A stretch of 64,000 nt of DNA from Puccinia triticina. Its lineage: Eukaryota > Basidiomycota > Pucciniomycetes > Pucciniales > Pucciniaceae. The notes under the pieces are model-generated. The model ran no database searches. It was not told the DNA's origin and saw only the letters and a program-made list of their open reading frames with translations. Positions within the stretch are counted from its first letter, which is position 1; each line of letters starts with the position of its first letter. The stretch covers positions 868,001-932,000 of the forward strand of contig NC_070573.1 of NCBI RefSeq assembly GCF_026914185.1. Direction: 5' to 3'. Both the position numbers and the translations under genes were made by a program. This document shows positions 1 through 64,000 of the stretch, piece after piece.

Positions 1-1251
1 GCGTCATCTGGTGTAGCTGCGCTTTTACTGAAGAACGGGCAAACTGCCCACTCAGCGTTCAAGATTCCAATAGATACACCAGAATTCTCCGAGTGTCCAA
101 TCGAACATGATACAATGTTAGCCGATCTTCTCATCAAAACGCGAATTATCATTTGGGACGAAGTCGTTACCATTCACAAATATGCGATTGAAGCAGTAAA
201 CAAAACTTTGAAGAGGATATGCAATTCGGAGGTCAATTTTGGTGGGAAAATTGTGATTTTTGCGGGGGATTTTCGGCAGATTTTGCCAGTGGTGAAGTAC
301 AACGAATGCCCACCGTCGTATGATGCTACGATCAAATCATCAGAAATCTGGTCGACAGTTGAATGCTTCTCTTTAATGGAGAACATGCGGTTGGCCTCGG
401 CCCTAAACGGTCCTCACAAAGAAAAAAACCTCGCCTTCAGCAAATATCTATTAGAACTCGGTGAGGGTTCCACTCAGAAAAATGACTTCGGTCTGATTGA
501 TCTGAAAGGGTTACACGTCAAACGATGCGAATCAAGGGAAGAAATGCGGGCTGCGTTGATCGACTTCGTGTATAAGGATTTGCGTTTTAACCATGAACAA
601 GGAATTGACTCATGGGTTTCCTTCTTAAACAAAAGATGCATTTTGTCGCCTTTGAACCGCGACGTCAAAGTATTAAATGACGAGATTGTCTCATTGCTCC
701 CCGGTGCTTCAGTCATAATCAAATCTCTAGACACGCCTGACCCTGACGCCTTTGGATCCCTGCCGGAAGAATGTCTTAACAAGATATCAATTTCCGGGTT
801 CCCGGAACATCAACTTGAAATCAAGGTCGGCATGCCACTTGTTGTCATCAGGAATATGGCAATTGAAAAGGGGGTTTGCAACGGATCGAGGATTGTGGTG
901 CAGGATGTGGCGGGAGGATACATAATAGGTCGCCTCATGTCAGGCCCCTTCGCCGGTAATACTGTAACGCTCCCGCGAGCAAAACTCCACAATAAAGGCG
1001 ATGCGAGGTCCGGCCTTTCGTTTTACCGGTATCAGTTCCCTGTGGCGCCCGCATACGCTATGTCAATCAACAAAAGCCAGGGCCAAACTCTCAAAAGGGT
1101 TGGTGTATTTCTTGAGACGGATGTTTTTTCCCATGGTCAATTGTATGTATCGGTCTCGCGGGTGTCGAATGTTGATGACTTGATGGTTGTCACTCCGGCC
1201 TCTAGACAATGTGTAATGAACGTCGTGCACAAATCAATCTTTGAGGCATGA
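1..1251 (+). CDS. Helitron PIF1-like helicase, C-terminal part
   Basis: The frame is open from the first base of the window and ends with TGA at 1249-1251 (416 codons visible), so the start and the Walker A motif lie upstream. The sequence begins in the conserved ASSGVAALLL segment. Walker B reads IIWDE (about residue 52), GDFRQILPVV follows near residue 90, and the C-terminal helicase motifs SINKSQGQTL (about 357) and YVSVSR (about 382) are present. Superfamily 1B PIF1 helicases unwind DNA 5' to 3'; in Helitrons this domain is fused to a Rep nuclease, which would lie upstream. No stop or frameshift interrupts the visible part, so this copy may be recent. A host PIF1 gene is possible but less likely because a Helitron terminus follows. 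Confidence 0.88.
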   Translation, partial: ASSGVAALLLKNGQTAHSAFKIPIDTPEFSECPIEHDTMLADLLIKTRIIIWDEVVTIHKYAIEAVNKTLKRICNSEVNFGGKIVIFAGDFRQILPVVKYNECPPSYDATIKSSEIWSTVECFSLMENMRLASALNGPHKEKNLAFSKYLLELGEGSTQKNDFGLIDLKGLHVKRCESREEMRAALIDFVYKDLRFNHEQGIDSWVSFLNKRCILSPLNRDVKVLNDEIVSLLPGASVIIKSLDTPDPDAFGSLPEECLNKISISGFPEHQLEIKVGMPLVVIRNMAIEKGVCNGSRIVVQDVAGGYIIGRLMSGPFAGNTVTLPRAKLHNKGDARSGLSFYRYQFPVAPAYAMSINKSQGQTLKRVGVFLETDVFSHGQLYVSVSRVSNVDDLMVVTPASRQCVMNVVHKSIFEA

Positions 1252-1819
1252 AGTCAAATTAAGATACGGTGAGTACACATTCCGTGTTTTTGTTGTGTCT
1301 CACGACTAATTTCATTGGTGTTCATGTCAGGTAATCGTCCGATACGTTGTCTAGCAGCGCAATTGTTACGATCAGTTTTGAAACTCGTGTACTTCGCCCA
1401 AGTAAGTTAGCAAAGCACTAGAGAATTGGATATACTGGCATCATGTGAGATGGTGTCTCTGGATTTACTATGAGTATGATTGCGTTATGGCATAATGTCA
1501 TCATATAACTTTGACTTATAGTAGTGAAGTTGATTACAAAACCTTTTTTGACATATTTTTGAGAACTTTTTAAGTTTGCCCGGAAGGGAAATTGAACTTG
1601 TTTTTGAAGTCTTTTTAATTTCAAAAATGCTGCGGGTGCGCTCAAATAGACCCGGGAGTGGGTTCAAATCACTTTTCAAAAAAAATGTTCTCATGGTGTT
1701 TTCAAATAGTTTTCAGCTCATTTTCAAAAATATTTCAAAGGTGTCTCAAGACAGTCTTTAAAATTGGGCCTCAAGCTGTCCTGAGATCTGTAGATATGAC
1801 TTGATATCAAACCCCCGCA

Positions 1820-1844
1820 GCGGCGCAGCCGCCGTAGCCTCTAG
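1820..1844 (+). other. Helitron 3' terminal hairpin and CTAG end
   Basis: A perfect 5-bp GC stem (1820-1824 with 1828-1832, loop GCA) is followed by CTAG at 1841-1844. The T at 1845 belongs to the target. This is the layout known to end rolling-circle transposition. Confidence 0.75.
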
Positions 1845-2780
1845 TATCACTAATTTGGCAGTTTCTTGGTGTTTCTGCCACTATATGTCAGCGCAGCGTG
1901 GGAGTTCTTCCATGATATTGGTACCAAAATGTTCACATGCCCTCAAAGACTCATTGTGTCCCTTGAATGACCACAAAACCCCCAAATGTAGCAGCCACAA
2001 TGTGATCAGTTGCCAAATATGACTAATTTGGTAGTTTCTTGGTGTTTCTGCCACTATATCTCAGGGTAGCGTGGGATTTCTTCCATGATATTGGTACCAA
2101 AATGTTCACATGACCTCAAAGACTCATTTTGTCCCTTGAATGACCACAAAACCCCCAAATGTAGCAGCCACAATGTGATCAGTTGCCAAATATGACTAAT
2201 TTGGTAGTTTCTTGGTGTTTCTGCCACTATATCTCAGGGTAGCGTGGGATTTCTTCCATGATATTGGTACCAAAATGTTCACATGCCCTCAAATTCTCAA
2301 TTAGTACCTTGAATGACCAAGAAACCCCCAAATGTAGCAGCTACAATGTGATCCGTTGCCAAATATCACTAATTTGGTAGTTTCCTGGTGCTTCTGCCAC
2401 TATATCTCAGCGCAGCCTGGGAGTTCTTCCATGAATGTTCACATGCCCTTAAAGATTCACTTTGTACCTTTAATTACCACAAAACTCCCAAATGTAGCAG
2501 CTACAATGTGATCGGTTGCCAAATATCACGAATTGGTAGTTCCTTGGTGTTTCTGCCACTATATCTCAGCGCAGCGTGGGAGTTCTTCCATGATATTGGT
2601 ACAAAAATGATCAAATGACCTCAAAGGATCATGGTGTACCTCAAATGACCTCAAAACCTCAAAATGTAGCAACCACAATGTGATCAGTTGCCAAATATCA
2701 CTGATTTGGTACTTTCCTGGTGTTTCTCCCACTATATCTCAGCGCAGCGTGGGAGTTCTTCCATGATATAAGACACCTTA
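1845..2780. repeat. 173-bp tandem repeat array, about 5.4 copies
   Basis: The marker TAATTTGG recurs at 1851, 2024, 2197 and 2370, exactly 173 bp apart, then in slightly diverged copies near 2530 and 2702. Units contain a TTTCTTGGTGTTTCTGCCACTATATCTCAG block and a CAAATGTAGCAGCCACAATGTGATC block. One unit has a deletion of about 13 bp. The array was present before the Helitron landed in it. No coding capacity is convincing. Confidence 0.9.
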
Positions 2781-3740
2781 CTCAAATCTGGTACAAACGT
2801 TGAATCAATCTCAGGCCTAGTAGGAATTTATGATATTGGATATGATGAGTCACATATACAAGCCATTAATTTGAACAAAATTGATGTAGCATGATATATT
2901 GAGACTGATTGTTTTTTTTTTTTGTTTTTTTTGGAAAGTAGATTTCAACACTTCTGCAAGGTTCAAGTCACAATAATTCATGCCTCCCCATTCCTCCTCC
3001 CCCCTTCTTCTCCCTGCCTGACTTAACAGACTATTTTTTCTCACGAATAATTCATATGAGTATGTAAAAATGACCTATTTGATCTGGCAACAAAATGAAG
3101 CTTTCACTATGGTTGAAAACTAAGAAAGGAGGAAATCAAGAGAAAGAGAGATGATAGAAGGGTTATGATGTTGCAGGAAGGAAACAAATTAAAGAGAAAT
3201 TTCAAAAAAAAAAAATGATCAATATAATTTGATCAATATATGCCATATTGATCAATATATGCCTTCCCAAATTCACCCATGTTTGTAGTGGGAGGGGGGG
3301 AGTTTCACTTACTGGTCACAGTTGCGGTTTCGCACGCTTCCTCCAGTGTGGTTGGGATCAAGGGTGGGCAGTTACGTTATCAAGTTATCCATTAATTTCA
3401 TTTGTAAGTTAGATTTTGGTGGCCTATATCTTGGTTTATTGGCAATTCAAATAAAACAAAGCTTTATGTGGTTATAATGAATCATTTTTTCAACTTTGGA
3501 GACACAGGCTTTACCTCTGTAAAAAATTATCCCCAAAAAGAAACCTGAAATTAGTTATCCAACCAAATAGTTAAGGATAACTGAATTTTTGACCTAGATT
3601 TAATGATTAAAAATCAGCCAGTGAGCCAATATGTAAATACAATTAATATATGTTAGGAGGACTATCAAGCAACACAAAGATACAATAAAAACTCTATTGC
3701 AAATCTCTACAGCTTTTTACAGTCAGTTGCAGCCAGATTT
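2781..3740. other. AT-rich intergenic sequence, no gene seen
   Basis: This stretch holds poly-T and poly-A runs, a C/T-rich patch near 2985-3015 and a small AT-rich inverted segment around 3217-3262 (repeated GATCAATATATGCC). I see no coding region, RNA gene or transposon terminus. Confidence 0.5.
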
Positions 3741-5246
3741 TCATCTGGATAACTGCCCACCCTTGTTGGGATTGAAATGGTTTCCCTTATATCCGCTTCC
3801 CGGAGGGCCTTGACCTTGGTCGGGTTTGGATGGGAGGGACGCATGGCTTGGGGGAGCGGTGGTCGAGTCTTTGGCGGTTCCCTTCTGGACGGTTTTGGCC
3901 TTTGGCTGGTTGGGTTGGTTCGGTGGGTTGGGCCAATTGGATTTTGAGGGGCGAATCCCTTTCATTGGATCGGCTCCGACTTTGCCGTCTCCAATGGCGT
4001 ATGGGTTGTCTTGGAGAGCAATTTCGTTGAAGTCACGGCATGTGGAGATGGCCTCGTCAGCCATTTCCTGTTTGAACTGAGAGATGTCGGAGAAAGACTC
4101 TTCTCCATTCTCTTCTACTCGGAACGCAAATGCGTTTTTACGGATTCTGATGTTGTAACGTAGGGCCACCATGAAGCCTTGTTTGCGATGGAGTCGGTCG
4201 CAATGTTCTTTGTGGGCTAGGATCCACTCTGCGAGGATGGGATAGTGGTACCTGTCCCGCATGGTCAAGTGGAAAACCCAGTGGTTGAGGGTCCAATCCG
4301 AGAAATTTTGGGAGAACTCGTCCGGGACCGGGAAGCTGTGATAACGGAGTCCTTTTTCGGAAGCCGTTTCTTAAATCTTGGGCCAATTCTTGGAGTGTTT
4401 GGCCAGGGCTTTCTCCTGCCATTCTCAATTGAAGATGGTAAGCGGGAGGGGGCCTTTGCACTCAAGGAGAAGCTTGTGGAAGTACGGTGGGAATCCGCCA
4501 TCATCGTGGGAGTTGGACCTGCCCGAGATTAACTTGACGTTTCTGACCTGGGTCGTCCTGCTTAGCGGGGTTGGTCTCTTTTGTGGGACAGCTAGCGGTT
4601 TGAAACTGGTGGGGTTGTCAATTTTTACCGTTGTTCTCTGGTTGGCCGACTTTTGGTCCTCCAAGACTGACTCGTACATCTTCATGTAGCGCTTGATTCT
4701 CTCCTCGTCTCCGGCTTTTTTGGCTCTGACTATCTGGGCCATCAGGACCGCGCGCGTCTCCCGGTCCGCCTCTCTGGTCAAGTCTTTGTCATCTACGGTG
4801 GACATCGGTTCCTCTTTGTCTGCGGCCGGTTCTAAAGGGACTTTGGTAGTGGTCATAGTGGTCACGTCAGTACCCTCCTTTGTCATGTGTCGCCTGGTGG
4901 GCTTCCCGTTTAACGGGCCTATTATCTCCGCTATTTCCGGGTCTCGGAGCTGTGCCGCTGGGGCTCCTTCTGGGGAAGGCTTGGCTCTCGGAGTGGTCGC
5001 GTTGTTCTTGGCTGCCGCACGGGTCGTGGGTTTGATAGCCTTCACCGGCTTCGCTGCCTTGGGTGGTTTGGGATTTGGACCTGAGGCCTGTGACGACGCC
5101 GCTGGTTGGCTGGCGTCTATGTCTGGCTCTTGGGTTTGGGGGGTGGGTTGTTGGGCCATTTGGCTTCCCTCACCCGCCTCGGGGGCGGTTTGTTGGGCAG
5201 CGGCTTTCACGGAGTTGGTTGCGTCATGGATATTCAGTCCGGACAT
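3741..5246 (-). pseudogene. Broken gene of unknown function, possible retroelement Gag-like family
   Basis: One reading frame runs from ATG at 5246 to a stop at 3741 (about 500 codons) but is cut by two in-frame stops: TGA at 4425-4427 and a TAA near 4373. Both could arise by single C-to-T changes (CGA to TGA, CAA to TAA). The N-terminal 200 residues are rich in Ala, Pro, Thr and Lys and look disordered. The middle is Trp- and aromatic-rich (PPYFHKLLLECKGP, then WTLNHWVFHLTMRDRYHYP) and looks like a folded core. The tail is rich in Pro, Asn and Gly. I recall similar proteins as a repeated family in rust genomes, often near retroelements, but cannot confirm this. Function is unknown. Confidence 0.55.
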
Positions 5247-5579
5247 TTTGCAACTAGGTTATAGGTGGATAATTAGGCTTTAGAGGGGGAACAGAGTGAG
5301 TGTCGGTGGTGTCGGGGAATAGGGTTTTGGATTTATGTGATTTGGAAGTGTGATGTGACTAAGAAAGTGAGTTTCTTCTGTGTGTGTAGATTTTTATATG
5401 ACTGAAAGTTTTGCAAAAAATATGATGATCCTGGCGAGGGGGGAAAGCAAGTGAGGGGGCGCGGATGGGGGAAGGAAGAGTGTTACTCCTTTGCTGGGGA
5501 GGGGGGAAGGCTCTGATGTCTTTCAAGCCTCGAATCCCTGGTCTGGGCGCAGGCGACCCCCTCTAATCCCTGTACGCTG
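5247..5579. other. Upstream region of the broken gene
   Basis: G-rich sequence upstream of the gene ending at 5246. I see no clear promoter motif and no coding sequence. Confidence 0.4.
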
Positions 5580-6140
5580 TTATCTCCGCCGGTGAGGCGT
5601 CAGATAAATAGAGTAGATGTTTGAACCACATACTAGCTCTGGCTGGTGCGTACAGGGAGGGGCTAGACGGTCACATGGACTCCACCCACCTCCCGTTGCA
5701 CTCCCCGTAACACAACAAGAAATTGGATTGACTTGGGGACGGGCTACACCAAAGTGAGGCTGTGATACGCTAAGCTGAGCAGAAGGAGGGTGATTTGGAT
5801 CGATCTGAGGTTCTAATGAGTAAAGATTTGCAGGTGTTTCAGAGGAGTAGTGCGTGGAAACAGGATGGTGATATTGTGACGGCGCAATAGCATTAACTAC
5901 AGAGGTTGGGGAGGAATGATGAACATGATGAGTCTGCACTCGAGAACTTTGATTGACTTGGGAGTAATCATGAGTGATGTTACAATAATAAGGGTTTTGA
6001 GATTTTGGAGGGCAAGGACTGTTGTTCGCTGAGTAGTAGTGATTAGCATTGCGGTCAGTCATGGTGGGGGGATGTGGCTGCAAGTGCGGAGGATGGTGTA
6101 AGTTGCTGCTGTTCTGGGAAGTATTATAACTACTATTCAT
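5580..6140 (-). CDS. Low-complexity hypothetical protein
   Basis: A 186-residue frame starts with MNSSYNTSQNSS and is rich in Asn, Ser, His, Pro and Tyr with no domain I recognise. Such composition fits the disordered N-terminus of a regulatory protein, or chance translation of repetitive DNA. It is divergent from no neighbour and has no visible introns. I list it only because the frame is long for this region. Confidence 0.22.
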   Translation of the reverse strand: MNSSYNTSQNSSNLHHPPHLQPHPPTMTDRNANHYYSANNSPCPPKSQNPYYCNITHDYSQVNQSSRVQTHHVHHSSPTSVVNAIAPSQYHHPVSTHYSSETPANLYSLEPQIDPNHPPSAQLSVSQPHFGVARPQVNPISCCVTGSATGGGWSPCDRLAPPCTHQPELVCGSNIYSIYLTPHRRR

Positions 6141-6530
6141 ATTGTTGTTTCTCGAATGAAAGATGACGTTACTGAAGTTCAGGAGGAGATTTCAGTGATA
6201 CGGATGCAATGGGATGAGCCGGAGCAGGAGAAAGAAATCAGAGCTTGCAGAGGGAGGGGGGCGGAAGCGTTGGAGCATGGAAGGTGATGGAACATGTCCA
6301 TGGGTGACTTGTGGTTGCTGCATGTGTGCACAGCAGCTGCCAGCCGCGCATCAAACTTGTAATTTCTATGTAGCAGTGGAACCGGTTGGTCAGACCCAAA
6401 CCCCAAGAAACAAGGGACCTTTTGTGCGCTGCAAGATGGGGTAATACTCTTGGTTTCCAGCAGAGTAGATGCTGAAGGGGGAGGGACCCTGCCCCTGTCG
6501 GTAGAGACCAGTCGCGGGGTGCCTTGTCCC

Positions 6531-6745
6531 GCAGACCGGGGCCGAGGGGGCTGGCTGGGGCTGGGAGTTGCTGCGACAATACGCAGCATGCAGACGTGTC
6601 GTCATAATGCCGACGGGCCGGCTTGTCCCGCGTGGCGCCGGGGCTGCAGACCGGGGCCGAGGGGGCTGGGGCGGGGCTGGAAACGAGCTGCTGCAACAAT
6701 GCGCAGCATGCAGACCTGTCGTGTGTCGCAATCTCGACAATGTAC
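6531..6745. repeat. GC-rich 115-bp direct duplication
   Basis: GCAGACCGGGGCCGAGGGGGCTGG occurs at 6531 and again at 6646, and the following blocks (GCAGCATGCAGAC, TGTCGT) repeat at the same 115-bp spacing. The long frames through here on both strands are explained by the GC-rich repeat and not by a gene. Confidence 0.7.
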
Positions 6746-6812
6746 ATGTATTTGAATACAAGAGGGGCGGCGGGGGCCGATGCTCAGCGAGCAGAAGCAA
6801 GATGGAGATCAT

Positions 6813-6859
6813 ACTATAGTAAAGCCCCGAGGCAGGCTTCCCACGGGCTATACTATAGT
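6813..6859. repeat. 15-bp inverted repeat with TACTATAGTA ends
   Basis: ACTATAGTAAAGCCC (6813-6827) pairs with GGGCTATACTATAGT (6845-6859) at 14 of 15 positions, with a 17-nt loop. It could be a small foldback element or a cruciform site. Confidence 0.6.
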
Positions 6860-6881
6860 CTATGGAGTATCGCATGGGGTG

Positions 6882-6949
6882 TTTGAACGTCCTTTGGAGT
6901 CAATTCGGAGGAAAAGCTTCCTTCGAATTGGCTCCAAAGGACATTCAAA
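6882..6949. repeat. 68-nt near-perfect palindrome
   Basis: The arms, from TTTGAACGTCC to GGACATTCAAA, pair with only a few mismatches around a centre near AAGCTT (about 6914). The palindrome begins a TTCGAA/CTTTGAA-rich repeat that continues to 7084 and, after the A1 insertion, from 10144 to about 10210. Confidence 0.7.
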
Positions 6950-7084
6950 TGTCCTTTGAATTTGTGTCGAAAAACATCCGAAGGATGACGACTTCGATGC
7001 GCCTTCGAATGCCGTCATTGGAGGCGGTTCAGATGCATTTGAACAGTGCCTCAAAGGGTCTCCAAAGAAACTTCGGGGGACCTT

Positions 7085-7414
7085 TGTGAAGCCCCCGCCC
7101 TCGACAGGGTTTCACACAAAGGGTCACGGTATCACGTGACCCCTCGCGCGGATGAACACTTATACTCGAGTTCCCACTTCCCTAGTCCGGCAGGGACTCA
7201 TTCCCTCCCGGCTAGGTAAGCAGTCTTTTCCGATTCCTCTTCCTTTTTTCCTTGTCCTCTTTCTTTCTCTCCTAGATAGTTGTACTTACCAATCGAAGGG
7301 ACTCATTCCCTCCCGGCTAGCTTGCAATACAGATTGGACCTAGAACTTCCGGCTTTCGCCCGCTCCACGTGCCTTTTCCTATCATTTTCAGTGAGGGTCC
7401 ACCGGACCCTTACA
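7085..7414 (+). repeat. A1 5' LTR
   Basis: 330 bp from TGTGAAGCCC to CCCTTACA. It contains an inverted repeat GGGTCACG/CGTGACCC (about 7120-7141) and two copies of a 24-nt unit (7192-7215 and 7297-7320) that flank a possible intron. Confidence 0.95.
7216..7320 (+). other. Possible LTR intron made by AGGT duplication (A1)
   Basis: The 24-nt unit ending in GGCTAG is directly duplicated 105 bp apart. The first copy is followed by GTAAGC (a good donor) and the second copy itself ends in CTAG (a good acceptor), so splicing would remove exactly one repeat period. The same arrangement is in the 3' LTR. Splicing is inferred, not shown. Confidence 0.45.
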
Positions 7415-7684
7415 CTTTTTTTTTCTTGATCCAATTGAAACCAACCGTTATCCGCAAAGAAACTCAGCCAATCCGATTCTATCATCCCCAGGATCTCGCC
7501 TGGTCTCATCCGATCCGACTCCGTCTCTCCCAGCATCTCCGGCTGGTCGCCCCTGAACCTCTCTCCGCTCCGGAGTCCTCGTCCGGTCATCCTGCATCTA
7601 TTGGCAGTCTAACGTTCCTATTCTTCAACTCCCAGGCCAGCGCCTGGTCTTCCCGATTCAAACCCCTGACCCCCTTCGTGTTTC
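7415..7684 (+). other. A1 leader
   Basis: The 270-nt leader begins with C, nine T and CTTGA directly after the LTR. There is no TGG, so no standard tRNA primer-binding site is visible. No other feature was recognised. Confidence 0.5.
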
Positions 7685-9868
7685 ATGACAACAAGAAACA
7701 ATCAATCCGGCCCTCTTTTTCCATTCACCGATCCAGAAGAGATCCTCCGGACAGCTCGACGACGAGCCAGGCTAGACGCGCTTGCTGCAGCAAATCGACT
7801 GGCCGAAGCAGCCGCGACCCCTCTTCCTACCTCAAATAATCAACAAGACTACAGTTCCTCCTCCTTAGCATCATCCACCCGCATGCAGAACATGACGACT
7901 CCCACCGACCCTACCGCCTCCCACGGCGGAACCGACGATATGAGCATTGCGGACTGCCTCAGGGCAGTCATCGAGATCCAACACACAAACGCCGTGCAAC
8001 TGCGAGACGCCCAGCAGAAAGCCGAACAGGACCGTTTACAAGCTGAAGAACAACGTCGACTGGATGCCGAACAACGCCGTCTAGATGCGGAAAAATTTGC
8101 TGAGCAGCGGCGCAACGACCGAGAGCGTATTCGAGCACTCGAAAAGGCCGCCTCAGTGAAGCAGGAATCCCCATCTGCAACTCCTGCCTTGGAAGAAGGC
8201 CGGATCGACCTCGCACGGTTTAAGACCTCCGATGGCCCCCACTTCAAAGGCCCTATCCAACAAGTCGAGCCTTTTCTAACTTGGATGCAGGGAGTGGCTA
8301 TCTTTTTTTCTACAAAAGCTGTTAAACACGCCGACAACAAACGCCTGATTCTTGGGACGCTCATCACCAATACAAATCTCCTTGCCTTTTACACGATTGA
8401 GTCGCCCAAGTTTGAAGGAAAGTCTTGGCACGAGTTCAAAGATTGTCTCTTTGAATTCTGTCTTCCCGAAGACTGGCGAGCCGACATCCGCCGATCAATT
8501 GTTCAACTTAAGATGCTGCCCTCCGAATCGTTCCTGGAGTTCAGCAACCGCGCCCGTACCCTCCAAAGCCTGGTCAATTTTGAAACCGCCTCCTTTGGGG
8601 ACTTTGACCTTGCTGAGTTCATCGTACTTGGTCTACCCCACGCATTACAGGTTAAAGTGCGAGAATTCCAGCTTCTCAAGACAAAGCCGTTCAAGTTTGG
8701 AGAATTCGAACGTCGGATCAACGGATTCTACATTGATATGCCGCGTCCCCGCACGACGCCATCCCACTCCTCCTCAGGCCCTCCGACACAGGACAATGGG
8801 CCCCTTTCAGCTTACCTCTGGCGCCTATTCTCGTACCTAGACTCAGTTGGAAAGTGCCATTACTGCAAGACTTACTGCGGTAACGCCGCAGGCGCATGCC
8901 CCGGACCACCAGACCGAAACAGATTTCATATTCCGCCCTCCTTTTCCATCCCCCCCCAGCCGACAAACTATGTTGCTCCTCGAGCCTGGCCCAATGCCCA
9001 AGGCCCATCAAGTGGAAAACCAACCTCTCCCACCGCCGGCCGCCCAACAGGCCGCCCAGCCGGAGTCGCGGGAGTCAGCAACGAAGCTCCGGCATTTGAT
9101 CAGGCAGGAGTGTCGTCGATTGCCTTGATGGAGGGTCACCTAGAAGCCGAAGCGTTAAAATACGGTGACAATCCTCTGACGTACATCGAAGACGACAAAG
9201 ATGACTCTGTACCCTCCGACACCGAGCCCACCACCAATAAAGCTGAAACCCTCTCCCTGGCTGACGTCCAAGTCGTCGATGCCGCCACCTCAGACTATCC
9301 AACGTCCTTGCTGGACTTCTTAGAGGTTCCGGAAGACCCGCATACCACCACCGAGTATGTCCCCAATCGCTCCCCCCCTACCCCTCGACACCTTCATCGA
9401 CTTCATGCGGGAAGATGCTTACGTGGCCCTCCTCTTACAGGGCCTAAGCATATCAGGACCCTCCGCCGCCCCCCGTCCCCACCAATCCCGCCAACGTCCT
9501 GCAATGAATTCATGCTTGTACCAGCTCACTCCCCCACCCCATATTTTTTCTTATTTCCTCTTGTTCCCCCACCCTCTGCCACCCTTGTTTCAACCGGACC
9601 GATTACCGCCCTTGGTAACGCGCCTCCCCACAACACCCAAACAGAAGAACCGCCAGCAAGCCCCCCGTCCTTTGCCGTGCAACACACCCCTCCGTTTTAC
9701 TTTTCCAGTCTCAAATCACCCGGCCTAATTTCCCTTCCGTATTGTTTTCTTCCTTCCTGCGCTCACTCCTCCCATTCTGGTTATTGTTCCCTCTCTTTTA
9801 TAGGGGGGGAGACTGTGAAGCCCCCGCCCTCGACAGGGTTTCACACAAAGGGTCACGGTATCACGTGA
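7685..9868 (+). CDS. gag: Gag-like protein of element A1
   Basis: A 727-codon frame begins with MTTRNNQSGPLF. Residues about 105-160 form a strongly charged Gln/Glu/Arg-rich helix, likely a coiled coil. Residues about 175-345 resemble the capsid core of Ty3/gypsy Gag (retrotransposon gag family), and near residue 391 lies a Cys-rich motif CHYCKTYCGNAAGAC, which lacks the His of a normal CCHC knuckle. Beyond about residue 555 the sequence becomes Pro/Ser-rich and the real frame may already have shifted. The listed stop lies inside the 3' LTR. No protease motif is present. The protein would build virus-like particles for this or a related element. Confidence 0.7.
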   Translation: MTTRNNQSGPLFPFTDPEEILRTARRRARLDALAAANRLAEAAATPLPTSNNQQDYSSSSLASSTRMQNMTTPTDPTASHGGTDDMSIADCLRAVIEIQHTNAVQLRDAQQKAEQDRLQAEEQRRLDAEQRRLDAEKFAEQRRNDRERIRALEKAASVKQESPSATPALEEGRIDLARFKTSDGPHFKGPIQQVEPFLTWMQGVAIFFSTKAVKHADNKRLILGTLITNTNLLAFYTIESPKFEGKSWHEFKDCLFEFCLPEDWRADIRRSIVQLKMLPSESFLEFSNRARTLQSLVNFETASFGDFDLAEFIVLGLPHALQVKVREFQLLKTKPFKFGEFERRINGFYIDMPRPRTTPSHSSSGPPTQDNGPLSAYLWRLFSYLDSVGKCHYCKTYCGNAAGACPGPPDRNRFHIPPSFSIPPQPTNYVAPRAWPNAQGPSSGKPTSPTAGRPTGRPAGVAGVSNEAPAFDQAGVSSIALMEGHLEAEALKYGDNPLTYIEDDKDDSVPSDTEPTTNKAETLSLADVQVVDAATSDYPTSLLDFLEVPEDPHTTTEYVPNRSPPTPRHLHRLHAGRCLRGPPLTGPKHIRTLRRPPSPPIPPTSCNEFMLVPAHSPTPYFFLFPLVPPPSATLVSTGPITALGNAPPHNTQTEEPPASPPSFAVQHTPPFYFSSLKSPGLISLPYCFLPSCAHSSHSGYCSLSFIGGETVKPPPSTGFHTKGHGIT
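9802..9813 (+). other. A1 polypurine tract
   Basis: AGGGGGGGAGAC abuts the 3' LTR. The same AGG...GGGGAGAC box precedes the 3' LTRs of A2 and E. Confidence 0.8.
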
Positions 9869-10143
9869 CCCCTCGCGCGGATGAACACTTATACTTGAGT
9901 TCCCACTTCCCTAGTCCGGCAGGGACTCATTCCCTCCCGGCTAGGTAAGCAGTCTTTTCCAATTCCTCTTCCTTTTTTCCTTGTCCTCTTTCTTTCTCTC
10001 CTAGATAGTTGTACTTACCAATCGAAGGGACTCATTCCCTCCCGGCTAGCTTGCAATACAGATTGGACCTAGAACTTCCGGCTTTCGCCCGCTCCACGTG
10101 CCTTTTCCTATCATTTTCAGTGAGGGTCCACCGGACCCTTACA
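9814..10143 (+). repeat. A1 3' LTR
   Basis: 330 bp, differing from the 5' LTR at only two sites I could see (CTCGAG/CTTGAG and TCCGAT/TCCAAT). Followed by the ACCTT duplication. Confidence 0.95.
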
Positions 10144-10284
10144 ACCTTCCAAGGAGCTTCAAATGCGCTTCGAAGGTTCTCTGAACCTTTGAAGTGTGTT
10201 CCGGGCCGCTGCACCTGTTGGGCCCGCGGAGGGTGTTCTTGGGTCGGGCCTCACCTTGTGTCAGGCTCCAGTTCATTGCATATT
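10144..10284. repeat. Continuation of the TTCGAA-rich repeat
   Basis: After the ACCTT duplication the CTTCGAAGG/CCTTTGAAG-rich sequence interrupted by A1 resumes to about 10210, then GC-rich sequence leads to the A2 target ATATT. No gene is seen. Confidence 0.55.
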
Positions 10285-10654
10285 TGCGAGCCCGCGCGCG
10301 CCTTCGCGGGTTCACAAACCAATCACAAGAAGATCACACAATTCAACTTGCCCAACTACTTAGTCTCGTCACCTCCTCCTCCTTCCTAGCTCAGTAGAGA
10401 TAAAGTGCTGATTCTTCTACTGAGCTAGGTAAGCTTTCCTTTCATTTCTTCCTCCTCCATTTCTCATCATCATCAATTGTACGAGTGGAGATAAAGTGCT
10501 GATTCTTCTACTGAGCTAGGAATACATATTGTTGGGTTCTAGAAAATCTCTCCAAGACATTGGTCTTGTCTTGAGCCCTCCCTTTCTTGATCCATTTGGT
10601 GGATCCCCTGTCTGCAACCCAGAGCTGAGTGAAGAGTCATCTCAGACTCTTACA
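10285..10654 (+). repeat. A2 5' LTR
   Basis: 370 bp. Its sequence just after ACAATTCAA differs from the 3' LTR at six of about 15 positions, while the rest looks identical. A 32-nt unit ending in GAGCTAG occurs at 10407-10438 and 10488-10519. Confidence 0.95.
10439..10519 (+). other. Possible LTR intron made by AGGT duplication (A2)
   Basis: GTAAGC follows the first copy of the 32-nt unit, and the second copy ends in GAGCTAG 81 bp later. Splicing from the donor to that AG would remove one repeat period. This mirrors the A1 LTR although the sequences are unrelated. Function is inferred. Confidence 0.45.
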
Positions 10655-10683
10655 CTTTTTTTTTCTTGAACCCTCCTTCTACA

Positions 10684-12536
10684 ATGACTCCTCCAACACC
10701 AAAACGCGAAACAAAACGCATCATCGTTCAACTCAACCTGAACGGAACGTTGGTACGAGCCATGATTTAAGCTGGGTCCGAACTGGACCTGATCACTGAG
10801 AACGCAGCCAAACGAGCCGGGCTACGACAACAAACGCTGGCCAAACCAATCGCGGTACGCCTGGCGCTGCGAGGCAGGTTGATGGATTGGGTCATCCTTT
10901 GTCATTTCGTGACAGCCACTCTACACGACCCAACATCGGGCCTCGCCTTTGACGACGTCCCACTCCGCATTGGCCACATCGATGGGGACTACGACCTCAT
11001 TATTGGCACGGACTTCCTCGAACGATTCGACCTTTCCCCCTCCATACTCCACCGTCTCCTTCACTGCAACCAGACGCAGATCGATATCTATGATTACCGC
11101 GTCAATGAATCCTCTCGACTTCCCTTCTCGACTGCTTCGACCACTGAAATTCCTTTCTCAGAGCACGAAGCAGAGCAGCGTCTTCTTGCCGAATTCGCTG
11201 ACCTTTTCCCACACAACATCCCCGCGGTCTCCGACAAGGCTGAAGACGCTGGGCTATTTGTCGATGGGTCATTCCCCACCAAGTTGCAAGACAAAAACTC
11301 CAAGAATCGCCATTGGATCATCTTGACGGATCCAAATGCCATCATCAATGAGAAACAGTACCCCTACCCCCAGAAGCATCTCCAATCGTGGAGAAAACTA
11401 GTGGATCAACATATGGAGGCGGGCAGGATCCAGAGATCATCGTCGCAATATGCCTCGCCAAGCCTAATAATCCCCAAGAAGGATCCGACGGCTCTCCCTT
11501 GATGGGTTTGCGACTACCAAAAACTGAACAGCTTCACCGTCAAAGACCGATCCCCCTTGCTGAATGTAGATGAATTGGTCAGGACAGTGGCTACAGGCAA
11601 AGTTTTTTTGATCATCAATCAAACTAACGCTTTCTTTCAGACCCGGATGCGGGAGTCGGACATCCCACTCACGGCGGTCAAAACTCCGTGGGGCCTAATG
11701 GAGTGGCAAGTTATGCCAATGGGCCTAACGGACGCACCAGCAACCCACCAACGACGTCTTGAAGAAGCGTTAGGCGATCTGATCAATAACATCTGTGTGG
11801 TTTATCTTGACGATATCGTCGTCTTTTCAGACACCTTTGACCAACATGAACGGCACGTCCAGAAAGTTCTAGAAAAGATCCGCGCGGCACACCTTTTCTG
11901 CTCACCAAAGAAGACGCAACTCTTTTGAAAGGAGGTCAAATTCCTCGGTCACTGGATCTCAGCCGACGGCATTTGGCCAGATAACGAGAAGGTGGCGGCG
12001 GTTCAATCCTGGCCGTCACCTAGATCGGCGAAAGGAGTTAAGCGCTTTCTAGGCACCGTACAGTGGATGAAAAAATTTATCTGGGGGTTACAAAAGTATG
12101 TCGGCACCCTCACACCCCTCACAAGCTCAAAGCTGGAATAAAAGGACTTTTGGTCGGGCGAGAAAGAAGAACAAGCCTTCAACAACATCAAAAACATCAT
12201 GACATCTCTCCCCTGCTTGAAAAACGTCGATTACGATTCCGACGACCCCCTCTGGCTTTTCACTGACGCGAGCGGATCTGGATTGGGCGCAGCCCTGTTC
12301 CAAGGTAAGGATTGGAAGCTTGCTGCGCCTATTGCCTATGAGTCACACCAAATGACTGCGGCTGAACGCAACTATCCTGTTCACGAACAGGAACTCTTGG
12401 CGGTTGTGCATGCACTCCAAAAGTGGAAGATGCTCCTCCTCGGGATGAAAGTGAACGTCATGTTGGACCATCATTCACTCATTCACCTCCTCAAGCAACG
12501 CAACCTGAGCAAACGGCAGGCACGGTGGACCGAACT
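10684..12536 (+). pseudogene. pol: A2 pol, first part: protease, reverse transcriptase, RNase H start
   Basis: The frame starts at ATG 10684, 30 nt after the LTR. A retroviral-type protease begins at once, but the codon where the catalytic Asp is expected (before AGSEL) is TAA at 10768-10770. Reverse transcriptase follows with [22 protein letters not shown] and the catalytic YLDDIVVFS, all intact, then RNase H with LFTDASGSGLGAALF. Further in-frame stops are TGA at 11500-11502, TGA at 11926-11928 and TAA at 12139-12141. The frame breaks at 12536, inside the end of RNase H, where a solo LTR is inserted; it resumes at 13490. Confidence 0.88.
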
Positions 12537-13489
12537 TGTGAGCCTGTGTCTCTTATGTGACAGCAGGACACAAGAAAAATGGGTGGGCACTGCTTGGATT
12601 TCTTGGGATAAAGAAATAACAAACAGTAAGAGAAAAAGAGAGGGAGAGAAATAGATGATCTGAGAGATGATATTCAAGGTTCTGTTGACCTGTAGGTGGG
12701 AACTAACATCCACTAGAAATGCTACTCCTTAAGGGAGTGCTGCCAAGCTGTGCCAGAGATTGCAACAGCCTCTTCTCACAATGGAAACGTGGAAGGTATC
12801 TGAATTAGACAAGTCTAATCAGCCACAATTTTTTAGACTTCTCTGTGGATAGTCAAGGCTCTTTAAAGGGAAACCTATGTGGTTTTTTACTGACAAAAAC
12901 CACAGAAAAAGAAGGATATGAAGTGATTTGATCCTTGAGAGTAGATGTCTAGAGGTATATGTACCTGTGATCAAAGAGGAGAGAAACAAACAAGAGAGGA
13001 GAGAAAGCAGTTAAAGAGACAGAGAGGAACTCCTCTGAGATAATCAAGGTTCAATGAAAAGGGTACTAACTGTCAATATTCCTGTTGGTGATACTGGGAG
13101 TGTAGTGGCCTTGTTCTGGTGATCCTGGGTTGTCTGGAGGTGTGGTTCTGGTCTGCTGAAGTCTGTAGATCCTCCTCAGGCAAGGGGGATCCTGATTTCG
13201 AAAATTTTCACAGTTTGCTTATGTAATTACATATTTACATGTGGTTTGGCGCGCCTGGTAGCGCTGACACGTCACAACTGCGCATGCGCGCCACAACTCA
13301 AGAACTCAGGGAAGGAGTAGAGTTACAGAGAATTGGTAAGTTGTAACTAGGGTTGAAATTGCATGAGGAAACAGAATATGAAGTCAAAACAAGGATATCT
13401 CTTAAGATGAAAAAGATATGAAGTAATTCATATGTAAAAAGTAGAAAAAGGCAGACTTTAGGTCAGCTGTGTTGACTCTAAGGCTGACA
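12537..13489. mobile_element. Solo LTR, 953 bp
   Basis: The insert starts TGTGAGCC and ends GGCTGACA (imperfect terminal inverted repeat, TG...CA). It is flanked by GAACT at 12532-12536 and 13490-13494. Removing it with one GAACT restores the RNase H frame of A2 exactly. Solo LTRs arise by recombination between the two LTRs of a complete element. The LTR matches none of the other LTRs in this window that I compared. Confidence 0.88.
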
Positions 13490-14231
13490 GAACTGCTGGC
13501 GGATGTTGATCTACATTTTGACTACATCCGAGGCGACGACAACACAGTGGCCGATGCGTTATCCCGCAAACACCTCCCTACAGAAGAAGAAGATGTCTCT
13601 CCGGCTGATGTGGCCTGTGTAGCCTCGCTGACCGAGATGTCCTCGACCCTGTCCGAATCCCTCCAAGCCTCCATCCGTGCAGGATACAAAAATGACCCCT
13701 TTTGCCAAGCGGTTCGGGGGGCACTGCCCCTCCGCAAAGATTGTGCTGAAATCGAAGGACTACTCTTTGTTGATGGTAGGTTGGTTATACCGGCCAACAA
13801 GGCGCTCCGCCTCGCATTGATGACTGAAACACATGCGCGCCTAGGGCACTTAGGACACCTGAAGACCCTCACGGAACTCTGTTGCGATTTTTTCTGGCCA
13901 AGAATGACAAACGACGTTCTCACTTACGTTAAGCAGTGCGCAGTTTGCCAGCGCACCAAGGCCCCAACGACCGCCCCTCATGGAAAAATGGCGACCCCCC
14001 CTTTCCCTCAGAAACCCCTTATTGACTTGGCGATTGACTTTGTCGGCCCACTCAAGTCTTCAGCCCATTACGACATGCTACTTAGCTGCACTTGCCGTCT
14101 TTCGGGTTTCACCCGACTTATACCGGTCTTACAGACTGACACCGCGGAAAAGACCGCCTCGCGTTTCTTCAGCGGGTGGATCGCAACTTTTGGAGCTCCA
14201 GCTTCAATCATCAGTGATCGGGACAAAGCGT
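13490..14231 (+). pseudogene. pol: A2 pol, middle part: RNase H end and integrase N-terminus
   Basis: The frame continues from the RNase H tail (FDYIRGDDNTVADALSRK) into integrase: a zinc-binding HHCC region (HARLGHLGHL ... CAVCQRTK), the first catalytic Asp in LAIDFVGPL and the second in ISDRDK. Element B interrupts it at 14231, just after the second catalytic Asp. The continuation lies at 25876. No stop occurs in this part. Confidence 0.88.
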
Positions 14232-15013
14232 TGTGGTACTCGAAAATGTGAAAAATCAAAAGTTTTTCTCATGTACATATAGAAGGCCTCAAGATACCAT
14301 CCATTGGACACCTTAAATGGACACCACGGCTAAAGTAACCCCTATTCCCCACTGGAAGCATCACTGGAGCCCCACTACACTGGAAGTTAGACCCTTTGGA
14401 CAACCTGTAGCACCCAGTCAACCACCTGTCAGGCGCCTCAAGCCACATTCCTCGCACCATTCTATCTCCACTACATATATTGGTTTGGGTTTGTTTGTTA
14501 TGTACATGACATCATGCAGCACTGCCCCTGCAGGCTGTGCCCCTTCAACTGAATGGTTCCCCGCATTCTAGTTCCTTCTAAACTCCACTTTGTTTGGTCT
14601 TATTACATCACCTGATCCTTCCCTGCACAGCTTATGCACCCCTTGCATAAATTATGACATCATCTGGCACAGCCCCTCCTCATGTATGCACCCCTTGCAT
14701 AAATTGTACACAGCCACTCCCTCTTAACTCCCTCATGTTGTACAGCCCAGGCCAGCTAAAATACCTCACTCAGGGGCTGCCCTGGAGCCAAAATCCCTCA
14801 CATTTGTCTATATAAGGAGCTCTCTCTCCCCCCATTTGTAGTTCCTCAGTTTATTACTGATCAAGTTTTATACTCACCCATCACCCAAAACACTTACGTA
14901 CCCACTCAACCCTCTTACTTACATATAACAACTCTTACATACTGAATAACAACCTTTTTTATACTGTGTCACGAGAAAATTATCTTGAGCTAACCACTCC
15001 TATCACTTATTAA

Positions 15014-15044
<31 letters not shown>

Positions 15045-15134
15045 AGCTGGTAGTATAGAAGGGCAGAGCTTGCACCTCCTTCATCCCCTTCTCCATTCAG
15101 CAAAAGGGTTTCACAACCACTTTTGAGTCTTACA
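14232..15134 (+). repeat. B 5' LTR
   Basis: 903 bp from TGTGGTACTCG to GAGTCTTACA, with a TATA-like TCTATATAAGGAG near 14810. I found no difference from the 3' LTR by eye. Confidence 0.95.
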
Positions 15135-15734
15135 AGGGAGTCCCCAACGTGATAGGATAACCTTTTTCGATCGACACCGTATTACCGATTTCAACGACTC
15201 GAAATAACGTCAAAGGAAAACGACTTCTAGCGGCGAAAGGATCAAATTCATCCACAAAATCTACGAACTCGACGGCATATTCAGTTATTCTGTTGGACAA
15301 CTAGTCAAATATTAGACACCATCTTACGAAACGAATTACGTACCTCTGAAAAGAAACGTTACGACCACTCTGAGACGAGGATCTTGAAGAAGCAGCATAA
15401 CTTATTAAACCAGGAGACGGGCAGAAAGACCTTAGGAATCTGGATAAGTTAGGGGTCTGTTGAAGAGAACTTTGGAACTACTAGAAGGAGCAGCCTGATT
15501 TATTAAACCAAAAGACGGGCAGAACGACCCTAGGAATTTGGATAAATTGGTAGACTGTTGAACAGTACTTCCCAGATTGTTAAGTAATTTTTGATATCAA
15601 AATATAAGAAATAACCCCCAATTTGCCCTGGTAAAGAGACCAGAGACCAGATATTATTGTTACTTTTTCAGAGCACAGTAAAAACAGTTATCAACAGATC
15701 GTGATATTACGAAACTAGGAATCAACAAGACAAC
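15135..15734 (+). other. B leader with a 98-bp duplication
   Basis: The leader begins AGGGAGTCCCCAACGTGATAGGATAA, identical in element C, with no TGG primer-binding site that I can match to a tRNA 3' end. From about 15389 to 15585 an imperfect 98-bp unit (AGCAGC ... TTATTAAACC ... GACGGGCAGAA ... GGATAA) is present twice. The same position in C carries a related duplication. Confidence 0.6.
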
Positions 15735-18275
15735 ATGAGTTTACCGTTCAGCGCACCAGATTTGGAAAATGGATTCGCTCCTCCATCGACCCCTTTTAGG
15801 AACAGACCTGTGGCCGGAACTTCAGCCTTGAATTGGAATACGGATACGAAGAATCCACCTGCACCACCCAGAAAAGACAAAGGAAAGGGAATCGACCTTC
15901 AACTCAGAGACCAATATGAAGATGAATTGTCAGATTCAGACGAAACTCCTCAAAACACTAACTTACCGCAACGTAACAATACTCCACGTCAACCTATATC
16001 CGGGTACGGAATCCACAACACGGAAAATATTCGAGAACCTATGTATCAACCTCAATTTCAACAACGACAACAACCGGTCCCACCTCCACCGTTTCAGCAA
16101 CCACCTATTCAGCATCCACAAGCTTTTTATCCGCAGTACTACCAACCACCAGCGGTCCAACAAGTCAAACCGGTCATTATTAAGGAACCTGGTCTCTTCT
16201 ATGATGGCAACCAATTCATGAAGTTCTTAAAACGTTTCGAAAGAACGGCCAACGCTTTCCAAGCGACGGATTACGATAAGGCGCTTCAGATTGGACAATT
16301 TGTGCGGACGGAGGAACTCAAGAGCGAACTCGAGGAGATGGACGGATACGACGACTGCGACTGGAAAAAATTACAAAAAGAAATGGTCAAAACGTGGGGG
16401 GACTTAGATAACACCATTATGTACACCACGGACGACCTAATCAAATTAGCTAAACAACAAGCCAAGAGCGGGATTACAAACTACCGAGACTACAAATCTT
16501 ACCTTGGGAAATTCACCTCAATCCTCAAGTACCTTGTCAAGAATGATCATATTAGCAAGGAGGAGGACGCGGCCCTGTTATTCTTGAGTGCCTTTTCGAA
16601 CAAAAGTCAAAGAAGCATTAAACGAACCCTAGTCAACAAAGGGCAACTCCCAAAAGCCAAGGACGGAAGCAACAAGGCACCCAAATGGGATGATCTTGTG
16701 GCAGCGGCAGAAACTGAAATCCGAATCGATGAAGGATACGTTAACTTCTCAAGCTTTTCCGAATCAAACCAAGTAATGCAGAAATCTCTAGACGCAAAGA
16801 AAGGAGATAGTCAACGACGAGACCGAATGATTGCGGAAGCTCCTACTGCTAAGGTGGTTGATAACAAAATGGATGAAGTAATGCAAGAACTTGCTGCTCT
16901 TAAACAACAATTGAGAAGTGTTCTACCTGTCTCCTACAATCAACCTGGATCTTCCAACAAACCTGAATTCGCCCGCGGAAATACTCGACCAGCAACTCCA
17001 TTATACGAAAGCAAGATTTGCTACTATTGTCTACGGGATGGGCATACAACCTTTAAATGCCCCGATCTAGCTAAGGATGAACGCCAAGGATTAGTGATTT
17101 GCAGGGGCAAGGATTACTTCTTGCCAAAAGGACAACAAATACCTTGGGTATCTTCTAGACCTATACGATCGGTAGTGGCGACAGCTTCGGCGGACCCTCA
17201 AATGCAAGACGCAATAAGGAATCTGGCAGAATCACGACAAACTGGAAATGCCTCAACAGGGAATGGTCCAGTTGTGCAAACTTCAGCACAGACCATTGAC
17301 TGGCAACCACCTCAACTTGGAGCCGAGAACTACCTAAAAACTCACGCAATTACTCGATCTGAAGCCCAGAAAGGACGTCGTAATGTTAAGATCCAGGAAC
17401 CTGAAAAAGACGATATGGATGTGGATCAAGAAGACGAAATAGCCGACCTTACTCAAAAGGAAACTCCCAGAAGAGCGCCAGAGAAAGTTTGGAGCCGAGC
17501 CCAAACCCCACCTGTTACCAAGAAGGATTCACCAGAGAACGCCTTGCTACAGGATTTAGATCACGTTAAAATCCCAACAACATTTGCTCAACTCACAGCT
17601 ATTTCGCCATCTTATACGGAGCAAATCATTGCTAAGCTACAAGGACGTCTCCAAGGGAAGAATACAACAACTTACATGGCTACGGAAACTACCAAGGTTG
17701 CTGCGGCAATGGCCAACCCTCCACAAGAAGAAGATCCATCAGACCCTTGCTACTATAGCTGCGCCTTAGGATACGTAACAGCCGAAATTGGGGGAGCTAA
17801 GGTTGACTTTATGGTTGATTCCGGATCCATGGTTAATGTCATGCCTCAAACTGTAGCAGATGACTTGGACCTAGAAATAGTATCAGTCAACATACCTATG
17901 AAAGGAGTGGGCGGAGCTAGGTGTGATATAACTGGTGTAGCTGAAAACTGTCCAGTTGGAATCGGACGATTTTCCGGACCAGCCCATCTTTTCGTTTCGC
18001 CAAAAGCACAGGACTGTATTCTAGGACGACCTTTTCTTTTTGACTACAACTGCACTTTGGAGTACCACGAAACCGGTGAAACACTCTCTTTCCAAGGAAC
18101 TAAAAACAGGAGAATATCTGTACCTATAGCTAGGATTGGTCACGGACAAGGCTGGGATAACAGGAAGGACCTTAGTGCCAATATAATAAGGCCATTTACT
18201 GGATCAACTCCTAACCAGGCGGATAATGAAGAACATCGAATGTTTACGAAGAAATCTATTCAGCATTTTTTATGA
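15735..18275 (+). CDS. gag: B Gag-protease polyprotein
   Basis: 846 codons. The first 145 residues are Pro/Gln-rich and disordered. A capsid-like helical region follows (about 145-350), then a CCHC zinc knuckle CYYCLRDGHTTFKC near residue 430, which would bind RNA. The protease has its active-site triplet in FMVDSGSMVNV (about residue 695), and the protein ends in HFL, as do the Gags of C and D. Gag forms the particle and the protease matures it. The frame is complete, in contrast to the copy in C. Pol is in a separate downstream frame. Confidence 0.92.
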   Translation: MSLPFSAPDLENGFAPPSTPFRNRPVAGTSALNWNTDTKNPPAPPRKDKGKGIDLQLRDQYEDELSDSDETPQNTNLPQRNNTPRQPISGYGIHNTENIREPMYQPQFQQRQQPVPPPPFQQPPIQHPQAFYPQYYQPPAVQQVKPVIIKEPGLFYDGNQFMKFLKRFERTANAFQATDYDKALQIGQFVRTEELKSELEEMDGYDDCDWKKLQKEMVKTWGDLDNTIMYTTDDLIKLAKQQAKSGITNYRDYKSYLGKFTSILKYLVKNDHISKEEDAALLFLSAFSNKSQRSIKRTLVNKGQLPKAKDGSNKAPKWDDLVAAAETEIRIDEGYVNFSSFSESNQVMQKSLDAKKGDSQRRDRMIAEAPTAKVVDNKMDEVMQELAALKQQLRSVLPVSYNQPGSSNKPEFARGNTRPATPLYESKICYYCLRDGHTTFKCPDLAKDERQGLVICRGKDYFLPKGQQIPWVSSRPIRSVVATASADPQMQDAIRNLAESRQTGNASTGNGPVVQTSAQTIDWQPPQLGAENYLKTHAITRSEAQKGRRNVKIQEPEKDDMDVDQEDEIADLTQKETPRRAPEKVWSRAQTPPVTKKDSPENALLQDLDHVKIPTTFAQLTAISPSYTEQIIAKLQGRLQGKNTTTYMATETTKVAAAMANPPQEEDPSDPCYYSCALGYVTAEIGGAKVDFMVDSGSMVNVMPQTVADDLDLEIVSVNIPMKGVGGARCDITGVAENCPVGIGRFSGPAHLFVSPKAQDCILGRPFLFDYNCTLEYHETGETLSFQGTKNRRISVPIARIGHGQGWDNRKDLSANIIRPFTGSTPNQADNEEHRMFTKKSIQHFL

Positions 18276-18424
18276 TCACCGGTGTTCACCTAGGGAATAA
18301 CTCACTGAAGCTAGTCGAGAGGGTTATATCTTGAACGCCGGGTTTTCTAGACTGGCTCAAAACATTTTTTCTTGATTTATTCAAAAAACTACCAAAACAA
18401 ATTAAAAAATATTTCTTTAAATTT

Positions 18425-21400
18425 ATGCTATTAAAAAAGAACATATTGATTATTTTCCTTCTACTATTAAAAATCTGTAAAACAAGCACGACTGGACTTA
18501 CCAATACGAAAACGATAAAACACGATAAAAAATTTCAAACTTCCAAGATCTCCGGACCGATTTCATCTATCAATACTGTACAATTATCTCGACCAACAAA
18601 ACCAATTAGCTACCAAGAGATGGGACGTCTATTTGCGAAAGGCCTAGGATTAACGGTTCAAACCAAATTATGTCAGAGCTGGAAAGACGGAAGCCTATGG
18701 TGCATGACCAAGTACAAGCCTGCGGCAAAGAAAATCTGGCCCATCAACCAACCCATTCCTCAAATGCTAAATCCACCTCTTCAACGACCACCACTCTCAC
18801 AAGATCCGTACAAGACACCACTCACACCAAATCCTCCTGAATTCAAAACCACCGCCAGGATTACAGAAGAACACCTGAAGGTAGTCAACTTTGGACCAGA
18901 AGGATGGCTTTGGGAAGAAGAATTGAAGCTCTTCAAGCACTTAATTGTAATTCGGGAAAAAGCGATAGCATTCACCCCGGAGGAGAGAGGACTCTTGAAA
19001 CATTCCTATGGTCTACCGTATATTATACCAGTAGTGGATCACCAACCTTGGCAGAAAAAACCAATTCCAATACCTGCGGCAATTAAGGACGAATACGTGG
19101 AGCAAGTACGGGAACGTATACAAAACAAACTTTACGAACAATCAACATCCAGCTACTCCAGCCCAGTTTTCTGTGTCCTCAAGCATGATGGAAAACTAAG
19201 AATTGTTCATGACTTACAAGAAATGAACAAGGTCACCATCAAGGATGCTGGGCTACCTCCTGCAACAGAAGAATTTGTGGAATCCTTTGCAGGGCGCGCC
19301 TGTTACGGACTAGGCGATATCATGGGCGGCTACGACGAAAGAGAATTGGCCCCAGAGTCAAGACCCTTAACCACCTTTGATACACCACTAGGAAGATTCC
19401 AACTTACCAGGCTTCCCCAAGGAGCAACAAATTCTGTGGCGGTTTACCAAGCTCAAATGATGTGGATCCTCCAGGACGAGATACCGGAACACGTAGGCGT
19501 ATTTATTGACGATGGCGGTATAAAAGGACCTGTTTCAACATACAATGATGAGACACTAGAAGAAAATCCGGGAATTCGGCGGTTTATTTGGGAATACGCT
19601 CAAACTCTTGAAAGAGTTTTATTTCGGATTGAAGAAGCAGGACTTACCATCTCAGGAAAGAAGTTTGCGTGTTGTGTACCTGCTTTGGACATTGTTGGAC
19701 ACGTGGTCTGCAGAGAAGGAAGGCGTGTGTCATCCCAGAAGAAAAACAAAATCTCAACCTGGCCTACTCCGAATAGTGTCACAGAACTTCGAGGCTTCCT
19801 GGGAATAGTAACCTATGTCAGAATTTTTATCAAAAATCTGTCAGAAATTGCTGCACCTCTCAGGAAGCTCACACAAAAGGATATCGAATGGGTCTGGGAC
19901 GAGGACTGTGATCAAGCTTTCAACCGGCTCAAAGAAATCATTGGAGAAGATATCACCTTGAAAAGCCTTGACTATTCTGAAGATGCCGGACTTATTATCT
20001 TAGCTGTGGATTCCAGCTTCATTGCGGCAGGAGGAGTACTTTCTCAACAAGAACTAGAAACAGGACTCATTCGACCAGTCCTTTATGAATCAGTTGTCTT
20101 CTCACCGGTGGAGTCAAAATATTCTCAGCCAAAGCTAGAACTCTGTGGCGTAGCCAGGATCCTCAAGAAACTACAAACACTACTGTGGGGTCAACACTTT
20201 GAGTTGCAAGTGGATGCACAATCTTTAATCCAAATGATCAACTCACCATCCCTTCCAAATGCACCTATGACCAGATGGGTAGCATTCATTCAGCTTTTCT
20301 CATTTGACATGGTTCACCAACCTGGTAAAACATTCACTATGCCGGATGCCTTGTCAAGACGACCAATAAGTGATGAAGAAGACGAATTCTACGAGGACGC
20401 GGAAGATTTCGACGAAGAGGAACCAGTAATCAAAGCCTGCTCTCGGTTCAAAATGATTTCAGCTTCTACGCATCTTTTGGAATGGGAGGCGCCTGGATTT
20501 TGGAAAGATCTCAAGGACTATTTGCAAACGTTACGTAAACCTGAAAGCTTGGATCCTCAAGAATTTCAGAAACTCAGGCGGAAATCAGTCAACTACTTTA
20601 TTCAAGATGGACGACTGATGCGTAGACACTCTCCAATGGCGCAACTAGTAATCTCAAACATATCTTATCAAAGTAGACTCTTACGGAAGTTTCACGAGGA
20701 GCTTGGTCATCGAGGACGTGAAGAAACATACCAACGCCTAGTCTGCCGATTTTGGTGGCCAAGTCTGAAGAAAAAGGTCCGTTTATGGGTACAAAGCTGT
20801 GAACCCTGTCAAAAGAGAGACCCACTAGTACCTAGGGAAATTCGAAATCCAACTGGAGAAAACACTTTATTCGGACGAGTAGCGCTGGACGTCTGTCACA
20901 TCAAGGCTGGAAGATATAAATATCTACTTGTAGCTCGAGATGACTTATCAGGATGGGTGGAGGCAGCACCTTTGGTCAAGCTAACATCTGCAACAATCGC
21001 AAAGTTTCTCTTGGAAGAATGGGTTTATCGATACGGGGCAATCAAGACGGTTACTGCGGACAATGGACCTGAATTCAAGAATGAGTTTATCAAAGCTGTA
21101 GAAAAGATTGGTGCACATTTTAAACCACCTACACCTTACTATCCTGAGGCCAACGGAATGATCGAAAGAGGACACCGACCAATTAAAGACACCTTGATCA
21201 AGATGTGCGGCAAATCTGGAGGAAAATGGAGAGAATATCTGCCTTTAGTGCTCTTTTCCGACAGGATATCAACAAAGCGGACCACAGGATACTCGCCATT
21301 TGAGCTTGTTTTTGGACAAAAAGCAGTTTTACCAGTTGATCTGGAGATGGACACCTATCTAGGAATTGATTGGACGGAAATCAAAACTACGGAAGAACTC

Positions 21401-21910
21401 TTAGAAGCTCGAACAAAGCAGTTAGAACGACGGGAAGAAATTCAAGTGATAGCTCACGAAAAACTGATGAAAGTAAGGGAATCTTCTGTCCGGTACTGGG
21501 ATAGAAAGATGGCAGCACGACTTCGAAAACCTCTGAAACCTGGCGAATTGGTTCTGATCTATAATAAGAGTTTGGAAGACCAATGGGGAAAACTTTTTGC
21601 AAACCGATGGAATGGGCCATTTAGAATTACCAAACAATTACCAAAAGGATCTTATGTCTTGGAGGAATTGGATGGTGTAGAACTTAAAAGGGCTTACGCA
21701 GCTTCCCATATCAAACGGTTTTATCCTCGTGGACGGGAACTTGAAGAAATTCGACAAGACGAAGATCCAGATCAACCAGATTCATCAGAGGAAGAGGACA
21801 ACTTGGAAGATAACCCACCTGAAGACTCTGACAATGAGCTGGCCAACAATTCCAACTTTGTTCTATCTCCTGGGCAGGAGACTAAACTGTTCAAACAACA
21901 CAAACATTAA
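18425..21910 (+). CDS. pol: B Pol: reverse transcriptase, RNase H, integrase
   Basis: 1161 codons from ATG 18425, 149 nt after the gag stop and in another frame, so a simple -1 frameshift does not connect them. The N-terminus is hydrophobic (NILIIFLLLLKIC). Reverse transcriptase includes GLGDIMGGYDERE and the active site FIDDGG near residue 360 (Phe where Tyr is usual). RNase H starts LAVDSSFIAAGG (about 525). Integrase has the HHCC region (HEELGHRGREE ... CEPCQK, about 756), catalytic residues in DVCHIK, TADNG and NGMIE (D-35-E spacing) and a GPF/Y-like C-terminus (NGPFRI). All catalytic residues look intact, so this copy may be active. A TGA upstream (about 18331) replaces an Arg codon in the longer N-terminus seen in C. 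Confidence 0.93.
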   Translation: MLLKKNILIIFLLLLKICKTSTTGLTNTKTIKHDKKFQTSKISGPISSINTVQLSRPTKPISYQEMGRLFAKGLGLTVQTKLCQSWKDGSLWCMTKYKPAAKKIWPINQPIPQMLNPPLQRPPLSQDPYKTPLTPNPPEFKTTARITEEHLKVVNFGPEGWLWEEELKLFKHLIVIREKAIAFTPEERGLLKHSYGLPYIIPVVDHQPWQKKPIPIPAAIKDEYVEQVRERIQNKLYEQSTSSYSSPVFCVLKHDGKLRIVHDLQEMNKVTIKDAGLPPATEEFVESFAGRACYGLGDIMGGYDERELAPESRPLTTFDTPLGRFQLTRLPQGATNSVAVYQAQMMWILQDEIPEHVGVFIDDGGIKGPVSTYNDETLEENPGIRRFIWEYAQTLERVLFRIEEAGLTISGKKFACCVPALDIVGHVVCREGRRVSSQKKNKISTWPTPNSVTELRGFLGIVTYVRIFIKNLSEIAAPLRKLTQKDIEWVWDEDCDQAFNRLKEIIGEDITLKSLDYSEDAGLIILAVDSSFIAAGGVLSQQELETGLIRPVLYESVVFSPVESKYSQPKLELCGVARILKKLQTLLWGQHFELQVDAQSLIQMINSPSLPNAPMTRWVAFIQLFSFDMVHQPGKTFTMPDALSRRPISDEEDEFYEDAEDFDEEEPVIKACSRFKMISASTHLLEWEAPGFWKDLKDYLQTLRKPESLDPQEFQKLRRKSVNYFIQDGRLMRRHSPMAQLVISNISYQSRLLRKFHEELGHRGREETYQRLVCRFWWPSLKKKVRLWVQSCEPCQKRDPLVPREIRNPTGENTLFGRVALDVCHIKAGRYKYLLVARDDLSGWVEAAPLVKLTSATIAKFLLEEWVYRYGAIKTVTADNGPEFKNEFIKAVEKIGAHFKPPTPYYPEANGMIERGHRPIKDTLIKMCGKSGGKWREYLPLVLFSDRISTKRTTGYSPFELVFGQKAVLPVDLEMDTYLGIDWTEIKTTEELLEARTKQLERREEIQVIAHEKLMKVRESSVRYWDRKMAARLRKPLKPGELVLIYNKSLEDQWGKLFANRWNGPFRITKQLPKGSYVLEELDGVELKRAYAASHIKRFYPRGRELEEIRQDEDPDQPDSSEEEDNLEDNPPEDSDNELANNSNFVLSPGQETKLFKQHKH

Positions 21911-21930
21911 TTATTCTTTTTCATAAAAAA

Positions 21931-21942
21931 GTTGGGGGAGGA
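21931..21942 (+). other. First extra polypurine-like box in B
   Basis: GTTGGGGGAGGA, identical to the tract at the 3' LTR (24961-24972), lies 20 nt after the pol stop. Confidence 0.55.
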
Positions 21943-22207
21943 TCCACTTTCCTTAAAAATATTCACTCATTTAAAAATAAAATGAAATAAATAAAAAAAA
22001 CAAACCTCTCCCCAGCTTTCTCTGGTCACTTTTGCTTACCCAGGTCAATCTTTCAAGACTCACACTCATCTATTTTCTGCATCTCTGTTCTTCATAAAAA
22101 TTCTCTCTCAAAAATAAAACAAAAGAAAAAAAAAAAAAAAAAGCTTACCTTTTTTTTCTCTTACAAACACTTACTTTTCTCTCAAGAGGTTGAGGACAAC
22201 CTTTTAA

Positions 22208-22218
22208 GTTGGGGGAGG
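22208..22218 (+). other. Second extra polypurine-like box in B
   Basis: GTTGGGGGAGG occurs again 277 nt later, before an A-rich segment (22250-22345). Element C has two such boxes at the same place. Confidence 0.55.
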
Positions 22219-22521
22219 GGTGTTGAAGGATTCATTTCAGACTAACATAACATAAAAGATAAAATAAATAAAATAAAAATAGATACTTTACAAAAAAAAT
22301 AAAAAAAAAAAAGTAAAAAAAAAAAAAAAATAAATAAATAAAAAGAGACAAAACATTTTTTTATCCTTATATGATTTTTTTTAGCTTTACTATTATCTAT
22401 CAATTTTTTTCTTTTATGGTGATTTTACCCCAGGGAAGAACTCGACATAGGCACTGGAAACTCAAACAACTTAGTACAAGCACAAGAAAACAAATAATAT
22501 GATAATAATACTAACATCCTT

Positions 22522-23898
22522 TTAGTAGTGATTTTGTCGAAGACTGTAGTCGCCTTCGAGGTATCGACGGCCCCAGTGTTGAAAAAGGGCGACGCGTTCA
22601 AGATGGTCAAATTCGCTAGTGGATGGGCTTCGATTTGAGTAGGTAATAAAGCCCTCGACGAAGCTAGTATACATATGAAACAAGGTAGCGGGTTCGACAG
22701 CAGTGTGCGGCGGGGCTTGACCTACATCGCGGGTTAAGAGAGCTCCAATCTGATGCGGTTGTAAGAAAGGCAACTCAGTAATACTGTAGTCCCCACGATG
22801 GATCGGGGACGGAATTCGTGGGAAATCCGGGTTACTATGGTGATCTTCACTAGCAACATCGTTATTTTCGGTATTCGACCTCGTATCGATAGGAACGACT
22901 TCAGGACTAGCGCGAATGTTGTTCGATACCGAAGGATCAACCTCGATGGGTTGCTGAAGATCGACGAGAGGAGCATGTTGACGATGGACGACGGGGTTTT
23001 GCATCCAAGATGCGGGGTCAGCCCAGCTATCATCGAAAACGACTCGGTTCGAGGATAAGTCCTGGCAAGCGAACTTGTCAGTCTTGAAGCCGTGGTATCA
23101 GGGAAAACAAAACAGTAGCTTACCGGAGATCGGAGAACATCCGTGGATGCGGCCTGATAAACCGGCGAGTTACCCGAGGGACGCCATCCAGGACTGCGAG
23201 GACGATATACAGGCGAAGCCAGGCCTGGCTCGGCCACTTCAGAAGATTCCGCAGGGAATGGTGTGGGAACCCGGAAGCGCGGGGGCGAACCAACCAACTC
23301 TGCTGGTATCGCGGGAGCACCTGCTATAAAGGAGCCACCATTCTGGGGGGGCTGATTTATGTTGGTTGGATCCAAAAGCTGTAAACATTTAGTCAGCCCA
23401 TACAGGATAATCAACAACAAACACAAGTCAGCTGCTTACGGTCTCCAGGGTGTTAATCGCGGAATCACCCACGACAAACGGACGACGAGCCGCCGGGGAC
23501 TCGGAACGACGCATTGAGGAATCTATTGGGCGAGAATAGAAATCCATACGCTCCCTGGCCCATTCCATTCGATCGGGCGAGGAGGGCAAATGAGGCTCGA
23601 GCACATCATCAGACCCAGGCTAAACAAACTATCAGCATACACCCACCAGCAATGGGTCATCCTGAAGGCAGTCACTTACCAGTGATGACTGCACTAACAG
23701 ATGATGATTTGGCAGGTTTCTTGCGATCATGGTAGAACTTTGGGGTGGGGAAGTACCCTAGATGAAGAACAAATAAAAACTTTTCAATTTAGCTCGATCA
23801 AGGAGCTCTTCAAACGTCAAACTCACTCGATTTGCCGCGGAAGTCGTCCGAGGGCGTAAGCTATAAGGATACGAAGCTCGTCTAGAAGGGGAAATCAT
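22522..23898 (-). CDS. Antisense five-exon gene in element B, unknown function
   Basis: Predicted exons on the minus strand are 23898-23827, 23757-23680, 23619-23440, 23378-23124 and 23061-22522. All use GT...AG borders (GTGAGT, GTAAGT, GTAAGC donors), all introns are phase 0, and the joined frame stays open for about 374 residues from ATG (MISPSRRASYPYS) to a stop at 22522. The first two thirds are rich in Arg, Ser and Pro; the last 100 residues look folded (LPFLQPHQIGALL, FHMYTSFVEGFITY, RVALFQ). A TATAAAAGG lies about 80 nt upstream. Element C carries a homologue with three matching exon borders. It runs convergently with pol. I recognise no family. It is not an evident Env: there is no signal peptide or membrane segment. 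Confidence 0.72.
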
Positions 23899-23975
23899 CT
23901 TTGCTATAGGAAGTAATGAAGAGGACAAGGGGATAAAGGTGATGAGATGCTCTAAAAACGAAAGCGAATGAGCCT

Positions 23976-23984
23976 CCTTTTATA
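23976..23984 (-). promoter_or_regulatory. TATA-like box for the B antisense gene
   Basis: TATAAAAGG on the minus strand lies 78-86 nt upstream of the predicted ATG at 23898. C has TATAGAAAAGG at nearly the same distance. Confidence 0.5.
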
Positions 23985-24690
23985 TTCTCCAGGAGGGCAG
24001 GCACTCCGGTCTATACCCCGCGATGGCAAGGAACTCACCAGCCTGGCTTGGAAGAAAATAGGAGGCCTTGCCTATCAACCAGCTCCTTCGACTACGACTC
24101 GCCGAGGTATCGCCGAGGTAAATGGACCAAACGCATCGCCGATGATATCGGGCATGATCCAAACAACCCGGCCTGGCCATGTCAGCCAGAAGGGTCTATT
24201 CAGATGGCTCAGTTGGGTGCACATATCCGGCTGAGTCATGACAAACGAGGAACGAATATGACGTACCTTGGTGGTGCTATCGGCACCGGCTATTCAGATC
24301 GACAGCGGCAGAAGAAACCGGAGGCCGTTTCCATATATAAACAACTCGGCTTCAGATGCTGGACCAAGCACAACGGCCGAGTCTGACAGACGGAGGCGGC
24401 GGTATGCGGTTGGCGAAGTCAGCAGTTGAGTCGAAATATCGATGGCGGCGGGTGGTTGAATAGAGGTGACTGAGTTACCTCGCCGCCGAGGTAACCCCAC
24501 CTCCGGTCGGATCGGAACCAAACACGAAGCTGCGGCGCAAACCGAGAGGCCTGAGCTCTGAACTCGGACGAGCCGGACGGGTAACGGGCCCCCGATTGCT
24601 ACTCAACACCAAGGCCGCGCGGATCAAAGCCCGCGCACTACACAAAGCCCAGCGCGACTGCTGCGGCCCCTACGACTGCACAACGACCGC
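23985..24690. other. B region upstream of the antisense gene
   Basis: GC-rich sequence with several CGCCGAGGT-type repeats (for example CGCCGAGGTATCGCCGAGGTAA near 24101) and no convincing open frame. It probably serves as 3' untranslated sequence of gag-pol RNA and promoter region of the antisense gene. Confidence 0.4.
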
Positions 24691-24720
24691 TCAGCTGCGC
24701 AGCTGCGGACTGCGCGCAGC
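24691..24720. promoter_or_regulatory. Conserved GC box before the B 3' LTR
   Basis: GCAGCTGCGGACTGCGCGCAG within this segment recurs (with A/G changes and a short duplication) in C at 42041-42080. The distance to the 3' LTR is about 250 nt in both. Role unknown. Confidence 0.5.
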
Positions 24721-24938
24721 CCTCTGACTCACCAACATGACAGGACTTTTTTTTTCAAGTAAAAATACCAAAAAGTGACAAAAGTCAATTTTGGCCAATT
24801 TTTATTATACAGAGCTTCTCAGCCCGCGGGATCAAGAAGACATCTGGCGGCCAACTTTTCAAGGATTCTGGACAAACCACATATATACATATCAACCTCC
24901 AAGCTTAAATCTTCAAGATACGCCTTCTTCACGGCGGA

Positions 24939-24958
24939 ATTGTCTGGGGACAGACAAT
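24939..24958 (+). other. Hairpin beside the B polypurine tract
   Basis: ATTGTCTG and CAGACAAT form a perfect 8-bp stem with loop GGGA, two nucleotides before GTTGGGGGAGGA. The same stem is in element C. Confidence 0.65.
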
Positions 24959-24960
24959 AA

Positions 24961-24972
24961 GTTGGGGGAGGA
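24961..24972 (+). other. B polypurine tract
   Basis: GTTGGGGGAGGA directly precedes the TG of the 3' LTR, the expected site of plus-strand priming. Confidence 0.85.
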
Positions 24973-25754
24973 TGTGGTACTCGAAAATGTGAAAAATCAA
25001 AAGTTTTTCTCATGTACATATAGAAGGCCTCAAGATACCATCCATTGGACACCTTAAATGGACACCACGGCTAAAGTAACCCCTATTCCCCACTGGAAGC
25101 ATCACTGGAGCCCCACTACACTGGAAGTTAGACCCTTTGGACAACCTGTAGCACCCAGTCAACCACCTGTCAGGCGCCTCAAGCCACATTCCTCGCACCA
25201 TTCTATCTCCACTACATATATTGGTTTGGGTTTGTTTGTTATGTACATGACATCATGCAGCACTGCCCCTGCAGGCTGTGCCCCTTCAACTGAATGGTTC
25301 CCCGCATTCTAGTTCCTTCTAAACTCCACTTTGTTTGGTCTTATTACATCACCTGATCCTTCCCTGCACAGCTTATGCACCCCTTGCATAAATTATGACA
25401 TCATCTGGCACAGCCCCTCCTCATGTATGCACCCCTTGCATAAATTGTACACAGCCACTCCCTCTTAACTCCCTCATGTTGTACAGCCCAGGCCAGCTAA
25501 AATACCTCACTCAGGGGCTGCCCTGGAGCCAAAATCCCTCACATTTGTCTATATAAGGAGCTCTCTCTCCCCCCATTTGTAGTTCCTCAGTTTATTACTG
25601 ATCAAGTTTTATACTCACCCATCACCCAAAACACTTACGTACCCACTCAACCCTCTTACTTACATATAACAACTCTTACATACTGAATAACAACCTTTTT
25701 TATACTGTGTCACGAGAAAATTATCTTGAGCTAACCACTCCTATCACTTATTAA

Positions 25755-25785
<31 letters not shown>

Positions 25786-25875
25786 AGCTGGTAGTATAGA
25801 AGGGCAGAGCTTGCACCTCCTTCATCCCCTTCTCCATTCAGCAAAAGGGTTTCACAACCACTTTTGAGTCTTACA
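24973..25875 (+). repeat. B 3' LTR
   Basis: 903 bp, apparently identical to the 5' LTR and followed by GCGT, the target duplication. Confidence 0.95.
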
Positions 25876-26640
25876 GCGTGGACCTCTAAATTCTGGAAAT
25901 CATTGATGGACCGGTTGAAAATTAAATTCCACATGACGACCGCCTTCCACCCACAGGCGGATGGCCGGAGCGAAAGGACCAACAAGACTGTGGGTCAGAT
26001 CCTGCAAACGTTCACCGCAAAGAAGCAAGGAAAGTGGCTCGAATCTCTCCCCGCAGTCGAATTCGCCATCAACTTGGCTCTGAATGTTGCCACGGGTTTC
26101 AGCCCCTTCGAGCTCCTTTTCGGCAGAAAGCCACAACTATTCCCATCGGCAGCTGCGTGTCTCGAATCACTGCCACCCTTAGACAAATGGTTGAAACAAC
26201 GCGAAGGAGCCTGGGCGGACGCGAGAGACGCTCTCTGGACTAGCCGCGTCCGACAGGCAATTCAACACAACAAACACCGAAGCAACCACCCGGGACTAGC
26301 CCCGGACGACTGGGCCCTTCTCAACTCCGCCGACTGGCGCGGAAAACACAGAGGAGGGGTCGACAAACTCAAGGAACGTTTCGAGGGTCCTTACCGAGTG
26401 TTGAAGGTTTTCAACAAGGGACTGAGCGTGGAACTGGACCTCCCGGAGGACGACAAACGACACCCAACCTTCCACATCTCCAAGATCAAGCGGTACAACT
26501 TCCCCGACGAGGACTCTTCCCCGACACCCCCCAACCCAAGTTCTTCCATAGGGGGGGAGACTGCGAGCCCGCGCGCGCCTTCGCGGGTTCACAAACCAAT
26601 CACAAGAAGATCACACAATTCAAGTCGGGCGACTACCTAG
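25876..26640 (+). pseudogene. pol: A2 pol, last part: integrase core end and C-terminus
   Basis: The integrase frame of A2 resumes in phase once B and one GCGT are removed (...DKAWTSKFW). It contains the third catalytic residue in PQADGRSERTNK, the helical VEFAINLALN region, and a C-terminal domain (FEGPYRVLKVFNKG ... HPTFHISKIKRY) typical of Ty3/gypsy integrases. The frame runs through the polypurine tract and ends inside the 3' LTR. No further stop occurs here. Confidence 0.88.
26550..26561 (+). other. A2 polypurine tract
   Basis: AGGGGGGGAGAC abuts the 3' LTR and is the same as the tract of A1. Confidence 0.8.
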
Positions 26641-26931
26641 TCTCGTCACCTCCTCCTCCTTCCTAGCTCAGTAGAGATAAAGTGCTGATTCTTCTACTGA
26701 GCTAGGTAAGCTTTCCTTTCATTTCTTCCTCCTCCATTTCTCATCATCATCAATTGTACGAGTGGAGATAAAGTGCTGATTCTTCTACTGAGCTAGGAAT
26801 ACATATTGTTGGGTTCTAGAAAATCTCTCCAAGACATTGGTCTTGTCTTGAGCCCTCCCTTTCTTGATCCATTTGGTGGATCCCCTGTCTGCAACCCAGA
26901 GCTGAGTGAAGAGTCATCTCAGACTCTTACA
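26562..26931 (+). repeat. A2 3' LTR
   Basis: 370 bp ending CTTACA, followed by ATATT. Differs from the 5' LTR only in one short cluster. Confidence 0.95.
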
Positions 26932-28005
26932 ATATTGGGGCTCAGAAGGGGCTCACTCGCTTACAATTTCATATCATACTATCATATCTACATGTTTAGC
27001 ATAGCCCCCACCGCTCATGACTGTTTCAGGATAATCCGCCTCACTACCATCACGATCGCCGTAGGGACTATTACTACGAGGGGGTCTTCGTATGGGGGGA
27101 CCGGTGCGACTACGGCTGGTGGGGGAGCCAGAGACGCTGACGTTGCGGGCCTAGTTAGTCATCCGGTCTTCAGAAGGTCCACCACGAGAGGGATAAGGCT
27201 CGTTGGGATCTTCATAGTCTTTGGAAGATTCCGTTCCGGCGGAGCCTCGTGCGCGGGAGCCGTGCCGTGGCCGATCATCAGGCTCGCGCTGTTCAGCCAT
27301 CGTCGCCAGTCTCCCCCCCCGCCCGGGATCCCGAGCTGGGTGTGGCGCTCTGATTGAGCCGGGTAGGATTGACTGACGCCGTGTTCTCGCTAGGTCGACG
27401 TCGAAGGTCGTTGGAAGGCGCCGGCCGACCACTGACCGTACCTTCGATCCGCGCTGTTGTCGTGCCCCGTCGGACGATCCCAGATGGGCCAGGAGGACTG
27501 CCGGGCATGAGCATAGATCTGACGGGCCCCGTGCTTGTCTTTGCTGCCGCTCGCACCAAGCCTGTGAAGCCCACAAACGTCTCCGACGCATCCGTCGCAG
27601 CAAACAGCTTTGCATGTCCTAAATTTTTCTTCGAGGAAAGGTTCTTCACCTTGCTTGACGCTGGCCGGTACAGGACTCCGACTGGAATCAAGAACACTGT
27701 GTAGCCCTCCGCCCGGTCTGCTATCGCATCATCTATGACCGCATGCTCCGCCGTCTGCTTCTCCTTACGTGTCTCCTGAAGGTCTATCATACCTTCCGCC
27801 TTGGCTCCCTGACAGCGCAATCAAGTGATCAGGAAATTTGCTTGAGCGGCGGGGGAGCAGGAAAGACAAACCATCAGAGCGTCTTCAAAGTCTTTGACGG
27901 CTTCCTCGTACATGCCGAGAAGAAAGTTGCTGACCCCGCACTAGAAGTAAGCGACTGCGAGATGTTGATCGAGACTGGTGGCCGTCATGAAGTTCTTGAT
28001 AGCCA
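26932..28005 (-). pseudogene. noxR: NoxR (p67phox-like) pseudogene, downstream part
   Basis: NoxR activates fungal NADPH oxidases through N-terminal TPR repeats and an activation domain. On the minus strand the TPR segment (SLDQHLAVAYF, then CGVSNFLLGMYEEAVKDFEDAL) is followed by a 63-bp GTTTGT...CAG intron (27871-27809) and by an activation-domain-like segment (HAVIDDAIADRAEGYTVF, IPVGVLYRP). A Ser/Arg/Pro-rich linker follows down to 26932. Defects: TAG after AYF (where Gln is expected), another TAG near 27151, a shift at a run of C (about 27308), and an absent segment between DAL and the activation domain. A2 interrupts the 3' end and G the 5' end. Recognition rests on family knowledge without a search. 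Confidence 0.72.
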
Positions 28006-28008
28006 CCT

Positions 28009-28550
28009 TATAAGATCAGAAGTCTTTGATGAGATGAGGCACGGTTAGACACAAGCAAGAAGCGGTGGCAAACGGGCAGAGGCGAAGCAAACCTTTGATT
28101 AGATGAGGCACGGTTAGACACAAGCAAGAAGCGGTGGCAAACGGGCAGAGGCGAAGCAAACCTGAAGACGGAAGTCAAGGGTGAGCAGAGTTTTTGAGCG
28201 AACAGTAGTTGAGTGTTGGATTTCTTATGCAGACCTTTGATGAGATGAGGCACGGTTAGACACAAGCAAGAAGCGGTGGCAAACGGGCAGAGGCGAAGCA
28301 AACCTAACAAACAGCATAAGATGAGACAGGAGACTGATGAGACGAGAAAAGATAGAAAACGGACCTGAAGACGGAAGTCAAGGGTGAGCAGAGTTTTTGA
28401 GCAAACAGTAGTTGAGTGTTAAAGAAACAAATGAATGGAAATGAAAACAGGCTTTAACAAGGCAACTAGGTTAGATCAGAAACTGCGGCGGAATACATGT
28501 GAGAGTATAACTAGTGACATGTAGTAGAAAACCCGTGAAACCGTCTAATA
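28009..28550 (-). repeat. G 3' LTR
   Basis: 542 bp, starting TATTAGACGG and ending CTTATA on the minus strand. It contains three copies of a 71-bp module (CCTTTGATGAGATGAGG ... GCAAACC), two in tandem and one further on. Confidence 0.88.
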
Positions 28551-28579
28551 CCCCCCCACACGTTCTAGCTTTGAACGTC

Positions 28580-31500
28580 CTATAATTTCATCTTGAAGTA
28601 GTTGATCATAGCGTGGTGTTTCGGGCTGGCGAGGGATTTGGATAAGCCATTGGCAGGCATTTCCGAGGTGGCGATGTAACTGATTTCAACCCACTTCTTG
28701 GCTACAGCCTCTTGAACGAAGTGATACTTGATGTCGATGTGTTTGCTGCGTTGGTGGATGATGGGGTTGTTGGAGAGTGCGATCAAGGCTTGATTGTCGC
28801 AGAAAACTGACATGGGATGAGGGTAAACCACGTTGAGAGATTTAAGAAGAGAGTTTAGCCAAATAGACTCCTGAATTCCCGCGTACAGCGCGCGGTACTC
28901 CGCTTTGGTAGTAGAAGACGCCACCAAAGATTGCTTCTTTGTCTTCCAGGAGATGATGGAATCGCCCCAAGTCACGAGGTAACCAGTGTAAGAGCGACGA
29001 GAATCGACGCAGTTGGCCCAATCGGCATCGCAGAACACCCTAAGTTTGCCGTCACCACCTCCGATACGAAGAGACAAAGATTTAGTCGATGACAGATAGC
29101 AAAGGAGATGCTTGAAGGCAGTCCAGTGTTTGATGCCTGGACGCTCGAGATGTTGAGAGAGTTGGGAAACCGCAAATGAGATGTCCGGACGGGTGGCGCA
29201 AGAGATGTAATTGACGGATCCTATGGCCCGACGATAGTTCACGTTTAAAGAGAGGAACTCGTCGACTTCTTGTTGAGTGGCTTCAACCAAACAAGTGTTC
29301 GGGACCATTGGAGTGGAGACCGATCTCGCGTTAGCGAAATCATATTCAGAGAGTAATTCCTCGATGTGTCGTTCCTGACACAGAGTCAAGTGGTCCGAGT
29401 GTTGAGTGATCTTCATCCCGAGCAGAGAGCTTGCCGAGCCCAAGTCGTCCATGAGGAAGTGATTCTTGATTAGATTCTTGAATCTTGCCGAGTCGTGGCT
29501 TATGATCACCATGTCGTCCACCTATACGTGAACGAAGCACGTCCAACCCAACACTTGCGACACGAAAAGACAAGGATCTGCAGGAGAGGGAGCGAAGTCG
29601 ATGGAGGTGAAAAACTTGCACAGTTCACCATACCATACTCGGGGGGCCTGTTTCAAACCATAGATTGACTTCTTCAGCCTGAGGCAGTGACCGGCCGGGA
29701 TAGAAAGTCCAGCAGGGCATCTAAGATGAATTACCTCATCAAGCTTTCCATTTAAGAAGGCGTTGCGAACATCCATTTGTTCGATGTCCATCCCTTCATT
29801 GATGCCGACAGTGAGAGCGACCCAAAGAGCGGAAGGCCTGCCCGTAGGAGCATACGTTTCATTGAAGTCGATTCCTTCAGTTTGGGCGCTGCCCTGCGCG
29901 CACAATTGAGCCTTGTATTTGACCAGGTTACCGTTGGCGTCATACTTCTTGCGAAAGATCCAAACAGTGCCAAGGAGAGAAACATCTTCGGGAGTTGGCA
30001 CCACATCCCAGAAATTGAGACGAGTCATTGCCTCGAGCTTGGCGTCCACAGCCTCCTGCCAACGGTCAGCTTCCAGAGAAGCCATAGCAGCCCGGTAAGT
30101 TTTCGGAACCGAGTGAAGAGGGGTGGATTGGGCAGTAGACATAGCAAAGATAGCGTCGTAGAAAGGGATTGATGAGATTGAGGAGTGAGTAAGATGAGCT
30201 CGTCGCTTAGAAGACAAGATGTTGGCGGTGTCTATGTCGGAGGATATGTTCTTTGGTGGGGGAATATCGGCTGGCACATACGTGTACCCCGGCTTGCTCC
30301 GATCGGACAGTGATGACACTGCGGCTGGAGGTTCCGGCTGCGCAGCTTCAGGCGCAGAACCATCTTCCACTTTAATACCACTTAGGTCAGACATTCCCAA
30401 ATTCGGATCTTCAAGCGGATCAAGGAATTCCTTGTCTTGTTGTCGGATATCCTCCGGGTGCACAACTTCCGGATTGGTCCATTCCTCCTCCTCGAGATCG
30501 CTTAATGGGTCAGCAGGGGAACACGGGGAGATTCCTGGAAATTTTTTCTCGTCAAATATGACATCATGACTGTACTCGACCCGGTTCCCCGAAGTGAGTA
30601 TCCTCCAGTTGTGGATACCCTGCCGATATCCCACTAACACACCTGTTTTAGCTGTGTCGCCGAATTTTCCTTGTCGTCGTTCTTTTGGGATGTTGATATA
30701 AGCTTGACAACCAAAGGTACGGAGGCGTGACAGATTGAATTGAGATCCGTGCCACAGTTGATGAGGTGTAGACCACTTCAGCCTTCGCATCGGGGTGATG
30801 TTCTCATAGAGAACTGCGGTGTTTACTGCTTCCCCCCACAACAAAGCTGGCAGATTGGCATGTTTGAGCATAGACCTGGCCTTCTCGCTGGTGGTACGAT
30901 TTCCGCGTTCCGCAATGGAGTTTTGCTGCGGGGTGTAGGGGGCCGTGACGTGATGGATTATCCCTTTTTCCTTGAAGTACAATTCAAATTCATTGGAGCA
31001 AAATTCTCCTCCACCGTTGGTAACAACATTGATGATAGTTGAGTTGTGAAAATTTGTAACTTCATTGACGTAATGTGAAAATTTTTCAAACGCTTGAGAT
31101 TTGGCAGACAGTATATACACATGTTTATAGGAAGAATAGGCATCTGTTATTTTAAAATAGTAGAGACCGCCTCCAATTGTCGGAGGAGTAATTTTTCCAC
31201 TCAAATCCATGTACAAAAAATCCAGTGTACGCTTAGGAGCCGGGAGAGTGCCGGAAAAAGGAAGGCGGGTGGATTTGGATAGTCGACACGAGTCACACGA
31301 CATTGTTGAATAGTCAACACCGTACATGATTTTCAGAGCTTCTGAGCTAGGATGACCGGCTCGCCTGTGAAGTAAAGCCGCGTCAGCAGTTGACTCTTGA
31401 GTTGATTTTGACGCAATTGACTGACCTGTTGGAGAGACGATTTGGGAATCAATGGAAAAGATTTGGCTTTCAATCGTGCCGTTGAAAAGCCAGTCCCCGT

Positions 31501-32632
31501 TAGACTGGTCCACTATGGAGAAATCACAGTTTCCCTTTCGAATGATATTGCAATGGGCTAGAAACAAGCGACCGAAGCTGACCAGTGCGTGAGACAAGTC
31601 AGGAACGTGCAGAGCATTGAAATGATAAATCTTCCCGCTTGAGTTCTTGAGTTTGATGGTGCCTGAACCGATGATTGGAAGGCTCTTGCCATCTGCGATC
31701 GCGACTGAAGACGAGTACGACTCGTAGTTGAAAAAGTCATCTCGGTTGGGGAACAAATGATCGGAACAGCCACTGTCTAGGAAGATCACGTTGCTTGATC
31801 TCGACGCTGCATTTGCAGAATGTTGAGCAAAGCAGTGATAGGCTTTTGGTTCATCACTATCGGCTGAAGAAGCGAGATTAGCTTTCTTCTTCTTGTCCTT
31901 CGGATACCCGTGCAATTGATAGCACTGTGCTTCAGTGTGTTGAGCCCTATGATTGTGTTTGCCCTTCTTGCACAAGTAGGGATTGGTCGACGCCTTCATT
32001 GCCGATTCGGTTTTGATGACTGGTTGAGAAGGGACGTTGTCCGTGTCTAGAATTTTTGACTCGAGTTGAGTTCTGACGATTTTGAGAGTCAAAGGTCTCT
32101 TGGTGAAGATGATGTCCTTCGTGTTGTCGTAGGAAGTTGGGATCTTGCTCATGATGATCTCGGCAAGGTGATTTTCATTGACAGTTGGCTCGGTCGGGAG
32201 AGGAACTCTGATAGACATTCCAACAGCTCGCATGTTGGCTATTCCGGTATCAACCGCGACCATATACTTGCCAAGGTTGCCACCGAAGGGGATCTTCAAG
32301 AAATTTTGATACACTTTAGATTGATTTTGAGTTGTTTTTGCTTCAAAGTGATTGCACAAGAGCTTCCACAATATGTGGGGTTCCTGCTTGTTATCTTCAG
32401 TGACGAACAGAGCTCTGTTGTCGGAGCCCATGTAGCGAACAAGAACGCCGGCAGCGATGTGCTTACGATCAGTCCACAGCTCGATTTTGTCTTTGGGAGC
32501 TGTTGCGGCCTTGTTGGTGGACAGGTATGCGGAACAAGATTTTTCTGCGCAGTAGGAGTGGATAATGGCTTTCCAGTCTTTGAAATTCGAGTCGGTGAGG
32601 ACCGGAAGACTGGACTGATGTTGATCTGACAT
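28580..32632 (-). pseudogene. gag-pol: G Gag-Pol polyprotein with one amber codon
   Basis: One frame of about 1350 codons from ATG 32632. In order: UBN2-type gag, a CCHC-like motif near residue 225-240, protease (FLDSGCSDHLF), integrase HHCC (HRRAGH ... CDSCRLSK), integrase core, reverse transcriptase, RNase H ending near 28580. Two defects stand out. TAG at 29522-29524 (codon 1037) replaces the Tyr of the YVDD catalytic motif. In the integrase core, AAC at 31018-31016 (codon 539) puts Asn where element F has the catalytic Asp (TNGGGEF against FDGGGEF). All other frame is open, so inactivation is recent. Confidence 0.9.
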
Positions 32633-32693
32633 GGCGAGGCAGTTGACAGAGAAGAAGCTTGTGATTTGATATTCCAGACGCTATACGCGATCT

Positions 32694-32704
32694 GGGCTCA
32701 TAAC
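32694..32704 (-). other. G primer-binding site, initiator tRNA half
   Basis: The plus strand reads GGGCTCATAAC, the anticodon stem-loop sequence of eukaryotic initiator tRNA-Met. The element strand is thus complementary to an internal tRNA segment, as in Drosophila copia, which is primed by a cleaved tRNA half. Confidence 0.7.
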
Positions 32705-32705
32705 C

Positions 32706-33247
32706 TATAAGACCAGAAGTCTTTGATGAGATGAGGCACGGTTAGACACAAGCAAGAAGCGGTGGCAAACGGGCAGAGGCGAAGCAAACCTTTGATGAGA
32801 TGAGGCACGGTTAGACACAAGCAAGAAGCGGTGGCAAACGGGCAGAGGCGAAGCAAACCTGAAGACGGAAGTCAAGGGTGAGCAGAGTTTTTGAGCAAAC
32901 AGTAGTTGAGTGTTGGATTTCTTATGCAGACCTTTGATGAGATGAGGCACGGTTAGACACAAGCAAGAAGCGGTGGCAAACGGGCAGAGGCGAAGCAAAC
33001 CTAACAAACAGCATAAGATGAGACAGGAGACTGATGAGACGAGAAAAGATAGAAAACGGACCTGAAGACGGAAGTCAAGGGTGAGCAGAGTTTTTGAGCA
33101 AACAGTAGTTGAGTGTTAAAGAAACAAATGAATGGAAATGAAAACAGGCTTTAACAAGGCAACTAGGTTAGATCAGAAACTGCGGCGGAATACATGTGAG
33201 AGTATAACTAGTGACATGTAGTAGAAAACCCGTGAAACCGTCTAATA
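32706..33247 (-). repeat. G 5' LTR
   Basis: 542 bp with the same 71-bp modules as the 3' LTR. Followed on the right by AGCCACCT, the target duplication. Confidence 0.88.
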
Positions 33248-33322
33248 AGCCACCTCATGTTCACCCAAGGTGGCATAGATCAGGCCGATGTTGAAGAGGA
33301 TCTTGGAGCAATCTGTGATGTC
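33248..33322 (-). pseudogene. noxR: NoxR pseudogene, upstream exon piece
   Basis: The minus strand reads DITDCSKILFNIGLIYATLGEHEVA and joins the TPR segment at 28005 when G is removed. A 3' splice site (TAAAATAG) precedes it at 33323. The first exon is not recognisable between here and F. Confidence 0.72.
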
Positions 33323-34039
33323 CTATTTTAGCCATGCCCAAGAATCAAACACAATCTTCAGCTTGTGTTGTTGCTAGGTTGAGGGTGTGTTGGAGTGGAT
33401 TAGGGTGGTTGGTGATGAAGGAAAGTGAGGTTTTGGGTGAAGGAGTACACCACCGGGCCTGTTTCTAGCATCGGAGACTGTTGGTGAGACGGTTTGGTGG
33501 GGTTAACGGTAGTACACCGTTTATGCGGATCAATCCGTTGCACCACTGGTGGTTCAACCGTTGACATCACGGTCTCGAGTCACACAGAGGATCCAGCCTG
33601 TGACTTCGACCGTTGTCATGTCGGTTTGGCATCCTCCGTTCCGCAGACGGCAAAATGGTGAAGCAACAACGTTCAACACAAGATCTTTTTTGGCCGGTAT
33701 GATCTGGCACCGGGCACTTCACCAGGACCTGACAACTGTTCAGAACTGTCCCCCTTAAAAGTCACCTGTGTCCGGAGGTGTCCCAAAATATTTCCAAGCA
33801 TGAGAATTGTGCATCACCCTCAGCCCCAAATCCGAACTGCGAAAAACAGCCCTTATTCCGACTCGCCTCGCCCCCTCCAGAATCAGGTTGGGTGCATAAT
33901 TGGCACTCCTTCCAAAAGTGTGCATAATGGGCACTGCCTCCGGCACCCCGCCCCCGCCCAGGATCACTCCGACTCTAACCTCACCTTTCTCCTCAAGGGG
34001 CACCCCCAACCAGTCAGAGACCGCTTGTGGCCTCGCCTC
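33323..34039. other. Sequence upstream of the NoxR piece, no gene identified
   Basis: Contains the upstream NoxR intron and then moderately repetitive sequence, including two related blocks (GTGCCCATTATGCAC and GTGCCAATTATGCAC, about 33887-33940 on the other strand). I find no convincing exon or transposon end. Confidence 0.35.
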
Positions 34040-34382
34040 TAAAGAACGAAAAGGCGCAGAGGGTCTTTGACGAGACCAGCGAGTGTGAGTACAGCACACG
34101 AGAGACTAAGAAGAGACCAGCGACGAGGCACACCTTTGACGAGACCAGCGAGTGTGAGTACAGCACACAAGAGACTAAGAAGAGACCAGCGACGAGGCAC
34201 ACCTGGATGTGCGGAGTTGAGGGTTGAAACAGGATGAGAAAACTGAATGAAGAAAAGAGAAATAGGATCTGGTACAACAAAGACTATTTGACAAGATCAT
34301 TTAGGTTTCACATCTAGGTTACAACTCTAACTCTCACTACACAACTGGTTGAAGAGTATGCTTCTACTGAGATACTTCAATA
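34040..34382 (-). repeat. F 3' LTR (343 bp)
   Basis: Begins TATTGAAGTATC on the minus strand and ends in TTCTTTA. Holds two 71-bp modules (CCTTTGACGAGACC ... GGCACACC). Confidence 0.88.
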
Positions 34383-34393
34383 CCCTCCCTTGC

Positions 34394-34843
34394 TCAAAAC
34401 CTGTTGATGTTGAGCTTGATGAGTGAATCTGTGTGCTTCTTTCTCGGCAGCGCCTTGGTGAGAAAGTCGGTGAGCTGATCATTGGTTCCGACGTAGTGAG
34501 TTGCGGCCCGTCCTTCCGCAATGAACTCCCTCATCCAGTGATACTTGATGGGGATGTGTTTGGTCCGTTGTTGGAACATCGGGTTGTTTGCTAACGCGAT
34601 TGCCGATTGATTGTCGACCAGTAGTGATAGTTTACCGGAGAGTGAGACTTTTAGCGAGTCAAGGAGATTCAAAAGCCATTTAGCCTCCTGGCCGGCTTTG
34701 AATAGAGAGATGTATTCAGCTTCTGTTGTTGAAACCGCGACGACAGGCTGTTTGTGAGAACGCCAGGAGATCACAGAGTCATTGAAGGTAGCTATATATC
34801 CAGAGTATGAGTGGCGATCCTTAACGTCATTAGCCCAGTCGAC
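34394..34843 (-). pseudogene. pol: F pol, RNase H end
   Basis: Continues the RNase H domain after E (DWANDVKDRHSYSGY), with SWRSHKQPVVAVSTTEAEY, the DNQSAIALANNP segment and a TKHIPIKYH motif, all typical of copia RNase H. The stop is at 34394 next to the polypurine-rich AGGGAGGG that precedes the 3' LTR on the minus strand. Confidence 0.88.
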
Positions 34844-35108
34844 TGTAAGGGTTTCTCCCTTACTGAAACAGAAGTCAAGCTAGATGCATATATGCATATG
34901 CATATACATTGTAGGATTCTCTATATAAGCTTGTAGTACTTGACTGCTCTCATCCTCTCTTCTTCCCCAAGCTGGTCTTCACCTCGAGGTTCCCCTTTCC
35001 ATCCCTTCTCACGACTCATTAGTGAAATATCATTCTTTCATATAGACTCCTGGCCTTTGGCCCTCCGTCCCACCGACCCTTCCAGTGAGGGTTCACTGAA
35101 CCCTTACA
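34844..35108 (+). repeat. E 5' LTR
   Basis: 265 bp, with a TATATAAG TATA-like sequence near 34922 and an inverted ATGCATATATGCATATGCAT segment. Confidence 0.93.
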
Positions 35109-35227
35109 CTTTTTTTTTCTATATAAAGATCATTTTTTCACTCGTTCCAAGCCCGCAACGCCATTGGAAGCTCCGAATTGTCTTTGAAATATCCTTGTGG
35201 TCTTTGGAAAGTCTTCATTGTCAACCG

Positions 35228-35392
35228 CCTCATCCTCGTTGGACTCGGAAGCTCTTCATCATCGGGACAACCTCATCCTCGCTGGACTCGGAGGCATTCA
35301 TTTCGGAATAGCCTCATCCTTGTAGGACTCGGAGGCTCCTCATTTTCGGAACAGCTTCATCCTTGTGGACTCGGAGACGCTTCATCAATTGA
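35228..35392 (+). repeat. Minisatellite in E, about four 41-43 bp units
   Basis: CCTCATCCTCGTTGGACTCGG-like units start at 35228, 35271, 35312 and 35355. Confidence 0.8.
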
Positions 35393-36683
35393 ACGGACAC
35401 ATCCTTGACCAACAACTTGAACTCAATCTCGCCAGTCATTGATCTCTTGGCCCTTTGCCTGGATTCCTTCCACACCCTCGGCCCCTTGGACTCTTTCTCG
35501 ATCTCTTGGGCACCCAGCCTCTACACCATCACCTTGCAACCTTGAATTCGCTCTCGCCCCTCGCCCTTGCCCTTGCCCTCGCCCTCAACTCCACCGAGAC
35601 CTCAGACTTGCCGGACATGCCGCTAAGGACCACAAACGCTTGCCGGCCCCTCCGATCCAAAAGGTCCGACAACCAATCAGTCGCCAGCCTCATCTCCCCT
35701 GTCGAACTCGCTGTCTCCTCCACCCCGCGCCAAACCTCGCTCGTCTCCCGCTCCTCATCCCGCACTACTGCAACCACCACCACCTCGCCCTTCCTCATCC
35801 GCCACCACCGCTCCAGCTCCGCCCAGCCCAGCCTCGCCCTCACCCTCGAGCTGCTTCTTCCCTCGCCCCTTCGCCGCCGAACTCTTTTCTTGCCTCGCGC
35901 CTGCTCCTCTGCCCGTCCGCGCCAGTTCGCCATTGCCAATGGCTCCTCCAAAGACCTCGCCCCTCTCGCCGCAACCCCGGATGAACGACAGCAAAGATCT
36001 ATTGATCGCCCCGCCAGCCCACCTCCCTGCTCCCTCTTTGCCTGCCCCTGCTCGCTTCTCTCCTCGATCCCAAAGCCCCTCATCGTCGCCTCCAGCCCAT
36101 CGTCATCGCTTCTATCCTCCCATCGCTGCCGTCTCTAGCCCCTCACATTACTCGACTTCAGCCCCTCATCCTTGCGCGTAGTCTCTCGACGTCATCATAC
36201 TCGTCCTCAGCCCTCGTCATCGTCTCTGGCCTCCCTTTTAATCGCCTCTAGCCCCTGGTCATCCCTTGCATCCCCTTCGTCGTCGCCTCTTGCCCCTCAT
36301 CTTCCCTTCTGGTCCCTTGTTATTGCACCTAGCCCTCTCTACCTGAAGATCATTGCCCCTACATTTTAACAACACTCCATCCTGCCCAGCCTCTATCAAT
36401 TAAATAACTCTCAAAAGCTTTGGAATCAACATCCTCCACCCACCATCCTGCAAGCAAATCTCAACATGGATGTCCCTTCGACTCAACAAACAATTCTCGG
36501 TTCTTCGGTATTGACCCTCGAACAAATCCTTTGCAAACGGACGATCCTTCAGGTTGAGAGCACGATGGACTCGGGGTGGAATTGAGGAAATCAGATCACT
36601 CTTAAGAGGAAGTTTTATTGATTTATAGCTGGTGTAACTGGGTTGTTTTTTTTCCTTCTTTTCCTTTTCCCCCTTTTTTTTAT
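35393..36683 (+). other. E interior, Pro/Ser-rich frames without a recognisable domain
   Basis: A 227-codon frame at 35455-36138 and overlapping frames are rich in Ser, Pro, Leu and His because the DNA is C/T-rich. No gag, knuckle or protease motif is seen. A short peptide cannot be excluded. Confidence 0.35.
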
Positions 36684-36695
36684 AGGAGGGGAGAC
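36684..36695 (+). other. E polypurine tract
   Basis: AGGAGGGGAGAC abuts the 3' LTR, like the A1 and A2 tracts. Confidence 0.75.
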
Positions 36696-36960
36696 TGTAA
36701 GGGTTTCTCCCTTACTGAAACAGAAGTCAAGCTAGATGCATATATGCATATGCATATACATTGTAGGATTCTCTATATAAGCTTGTAGTACTTGACTGCT
36801 CTCATCCTCTCTTCTTCCCCAAGCTGGTCTTCACCTCGAGGTTCCCCTTTCCATCCCTTCTCACGACTCATTAGTGAAATATCATTCTTTTATATAGACT
36901 CCTGGCCTTTGGCCCTCCGTCCCACCGACCCTTCCAGTGAGGGTTCACTGAACCCTTACA
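36696..36960 (+). repeat. E 3' LTR
   Basis: 265 bp, followed by the TCGAC duplication. Confidence 0.93.
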
Positions 36961-39620
36961 TCGACGTCAGAGTAAACTTTGATTTTATTGATTTCTGAGC
37001 GTCCATCCAAGAGAATTCCATGATTACGAGTGCCGGAAAGATAGCGAAGTAGGTGGACAATCGCCCTCCAGTGCGTGATCCCAGGAGATTCAAGATGCTG
37101 AGATAGTTGAGAAATTGTGAAAGTGATGTCCGGACGCGTGCATACTGCCAAGTACATGAGCATTCCAACAGACCTTTGGTAGTTTGCACAAATTCTTTCA
37201 AACTGTTGTTGTTCAAAAGGTGTTGACTTGATCAGCTGAGTGTTTGAGATCATTGGACAGGATACCGGCTTGACTTCAGACATGTTGTGGTCTGCCAGAA
37301 TTTTTACAAGATACGCCTCCTGCGACAGGTACATTTGCTTTTCACCTATGCAAGAGACCTTGACCCCAAGGAGATGCCGTAATTCACCGATGTCGTCCAT
37401 CTTGAAACAAGCCGATATGAGCTTTTTGAATCTTTCAACGTCAGGACTTACAATGACCATGTCATCCACATAGACATGGACAAAGCAAACCCACAACTGA
37501 GAGTTGCTGATGAATAAACATGGGTTGGCAGGGGACGGATGAAAGTTTATTGACTTGAAGAAACTAGACAGTGCCGAGTACCAGACTCGCGGAGCTTGAC
37601 GGAAACCATAAAAAGCTTTCTTGAGCCGGAGGCAATGACCAGCAGGCACCAAAAGACCAGCCGGAGCATGAAGATAAACTTCTTCCTTGAGTTCACCATT
37701 CAGGAACGCGTTCTTTGTGTCCATCTGATGAATTTGATAACCTCGAGACAGCCCAACCGAGACAACTGTGCGGAGTGCAGAAAAACGACCAGTGGGAGCG
37801 TAGGTGTGAAGGATATCCTCCACAGCTTGGAGAGATCCCTGAGCACACAAGCGAGCTTTAAATTTAGAGACCGCTCCATCTTCGTCGAGCTTCTTCCAAA
37901 AAACCCAGAGAGTGCCCAGAAGTTGGTGGTCACTGGGGATTCTTACAACTTTCCACACACCCAAATCGGCCATTGCTGAGAGTTCCTTGTTGATTGCCTC
38001 ACGCCATTCATTTGATTCACCGGAGGCCATTGCTTGGTTGTAAGTTTGTGGCACTCCCACAGAGACGTAGGCTACCGCATGGATGTCAAAGTCCTGGTCC
38101 AGATGATTGAGCATGAATCCATCAAACCTGTCCAGAATACATAAGTTTGCCCTCCTACGATGCTCCAGAATGTTTGAAGTGTCTATCGCAGACGATATGT
38201 CCTTCGGGGCTTTGTCCGGCGCAAGAACCATCTCCCAGCCGGGCTTCGGCTTTGTTGGGACTCTGCCAGCTGTAGGATTTGAAGCTACGGGAGCAGGTTG
38301 CTGAACTTCTTGATCCTCAGCTCGAATTTGCGGATCTGCTTGCAATTAATTGTTTGACTTCTTGGGACTCACTAGTATGAATTAGCGGGGATTCCTCAAG
38401 CTCCTGGAACTCCGTTGGATCCTGTGGGTCGACTATTCCTGAGGGATCAGCTGGGGAGAAAAGGGAGACTCCTGGGAAGTCTGCTTTGTCAGAAGAGACA
38501 TCATGGCAGCGCTCAACCTTTCCTCCCGGAAGTAGAATGCGCCAGTTATGCATTCCCAGCTGATACCCCACCATCAGGCCCCTTTTTGCCGTGTCACCAA
38601 ATTTTCTATCCCTAAGCTTCTTGGGAATATTGACGTAAGCCTTGCAGCCAAACGGTCGAAGACGCGACATGTCAAATTGAGAGTCAAACCATAGCTCGTA
38701 TGGAGTTTTCCATTTGAGCTTGCGAACAGGCGTGATGTTTTCGAGAAAAACGGCTGTGCTGACAGCTTCACCCCAGTAGACGGCAGGGAGATTTGCTTGC
38801 TTGAGCATCACCCGGGCCTTCTCGCTGGTAGTTCAATTACCTCGCTCTGCCACCGCGTTCTGCTGAGGTGTATACGGGGCCGTTACATGGATTGTGACTC
38901 CCTTCGACTTAAGGAACTCAGTGAACTCGGTTGAATTAAATTCCCCTCCTCCGTCAAACACGACCGACTTGATTGGGCAACCATGAAACGTTGTGACATT
39001 GTTGTAATATTCCACAAATTTTGAGAAGGTTTGAGATTTGGCAGAAAGGATAAAGACATGACAATAACGCGTGAACCAATTGGTGAGTTTAAAGTAATAG
39101 CAACCGCCTCCACAAGAAGCCGGAGTAATTTTTCCACTAAGATCCATATGAACTGATTCAAGTGGATGATTTGCCGGAGGAAGTTGAGAAGGGAATACAA
39201 GAAAATGGGATTTAGACAAGGAACAAGAGTTGCATTTGATTTTCGGTGATTTTATCCCAAACATTCGCCTCAATGCCTCATTACTGCAGTGACCGGCGCG
39301 TCTGTGGAGAAATTCGTCGTCAGTGATCATCGATGCTAGCGCCAAAGCGGGAGAGGACTGACCTTCGAGAGTGGTATTTAATTGAACCATGCAAGTGCCG
39401 CTGACGATTACAGTCTTGAAGATGACTTCGCCTTCACGAGTTATGACAAATGAAGACAAGCCTGATCTTTTGAGTTCGCAGCCTCGTTCTAGGAGTCGTC
39501 CAAGACTGATGAGAGTAGCACTTAAGCCAGGAACATGCAAGGACTTCAACGGGATCACTGTCTTGTTTTTGGCGATGACGTTGACGAAGCCGCTTCCTTG
39601 AACCTCAAGAGTGTGTCCGT
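36961..39620 (-). pseudogene. pol: F polyprotein: protease end, integrase, reverse transcriptase
   Basis: Resumes from the D insertion with ...ANG|HTLEVQGSGF. Integrase has HRRAGHCSNEA, NSCSLSKSH, the core motifs MDLSGKI and FDGGGEFNS, and PQQNAVAERGN. Reverse transcriptase follows with WKVVRIPSDHQLLGTLWVF and an intact YVDDMVIVS. Defects are TGA at 38833-38835 in place of the Arg codon after ERGN, and a frameshift between about 38317 and 38345, in the linker before reverse transcriptase. E interrupts the frame at 36961. Confidence 0.88.
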
Positions 39621-40534
39621 TGTGGAACTCCGACCGGTGCTGGGCCGTCGGCAGTTACTGGAAGGGAATGTTGCGCTGTGCGCTGCCTTCGCGGTGGTCC
39701 GGGGGAGATTCTAGAATTCGAGAGATAGCGGAATTTTTGGGGGGGGGGGGGGGATTTTGGTTTGAGACGACGAGAGGTAGATTCCCGTCGGCGGTGGTTT
39801 GTTTGTTGAGAATCTGGGGAAAAACCGGCGAACTGGACCGGGGAACAGTGATCTTAAGAAGAGGAATCTGGAAAAGGATCGGCGCGGGGCTGAGAGGAGA
39901 AACTCAGAAGCTCCGCAAGTATATCGGTGAACAAGGATCAATAAACTTTTAGATTCAAGTTGATGAGATGATCTGACAAAGAAATTTTTTTGGTTCAGAC
40001 GAAATCCCATGCCGCCCCATCGTCTGAGTTCGAACTGAACTCAGACTCCGGGGACTGCGACATGCTGCGGACAAGTCATCATACACCCGCGCGCACAAGC
40101 GCGCAACAACAACCAAGAGAAATAGGAGGAAAGAAAACAAACGCAGAAGTAAGGAAAACACAGTGATATGAGGCAGAAGGAAATAAACTACGAGCAAAGA
40201 AAAGAAGAGGGTAAACAGAACACACAGACCAGAACAAACAGAGAGAACAACAAAAAACAAAACAAAACAAAAAGAAACAGTGGATAAAAACAGAGAGATA
40301 AACCCACAGCAGGCGCTGTGTTAGGACCAAGAAAGGTGAAGAAATCTGGGGAACTGAGAGGGAGTAGGAATGAAAGGCTGATAATCTTGAAGATCTTGAA
40401 GGGAAGTTGATTTATTGAAGCTTGGAAAACCAGGGAGAAGCTTGAGTCTTGATGATCTTGCGGTCACTGCGCCTGGAATAGGGAAATGATTGAAAACTAG
40501 GCGCGCCGCTGGCACCACGAGATTGATCACCACA
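39621..40534 (-). repeat. D 3' LTR
   Basis: 914 bp, TGTGGTGATC at its minus-strand start and TTCCACA at its end. Preceded on the element strand by a purine-rich GTGGAGGAGA tract (40535-40545). Confidence 0.93.
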
Positions 40535-40693
40535 TCTCCTCCACAATTGCAGTCTGTCCCTAGACTGCGCGCGCTGCGCCGCGGACGAGAACAAGAGAGT
40601 TGAAAGGGAAGCAGGGATTCGATGATTGGACCTGGAGGACGGAAAGAAAATGGGGGGGGAAGAGAGGAAGAGAGAAGGAAGGAATCCGAGACC
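40535..40693 (-). other. D region between the last intron cassette and the 3' LTR
   Basis: If the 40812-40694 cassette is spliced, the pol frame continues here in phase (KVSDSFLLSS ...) for about 50 residues to the LTR. A CAGTCT/AGACTG stem and a CGCGCGCTGCGCCGCGG box lie just before the polypurine tract, reminiscent of the hairpin and GC box of B and C. Confidence 0.45.
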
Positions 40694-40812
40694 CTAAAGG
40701 AAAAAAAAAACAAATGGCCACCACGGCGAGGCTCACGAGTGTGGCTGGAGTAGGGTTTTCGACACGTGACGGTAGTAACTACCCGGAGATGCATACCAGG
40801 AGAGGAACTTAC
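40694..40812 (-). other. D intron-like cassette 1 (end of pol)
   Basis: 119 nt from GTAAGT to CCTTTAG on the minus strand. Shares GCATCTCC and GCCACACTCGTGAGCC with the other three cassettes. If not spliced, pol ends at the TAA formed at its donor (40809-40811). Confidence 0.65.
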
Positions 40813-40865
40813 TTCTGGTCAGGAAAGTCCTCGCGCGAATAAAACCTCTTAACCTGATCGGCCGC
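40809..40865 (-). CDS. pol: D pol, final piece beyond the C insertion
   Basis: After removal of C and one CCGC, the pol frame continues ...RRFAADQVKRFYSRE and reaches TAA at 40809-40811, unless the cassette here is spliced. The segment matches the AASHIKRFYPRG end of the B and C Pol proteins. Confidence 0.8.
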   Translation of the reverse strand, partial: AADQVKRFYSREDFPDQK

Positions 40866-40955
40866 TGTAAGACTCAAAAGTGTTCCTGAGAACCTTTTGC
40901 TGAATGGAGAAGGGGATGATGGAGGTGCAAACTCTGCCCTTCTATACTATCAGAT

Positions 40956-40987
<32 letters not shown>

Positions 40988-41790
40988 TTAATGAAGTGAT
41001 AGGGTTGGTTGGTTCAAGATGAGCTTGTTGATGACACTGAATAAATTGTTGTTATTGTTAATGTAAGGGTTGTTATGTAGGTTGTTTAAGTATATATATA
41101 AGGCTGAACTGTAAATGTTGGGGTGACTGTGATTGGTGAGTAATGAACTGAGGAGCTGACAACTGGGGAGGAGGGAGCTCCTTATATAGACAAAAGTGGA
41201 GCCCCAGAGGGCTTGTGGGTTAGGGTTTTGACTAATCTAGACAACAGTGTGAGGGATTTTAGCTGGTGGGAGTAGATACAAATGATGTCATAATGTGTCA
41301 GGGGTACATAAATGATGTCATAAGAATGCAGTAGGGCCACATGAAGGCTGCGTAAAGTGACAGTAGACTGCATGAGTTGACAGGTGGATGCAGGGGGTGC
41401 ATAAATGAAGTCTGAGGCTGCAGAGTCAGTGTGTGATGACATCATAATATGGAAATAGAAGAGTACTTGATAATATGTAATGACTGCAGTCTGATGGGGA
41501 GATGTATGTTTGTATCCTGTGATTTGTATAAGCATAATGCTGTGATCCTTGAATTGAGGCTGGTGACAGGCTGGTGACTGGGTATGTTGAACGTGTGATG
41601 GGTGTCCAGTGTCCAAAGAAGTGTAGGTTCCAATCCAGCGGGGTTCAGGTGATGCTTTCAGTGGTGACTAGGGGTAAAATTGGCCGTAGAATCCATTTCT
41701 GAGGTCTGTTTGATGGTATCTTGAGGCGTATTGTGAGTAAATATATGTATGCGAAAAAACTTTTGATTTTTCACTTTTCCGTCTACCACA
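40866..41790 (-). repeat. C 3' LTR
   Basis: 925 bp, minus-strand start TGTGGTAGACGG, end GAGTCTTACA. Related to but clearly diverged from the B LTR. Confidence 0.95.
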
Positions 41791-41802
41791 TCCTCCCCCA
41801 AC
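41791..41802 (-). other. C polypurine tract
   Basis: GTTGGGGGAGGA on the minus strand, identical to that of B. Confidence 0.85.
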
Positions 41803-41804
41803 TT

Positions 41805-41824
41805 ATTGTCTGTCCCCAGACAAT
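41805..41824 (-). other. Hairpin beside the C polypurine tract
   Basis: The ATTGTCTG/CAGACAAT stem of B is conserved here with the same loop and spacing. Confidence 0.65.
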
Positions 41825-42040
41825 TCCACCGGAAAAGTGCCGTATCTTGAATTTTGGAAGCTTGAGGCTTGAGTTTTTTACTGGGTGACATGAAGAATCC
41901 TTGGGAATTTGGCCGTTGGACGTCTTCTGGGTACTGTGTCAGAGAGGCTGGGTGGGGTGAATTTTGGTCAAAAATTCAACTTTTGTCGTTTTTCTGACTT
42001 TTCTTGAAGGGAAATTTTTAAGGTGTCTGGGAGTCGAAGT

Positions 42041-42080
42041 GCTGCGCGCAGTCCGCAGTCCGCAGTTGCGCAGTTGCGCA
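42041..42080. promoter_or_regulatory. Conserved GC box before the C 3' LTR
   Basis: CTGCGCGCAGTCCGCAGTCCGCAGTTGCGCAGTT-like sequence, the complement of the B box at 24691-24720, about 250 nt from the LTR. The surrounding 41825-42960 holds no convincing gene. Confidence 0.5.
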
Positions 42081-42961
42081 ATGGTGCTGCTTGTGCTATG
42101 GTGGCGGCCGCAGCTGCTGCTCCAGCGCCTCAGGGTGCGCGCTGTCGAGGCCGCGGGCCTCAAGTGTCGAGTAGTGATCGGGGACTCGTACCCGTTCTTG
42201 ATGGTTGACTGATCGGGCTTTGGGCCCGGGTACTTAGTGTTGGTCGTACCCGTCCAATAGCTATCCCGACCCCGCATTCGGGTCTCGAGTGTGTATGTGT
42301 GTCGGTCGTACCCCCTTCGGGGGTATGGCTTATTCAGGAGTTCAAGGCGTATGGGTTTGGGGTTCAAGACCCATACACAACTTCGCCGACCTTCCGATTC
42401 CCTCGGATACATCACCGCCGCCAATGGTCAACCGCCGCCGTCGAGGTCTTGCACCATCCAAGCCTGCAGCTAAACTGAACCCTGCTAGTGAGCAGGGTTC
42501 ATTTTCGAAGTAAGTGCGTTCGTGTTCTTCCTCGACAGCTGAGTGGCCGTTACGTTGGCTGATGCAGCCGTCAGATTTATTACCAGCCCCACTCGCACCA
42601 CCGAATCTGACAGGTCTTCGGGGTTTCTGATTGGGCTGCCTTCGCCGGCAAGGTTGGTTTCCAGCCGGCGATCTCATAGCGGCCGGCCCTAAGACGGTAA
42701 GACTAATTGCCGCATTCTTTCCGCTTCCTACAACAGCCGGCTTCTCATAGCGGCCGTGGGTTTGAGTACGTATCGTTCCGGAGGGAGAGATGGCCCCGCA
42801 CGCCGTCCGGCTCGACTCTATCTGGGGTTCCTATTCGGTCGAGTCGAACGATCCAACCTCTAGTTACCAATGGTCTGTGGCCTCCGTTCAGAGCCCGCGC
42901 ATGGGGCAAAAGGACTACGGGTCCTTAAGTCCCTATGAGTCCTCACAGAATCCGAGGTGAG

Positions 42962-42972
42962 TATAGAAAAGG
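42962..42972 (+). promoter_or_regulatory. TATA-like box for the C antisense gene
   Basis: TATAGAAAAGG lies 75-85 nt upstream of the predicted ATG at 43047. Confidence 0.45.
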
Positions 42973-43046
42973 TTCCCCTCGCCTCCTCCCACCTCATCAT
43001 CCTCCCCAGTACTACTTTTCTAGGCTTATTACTTTCGTCTGCTACC

Positions 43047-44679
43047 ATGTCCAACAGACCCTACTATCGTACCTACTTTTCCCCGTCCCCTTACCCGTTA
43101 CGAGCCCGCGGGGCCTCTGCTAGCGCTTCAACTCGAGTGCGTCCATTTTGTTCCTCATACCAGTAGCTTGCCGTCCTGTCGCACTGCTGACCCGTGTTGG
43201 TTGTTCTGCTACTAGCCAGGTTCCTCTGTACACAACCCTATCCTTATCATGGACGGGCCTATGTACAGAGGCGGGGTGATTCGTCCTTCATGGTTCCAAT
43301 GGTCCCGCCAGCGTTTGGAAGCGTTCAACCGCCCCAATCGACCTCGAACCCGAGTCAATCGCTCAGCTGATGGCCCGGCTTCTCCGGATCATCGGCCTTT
43401 TGTCGTTGCCGGATCGGCGATGGCCCAAGTGGCTTCGGTGAGTTGTATATCCGGACCGCTGTAAGCTATCCGATCCGATACTGACTCCATTCTTCGGTTA
43501 CTTCAGATTATCGCATCCAGTGATCGTCCGGATTCCCCGTCCGAACTCCGGACCCCGTCGCCCTCCCCGTCGCGGGTTCCCCCCGGGTTGGTGGGCCTCC
43601 ACCCCCGCTTTCAGGGTGCGGATGCAGCCAGTCCCGGCCAGGCGTCTCCAGTATACCAACCTCGCCTCCCGGGTGAGAGATCGCATCCCAACTCGCCCGT
43701 TTATCGACCCGCTTCCGACGAAGCCGACAATCCAGTGAGTCAATCTTTCTCTTCCCTTTTTTTCCATGCGAGTTCCTGACCACCGATCTTCGCCACACAG
43801 TTCTTAGTATCCAACCGAGTTGTCATAGGCGACGAGTGGCTGGTACCGGCTGCTCCTCGTCCCAGCAACCTCACTTCGCCGGCTATCAGCTGTCGAAACT
43901 CGATCGCAGATTCGTCCGAGTACGGGTCTCATTCCTCGGCCGAGTATGGGGATCGTTCCCAGGGTTCGGGTGCGTCAGGCTCATCTCAATCCGGGGAAGC
44001 TACTGCCGAGACCGATCGCGCCGATGATGGGATGGACCTCCTTATTGAGTGGTCGGGTGGTGTACGTCCTTCTCCTTACTCTATCACCTGCTTCTTACCC
44101 GGCCGCTCATTACTTTCTGCACCTCCTGAACAGGTCCCTCCACCCCCTGAGTGGGATGATACGTGGACCACCTTACCCGACTGGCTTAACCAGCCCGCGC
44201 CTACTGGTAACGAGCCCAACGGTCATCAACCCATCGAGGTTGATGCCGTTGATCCTGAAGGTGGTGCCGATGCCGACGGCGTTGATGATGCCGATGGTGA
44301 TGCCGATGGTGAGGCCGATGCCGATGGTGTCACCGAGACTGATCTGGCGGACGACGTCAGCATGAGTAGCATTTCTCGTGCTTCCACCCCCTCCATCATT
44401 GGTCAACCCCCGATCGAGGATTACCCCTTCTTAAGCGACCTCCAAGTCCAAGCTCTCCTGGAGCCCCATCGTCCCTTAGCTATCAAGCATCGTGCTTGTT
44501 TCGCAATCGACTCCGAGGCCTATACTAGGCTCTATCACACTTTTGCTCGAGCCTTCGTACCCTACTGCCAGCAGATTCCCAACGAGGTCGTCAACGGTCG
44601 AATCCAGCGAGTTCACATCTTCCAGGTCGTATCCGAAGAGTTTCGATCTACCATGCGTCAAGCTGGCTACGATGACTAG
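43047..44679 (+). CDS. Antisense five-exon gene in element C, unknown function
   Basis: Predicted exons are 43047-43136, 43216-43437, 43507-43734, 43801-44061 and 44134-44679. Every exon length is a multiple of three, all introns are phase 0 with GT...AG ends, and the joined frame encodes about 448 residues (MSNRPYYRTYFSPS to RQAGYDD). Similar segments in the same order occur in B: PLRARGASASASTR, RPFVVAGSAM, GQASPVYQPRLPGERSHPNS, VSNRVVIGDEW and the C-terminal YPFLSDLQVQALL ... RVHIFQ block. An acidic Asp/Gly/Ala tract (DADGVDDADGDADGEAD) is specific to C. The fourth intron is absent from B, and B has one extra small exon near its start. Function unknown. Confidence 0.75.
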
Positions 44680-44960
44680 TTCCTTTGTGAGTTTCCTCCT
44701 CTTTTTACACCTGCTTACACCCACAATACTGATCCTCTGGCTTGTTTCTTTCCTAGTTTTTTGTTTTTACTAATCTTTTGTCCAGAGTACCCGGGGTAAA
44801 ACGTATCCTTCTCAAAAAAAATCGATAGATAATCCTAAAAAACTCAAAAAAAAAAAAAATTGTAAAACCCCCAGAACCCTAAGGATAAAGATGATTAGTT
44901 ATTTTTATTTTATTGTTGTCTTTTGTTCTTTTCATTTTTGAAATTAATCCATCCCAGACC

Positions 44961-44973
44961 CCCCTCCCCCAAC
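44961..44973 (-). other. Extra polypurine-like box in C (distal)
   Basis: Minus strand GTTGGGGGAGGGG, as in the second B box. Confidence 0.55.
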
Positions 44974-45120
44974 TTAAACAGGTTGTCCCCAACCTTCCCT
45001 GTAAGCATACCACTGAGAGAGAAAGAGAGAGAAAAAAGATAAGAGAAATGGAGAAGAAGGAACAGTATAGAAGAATTGAAATTATTTAAAGAGTGACTTT
45101 GTCAGGAGCAGGTCTTTTTT

Positions 45121-45131
45121 CCTCCCCCAAC
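45121..45131 (-). other. Extra polypurine-like box in C (proximal to pol)
   Basis: Minus strand GTTGGGGGAGG, 33 nt beyond the pol stop, matching the first B box. Confidence 0.55.
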
Positions 45132-45163
45132 TTAAACAACAACCCTGGTAGGTGTGATCCAGC

Positions 45164-48100
45164 TCAGTCAGAGCCATCTGATGATCCACCATCCGAACTG
45201 TTGCCCGATACTTCCTCCATTTCGTCGTCTGCAGGCTCCGGCTGAGATGGATCCTCATCCTCCTGAATGTCTGCTAGTTCACGTCCTCGAGGGTAAAACC
45301 GTTTGATATGTGAAGCTGCATAAGCCCTCTTGAGTTCAGTCCCATCCAATTCTTCCAAGATATAGGAACCCTTGGGTAGTTGTTGCTTGATCCGAAAAGG
45401 TCCGTTCCATCGATTTGCAAACAACTTTCCCCACTGATCCTCCAGGCTTTTGTTGTAGACCAAAACTAGTTCTCCTGGATCTAACGGCTTCCGAAGTCTT
45501 GCTGCCATTCGTCGATCCCAGTATCGAACAGATGAATTTCTGACCTTCATCAACTTTTCGTGAGCTATCCCTAGAATTTCTTCTTGACGTTCCAGTTGCA
45601 TAGTCCTTGCCTCCAAGAGTTGTTCCGTGGTGCTGACTTCAGTCCAATCAATCCCCAGATAAGTGTCCATTTCCAAGTCAACCGGGAGAACCGCTTTCTG
45701 GCCGAACACCAGCTCGTAAGGTGAATATCCCGTTGTGCGTTTTGTCAAAATTCTGTCAGCAAAGAGTACTAAAGGCAGATATTCCCTCCATTTCCCACCA
45801 GATTCGCCACACATCTTGATTAGGGTGTCTTTAATGGGTCGGTGTCCTCTTTCAATCATACCATTGGCTTCAGGATAATAAGGTGTAGGAGGCCTAAATA
45901 CTGCTCCAATCTTTTCGACTGCTTTGATGAATTCATTCTTGAATTCCGGTCCATTGTCTGCCGTCACCGCTTTGATTACGCCATATCGATAGACCCATTC
46001 TTCAAGGAGAAATTTTCCAATAGTTGCGGCTGTCAGTTTCACCAGAGGAGCTGCTTCAACCCATCCAGACAAATCATCCCGTGCTACTAGCAAGTACTTG
46101 TACCGTCCAGCTTTGATATGACAGACGTCCAATTCTACTCGTCCGAATAAGCTACTCTCTCCTGTGGGGTGCCGTATTTCTCGTGGAACTAATGGGTCCC
46201 TCTTTTGACAAGGTTCGCAGCTATGTACCCATAATTTGACTTTTTTCTTCAAACTTGGCCACCAAAATCGGCAGACTAATCGCTGGTATGTTTCCTCAAG
46301 TCCCCGGTGTCCTAGATCTTCGTGAACCATTCGTAATAACTTGCTCTGGTAGGATATCTTGGAGATCACTAGTTGTGGCATGGGTGAATGTCTTCTCATG
46401 AGTCGTCCATTCTGGATAAAATAGTTAACCGATTTTTGTTTAAGTTTCTGAAAGTCCTCCAGATCCATAGAACAAGGTCTCTGCAGTGTTTGTAGATAAT
46501 ATTTGAGGTCTGTCCAGAAACCAGAAGTCTCCCACTCCAATAGTTCCGTTGAGGCTGAAATTATGTTATACCATGAGCAGGCTTTGATTAGGGGTTCTTC
46601 CTTGTCAAAGTCTTCCGTATCATTGTAGAATTCTTCCTCTTCGTCGCTTATTGGACGTCTGGACAAGGCGTCTGGCATCGTGAACGTTTTCCCTGGCTTA
46701 TGCACCATTTCAAACGAAAAAAGTTGGATGAATGCTACCCATCTTGTCATGGGGGCATTTGGAAGTGAAGGTGAGTTGATCATTTGAATTAGGGACTGCG
46801 CGTCCACTTGGAGTTCGAAATGTTGACCCCATAAGAGCGTTTGTAGTTTTTTCAGGATTCGTGCCACCCCACAGAGTTCCAGTTTAGGCTGTGAATATTT
46901 CGATTCGACTGGCGAAAACACAATTGATTCGTACAATACTGGTCGATTTAATCCGGTTTCAAGCTCCTGTTGTGAGAGTACTGCACCGGCCGCAATGAAA
47001 CTGGAGTCCACTGCTAAAACAATAAGCCCTGCGTCTTTCGAATAATCAAGGTTCTTCAGGGTGATATCTTCTCCAATTATCTCTTTTAGCTGATTGAAGG
47101 CATCGTCACAGCTTTTGTCCCAGAGCCATTCTACGTCCTTTCGTGTCAGCCTTCGGAGTGGAGCAGCTATTTCAGACAGATTCCTGACGAAAATCCTAAC
47201 ATAAGTTACGATTCCCATGAAGCCTTGGAGTTCCGTGACGTTATTGGGAGTTGGCCATGTCGTTATCTTATTCTTCTTCTGATCTGAAACCCTTTGTCCT
47301 TCTTTGCAGACCACATGACCCACAATATCCAAAGCAGGTACGCAGCATGCAAATTTCTTTCCTGAGATAGTGAGTCCCGCCTCTTCAATTCGGAATAAGA
47401 TTCTTTCCAGCGTTTGAGCGTATTCCCAGATAAAACGTCGAATTCCGGGATTCTCTTCTAAAACTTCATCATTGTATGTGGAACTTGGCCCTTTGATACC
47501 GCCATCGTCAATAAATACGCCTACGTGGTCCGGTATCTCATCCTGGAGAATCCACATCATTTGTGCTTGATAGACTGCTACTGAATTGGTTGCGCCCTGC
47601 GGAAGTCTGGTGAGTTGAAATCTTCCTAACGGAGTATCAAAGGTGGTGAGAGGTCTTGATTCCGGGGCCAATTCCCTTTCGTCATATCCACCCATAATAT
47701 CACCTAATCCATAACAGGCTCGTCCGGCAAAGGATTCCACAAACTCTTCTGTTGCTGGTGGTAGCCCTGCGTCTTTGATGGTGACTTTATTCATTTCTTG
47801 TAAGTCGTGAACTATCCTTAACTTCCCGTCATGTTTGAGTACGCAAAAAACCGGACTAGAGTAACTTGACGTTGATTGCTCGTAGAGTTTATTCCGTACC
47901 CGTTCCCGTACTTGCTCCACGTATTTGTCTTTGATTGCTGCTGGGATTGGAATCGGTTTCTTCTGCCATGGTACATGATCAATTACCGGTATGACATATG
48001 GTAAACCATATGAATGTTTCAAGAGTCCTCTTTCCTCCGGCGTGAAGGCCACAGCTTTTTCTCGAATCACAATTAAATGCTTGAACAATTTTAATTCCTC

Positions 48101-48700
48101 CTCCCACAGCCATCCGTCGGGTCCAAAGTTTACTACCTTCAAGCGTTCTTCCGTAATCCTAGCGGTAGGCTTAAAGTCTGGTGGATGAGGCGTAAGAGGT
48201 GTTTGGTAGGGATCTCGTGATAGCGGTGGTCTTTGAAGAGGTGGATTCAGCGCTTGTGGAATTGGTTGATTGATTGGTCTGATTTTCTTTGCTACAGGTA
48301 TATAGTTTGTCATGCACCACAAGCTTCCATCCCTCCAACTCTGGCACAATCCATCTTGAAACCTTGATCCCAAACCTTTAGTAAGTAAGGATCCAAGAAG
48401 CTGTTGTGAGTTGCTGTCCGGTTTCGGTATTCTAGTGGTGTTGACTGAAGGAGTTAATCCAAAAATGCCGGGTTTTTCCGAAGGCACTGTTTCTGGAACT
48501 GGTAGTGAGTCTTTTCTAATGTTACAGATTTTCAATAGCGTAAAGAAAATGATAAGAATATTCTCTATGAGTGATAGGATTTTAGAAAAAAATATTTTTG
48601 TCTGTTTTGATGTTTGTTGAAAGTTTTTTAGGAGAAATGATTTAGGCCAGTCGAGAGAACCCGGCGTCCGAGATATAACCTGCTTGACTAGCTGAAGCAA
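45164..48700 (-). CDS. pol: C Pol: reverse transcriptase, RNase H, integrase
   Basis: 1178 codons from ATG 48700, only 26 nt after the gag stop (48727-48729) and in a different frame, which suggests reinitiation or a subgenomic message. It is collinear with B Pol and highly similar. A Phe/Ile-rich segment (NILIIFFTLLKIC) lies near the start. The reverse transcriptase active site is FIDDGG, RNase H begins VLAVDSSFIAAGA, and integrase keeps the HHCC residues and the DVCHIK, TADNG and NGMIE catalytic motifs. The tail is acidic (DDEMEEVSGNSSDG). No defect is visible. Confidence 0.93.
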   Translation of the reverse strand: MLQLVKQVISRTPGSLDWPKSFLLKNFQQTSKQTKIFFSKILSLIENILIIFFTLLKICNIRKDSLPVPETVPSEKPGIFGLTPSVNTTRIPKPDSNSQQLLGSLLTKGLGSRFQDGLCQSWRDGSLWCMTNYIPVAKKIRPINQPIPQALNPPLQRPPLSRDPYQTPLTPHPPDFKPTARITEERLKVVNFGPDGWLWEEELKLFKHLIVIREKAVAFTPEERGLLKHSYGLPYVIPVIDHVPWQKKPIPIPAAIKDKYVEQVRERVRNKLYEQSTSSYSSPVFCVLKHDGKLRIVHDLQEMNKVTIKDAGLPPATEEFVESFAGRACYGLGDIMGGYDERELAPESRPLTTFDTPLGRFQLTRLPQGATNSVAVYQAQMMWILQDEIPDHVGVFIDDGGIKGPSSTYNDEVLEENPGIRRFIWEYAQTLERILFRIEEAGLTISGKKFACCVPALDIVGHVVCKEGQRVSDQKKNKITTWPTPNNVTELQGFMGIVTYVRIFVRNLSEIAAPLRRLTRKDVEWLWDKSCDDAFNQLKEIIGEDITLKNLDYSKDAGLIVLAVDSSFIAAGAVLSQQELETGLNRPVLYESIVFSPVESKYSQPKLELCGVARILKKLQTLLWGQHFELQVDAQSLIQMINSPSLPNAPMTRWVAFIQLFSFEMVHKPGKTFTMPDALSRRPISDEEEEFYNDTEDFDKEEPLIKACSWYNIISASTELLEWETSGFWTDLKYYLQTLQRPCSMDLEDFQKLKQKSVNYFIQNGRLMRRHSPMPQLVISKISYQSKLLRMVHEDLGHRGLEETYQRLVCRFWWPSLKKKVKLWVHSCEPCQKRDPLVPREIRHPTGESSLFGRVELDVCHIKAGRYKYLLVARDDLSGWVEAAPLVKLTAATIGKFLLEEWVYRYGVIKAVTADNGPEFKNEFIKAVEKIGAVFRPPTPYYPEANGMIERGHRPIKDTLIKMCGESGGKWREYLPLVLFADRILTKRTTGYSPYELVFGQKAVLPVDLEMDTYLGIDWTEVSTTEQLLEARTMQLERQEEILGIAHEKLMKVRNSSVRYWDRRMAARLRKPLDPGELVLVYNKSLEDQWGKLFANRWNGPFRIKQQLPKGSYILEELDGTELKRAYAASHIKRFYPRGRELADIQEDEDPSQPEPADDEMEEVSGNSSDGGSSDGSD

Positions 48701-48726
48701 ATTACTCCCTAGCTGGATGCCGGTAG

Positions 48727-51210
48727 TTATAAAAAATGCTGATTCGGCTTCTTCTTAAACATTCGATGTTCTTCGTTATCGCTAGGTTCTGATGCTGGGA
48801 CTGATTTCATACTATTGGTACTGAGATCCTTTCGATTATCCCATCCTCGTCCTTGTCCGGTTCGAGCCAATGGTACCGAAATTCGCCAACCCTTGTTTCC
48901 TTGAAACGTGAGAGTCTCCCCTGTTTCGTGGTATTCTAAAGTGCAATCGTAATCAAATAGAAAAGGTCGCCCTAAAATACAATCTTGAGCCTTTGGTGAT
49001 ATAAAGAGGTGAGCGGGTCCGGAAAATCGGCCGATCTGTATTGGGCAGTTCTCGACTACGCCGGTAATGTCGCATCTGGCTCCACCAACACCTTGCATGG
49101 GTATGTTCACTATCACAGATTCTAGCTCCAAGTCCTCCGCTACTGATCGGGGTATGACGTTGACCATAGAACCGGAATCCACCATAAAGTCGACTTTTTC
49201 TCCCCCAACTTGCGCGGTTACGTATCCCAGGGCACAACTGTAGTAGCATGGATCTGAAGGTCCTTCTTCCTCTGGTAAGGTGGTCATTGGTGCAGCTACT
49301 TTGGCCGCTTCAGTTGCGATGTAGGTGGTGGAGGTATTCTTGCCTGACAGACGTCCCTGTAATTTTGCTATGATCTGTTCTGTGTATGAAGGCGATATTG
49401 TAGTGAGTTGTGCAAACGTTGTGGGAATCTTGACATTGTCCAAGTCCTGTAGTAGGGCTTCCTCTGGTGAGTCTCTTTTCAGGATTGTCGGTACTCGTTC
49501 CCGGCTCCAGACTTTCTCAGGCGCCTTTTTCGGAGTTTCTTTTGGTGATCTGTCCACTTCTTCTTCACGATCAATATCCATGGCATCTTTTTCTGGTTCC
49601 TGGATCCTAACTTCGCGTCGGCCTTTTTGAGCTTCTGACCTAGTGACAGGATGAGATCTCATGAAGTTTTCCGCGCCTAAGGTAGGAGGGCTCCAATGGA
49701 TGGTTTGTACTGAGGCTTTCATGAAGGCCGTGTTCCCATTTTCAGTTTGCTGTGAGTCCGCCAATTTCTTGATGGCTTCTTGCATTCAAGGTTCGGCTGA
49801 TGCTCCTTCAACCACTGATCGTATTGGTCTCGAAGGTACCCACGGTATTTGCTGGCCGTCAGGTAAATACCATTCTTTACCAATTCGCTTCACCAAGCCT
49901 TGTTTCATGTCTTTTGCTGCTTCTGGGCATTGATAGGTAGGGTGTCCTTCTCTCTTGCAATAAAAGCAGTTCTGGGCTTCATATAGCGGGGTTGACGGCC
50001 GAGCATTTCCGCGGTTGAATTCTTGTTTTTCTGATGGTCCTTGCCGATTATAGCCGGTGGGTGCTCCATTCTTGATCTGTTGTTTAAGCGTGGCAAGCTC
50101 CTGCTGTACTTCTTGTAGTTTCTGTTCTACCTCCTTATTGCTTGGGCTTTCCTTTAGCATCTGCTCTCGTCGCTTTCCGTCGCCTTTCTTAAGATCCAAA
50201 TCCTTCTGCATGATGCGCGTGGATTCGGAGAAACTGGAGAAATTTGTGTAACCTTCATCAACTTGTACCTCTGTTTCCGCGGCCTTTGTTAAGTCTTCCC
50301 ATTTTGGTGCCTTGTTACTTCCATCCTTGGCCTTCGGAAGCTGATTTTTATTGATGAGTGTGCGTTTAATGCTTCGTTGGCTTTCTGTCGAGAAGGCACT
50401 TAAGAATAGTAAACCGGCGTCATCGTCTTTGTTGATATGTTCGTTCTTTACTAGATACTTGAGGATCGGGGTGAATTTTGCAAGGTACGCTTTATAATCC
50501 CGATAGCTTGAAATTCCTTCTTTAGCTTGCTGCTTAGCTACTTTGATAAGGTCGTCCACAGTATACATGATCGTATTATCGAGGTCACCCCAGGCTTTGA
50601 CCATTGCCGCTCGAAGCTTCTTCCAATCATAATCATTGTACCCATCCATTTCCTCAAGCTGGCACTTTAACTCTTCTGTTCGTATGAATCGTGGTATCTG
50701 GATTGCTTTCTCGCGATCCGACGCTCCGTGACCATATGCCGCTCGCTCGAATCATTGCAGGAACTTCATAAACTGGCTACCCTTGTAGAAAAGCCCAGGT
50801 TCTTTGATGATGACTGGCTTTGATTGGGGTATTGGTTGGGGGTAATAATACATAGGTTGCGGATTTTGCATTGGTATTTGTTGTTGTTGAAATTGAGGCT
50901 GAAACATATATTCTTGCTGATTTTCTGTATTGTGGATTCCGTACCCAGAAGGTCGTTGTCGTGGAGTTGTTTGTCTTGGGGGTATATTTTCGGGTTGTGG
51001 AGTTTCATCAGTGTCTGATAAGTCCTCTTCAGTCTGCTCTCTGAATTGATTCTCTGGTCCCTTTCCCTTGTCTTTCCTAGGTGGTGGAGGTGGATTTGTA
51101 GATTCCGAATTCCAATTCAGTCCCGAAGTTCCTGTCAATGTTCTGTTTCTAAACGGGGTGGAGGGAGCAAATCCGCTCTCCATATCTGGTAGACTGAACG
51201 GTAAACTCAT
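48727..51210 (-). pseudogene. gag: C Gag-protease with two in-frame TGA codons
   Basis: One frame from ATG 51210 (MSLPFSLPDMESG) to the stop at 48727 (QHFL end), collinear with B Gag. TGA at 50752-50754 stands where B has CGT (Arg, in KRFER), and TGA at 49786-49788 stands where B has CAA. Between and after them the frame is intact and includes the capsid-like region, a knuckle CFYCKREGHPTYQC and protease FMVDSGSMVNVIP. The LTRs are nearly identical, so the stops are either very recent, or the element moved with Gag supplied in trans, or UGA is read through. Confidence 0.9.
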
Positions 51211-51817
51211 GCCGGTTCGTGTTGATTCCTGGTTTTGTAATATGAATATCCGCTGCTACCTGTTACTGTGCTCTGAAAAAGAAACAATAATATCTGGTCT
51301 CTGGTCTCTTTACCAGGGCAAATTGGGGGTTTTCTTTTAATAACTGATATAAATAACTTTACCGTTCTGAGATTGTTCTTCAAACAGTCTCTGCCTATCC
51401 AAATTCTTCAGGTCTTACACTTGCCCTTCTTAAGGTTTTATAAACAGCTGTTTTCTTCAAACGATTCCGGAGTTCTCTTCTAACAGGATCCTAGTTATCC
51501 AAATTCTTCAGGTCTTACTCTTGCCCTTCTTGAGGTTTTATAACTGGCTGCTTCCTTCGAGATACTCTTTTCAGTTCGGATGGTTAAGTTTTCTTTTCAG
51601 AGGTTCGTAATCGGTCCTTTGGATGTTCCTAAAAGTCAACTAGTCGTTCAACAGAATAACTGAATATGCCGTTGAGTTTGATAGATTTGTTGATGAATTT
51701 GATTCCTTTTTCCGCTCGAAGTTGAGATCCGTAGACGATGTATTTCTGGTTATATGGTTGAAATTGATTATCCGTTGTTGATCAAACAAGATTATCCTAT
51801 CACGTTGGGGACTCCCT
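51211..51817 (-). other. C leader with a 100-bp duplication
   Basis: Starts AGGGAGTCCCCAACGTGATAGGATAA after the LTR, as in B. A block (TCCAAATTCTTCAGGTCTTAC on the plus strand) occurs at about 51398 and 51498, the counterpart of the B leader duplication. Confidence 0.6.
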
Positions 51818-51907
51818 TGTAAGACTCAAAAGTATTCCTGAGAACCTTTTGCTGAATGGAGAAGGGGATGATGGAGGTGCAAACTCTGCCCTTCTATACT
51901 ATCAGAT

Positions 51908-51939
<32 letters not shown>

Positions 51940-52742
51940 TTAATGAAGTGATAGGGTTGGTTGGTTCAAGATGAGCTTGTTGATGACACTGAATAAATTG
52001 TTGTTATTGTTAATGTAAGGGTTGTTATGTAGGTTGTTTAAGTATATATATAAGGCTGAACTGTAAATGTTGGGGTGACTGTGATTGGTGAGTAATGAAC
52101 TGAGGAGCTGACAACTGGGGAGGAGGGAGCTCCTTATATAGACAAAAGTGGAGCCCCAGAGGGCTTGTGGGTTAGGGTTTTGACTAATCTAGACAACAGT
52201 GTGAGGGATTTTAGCTGGTGGGAGTAGATACAAATGATGTCATAATGTGTCAGGGGTACATAAATGATGTCATAAGAATGCAGTAGGGCCACATGAAGGC
52301 TGCGTAAAGTGACAGTAGACTGCATGAGTTGACAGGTGGATGCAGGGGGTGCATAAATGAAGTCTGAGGCTGCAGAGTCAGTGTGTGATGACATCATAAT
52401 ATGGAAATAGAAGAGTACTTGATAATATGTAATGACTGCAGTCTGATGGGGAGATGTATGTTTGTATCCTGTGATTTGTATAAGCATAATGCTGTGATCC
52501 TTGAATTGAGGCTGGTGACAGGCTGGTGACTGGGTATGTTGAACGTGTGATGGGTGTCCAGTGTCCAAAGAAGTGTAGGTTCCAATCCAGCGGGGTTCAG
52601 GTGATGCTTTCAGTGGTGACTAGGGGTAAAATTGGCCGTAGAATCCATTTCTGAGGTCTGTTTGATGGTATCTTGAGGCGTATTGTGAGTAAATATATGT
52701 ATGCGAAAAAACTTTTGATTTTTCACTTTTCCGTCTACCACA
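51818..52742 (-). repeat. C 5' LTR
   Basis: 925 bp, followed on the right by the CCGC duplication and the interrupted D pol frame. Confidence 0.95.
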
Positions 52743-55700
52743 CCGCGAAACGCCGCTTCAATTCAGTGCCATCGAGTTCCGTCAGAACGTAAGAGCCGCC
52801 ATCCACCTGTTTTACGACGCGGTAGGGCCCATTCCAGCGATGGGCGAACAATTGACCCCACTGCGTCTCCAGGGACCTATTGAAAGCGAGGACTTGATCT
52901 CCAGGCTTGAGCGGCTCACGAATTCGCGCCGAGTTCTTCTCCTCCCAGTATCGTAAGGAATCACCGCGAGCGTCCATCATCTTCCTGTAAGCAATCCCGC
53001 GCGTCTCCTCACTGCGTTCCAACTGAACGGAGCGCGCAACAAGAAGGTCCGCCGTAGTCTTCACGGCGTCCCAGTCGACACCAAGGTAAGATTCAATCTC
53101 TAGATCCAAAGGAAGGACGGCTCGCTGGCCGAAAACTAGCTTGTAAGGGGAATAACCGGTCGTGCGTTTGGTGGAAATACGGTCGGAAAAGAGAACCAAT
53201 GGCAAGTACTTGCGGCAGTTTTTCCCGCTCTCGCCAGCCAATTTAACCAGGGCAGACTTCAGGGGACCATGGCCGCGCTTGACCATGCCTTGCCCTTCAG
53301 GGTAATAAGGCGTAGAGACTCTGTGCTGTCCCGGAAGCGCGCGCAGCATCTCCGCCAACGCGCCACCAAACTCGGATCCGCCGTCCGTTGAATACGAGCG
53401 CGCCAGCCCGTAGCGCATCGTCCAATTCTCCTGGAGGAAGGCCGCCACCGCCTCTGATGTGAGGTTATTCAGGATCTTGGCCTCCACCCAACCCGAGAAG
53501 TCGTCGCGAGCCACAATGAGGTACTTCGCGCCGCTAGCCTTGAGGTGTACGGCGTCCATGGAAACGCGTCCGAAGACTGTTGACTCGCCGGAAGGGTAGC
53601 GCAGCTCCTGTGGTCGCCTAAGATCCTTCTTCTGGCAAGCTTTGCAACTCTGGCACCAACGCATGACGGATTGCTTGAGTGATGGCCACCAGAAACGCTC
53701 GGAGACCCGACGATAGGTCTCAGCCGTTCCACGATGCCCCAGGCCTTCGTGTAGCTCCGCCAGAATTGATTCCTGTTTCAACGGGATCGTGACAACGATT
53801 TGAGAGAGAGGACTGCCTCGCTTCATGAGACGGCCTGCTTGTAGAAAGAACCCCGCAGATCGACGCTTCAAGGCGCGAAACTCGTCGTCTTCCGACCCTT
53901 CGGGCCTGGCCAGCGTAGCTAGGAAGATTTCCATACGGCGCCAGAACCCCTCCTGGTAGCCGGAGTAGCCTGTTTCGGAGTTGACGGCAAAAGAGTAAAG
54001 CGGTCGGATTGCTGGAAAGTCCTCATCGAACTCAGAAGAAGGGGGATCCGATTCGTCCTCGCCTTGAGGGCGCCTTGAGAGACCGTCCGGCATAGTGAAA
54101 GACTTGCCGGGCCGATGAACCACATCAAAAGAGAAGAGCTGGATGAACGCCACCCAGCGCGTCATAGGAGCGTTAGGGAGGCTCGGCGCGTTAATCATCT
54201 GGATAAGGGACTGCGCGTCGACCTGAAGCTCAAAATGCTGTCCCCACAAGGTATTTTGCAGCTTCTTGAGGATTCTAGCGACGCCGCATAGTTCCAATTT
54301 TGACTGAGAGTAACGTGACTCAACGTCGGAAAACAATAACGACTCGTAGAGCGCGGGTCGGTCCAACCCGTTGGAATCTTCTTGAGTGAGGACCGCGCCA
54401 GCCGCGTGGAAACTAGAATCTACGGCGAGCTTGATCTTTCCCGCCTCCGGCCCGTAATCGATCTTGACCAGGACAATGTCCTTCCCAACGATCAGCTTTA
54501 GCTCCTCGAACGCATCCTCACAGTCCGGGGTCCAAACAAAATCCGCGTCCTTACGCGTCAGACGACGAAGTGGCAGGCAAAGCTGAGAGAGGGAGGGGAT
54601 GAAAATCCTGACATACACGACCACGCCCAAAAACCCGCGGACCTCCGTCGCGTTAGCCGGCGTGGGCCAAGAGAGAATCTTGTTGACTTTGCTCTTTGCC
54701 ATACGACGGCCTTCCTTGCAAACGACATGGCCCACTATTTCCAGGGCCGGAACGCATGCCGCCAGTTTAGTCGCAGAAACTGTAAGGCCGGACTCCTCAA
54801 TACGGAAAAGAACTCGCTCGAGCGTTTCGGCGTACTCCCAGATGAAACGGCGTATGGTGGGATGCCAATCCAGAACCTCGTCGTTGTAGTCAGAGACTGG
54901 GCCCTTGATGCCCCCATCATCTATGAAAATTCCCGCGTGATCCGGAATCTTGTCTTGAAGAATCCAGACCATCTGGGCCTGATACACAGCAACAGAGTTT
55001 GTTGCGCCTTGAGGGAGTCTAGTCAGCTGGAAACGTCCGAGCGGCGTGTCGAAAGTCGTAAGAGGGCGAGAAATGGGATGCAGAGCGCGCTCGTCATAGC
55101 CACCCATAATATCCCCTAGCCCGTAGCACGCGCGTCCGGAAAATGACTCCACGAATTCTTTGGTCGCAGGGGGTACGCCCGCATCTCTGATGGTGACTTT
55201 GTTCAAGGGTTGCAGGTCATGAACGATCCGGAGCTTGCCATTACTTTTCAACACGCAGAAAACGGGGCTGGTGTAGCTCGACGTCGACTGCTCATACAGG
55301 CCAGTCCGCACTCGCTCCCTTATGATCCGAGTGTATTTGTCCATCTTAGCCGCTGGGATGGGAATTTTCTTCTTCTGCCAGGGTTCGTGCTCGATGACCG
55401 GGATGATGTAGGGGAGGCCATAAGATTCTTTAAGAAGTCCGCGCTGTGATTCATCAAAAGCTATTGCCAGACTACGCTCCGCCAGAACGTTTTTGATAAG
55501 ATCCAGCTCAGCGGGACGCAGCCATCCTGGCGGCCCGAAGTTTACGTCTTGAAGGCTCTCGGCAGTGACTCGCCCACGCGGAACGAACGGGCCCGCAAGA
55601 GACCTAGGGAGTCCTCGATAAGGATCCCGCAACAAGGGTGGGCGCTGGAGCGGAGGGTTGAGTTCCTGGGGCATGGGTTGATTCACCGGCCGTATCTTGC

Positions 55701-55847
55701 GCGCCACCGGTTTGTATTTAGCGGCAAAGACGAGGAAGTCGCCGTTTCGCCAGGAATCCACGAGAGTTGCTTGAGCGCGCTGACTGAGGCTATGCTCCAA
55801 CAAGAGTCCAGTTTGATGCTCCCTCTCGCTTTCGAACGCCGACTTTT
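52743..55847 (-). CDS. pol: D Pol: reverse transcriptase, RNase H, integrase
   Basis: About 1035 codons are open here; the start is uncertain because an intron-like cassette ends at 55848 and no ATG lies close by. It is related to the B and C Pol proteins. Reverse transcriptase has GLGDIMGGYDERA and IFIDDGG, RNase H begins LAVDSSFHAAGAV, and integrase keeps the HHCC residues (HEGLGHRGTAE ... CKACQK) and two catalytic Asp residues (MDAVHLK, STDGGSEF). The third catalytic residue is changed: AAG (Lys) at 53280-53278 in GMVKRGH, where B and C have Glu. This should abolish integration by this copy. C splits the last codons; the end is at 40865-40809. Confidence 0.88.
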
Positions 55848-55956
55848 CTGAGAAGGAGAAACCAAACGAAGACTTGTGGCTCACAAGTGTGGCTAAAGTA
55901 GGGCTTTCACAACGTGTAGAGATACCCTCGGAGGTGCAACTATGGGAGGAACTTAC
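55848..55956 (-). other. D intron-like cassette 2 (just before pol)
   Basis: 109 nt, donor CTAAAA|GTAAGT and acceptor CCTTCTCAG. Carries TTGCACCTCC and GCCACACTTGTGAGCC. It would join an upstream exon to the pol exon starting AAAAGTCGGCG. Confidence 0.7.
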
Positions 55957-56047
55957 TTTTAGTTCTCACAAGCACCACGACGCACCGTATTCACCCTCCT
56001 CATTAACCCTAGCGAAGGGGTCCTTGACAAATAGTTTCACCTCATCA

Positions 56048-56215
56048 CGGAGGATCATTAGTTTTACCTCGTCGCGGAGGCTCAGAAGTTTAGCCTCATT
56101 GCGGAGGGTCTCGAAAGACGGAATTAGATTACCCTTGTTGCGGAGGACCTCAATGGGTAGGACGAGTTTATTCTCTTCGCGGAGACGTGTTTTGGAAGGT
56201 AGTTTAGTCTCGTCT
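56048..56215 (-). repeat. In-frame minisatellite between D gag and pol
   Basis: Units starting CGGAG on the plus strand have lengths 27, 27, 39, 39 and 36 bp, all multiples of three. On the minus strand they encode LRDEVKLMI-like repeats (LR-D/N-E-x-KL). They lie in the exon-like segment 56254-55957 between cassettes 3 and 2, in a frame (56409-55966) that ends before pol. A coiled coil is plausible. Confidence 0.6.
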
Positions 56216-56254
56216 CGGAGACGAGCCGAATCGGGGCGCTGAGTTTGACCGTAA

Positions 56255-56364
56255 CTGAAAAAGGAACCAACAGGTTGCGGGTGGCTCACGAGTGTGGCGG
56301 AACGTAGAGCTTTTGACAAGAGAGTGGCATCCGGCCCGGAGGTGCATAATTGGGAGGAACTTAC
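56255..56364 (-). other. D intron-like cassette 3 (between gag and pol)
   Basis: 110 nt, donor CTAAAA|GTAAGT and acceptor TTTTTCAG, with TATGCACCTCC and GCCACACTCGTGAGCC in the core. Confidence 0.7.
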
Positions 56365-56744
56365 TTTTAGTTCTCCCATCCTCCGCGGGGCACCTAAAAT
56401 CTCCTCCACAATTGAACCAGAAAACTCGCACCCAGAAGACGCCGCCGCACTCGAGTCGGCTCGAGAAAAACACGCAAAGCTTGCTGGCTGAGAAAATCTT
56501 GAGGCACGAGGAGTTGAAATGATTGAAAGGCTGAAACGTCCGGAAAGAGGATCAAAAGAAATGTTTTCTGAATTTGATTGATTTTCTTGATGTTTTTTGG
56601 TTTTGTTGGTCTTGAAAGATGACGATGGAATAGGAAACTGAGAGGAGACAGAAGAGAAATAACCGTGAGACTCTAGAAATGAAGTTGATCCAGCGGCAGG
56701 ACCGCGAGACTCTAGATTAGATCCGCCGCATTCCGGGTCAACTT
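56365..56744 (-). other. D spacer after gag
   Basis: Non-coding, partly T-rich on the minus strand, between the gag stop and cassette 3. No further motif recognised. Confidence 0.4.
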
Positions 56745-58871
56745 CTATAAAAAATGCCGGCCTTCGACAGGGTCTTCGCGAGCCTTACCCTTCCGAGTAA
56801 GGACCGCCTTGCGCCCGTTACCCGGAAAGTCGCGCTCCCAGCGGCCTGAATCCACTGAGCAAAGAGAGATCTCAATTCTTTGGCCGGTTGCGTCCGGGAT
56901 GAGGATTCTCTCTCCAGTCTGACCAGAGAAATCAAGTGTGGCGTCGAAATCCATGAGAAAAGGTCTGCCCAAAATGATGGGACCGTCCATCCGGGTGATC
57001 CAAAAGTGGCAAGTTCTGACGATAGACTTGCCAATTCTGATAGGGACGTCCTCTGCAACGCCTACCAACTTGCAGGCCTGATTACCGATTCCATAGACCG
57101 CCGAACTGAAGTTGACTCGAGGGCTGAGGTGAAGCTTTGTTGCCTTGGCATCCGAAATCAAGTTCAGTTGGGAGCCTGAATCTACAAGGGGAGCTGCGTT
57201 ACCCTCGTCCTCGCCGAGAAGGCATGGGAGGTACCCCAACGGGCGCGAGTAAAGGCGGTTCTCCTCTCTTGGGGGATCCGGAGAGTCTTCCATTAGAGTA
57301 CCCGATGAGACCTTCAATTCACCTGCTCCCACCTCCACTCGGCGCCGAGAGACCCACTTCTTCATGCCATCTGCGACTGCCGGAGAGATGGCGAAAATCT
57401 CCAAGACCGTAAGTGTTGGAACCGGGAGATCGGATATCTTCTTAAGTACTCCATCAACAGCATTCGGATGATCCTTCGCAATTCCTTGCTCAAAACGGAC
57501 CTTGGGAGCACTTGGCTCTGCTTTTGCTGCTGGCGAGGAAGGCGTAGGGCCTGCAACAGCCGGATCCTGAGGTAGCGATGCCGTGCCCCGATCGAACAGC
57601 TCGGGCTCCGAATCCATTTCCTCCTTTTCCGATCCTGGGCTCTGAGGACGGGGCCTGCTGGCTGGCCTCTTTGCTGCTGACGGAGGAACCGCCGGTGCCT
57701 TATAGGGATTAGGCGCCTCGTGCTTCTTGCGCGCTGGATCAGACTGATAAGAGCCGGAAAAAGACTGCGACGAAACTGCTGGGGGATACCAGGGATCTAA
57801 GGTGCCGCAGGTCGTCCGAAACTCTGTCTCCGCCACATTCGTCTTAGGCTGGTAGGATGCAACAACATGGCGGATGGGGCGCGAGGAGTCAAACGGAATC
57901 AGGGCTCCATTGGGAAGGAAGAAGTTCGTTCCCTTCTGCTCGACCAACTTATCGTCTTTGTCCTTCTTCAGCTCAAAACAACGGGCCGTGCCGTGGCCCT
58001 CACGATGACAGTAGTAGCAGACTAAAGGGCCGCGAGATCCAGAAGAGAGATTCGGCGGCGACGGAGTCGCCGCAAGTTCTTGCTTCAGCCGCTGTTCGAA
58101 GGACTGCAGCATCCGCGTCAGGTCGTCCACAGTAACAGGGGCCTTTGACTGATCCGCCGTTTCCTTGGGTCGGCGATCCGCCTCCATTTTGAGCATCACG
58201 TCGTTGGACGCCTTGAAAGGTCCAGGAACCGGATTTGAAGATTGGGAATCCTCGAAAGTCAAAGCTGTCTGTGTCTCCATCACGGTGGTAACGGCGGCTT
58301 TGAGTAGTTGAAACGACGGAAGCCGGAAGCGCTTATCCAGAGTCGTCACCATGGCCTTCTCCTTGATGAGTTGCGCCCGGATCCGCTCTTGACAAACCGA
58401 CGAGAAGGCTTGGTAGTACTTCTTCCTCAGCTCCTCCTCGGAGTCGATGTGATTTTTCAGGACCAGATAGGATTGGATAGGCTCCCAGGACTTGCGGAAC
58501 GCCTGATACTCGGAGACCGACGAAACGCTGCCCTTAGCTGCCCACAGATCCACGAGCGCGTCCAAATCCCGCTCCGTAAACAGGGCCTTATCGACATCGC
58601 CCCAATAAGCAATCATTGCTACCTTCAACTTTGGCCAATCCGGGGGCTTATACCCCTCCAACGTAGCGAGGATCGTTAGAACCTCGCCTTCCTGGACAAA
58701 GCACCCAAGCTGACGCGCCATGTCATACTCGGATGCGCCGTCCAGTTGCGCTGCGAGCTCGTAGAAATCGAGGAACTGCTCCACCTCAGAGCCATCAAAA
58801 CAAAGGCCCTTCTTCTGGGGCTTGATCTTGACCATCCGTCCACCGGGTGGTCCTGCTGATGCGTCGGCCAT
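56745..58871 (-). CDS. gag: D Gag-protease polyprotein
   Basis: 708 codons from ATG 58871 (MADASAGPPGGRM), 28 nt after the acceptor of cassette 4. A capsid-like helical region spans about residues 20-210. A CCHC knuckle, CYYCHREGHGTARC, is near residue 283. A Pro/Ser/Lys-rich linker follows, and the protease active site LVDSGSQLNLIS lies near residue 560. The protein ends in HFL like the Gags of B and C. No stop or frameshift is seen. It forms the particle and frees its own products by proteolysis. Confidence 0.9.
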   Translation of the reverse strand: MADASAGPPGGRMVKIKPQKKGLCFDGSEVEQFLDFYELAAQLDGASEYDMARQLGCFVQEGEVLTILATLEGYKPPDWPKLKVAMIAYWGDVDKALFTERDLDALVDLWAAKGSVSSVSEYQAFRKSWEPIQSYLVLKNHIDSEEELRKKYYQAFSSVCQERIRAQLIKEKAMVTTLDKRFRLPSFQLLKAAVTTVMETQTALTFEDSQSSNPVPGPFKASNDVMLKMEADRRPKETADQSKAPVTVDDLTRMLQSFEQRLKQELAATPSPPNLSSGSRGPLVCYYCHREGHGTARCFELKKDKDDKLVEQKGTNFFLPNGALIPFDSSRPIRHVVASYQPKTNVAETEFRTTCGTLDPWYPPAVSSQSFSGSYQSDPARKKHEAPNPYKAPAVPPSAAKRPASRPRPQSPGSEKEEMDSEPELFDRGTASLPQDPAVAGPTPSSPAAKAEPSAPKVRFEQGIAKDHPNAVDGVLKKISDLPVPTLTVLEIFAISPAVADGMKKWVSRRRVEVGAGELKVSSGTLMEDSPDPPREENRLYSRPLGYLPCLLGEDEGNAAPLVDSGSQLNLISDAKATKLHLSPRVNFSSAVYGIGNQACKLVGVAEDVPIRIGKSIVRTCHFWITRMDGPIILGRPFLMDFDATLDFSGQTGERILIPDATGQRIEISLCSVDSGRWERDFPGNGRKAVLTRKGKAREDPVEGRHFL

Positions 58872-58898
58872 CGCGAAGAAGGGAAGATAATCCAGAGC

Positions 58899-59003
58899 CT
58901 AAGGGGGAGTGAAAAAGGTCCGAGTGGCTCACGTATGTGGCGAATGTAATGCTTATACGACGAGTAGTAGGACCCTGGAGGTGCACAACTGGGGAGGACT
59001 TAC
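58899..59003 (-). other. D intron-like cassette 4 (leader, before gag)
   Basis: 105 nt, donor GCTAAA|GTAAGT and acceptor CCCCCTTAG, with TGTGCACCTCC and GCCACATACGTGAGCC. A 5'-untranslated-region intron would be natural here. Confidence 0.7.
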
Positions 59004-59111
59004 TTTAGCTCCCTCAAGCCTCCGCTACTGAACACTAATTGACAAAAAAAAAGAAAGGAAATAAGAACAAGCGATAAGAATTTATGCTCAATGGAAAAGC
59101 AGGACTGGTGA

Positions 59112-59190
59112 CCGCCAAGCGTCTCGAAATCCCGTAGAGGCGAGACTGTAAATCTTGAGGTCGCTGGTTCGATCCCGGCTTGGGGGACCA
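59112..59190 (+). tRNA. tRNA-Tyr(GTA)-like sequence serving as the D primer-binding site
   Basis: A 76-nt tRNA body (59112-59187) plus CCA (59188-59190). It has acceptor arms CCGCCAA/TTGGGGG (one G-G mismatch at pair 3), a short D arm, anticodon stem CGAGA/TCTTG with loop CTGTAAA (anticodon GTA), a 5-nt variable loop, and T arm GCTGG-TTCGATC-CCGGC. The CCA is encoded, which eukaryotic tRNA genes lack, and it lies two nucleotides from the 5' LTR of D on the complementary strand, exactly where TGG of a primer-binding site belongs. It therefore looks like a reverse-transcribed tRNA primer retained at full length. An independent tRNA gene is unlikely. Confidence 0.8.
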
Positions 59191-59192
59191 AA

Positions 59193-60102
59193 TGTGGAAC
59201 TCCGACCGGTGCTGGGCCGTCGGCAGTTACTGGAAGGGAATGTTGCGCTGTGCGCTGCCTTCGCGGTGGTCCGGGGGAGATTCTAGAATTCGAGAGATAG
59301 CGGAATTTTTGGGGGGGGGGGATTTTGGTTTGAGACGACGAGAGGTAGATTCCCGTCGGCGGTGGTTTGTTTGTTGAGAATCTGGGGAAAAACCGGCGAA
59401 CTGGACCGGGGAACAGTGATCTTAAGAAGAGGAATCTGGAAAAGGATCGGCGCGGGGCTGAGAGGAGAAACTCAGAAGCTCCGCGAGTATATCGGTGAAC
59501 AAGGATCAATAAACTTTTAGATTTGAGTTGATGAGATGATCTGACAAAGAAAATTTTTTGGTTCAGACAAAATCCCATGCCGCCCCATCGTCTGAGTTCG
59601 AACTGAACTCAGACTCCGGGGACTGCGACATGCTGCGGACAAGTCATCATACACCCGCGCGCACAAGCGCGCAACAACAACCAAGAGAAATAGGAGGAAA
59701 GAAAACAAACGCAGAAGTAAGGAAAACACAGTGATATGAGGCAGAAGGAAATAAACTACAAGCAAAGAAAAGAAGAGGGTAAACAGAACACACAGACCAG
59801 AACAAACAGAGAGAACAACAAAAAACAAAACAAAACAAAAAGAAACAGTGGATAAAAACAGAGAGATAAACCCACAGCAGGCGCTGTGTTAGGACCAAGA
59901 AAGGTGAAGAAATCTGGGGAACTGAGAGGGAGTAGGAATGAAAGGCTGATAATCTTGAAGATCTTGAAGGGAAGTTGATTTATTGAAGCTTGGAAAACCA
60001 GGGAGAAGCTTGAGTCTTGATGATCTTGCGGTCACTGCGCCTGGAATAGGGAAATGATTGAAAACTAGGCGCGCCGCTGGCACCACGAGATTGATCACCA
60101 CA
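59193..60102 (-). repeat. D 5' LTR
   Basis: 910 bp with an 11-G run (15 in the other LTR). Followed on the right by CCGT and the interrupted F frame. Confidence 0.93.
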
Positions 60103-61058
60103 CCGTTGGCTAGTTCGACTTGACTCAATTTTTGACGGTAATCTTTGAAGAGTGACCTGTCAGTGAACATATGGTGAGATGCACCACTGTCAAGATAGCA
60201 CATGTTTGGTGTCTTGATCGCGGCGAATGCTTTGATCGTGCACCGGAGTCCGTTCCTGGTTGATTGGGAGTCGCCACTGTCAGAGTCGTTGGCCTGAGCA
60301 GCATTGGTGTTCTTGGATGATGGGTTTTTGGTGAGTTGCCAACACTCCTTCTCCGAGTGATCTGCTTTGGGGTTGTGTTTGCCCCCAGAGCAATATTCTC
60401 GCCGATTTTTACCTTTCTTCTTTGACGAAGCGGCCATGGCGGTCTCTTCGGTCTTGATGTTGACCAAGGTGAGTTTTGCGTTTTGACGAGTATTGTCAAG
60501 AGCTTTAATTACTTGCTCAATAGTCAGTGGTCTTTGCGCGTACAGAAGATCCCTAGCAGTTGCATATTTTTCTGGCAGCTTGAGGACAATCGTTTTGGCA
60601 ATGTAGGTCTCCTTGATGTCACGATCTGGTCCGGTGAATTTCATTCCGGCAGATGTCATCATTTTGATGTGCTGGTTAACACTGTTGAGGTAGTTTGCTA
60701 GGTCCGGCTTGTATGGGGCAGCAAGGAACTTATTATAGACTTTGGACTGATTGCCCTCCGTTTTAGCTTCATAGTGATTGGTAAGAAGCGTCCAGAGCTT
60801 GACAGGGTTCTCTTCGTTGGTATCGGTCACGAATCGGTTAAAGTTGCTGATTCCCATGTATGAGAGGAGGATTCTGGCCATTTTGGATCTATTCAGATTG
60901 AATTGAGCTAATCCAGCAGCGTCGGTACCGGCAGGTGCAACTGAAGTCGTTAGATATGACTTAAATCCAATCTGTTGACAGTAACCAAGGATCTTCTGTT
61001 TCCATGTCGGGAAGTCGACTTTGGAGAGATCAGGAATCTGGTTCTTTGACTCGGACAT
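60103..61058 (-). pseudogene. gag: F Gag and protease start
   Basis: The frame starts at ATG 61058 (MSESKNQIPDLSK) and runs about 318 codons to the D insertion. It has a UBN2-type copia gag (SKMARILLSYMGI, NPVKLWTLLTNHYEAK, NQSKVYNKFLA), a basic Lys-rich segment, a CCHC-like motif (CSGGKHNPKADHSEKEC), and the protease active site YLDSGASHHMF. D interrupts it at VELANG. The frame is open here; the copy is a pseudogene because of defects further on. Confidence 0.88.
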
Positions 61059-61117
61059 GACAGCGGAAGGATTTGTATTGTGTGTTGTATAAAGCGCGTC
61101 CTCAGAGTTAGTACTCT

Positions 61118-61128
61118 GGGCTCATAAC
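61118..61128 (-). other. F primer-binding site, initiator tRNA half
   Basis: GGGCTCATAAC on the plus strand, as in G, next to the 5' LTR. Confidence 0.7.
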
Positions 61129-61129
61129 A

Positions 61130-61640
61130 TAAAGAACAAAAAGGCGCAGAGGGTCTTTGACGAGACCAGCGAGTGTGAGTACAGCACACGAGAGACTAAG
61201 AAGAGACCAGCGACGAGGCACACCTTTGACGAGACCAGCAAGTGTGAGTACAGCACACAAGAGACTAAGAAGAGACCAGCGACGAGGCACACCTGGATGT
61301 TCGGAGTTGAGGGTTGAAACAGGATGAGAAAACTGAATCTGGATTTCATGAATGAGAAAATGAAAGAAACAAATGAAGTTTGAAAAAGAACCTTTGACGA
61401 GACCAGTGAGTGTGAGTACAGCACACGAGAGACTAAGAAGAGACCAGCGACAAGGCACACCTGGATGTGCGGAGTTGAGGGTTGAAACAGGATGAGAAAA
61501 CTGAATGAAGAAAAGAGAAATAGGATCCGGTACAACAAAGACTATTTGACAAGATCATTTAGGTTTCACATCTAGGTTAAAACTCTAACTCTCACTACAA
61601 AACCGGTTGAAGAGTATGCTTCTACTGAGATACTTCAATA
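61130..61640 (-). repeat. F 5' LTR (511 bp)
   Basis: Contains three 71-bp modules, one more than the 3' LTR, with a repeated TGGATGTGCGGAGTTGAGGG block. Followed by GCCTC. Confidence 0.88.
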
Positions 61641-62966
61641 GCCTCCATGTGGAAAAAGCTCAGCGTCAGCGAGGGAATTACATCTTCCCAATGCTATTTC
61701 TCTTGGTGATGTTCAACAATAAGAAGCTCTTTCGGTTATTTGCGGAAATGCAAGGGAAGACGTCAAGTCAGTGGAGATTCCTAATTTTGGGAAAGGAAGT
61801 GAGATTTCTAAACTATCAATTGCACCAAACAAATTGAATCGGCCACCGGGTATTGATTTGGGCATGATCTGATTTGCAATTTTCTATGGAATATGAGTCC
61901 CGGTTTAGATATTAGACAGATCCTGCTTTTGGAACAAGATCCTGAATTGAATCCATAGCTACATTATCTGAAATTGTATAAATGCTTGATTGTCATCTTG
62001 GATGAAAGATTGAGGATTGCATATGGTCAAGCGAACTGGGCTACAGTTATGCTAAAATCAATTGGCTCCGCAAATAAATTAGCGTAATGCTCTCCGCTAA
62101 TAACCCAAGCTGGTAGCGGTTGCGATAACTGAACAACTGTTTTGAGCGTAACAAAGCCCGCGGCACTGCCAAGCCGAAGGTGCAAGCGGGGCTTATGCCT
62201 AACAACAAGATTCTTGCGTGAGAGAATCTTGCATTTTGGCGTAGCATTTCTTTATTGTCAATTATAAAATCAGTAATCACTGTCCCACCACTCTTACTCT
62301 ATCCCAGCTGAGCGCTGGCATCTTGCGTACAATCCTACACCACGGAGCGCGCCCAACCGCGGCTTGACGTGGGTTCCGATGTGGAGACGACCCCTGCGAC
62401 CCCGCCCTCAACTTTGGGCGTGCCTCTGAGCGGGAGGTCACGGGACCCGCGGTCGGCACAACCCCTCACGTGGGCCCCACGTGCAGAGCCCGCGGTCGGA
62501 GAACTGCCCACGGTGGCTCGCCGTCGGGCTTTTGACCCACGTGGGGCTTCTGTCCGGCGACCGCCCAAAGCCGCACAGGATGGCAATCCCATCTGGACGC
62601 CGTGTAATGTCCGACATCACCGACAGCGGGGACCCGCCGTTGGGCCAACGGCAACGTGAGAAATGAGCCGTGTTTCTTTTATTTTATTCTCGGACAAAAA
62701 CAGCAGGTTTCTGCCAGAATAATCCGCCAGTTAGAAAAACCGGCGGAGTTTTTTTTGAGAGGAACCGATGGATTCAAGTTTTGAGTAAAATAAATCCAAA
62801 TCAATTGCCGGGTTTTTCTTAAAAAAAAGATACAATAGTGCAGAAGAAAATTGTCCAGACAGAGAAGGAATAGTTCGGAAGCAAACAACAGAAAAGAATA
62901 AGTAAAGAAATAAAAAAAATGGCTTTGCCAAGCGGAAGAGAAAATAAGGGGAAATGGGTTGAAAGA
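61641..62966. other. Intergenic region beyond F, no gene seen
   Basis: 61641-62330 is unremarkable AT-rich sequence. 62335-62660 is a GC-rich, CpG-rich island with several CACGTGGG/CCCACGTG inverted motifs; frames through it on both strands are composition effects. A small poly-A/poly-T rich stretch follows. Confidence 0.45.
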
Positions 62967-64000
62967 TCAGTGGAGAATTGCAGGGACAATCCCGGTGTCA
63001 ACAGAGGCCTGGACCTCTTCAATGGTAGGCACTGTGAACTCGGCCTTGTCCATTTGCTTGTAATACCGGTTGTGAGAGAATAGTTCGAAGTCTTTGTTCA
63101 AGACGATGACTGAATGGCTTTGGCAAAAAAGAAATAAAAAAATGTCAGTAAAGGGAGTAGAAGAATTAGTGGAATGATAAGGAGGAAATGCTCACTGTTC
63201 TTGGAATGCATATGATGAACCGCGTAGAATGCGCAATCGGTCATCAATGTCCAACCATTGTGAATCGTTCCTGCTTTTATGTGCCAAGAAATGCACCATG
63301 ACAAGTCAACAGTAGCAGATTTGGGCCCGCATTGCGTAGTTATCTTTCACTTGTTGCGTAATCTTGGCCTTTGTTAGCTTGTGTCCTTTTGGTGGGAGAT
63401 TCTTGTATATCTATGAAGAAATTAACATTATATTAGAAAAATATATATCTTTATTTGCCGATTCATGATTTACCTACTTTGGTTAGTAAGTCCTTGCGAT
63501 TAGGGATGGGACCATTAACCTTTATCTTCTTGGTCTCCTGTGTATTTAACAGAAGCTAGCAAAAGAAAACAGAAAGAGATCAGATCATTATGTTTGAAGG
63601 CAAAGCTTGTTGAGGACTCACCATATCACAAAGATAGCTTTGTCGATACTTTAAGAGATCAGCAATTAATCTACGATAATTGGCAAGTCCTTGCAAAGTC
63701 TCCATCACATCAGGTGGCGGTATGTGCTCTTGCTTCCACTTGTTGGGCTGTCTGTCAAGGGTATCCTAGAGGCATAAAATAGGACAAATTTATTTAGAAC
63801 TCATTGAAAAGAAAAAGGAATTCAAACTGACCAGCATTAAGAAGAACAAAGAATTTGGAATTGTCCCATTGCTGTGAGGATTATTAGAATATGCATCAAT
63901 GGTCGGCTTAAGCAAGATCAGCTGAGCAGTTTCTCTGACAAAGTCCTGGTTGAAGGTGTTGGATTGATATACGGGCCAAAGCAAGAATCAAGGGTTAGAT
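62967..64000 (-). pseudogene. Five-exon gene of unknown function with one internal TGA
   Basis: Exons on the minus strand: 64000-63832 (continues outside), 63765-63622, 63555-63478, 63410-63196 and 63117-62967. Donors are GTCAGT, GTGAGT, GTAGGT and GTGAGC, and acceptors are CTAG, CTAG, ATAG and AAAG. Exon phases fit throughout. The product contains DTLDRQPNKWKQEHIPPP, LQGLANYRRLIADLLKYRQ, NDSQWLDIDDRLRILRGSS and, at the end, DKAEFTVPTIEEVQASVDTG. TGA at 63306-63308, probably from CGA, breaks exon 4. I recall similar proteins as a repeated hypothetical family in rust fungi. Function is unknown and no catalytic motif is visible. Confidence 0.62.

Follow-up and report, generated by a model that had tools for sequence, protein, structure and literature searches.

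Additional open reading frames (ORFs) that lie antisense between pol and the 3' LTR of LTR retrotransposons have already been published (PMC7264820); they have been catalogued for years without being assigned a function. The plant examples Grande (GENE23), RIRE2 and Retand (TRP28) carry theirs in this place and are described as conserving them in most copies of the family, and for Grande a promoter of its own and a nuclear protein have been reported (PMC7264820, PMC11963269). Boty-like elements of Botrytis cinerea are Ty3/gypsy elements with an antisense gene, brtn (Zhao et al. 2011; PMC7264820). A spliced antisense gene coding for a regulator is also described in a retroelement of another kind, as HBZ of HTLV-1 (PMC1459196, PMC11963269).

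The gene described here occurs twice in a window of 64,000 nucleotides from Puccinia triticina Pt15, haplotype A, and is best read as resembling the antisense genes of Grande, Retand and Boty, but with four introns and with recombination separate from that of pol. It matches the Grande, RIRE2 and Retand ORFs in place and orientation. Unlike TRP28 of Retand, its protein gave no Transposase_28 (TRP28) Pfam match above threshold, and the rust gene has four introns, a feature left unmentioned in the passages searched on the plant ORFs (PMC7264820, PMC11963269). Like brtn, it is an extra gene in a Ty3/gypsy element of a plant-pathogenic fungus, set antisense in the interval from pol to the 3' LTR, although the two hosts belong to different fungal phyla; no Botrytis protein was among the listed protein matches, from searches that reach only relatives sharing exact words. 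With HBZ it shares the character of a spliced-type antisense gene in a retroelement.

Two elements, each with a five-exon antisense gene

Elements B (14232..25875, plus strand) and C (40866..52742, minus strand) are full-length and Ty3-like, with the reverse transcriptase (RT)-RNase H-integrase order, LTRs, 4-bp target duplications and polypurine tract (PPT) of Ty3/gypsy elements. The LTRs of B (14232-15134 and 24973-25875) are 903 nt each and 100% identical, and those of C (40866-41790 and 51818-52742) are 925 nt long and 99.89% identical; the target duplications, read from the flanks, are GCGT (14228-14231 and 25876-25879) and CCGC (40862-40865 and 52743-52746), respectively. B encodes an 846-aa gag-protease ORF (15735..18275, plus; Asp_protease_2 at 1.2e-06 and a weak zinc knuckle) and an 1161-aa pol ORF (18425..21910, plus) with RT, RNase H and integrase. 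In C the pol ORF has 1178 aa (45164..48700, minus), and the gag-protease region beyond it is divided into three ORFs (48727-49785, 49786-50649 and 50752-51210).

Each antisense gene lies between pol and the 3' LTR on the strand opposite pol, and consists of five exons joined across phase-0 introns into a product of 374 aa (B) or 448 aa (C). In B the exons, on the minus strand, are 23827..23898 (ATG at 23898), 23680..23757, 23440..23619, 23124..23378 and 22522..23061 with the stop; in C, on the plus strand, they are 43047..43136 (ATG at 43047), 43216..43437, 43507..43734, 43801..44061 and 44134..44679 with the stop. The eight introns measure 60-79 nt, each with GT-AG ends. Recomputation returned exactly the coordinates, strands, exon number, intron phase and protein lengths given in the preliminary description, which had also noted three coinciding exon borders: intron 1 of B corresponds to intron 1 of C, intron 3 to intron 2 and intron 4 to intron 3; the second intron of B and the fourth of C are unshared. 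The two predicted proteins, whose alignment had been proposed there, match by BLASTP at E=8e-19 with 56/154 identities (36%).

Freely placed introns permit long frames by chance, and the whole gene might thus be a prediction artefact of element DNA. We therefore searched for the longest spliced frame with up to 4 introns in 100 dinucleotide shuffles per gene region. Shuffles reached at most 187 codons against 374 observed in B, and at most 319 against 472 in C, where the free search settles on a path somewhat longer than that of the 448-aa model; none of the 100 attained the observed frame in either case. On the other strand of the gene regions, spliced frames extended to 86-89 codons at most. 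The splice junctions of C are matched by gene model P0001, made independently by others, and the same introns recur in many copies with dN/dS below 1 (see below); this recurrence weighs more heavily than the shuffles. A chance spliced ORF is thus ruled out by shuffles and conservation, and its probability is negligible.

NCBI models P0001-P0004 place the start 257 nt further upstream (MAPHAV...). We rejected this start as less likely, because the 257-nt stretch diverges by 10-13% between copies, much as introns do (12-19%), because the donor assumed for it, GAG|GTGAGT, extends into the TATA box, and because the ATG of the five-exon model is retained in other groups. Exons 1-5 diverge by 3-4% in five of the six comparisons concerned and by 12% in L016.

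TATA-like boxes had been described 75-86 nt before both ATGs. Both are present: TATAAA at -86 in B (23979..23984, minus) and TATAGAA at -85 in C (42962..42968, plus). A scan without shuffle control found a TATA box 85-108 nt upstream of the ATG in all nine models with a start codon, from five groups. As a sign that the antisense gene has its own promoter, the box is only suggestive. HBZ transcripts begin in the 3' LTR, and HBZ is a bZIP protein; the rust gene differs on both counts, with the TATA box and first exon of B and C about 1 kb inward of the LTR and no bZIP domain match in the protein.

Copies across the genome and their constraint

Searching the P. triticina genome for further copies, a step the preliminary description had recommended, returned at least 38 places matching the C-terminal exon in one search and at least 41 in another, together at least 79, and at least 21 more distant places at 34-45% identity. 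Pol was detected beside the antisense gene in 40 of 52 fetched copies and lay on the opposite strand in 40 of 40, the orientation to gag-pol expected of an aORF-3R; position relative to both pol and the 3' LTR was seen in B and C, and on the pol side in the other fetched copies.

Intron positions are common within each of four C-type and three B-type groups (C2, C3, C4, B2, B2' and B3 being working labels by identity, not tree-based), although the same exon structure could not be fitted to the B3-type copies L067 and L068. Across 26 aligned copies, B and C included, splice signals are present at intron 1 in 26, intron 2 in 25, intron 3 in 24 and intron 4 in 20, and the ATG in 24. Spliced alignment of 36 further copies recovered the four homologous intron positions in 31, so that the exon structure, whose absence from other family members had been named as grounds for doubt, is kept. 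Internal stops interrupt 15 of these 36, as expected for dead copies, and 21 are free of them.

Among the 36 aligned copies none was intronless. This supports the earlier proposal that the introns outlast retrotransposition since the genomic RNA is of opposite sense: it can be neither spliced at these introns nor translated into the antisense protein, which can therefore be made only from an integrated DNA copy. The arrangement shows how a gene with introns can be carried along by a retrotransposon.

The presence of introns also makes capture of a host gene plausible, an ancestral element having taken up an intron-bearing rust gene in reverse; the gene might even retain a host-type function. 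That a gene of an element has four spliceosomal introns is most easily explained by capture, which also fits element D, a relative in the same window with 61% identity in pol. D lacks the gene: it contains no antisense-gene match, and at most 331 nt lie between the C insertion point, at the pol end of D, and the 3' LTR of D. Against capture, no homologue outside P. triticina was among the listed protein-collection matches, other rusts included, and no plain host gene lacking an element was recognised among the listed places in the own genome, where context came from the 52 fetched loci and, at 16 of the 21 more distant ones, from proximity to the PPT modules described below. The viral and prokaryote contig collections yielded no relatives. 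We regard capture as possible but rather unlikely.

A dN/dS near 1 had been put forward earlier as evidence against a coding gene. Values were instead 0.24-0.52 in 11 of 17 comparisons, those between separated copies; the other six (0.77-2.33) comprise five near-identical pairs with few changes and L013, which is disturbed by an insertion. The L054/L051 pair gave 0.25 at a dS of 0.35, and saturated pairs gave pN/pS of 0.39-0.65 with bootstrap upper limits no higher than 0.75. Exons diverged less than introns in 9 of the 11 separated comparisons, whereas in the B-type copies L036 and L038 introns (3%) are less diverged than exons (6%), a pattern that counts against simple exon constraint. The antisense protein diverges far faster than pol. 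Among the gene copies found, conservation is thus accompanied by coding constraint, and the alignments argue that selection has kept the protein-coding state of the spliced antisense gene across several related element families, supporting the earlier view of an antisense, spliced-type coding gene under selection in a rust Ty3/gypsy lineage.

Constraint of this kind bears on whether the antisense RNA, rather than a protein, could be functional, pairing with the sense genomic RNA and leading to small-RNA silencing or a block of gag-pol. Regulation by antisense RNA has been proposed in other elements, according to one source (PMC7264820), and RNA and protein functions could coexist. A role of the RNA alone needs no codon-level constraint, conserved splice sites or ATG, however, and we consider it quite improbable.

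The predicted protein and its possible role

The antisense protein is acidic and Ser/Pro-rich, is probably disordered, and retains short conserved blocks (PPGLVGLHPRF, SPVYxPRxPG, SNRVV and PIEVD). A Pfam search gave no match above threshold and one below it, a PDB sequence search was empty, and AlphaFold2 models were unusable (mean pLDDT 30 and 37). No signal peptide or membrane span was found in six proteins, whose 19-residue hydropathy peaks at 1.40 and stays at or below 0.63 within the first 40 residues.

Envelope genes sit in this same interval, from pol to the 3' LTR. The preliminary description had suggested a host-interacting gene, which finds no support: without a hydrophobic N-terminus or membrane span, the protein does not resemble a secreted effector or an envelope. 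Envelope genes run in the sense direction and encode a signal peptide and a transmembrane segment, and the rust gene shows none of these features. The hydropathy profile, the antisense strand and the empty Pfam result led us to reject an envelope-like or secreted host-interacting protein as highly improbable.

We favor, as probable though far from assured, an accessory third gene of this Ty3-like lineage, whose protein acts inside the fungus and regulates the element in trans. Its foundation is established at the sequence level, in the five-exon coding structure, purifying selection, conserved position and orientation, TATA-like box and retained introns. RNA polymerase II would transcribe the gene from its internal promoter within the inserted DNA copy, and four introns would be removed in the nucleus. 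The product, a disordered acidic Ser/Pro-rich chain with a small helical C-terminus, would remain in the fungal cell and might act on the element's transcription, the assembly of its particles, their entry into the nucleus or copy control. Of all these steps regulation is the least secure, and domain, fold and localisation signals lend it no support.

Rust genomes are dominated by such elements; if the protein does regulate its element, rusts would offer a system for transposon self-control. A single gapless fungal genome holds about 100 copies, in several groups of graded divergence, in which constraint, splicing and recombination become measurable.

Polypurine-tract and hairpin modules

PPT-like sequences flank the antisense gene on both sides. 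In B, a first internal copy (21929..21941, plus) lies 19 nt past the pol stop, an internal hairpin and PPT-like module follows at 22188..22218 (plus; PPT 22206-22218), and the terminal hairpin and PPT at 24943..24971 (plus; PPT 24959-24971) end one base before the 3' LTR. C has the terminal PPT and hairpin at 41792..41820 (minus; PPT 41792-41804), an internal PPT-like copy with hairpin at 44963..44994 (minus; PPT-like 44963-44975) and another internal copy by the pol stop (45121..45133, minus).

Sireviruses and Athila4/Calypso likewise have multiple PPTs in the interval from pol to the 3' LTR, the terminal one accompanied by an inverted repeat; in Sireviruses the repeat is described as pairing with the LTR, and the upstream PPTs as having none (PMC2829016). 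In the rust elements, unlike these, one internal PPT bears a hairpin of its own, with a stem different in sequence from the terminal one.

The antisense gene could serve as a regulator cassette that elements exchange, lying between hairpin-PPT modules that would promote allele swapping among co-packaged elements; we hold this to be doubtful. Modules at the pol end and at the 3' LTR would prime separate plus-strand segments in reverse transcription, and quick divergence together with swapping would decide which families regulate or tolerate one another, by analogy with the immunity cassettes of phages. As a separate observation, matches for self-priming of reverse transcription by the LTR are only 8-9 nt long.

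Structure of the antisense gene and its host elements

Two Ty3-like elements in the window, B (14232-25875, plus strand) and C (40866-52742, minus strand), have pol domains in Ty3 order and are flanked by 4-bp target duplications. The LTRs of B (14232-15134 and 24973-25875) are identical across 903 nt, and those of C (40866-41790 and 51818-52742) share 99.89% identity across 925 nt; gag-protease is a single ORF in B versus three ORFs in C. Element C interrupts a third Ty3-like element, D (39621-60102), where the pol of D ends; D has a CCGT target duplication, and its LTRs (39621-40534 and 59193-60102) share 98.9% identity. The preliminary description proposed a five-exon gene opposite to pol, between pol and the 3' LTR, in B (22522-23898, minus) and C (43047-44679, plus). 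Its exons proved exact, giving proteins of 374 and 448 amino acids, and the reported coincidence of exon borders held, with introns 1, 3 and 4 of B corresponding to introns 1, 2 and 3 of C. All eight introns are GT-AG, phase-0 and 60-79 nt long. The two proteins match at E=8e-19, and the observed spliced frame was reached by none of 100 dinucleotide shuffles for each gene. The antisense gene was not found in D.

The stretch following the 5' LTR, AGGGAGTCCCCAACGTGATAGG (15135-15165 in B, with a matching site in C), is common to B and C; its start is not TGG, unlike primer sites for tRNA 3' ends. Another LTR-type element (28005-33247) has direct repeats at 28005-28550 and 32703-33247 that are 99.3% identical, with minus-strand ORFs of 1036 and 313 aa between them. 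A tandem array of ~173-nt units, 85-98% alike (1845-2769), adjoins a Pif1-helicase ORF (115-1251).

Copies, splice sites and selection

Comparison of copies across the genome shows that the element carries a coding, intron-bearing antisense gene under selection. Searching 122,823,596 bases on 18 contigs with each antisense protein, we counted by hand the rows reaching the C-terminal exon: at least 38 places in one listing and at least 41 different ones in the other, B and C included. A query with a piece from the most distant group added at least 21 places (34-45% identity). Excluding 13, 4 and 2 loci as second hits on the same places left 52 distinct fetched places; pol was detected at 40, on the opposite strand in all 40, and 12 had no pol inside the fetched stretch.

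Among 26 aligned copies (17 C-like and 9 B-like, the window's B and C among them), GT-AG was present in all 26 for intron 1, 25 for intron 2, 24 for intron 3 and 20 for intron 4. A deletion across the intron-4 acceptor is common to six C-like copies (L006-L010 and L012). By spliced alignment, a spliced frame lacking the deleted part stays open in five of these six. The aligner, restricted to phase-0 GT-AG introns and run on 16 loci, placed introns after C residues 30, 104, 180 and 267 in seven of eight C-type loci (L066 is without the last) and after B residues 24, 49-52, 110 and 195 in five of six B-type loci (the first differs in L045). It did not resolve intron positions in two B3-type loci and added doubtful introns in L065, L066 and L071. 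Among 36 spliced-aligned copies, which are further or repeated ones, all had introns and 31 had the four homologous positions; at most 21 were free of internal stops, an upper figure because the aligner favours stop-avoiding paths.

Silent sites are saturated between B and C (pS is 0.72 for the antisense gene and 0.73 for pol) and the proteins are still alignable, with 37% identity over 179 columns for the antisense protein and 84% for pol. Less diverged pairs gave a clearer picture. For C, dN/dS was 0.37 against L003, 0.52 against L005, 0.35 against L014, 0.32 against L015, 0.48 against L016 and 0.46 against L017; for B it was 0.24, 0.38, 0.28, 0.43 and 0.37 against L035 to L039, respectively. 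In nine of the 11 comparisons exons were less diverged than introns; for L036 and L038 the reverse held (exons 6%, introns 3%). Elsewhere dN/dS was 0.25 at a dS of 0.35 (L054 versus L051) and 0.43 (L061 versus L063). Six other comparisons, with L002, L004, L013, L032, L033 and L034, gave 0.77-2.33 on a small number of changes; an insertion disturbs the one with L013.

Of the amino-acid differences in four deposited protein models of C-like copies (P0001 to P0004), CpG-to-TpG changes accounted for 2 of 3, 7 of 9, 12 of 23 and 13 of 35, respectively, against a background of 151 among 3024 possible single non-synonymous changes. By this measure, decay of C-like copies runs largely through CpG-to-TpG changes, as expected for methylated repeats.

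A TATA-like box lies 85-108 nt upstream of the ATG in all nine spliced-aligner models beginning with methionine, from five groups, a count without a shuffle control. Deposited P. triticina models have a first coding exon at 42790-42957, upstream of the ATG used here; this exon is probably a misannotation, given its intron-like divergence and a donor site that overlaps the TATA box.

Exchange and duplicated 3'-end modules

Substitution levels indicate that the histories of pol and the antisense gene differ. Between B and L035, 294 pol codons contain no silent differences and the antisense gene has a dS of 0.25; the corresponding dS values for pol and the antisense gene are 0.05 and 0.59 for B versus L037, and 0.02 and 0.07 for C versus L003. 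L035 is a mosaic: exons 1-3 are B-like (1-5% difference), and at 23200-23100 it is 32-39% from B, as is L037, the two differing there by just 6-9%. Compared with window positions 21300-24600, both loci have near-identical pol, with parts of the antisense gene and the upstream region 30-50% different. The antisense genes of both are mosaic, and L035 and L037 have tracts in common.

B and C each contain the motif AAGTTGGGGGAGG exactly three times, against an expectation of 0.05 per window with one mismatch permitted. One copy is at the 3' LTR, and the other two lie in the interval separating pol from the antisense gene. One internal copy is preceded by the hairpin AGGTTG-RGGA-CAACCT and the terminal copy by ATTGTCTG-GGGA-CAGACAAT; the stems differ and the loop is the same. 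These hairpin-polypurine tract (PPT) modules lie at 22188-22218 (plus) in B and 44963-44994 (minus) in C internally, and at 24943-24971 (plus) and 41792-41820 (minus) terminally. Genome-wide we found 69 internal modules (exact, GGGA loop) and 363 terminal ones (up to two mismatches), with zero for each reversed-pattern control. Of the 52 loci, 43 had exact AAGTTGGGGGAGG in the spacer region on the pol side, 24 of them in two copies, and an internal module lay within 1 kb of 16 of the 21 distant places (lists compared by hand). No extra PPT copies were seen in D, which has a related 3' end and lacks the antisense gene. We infer that the antisense region was bracketed through duplication of the 3'-end module. 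Multiple PPTs are described in passages of PMC2829016 for Sireviruses and Athila4/Calypso.

Predicted product and precedents

Six proteins checked have a pI of 4.8-5.9 (acidic or near neutral), 23-26% Ser+Pro and 11-18 SP/TP sites, and none has a hydrophobic N-terminus or membrane span. AlphaFold2 models had mean pLDDT of 30 and 37, only the C-terminal helix pair reaching 50-60. Pfam and PDB sequence searches gave zero matches above threshold; at least 10 annotated proteins matched, and among the matches listed all are from P. triticina and 'hypothetical'. As to expression, we somewhat favour a scheme in which the antisense gene would be transcribed from its own promoter and its transcript spliced in the nucleus; the protein would act inside the cell in an accessory or regulatory role and would come from integrated copies only. 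Capture of a host gene would be a compatible, unproven origin. Spliced antisense transcription is already known in HTLV-1.

Our literature search, which covered few subscription papers, found no report of this antisense gene in rusts and none of a multi-intron antisense gene in a fungal element; the word 'antisense' is absent from the main-text portions available for two rust transposable element papers (PMC10977897, PMC12210899). Antisense extra ORFs at the same position are described, in sections of PMC7264820, for plants and for Boty of Botrytis, and Retand is a plant case (PMC11963269).
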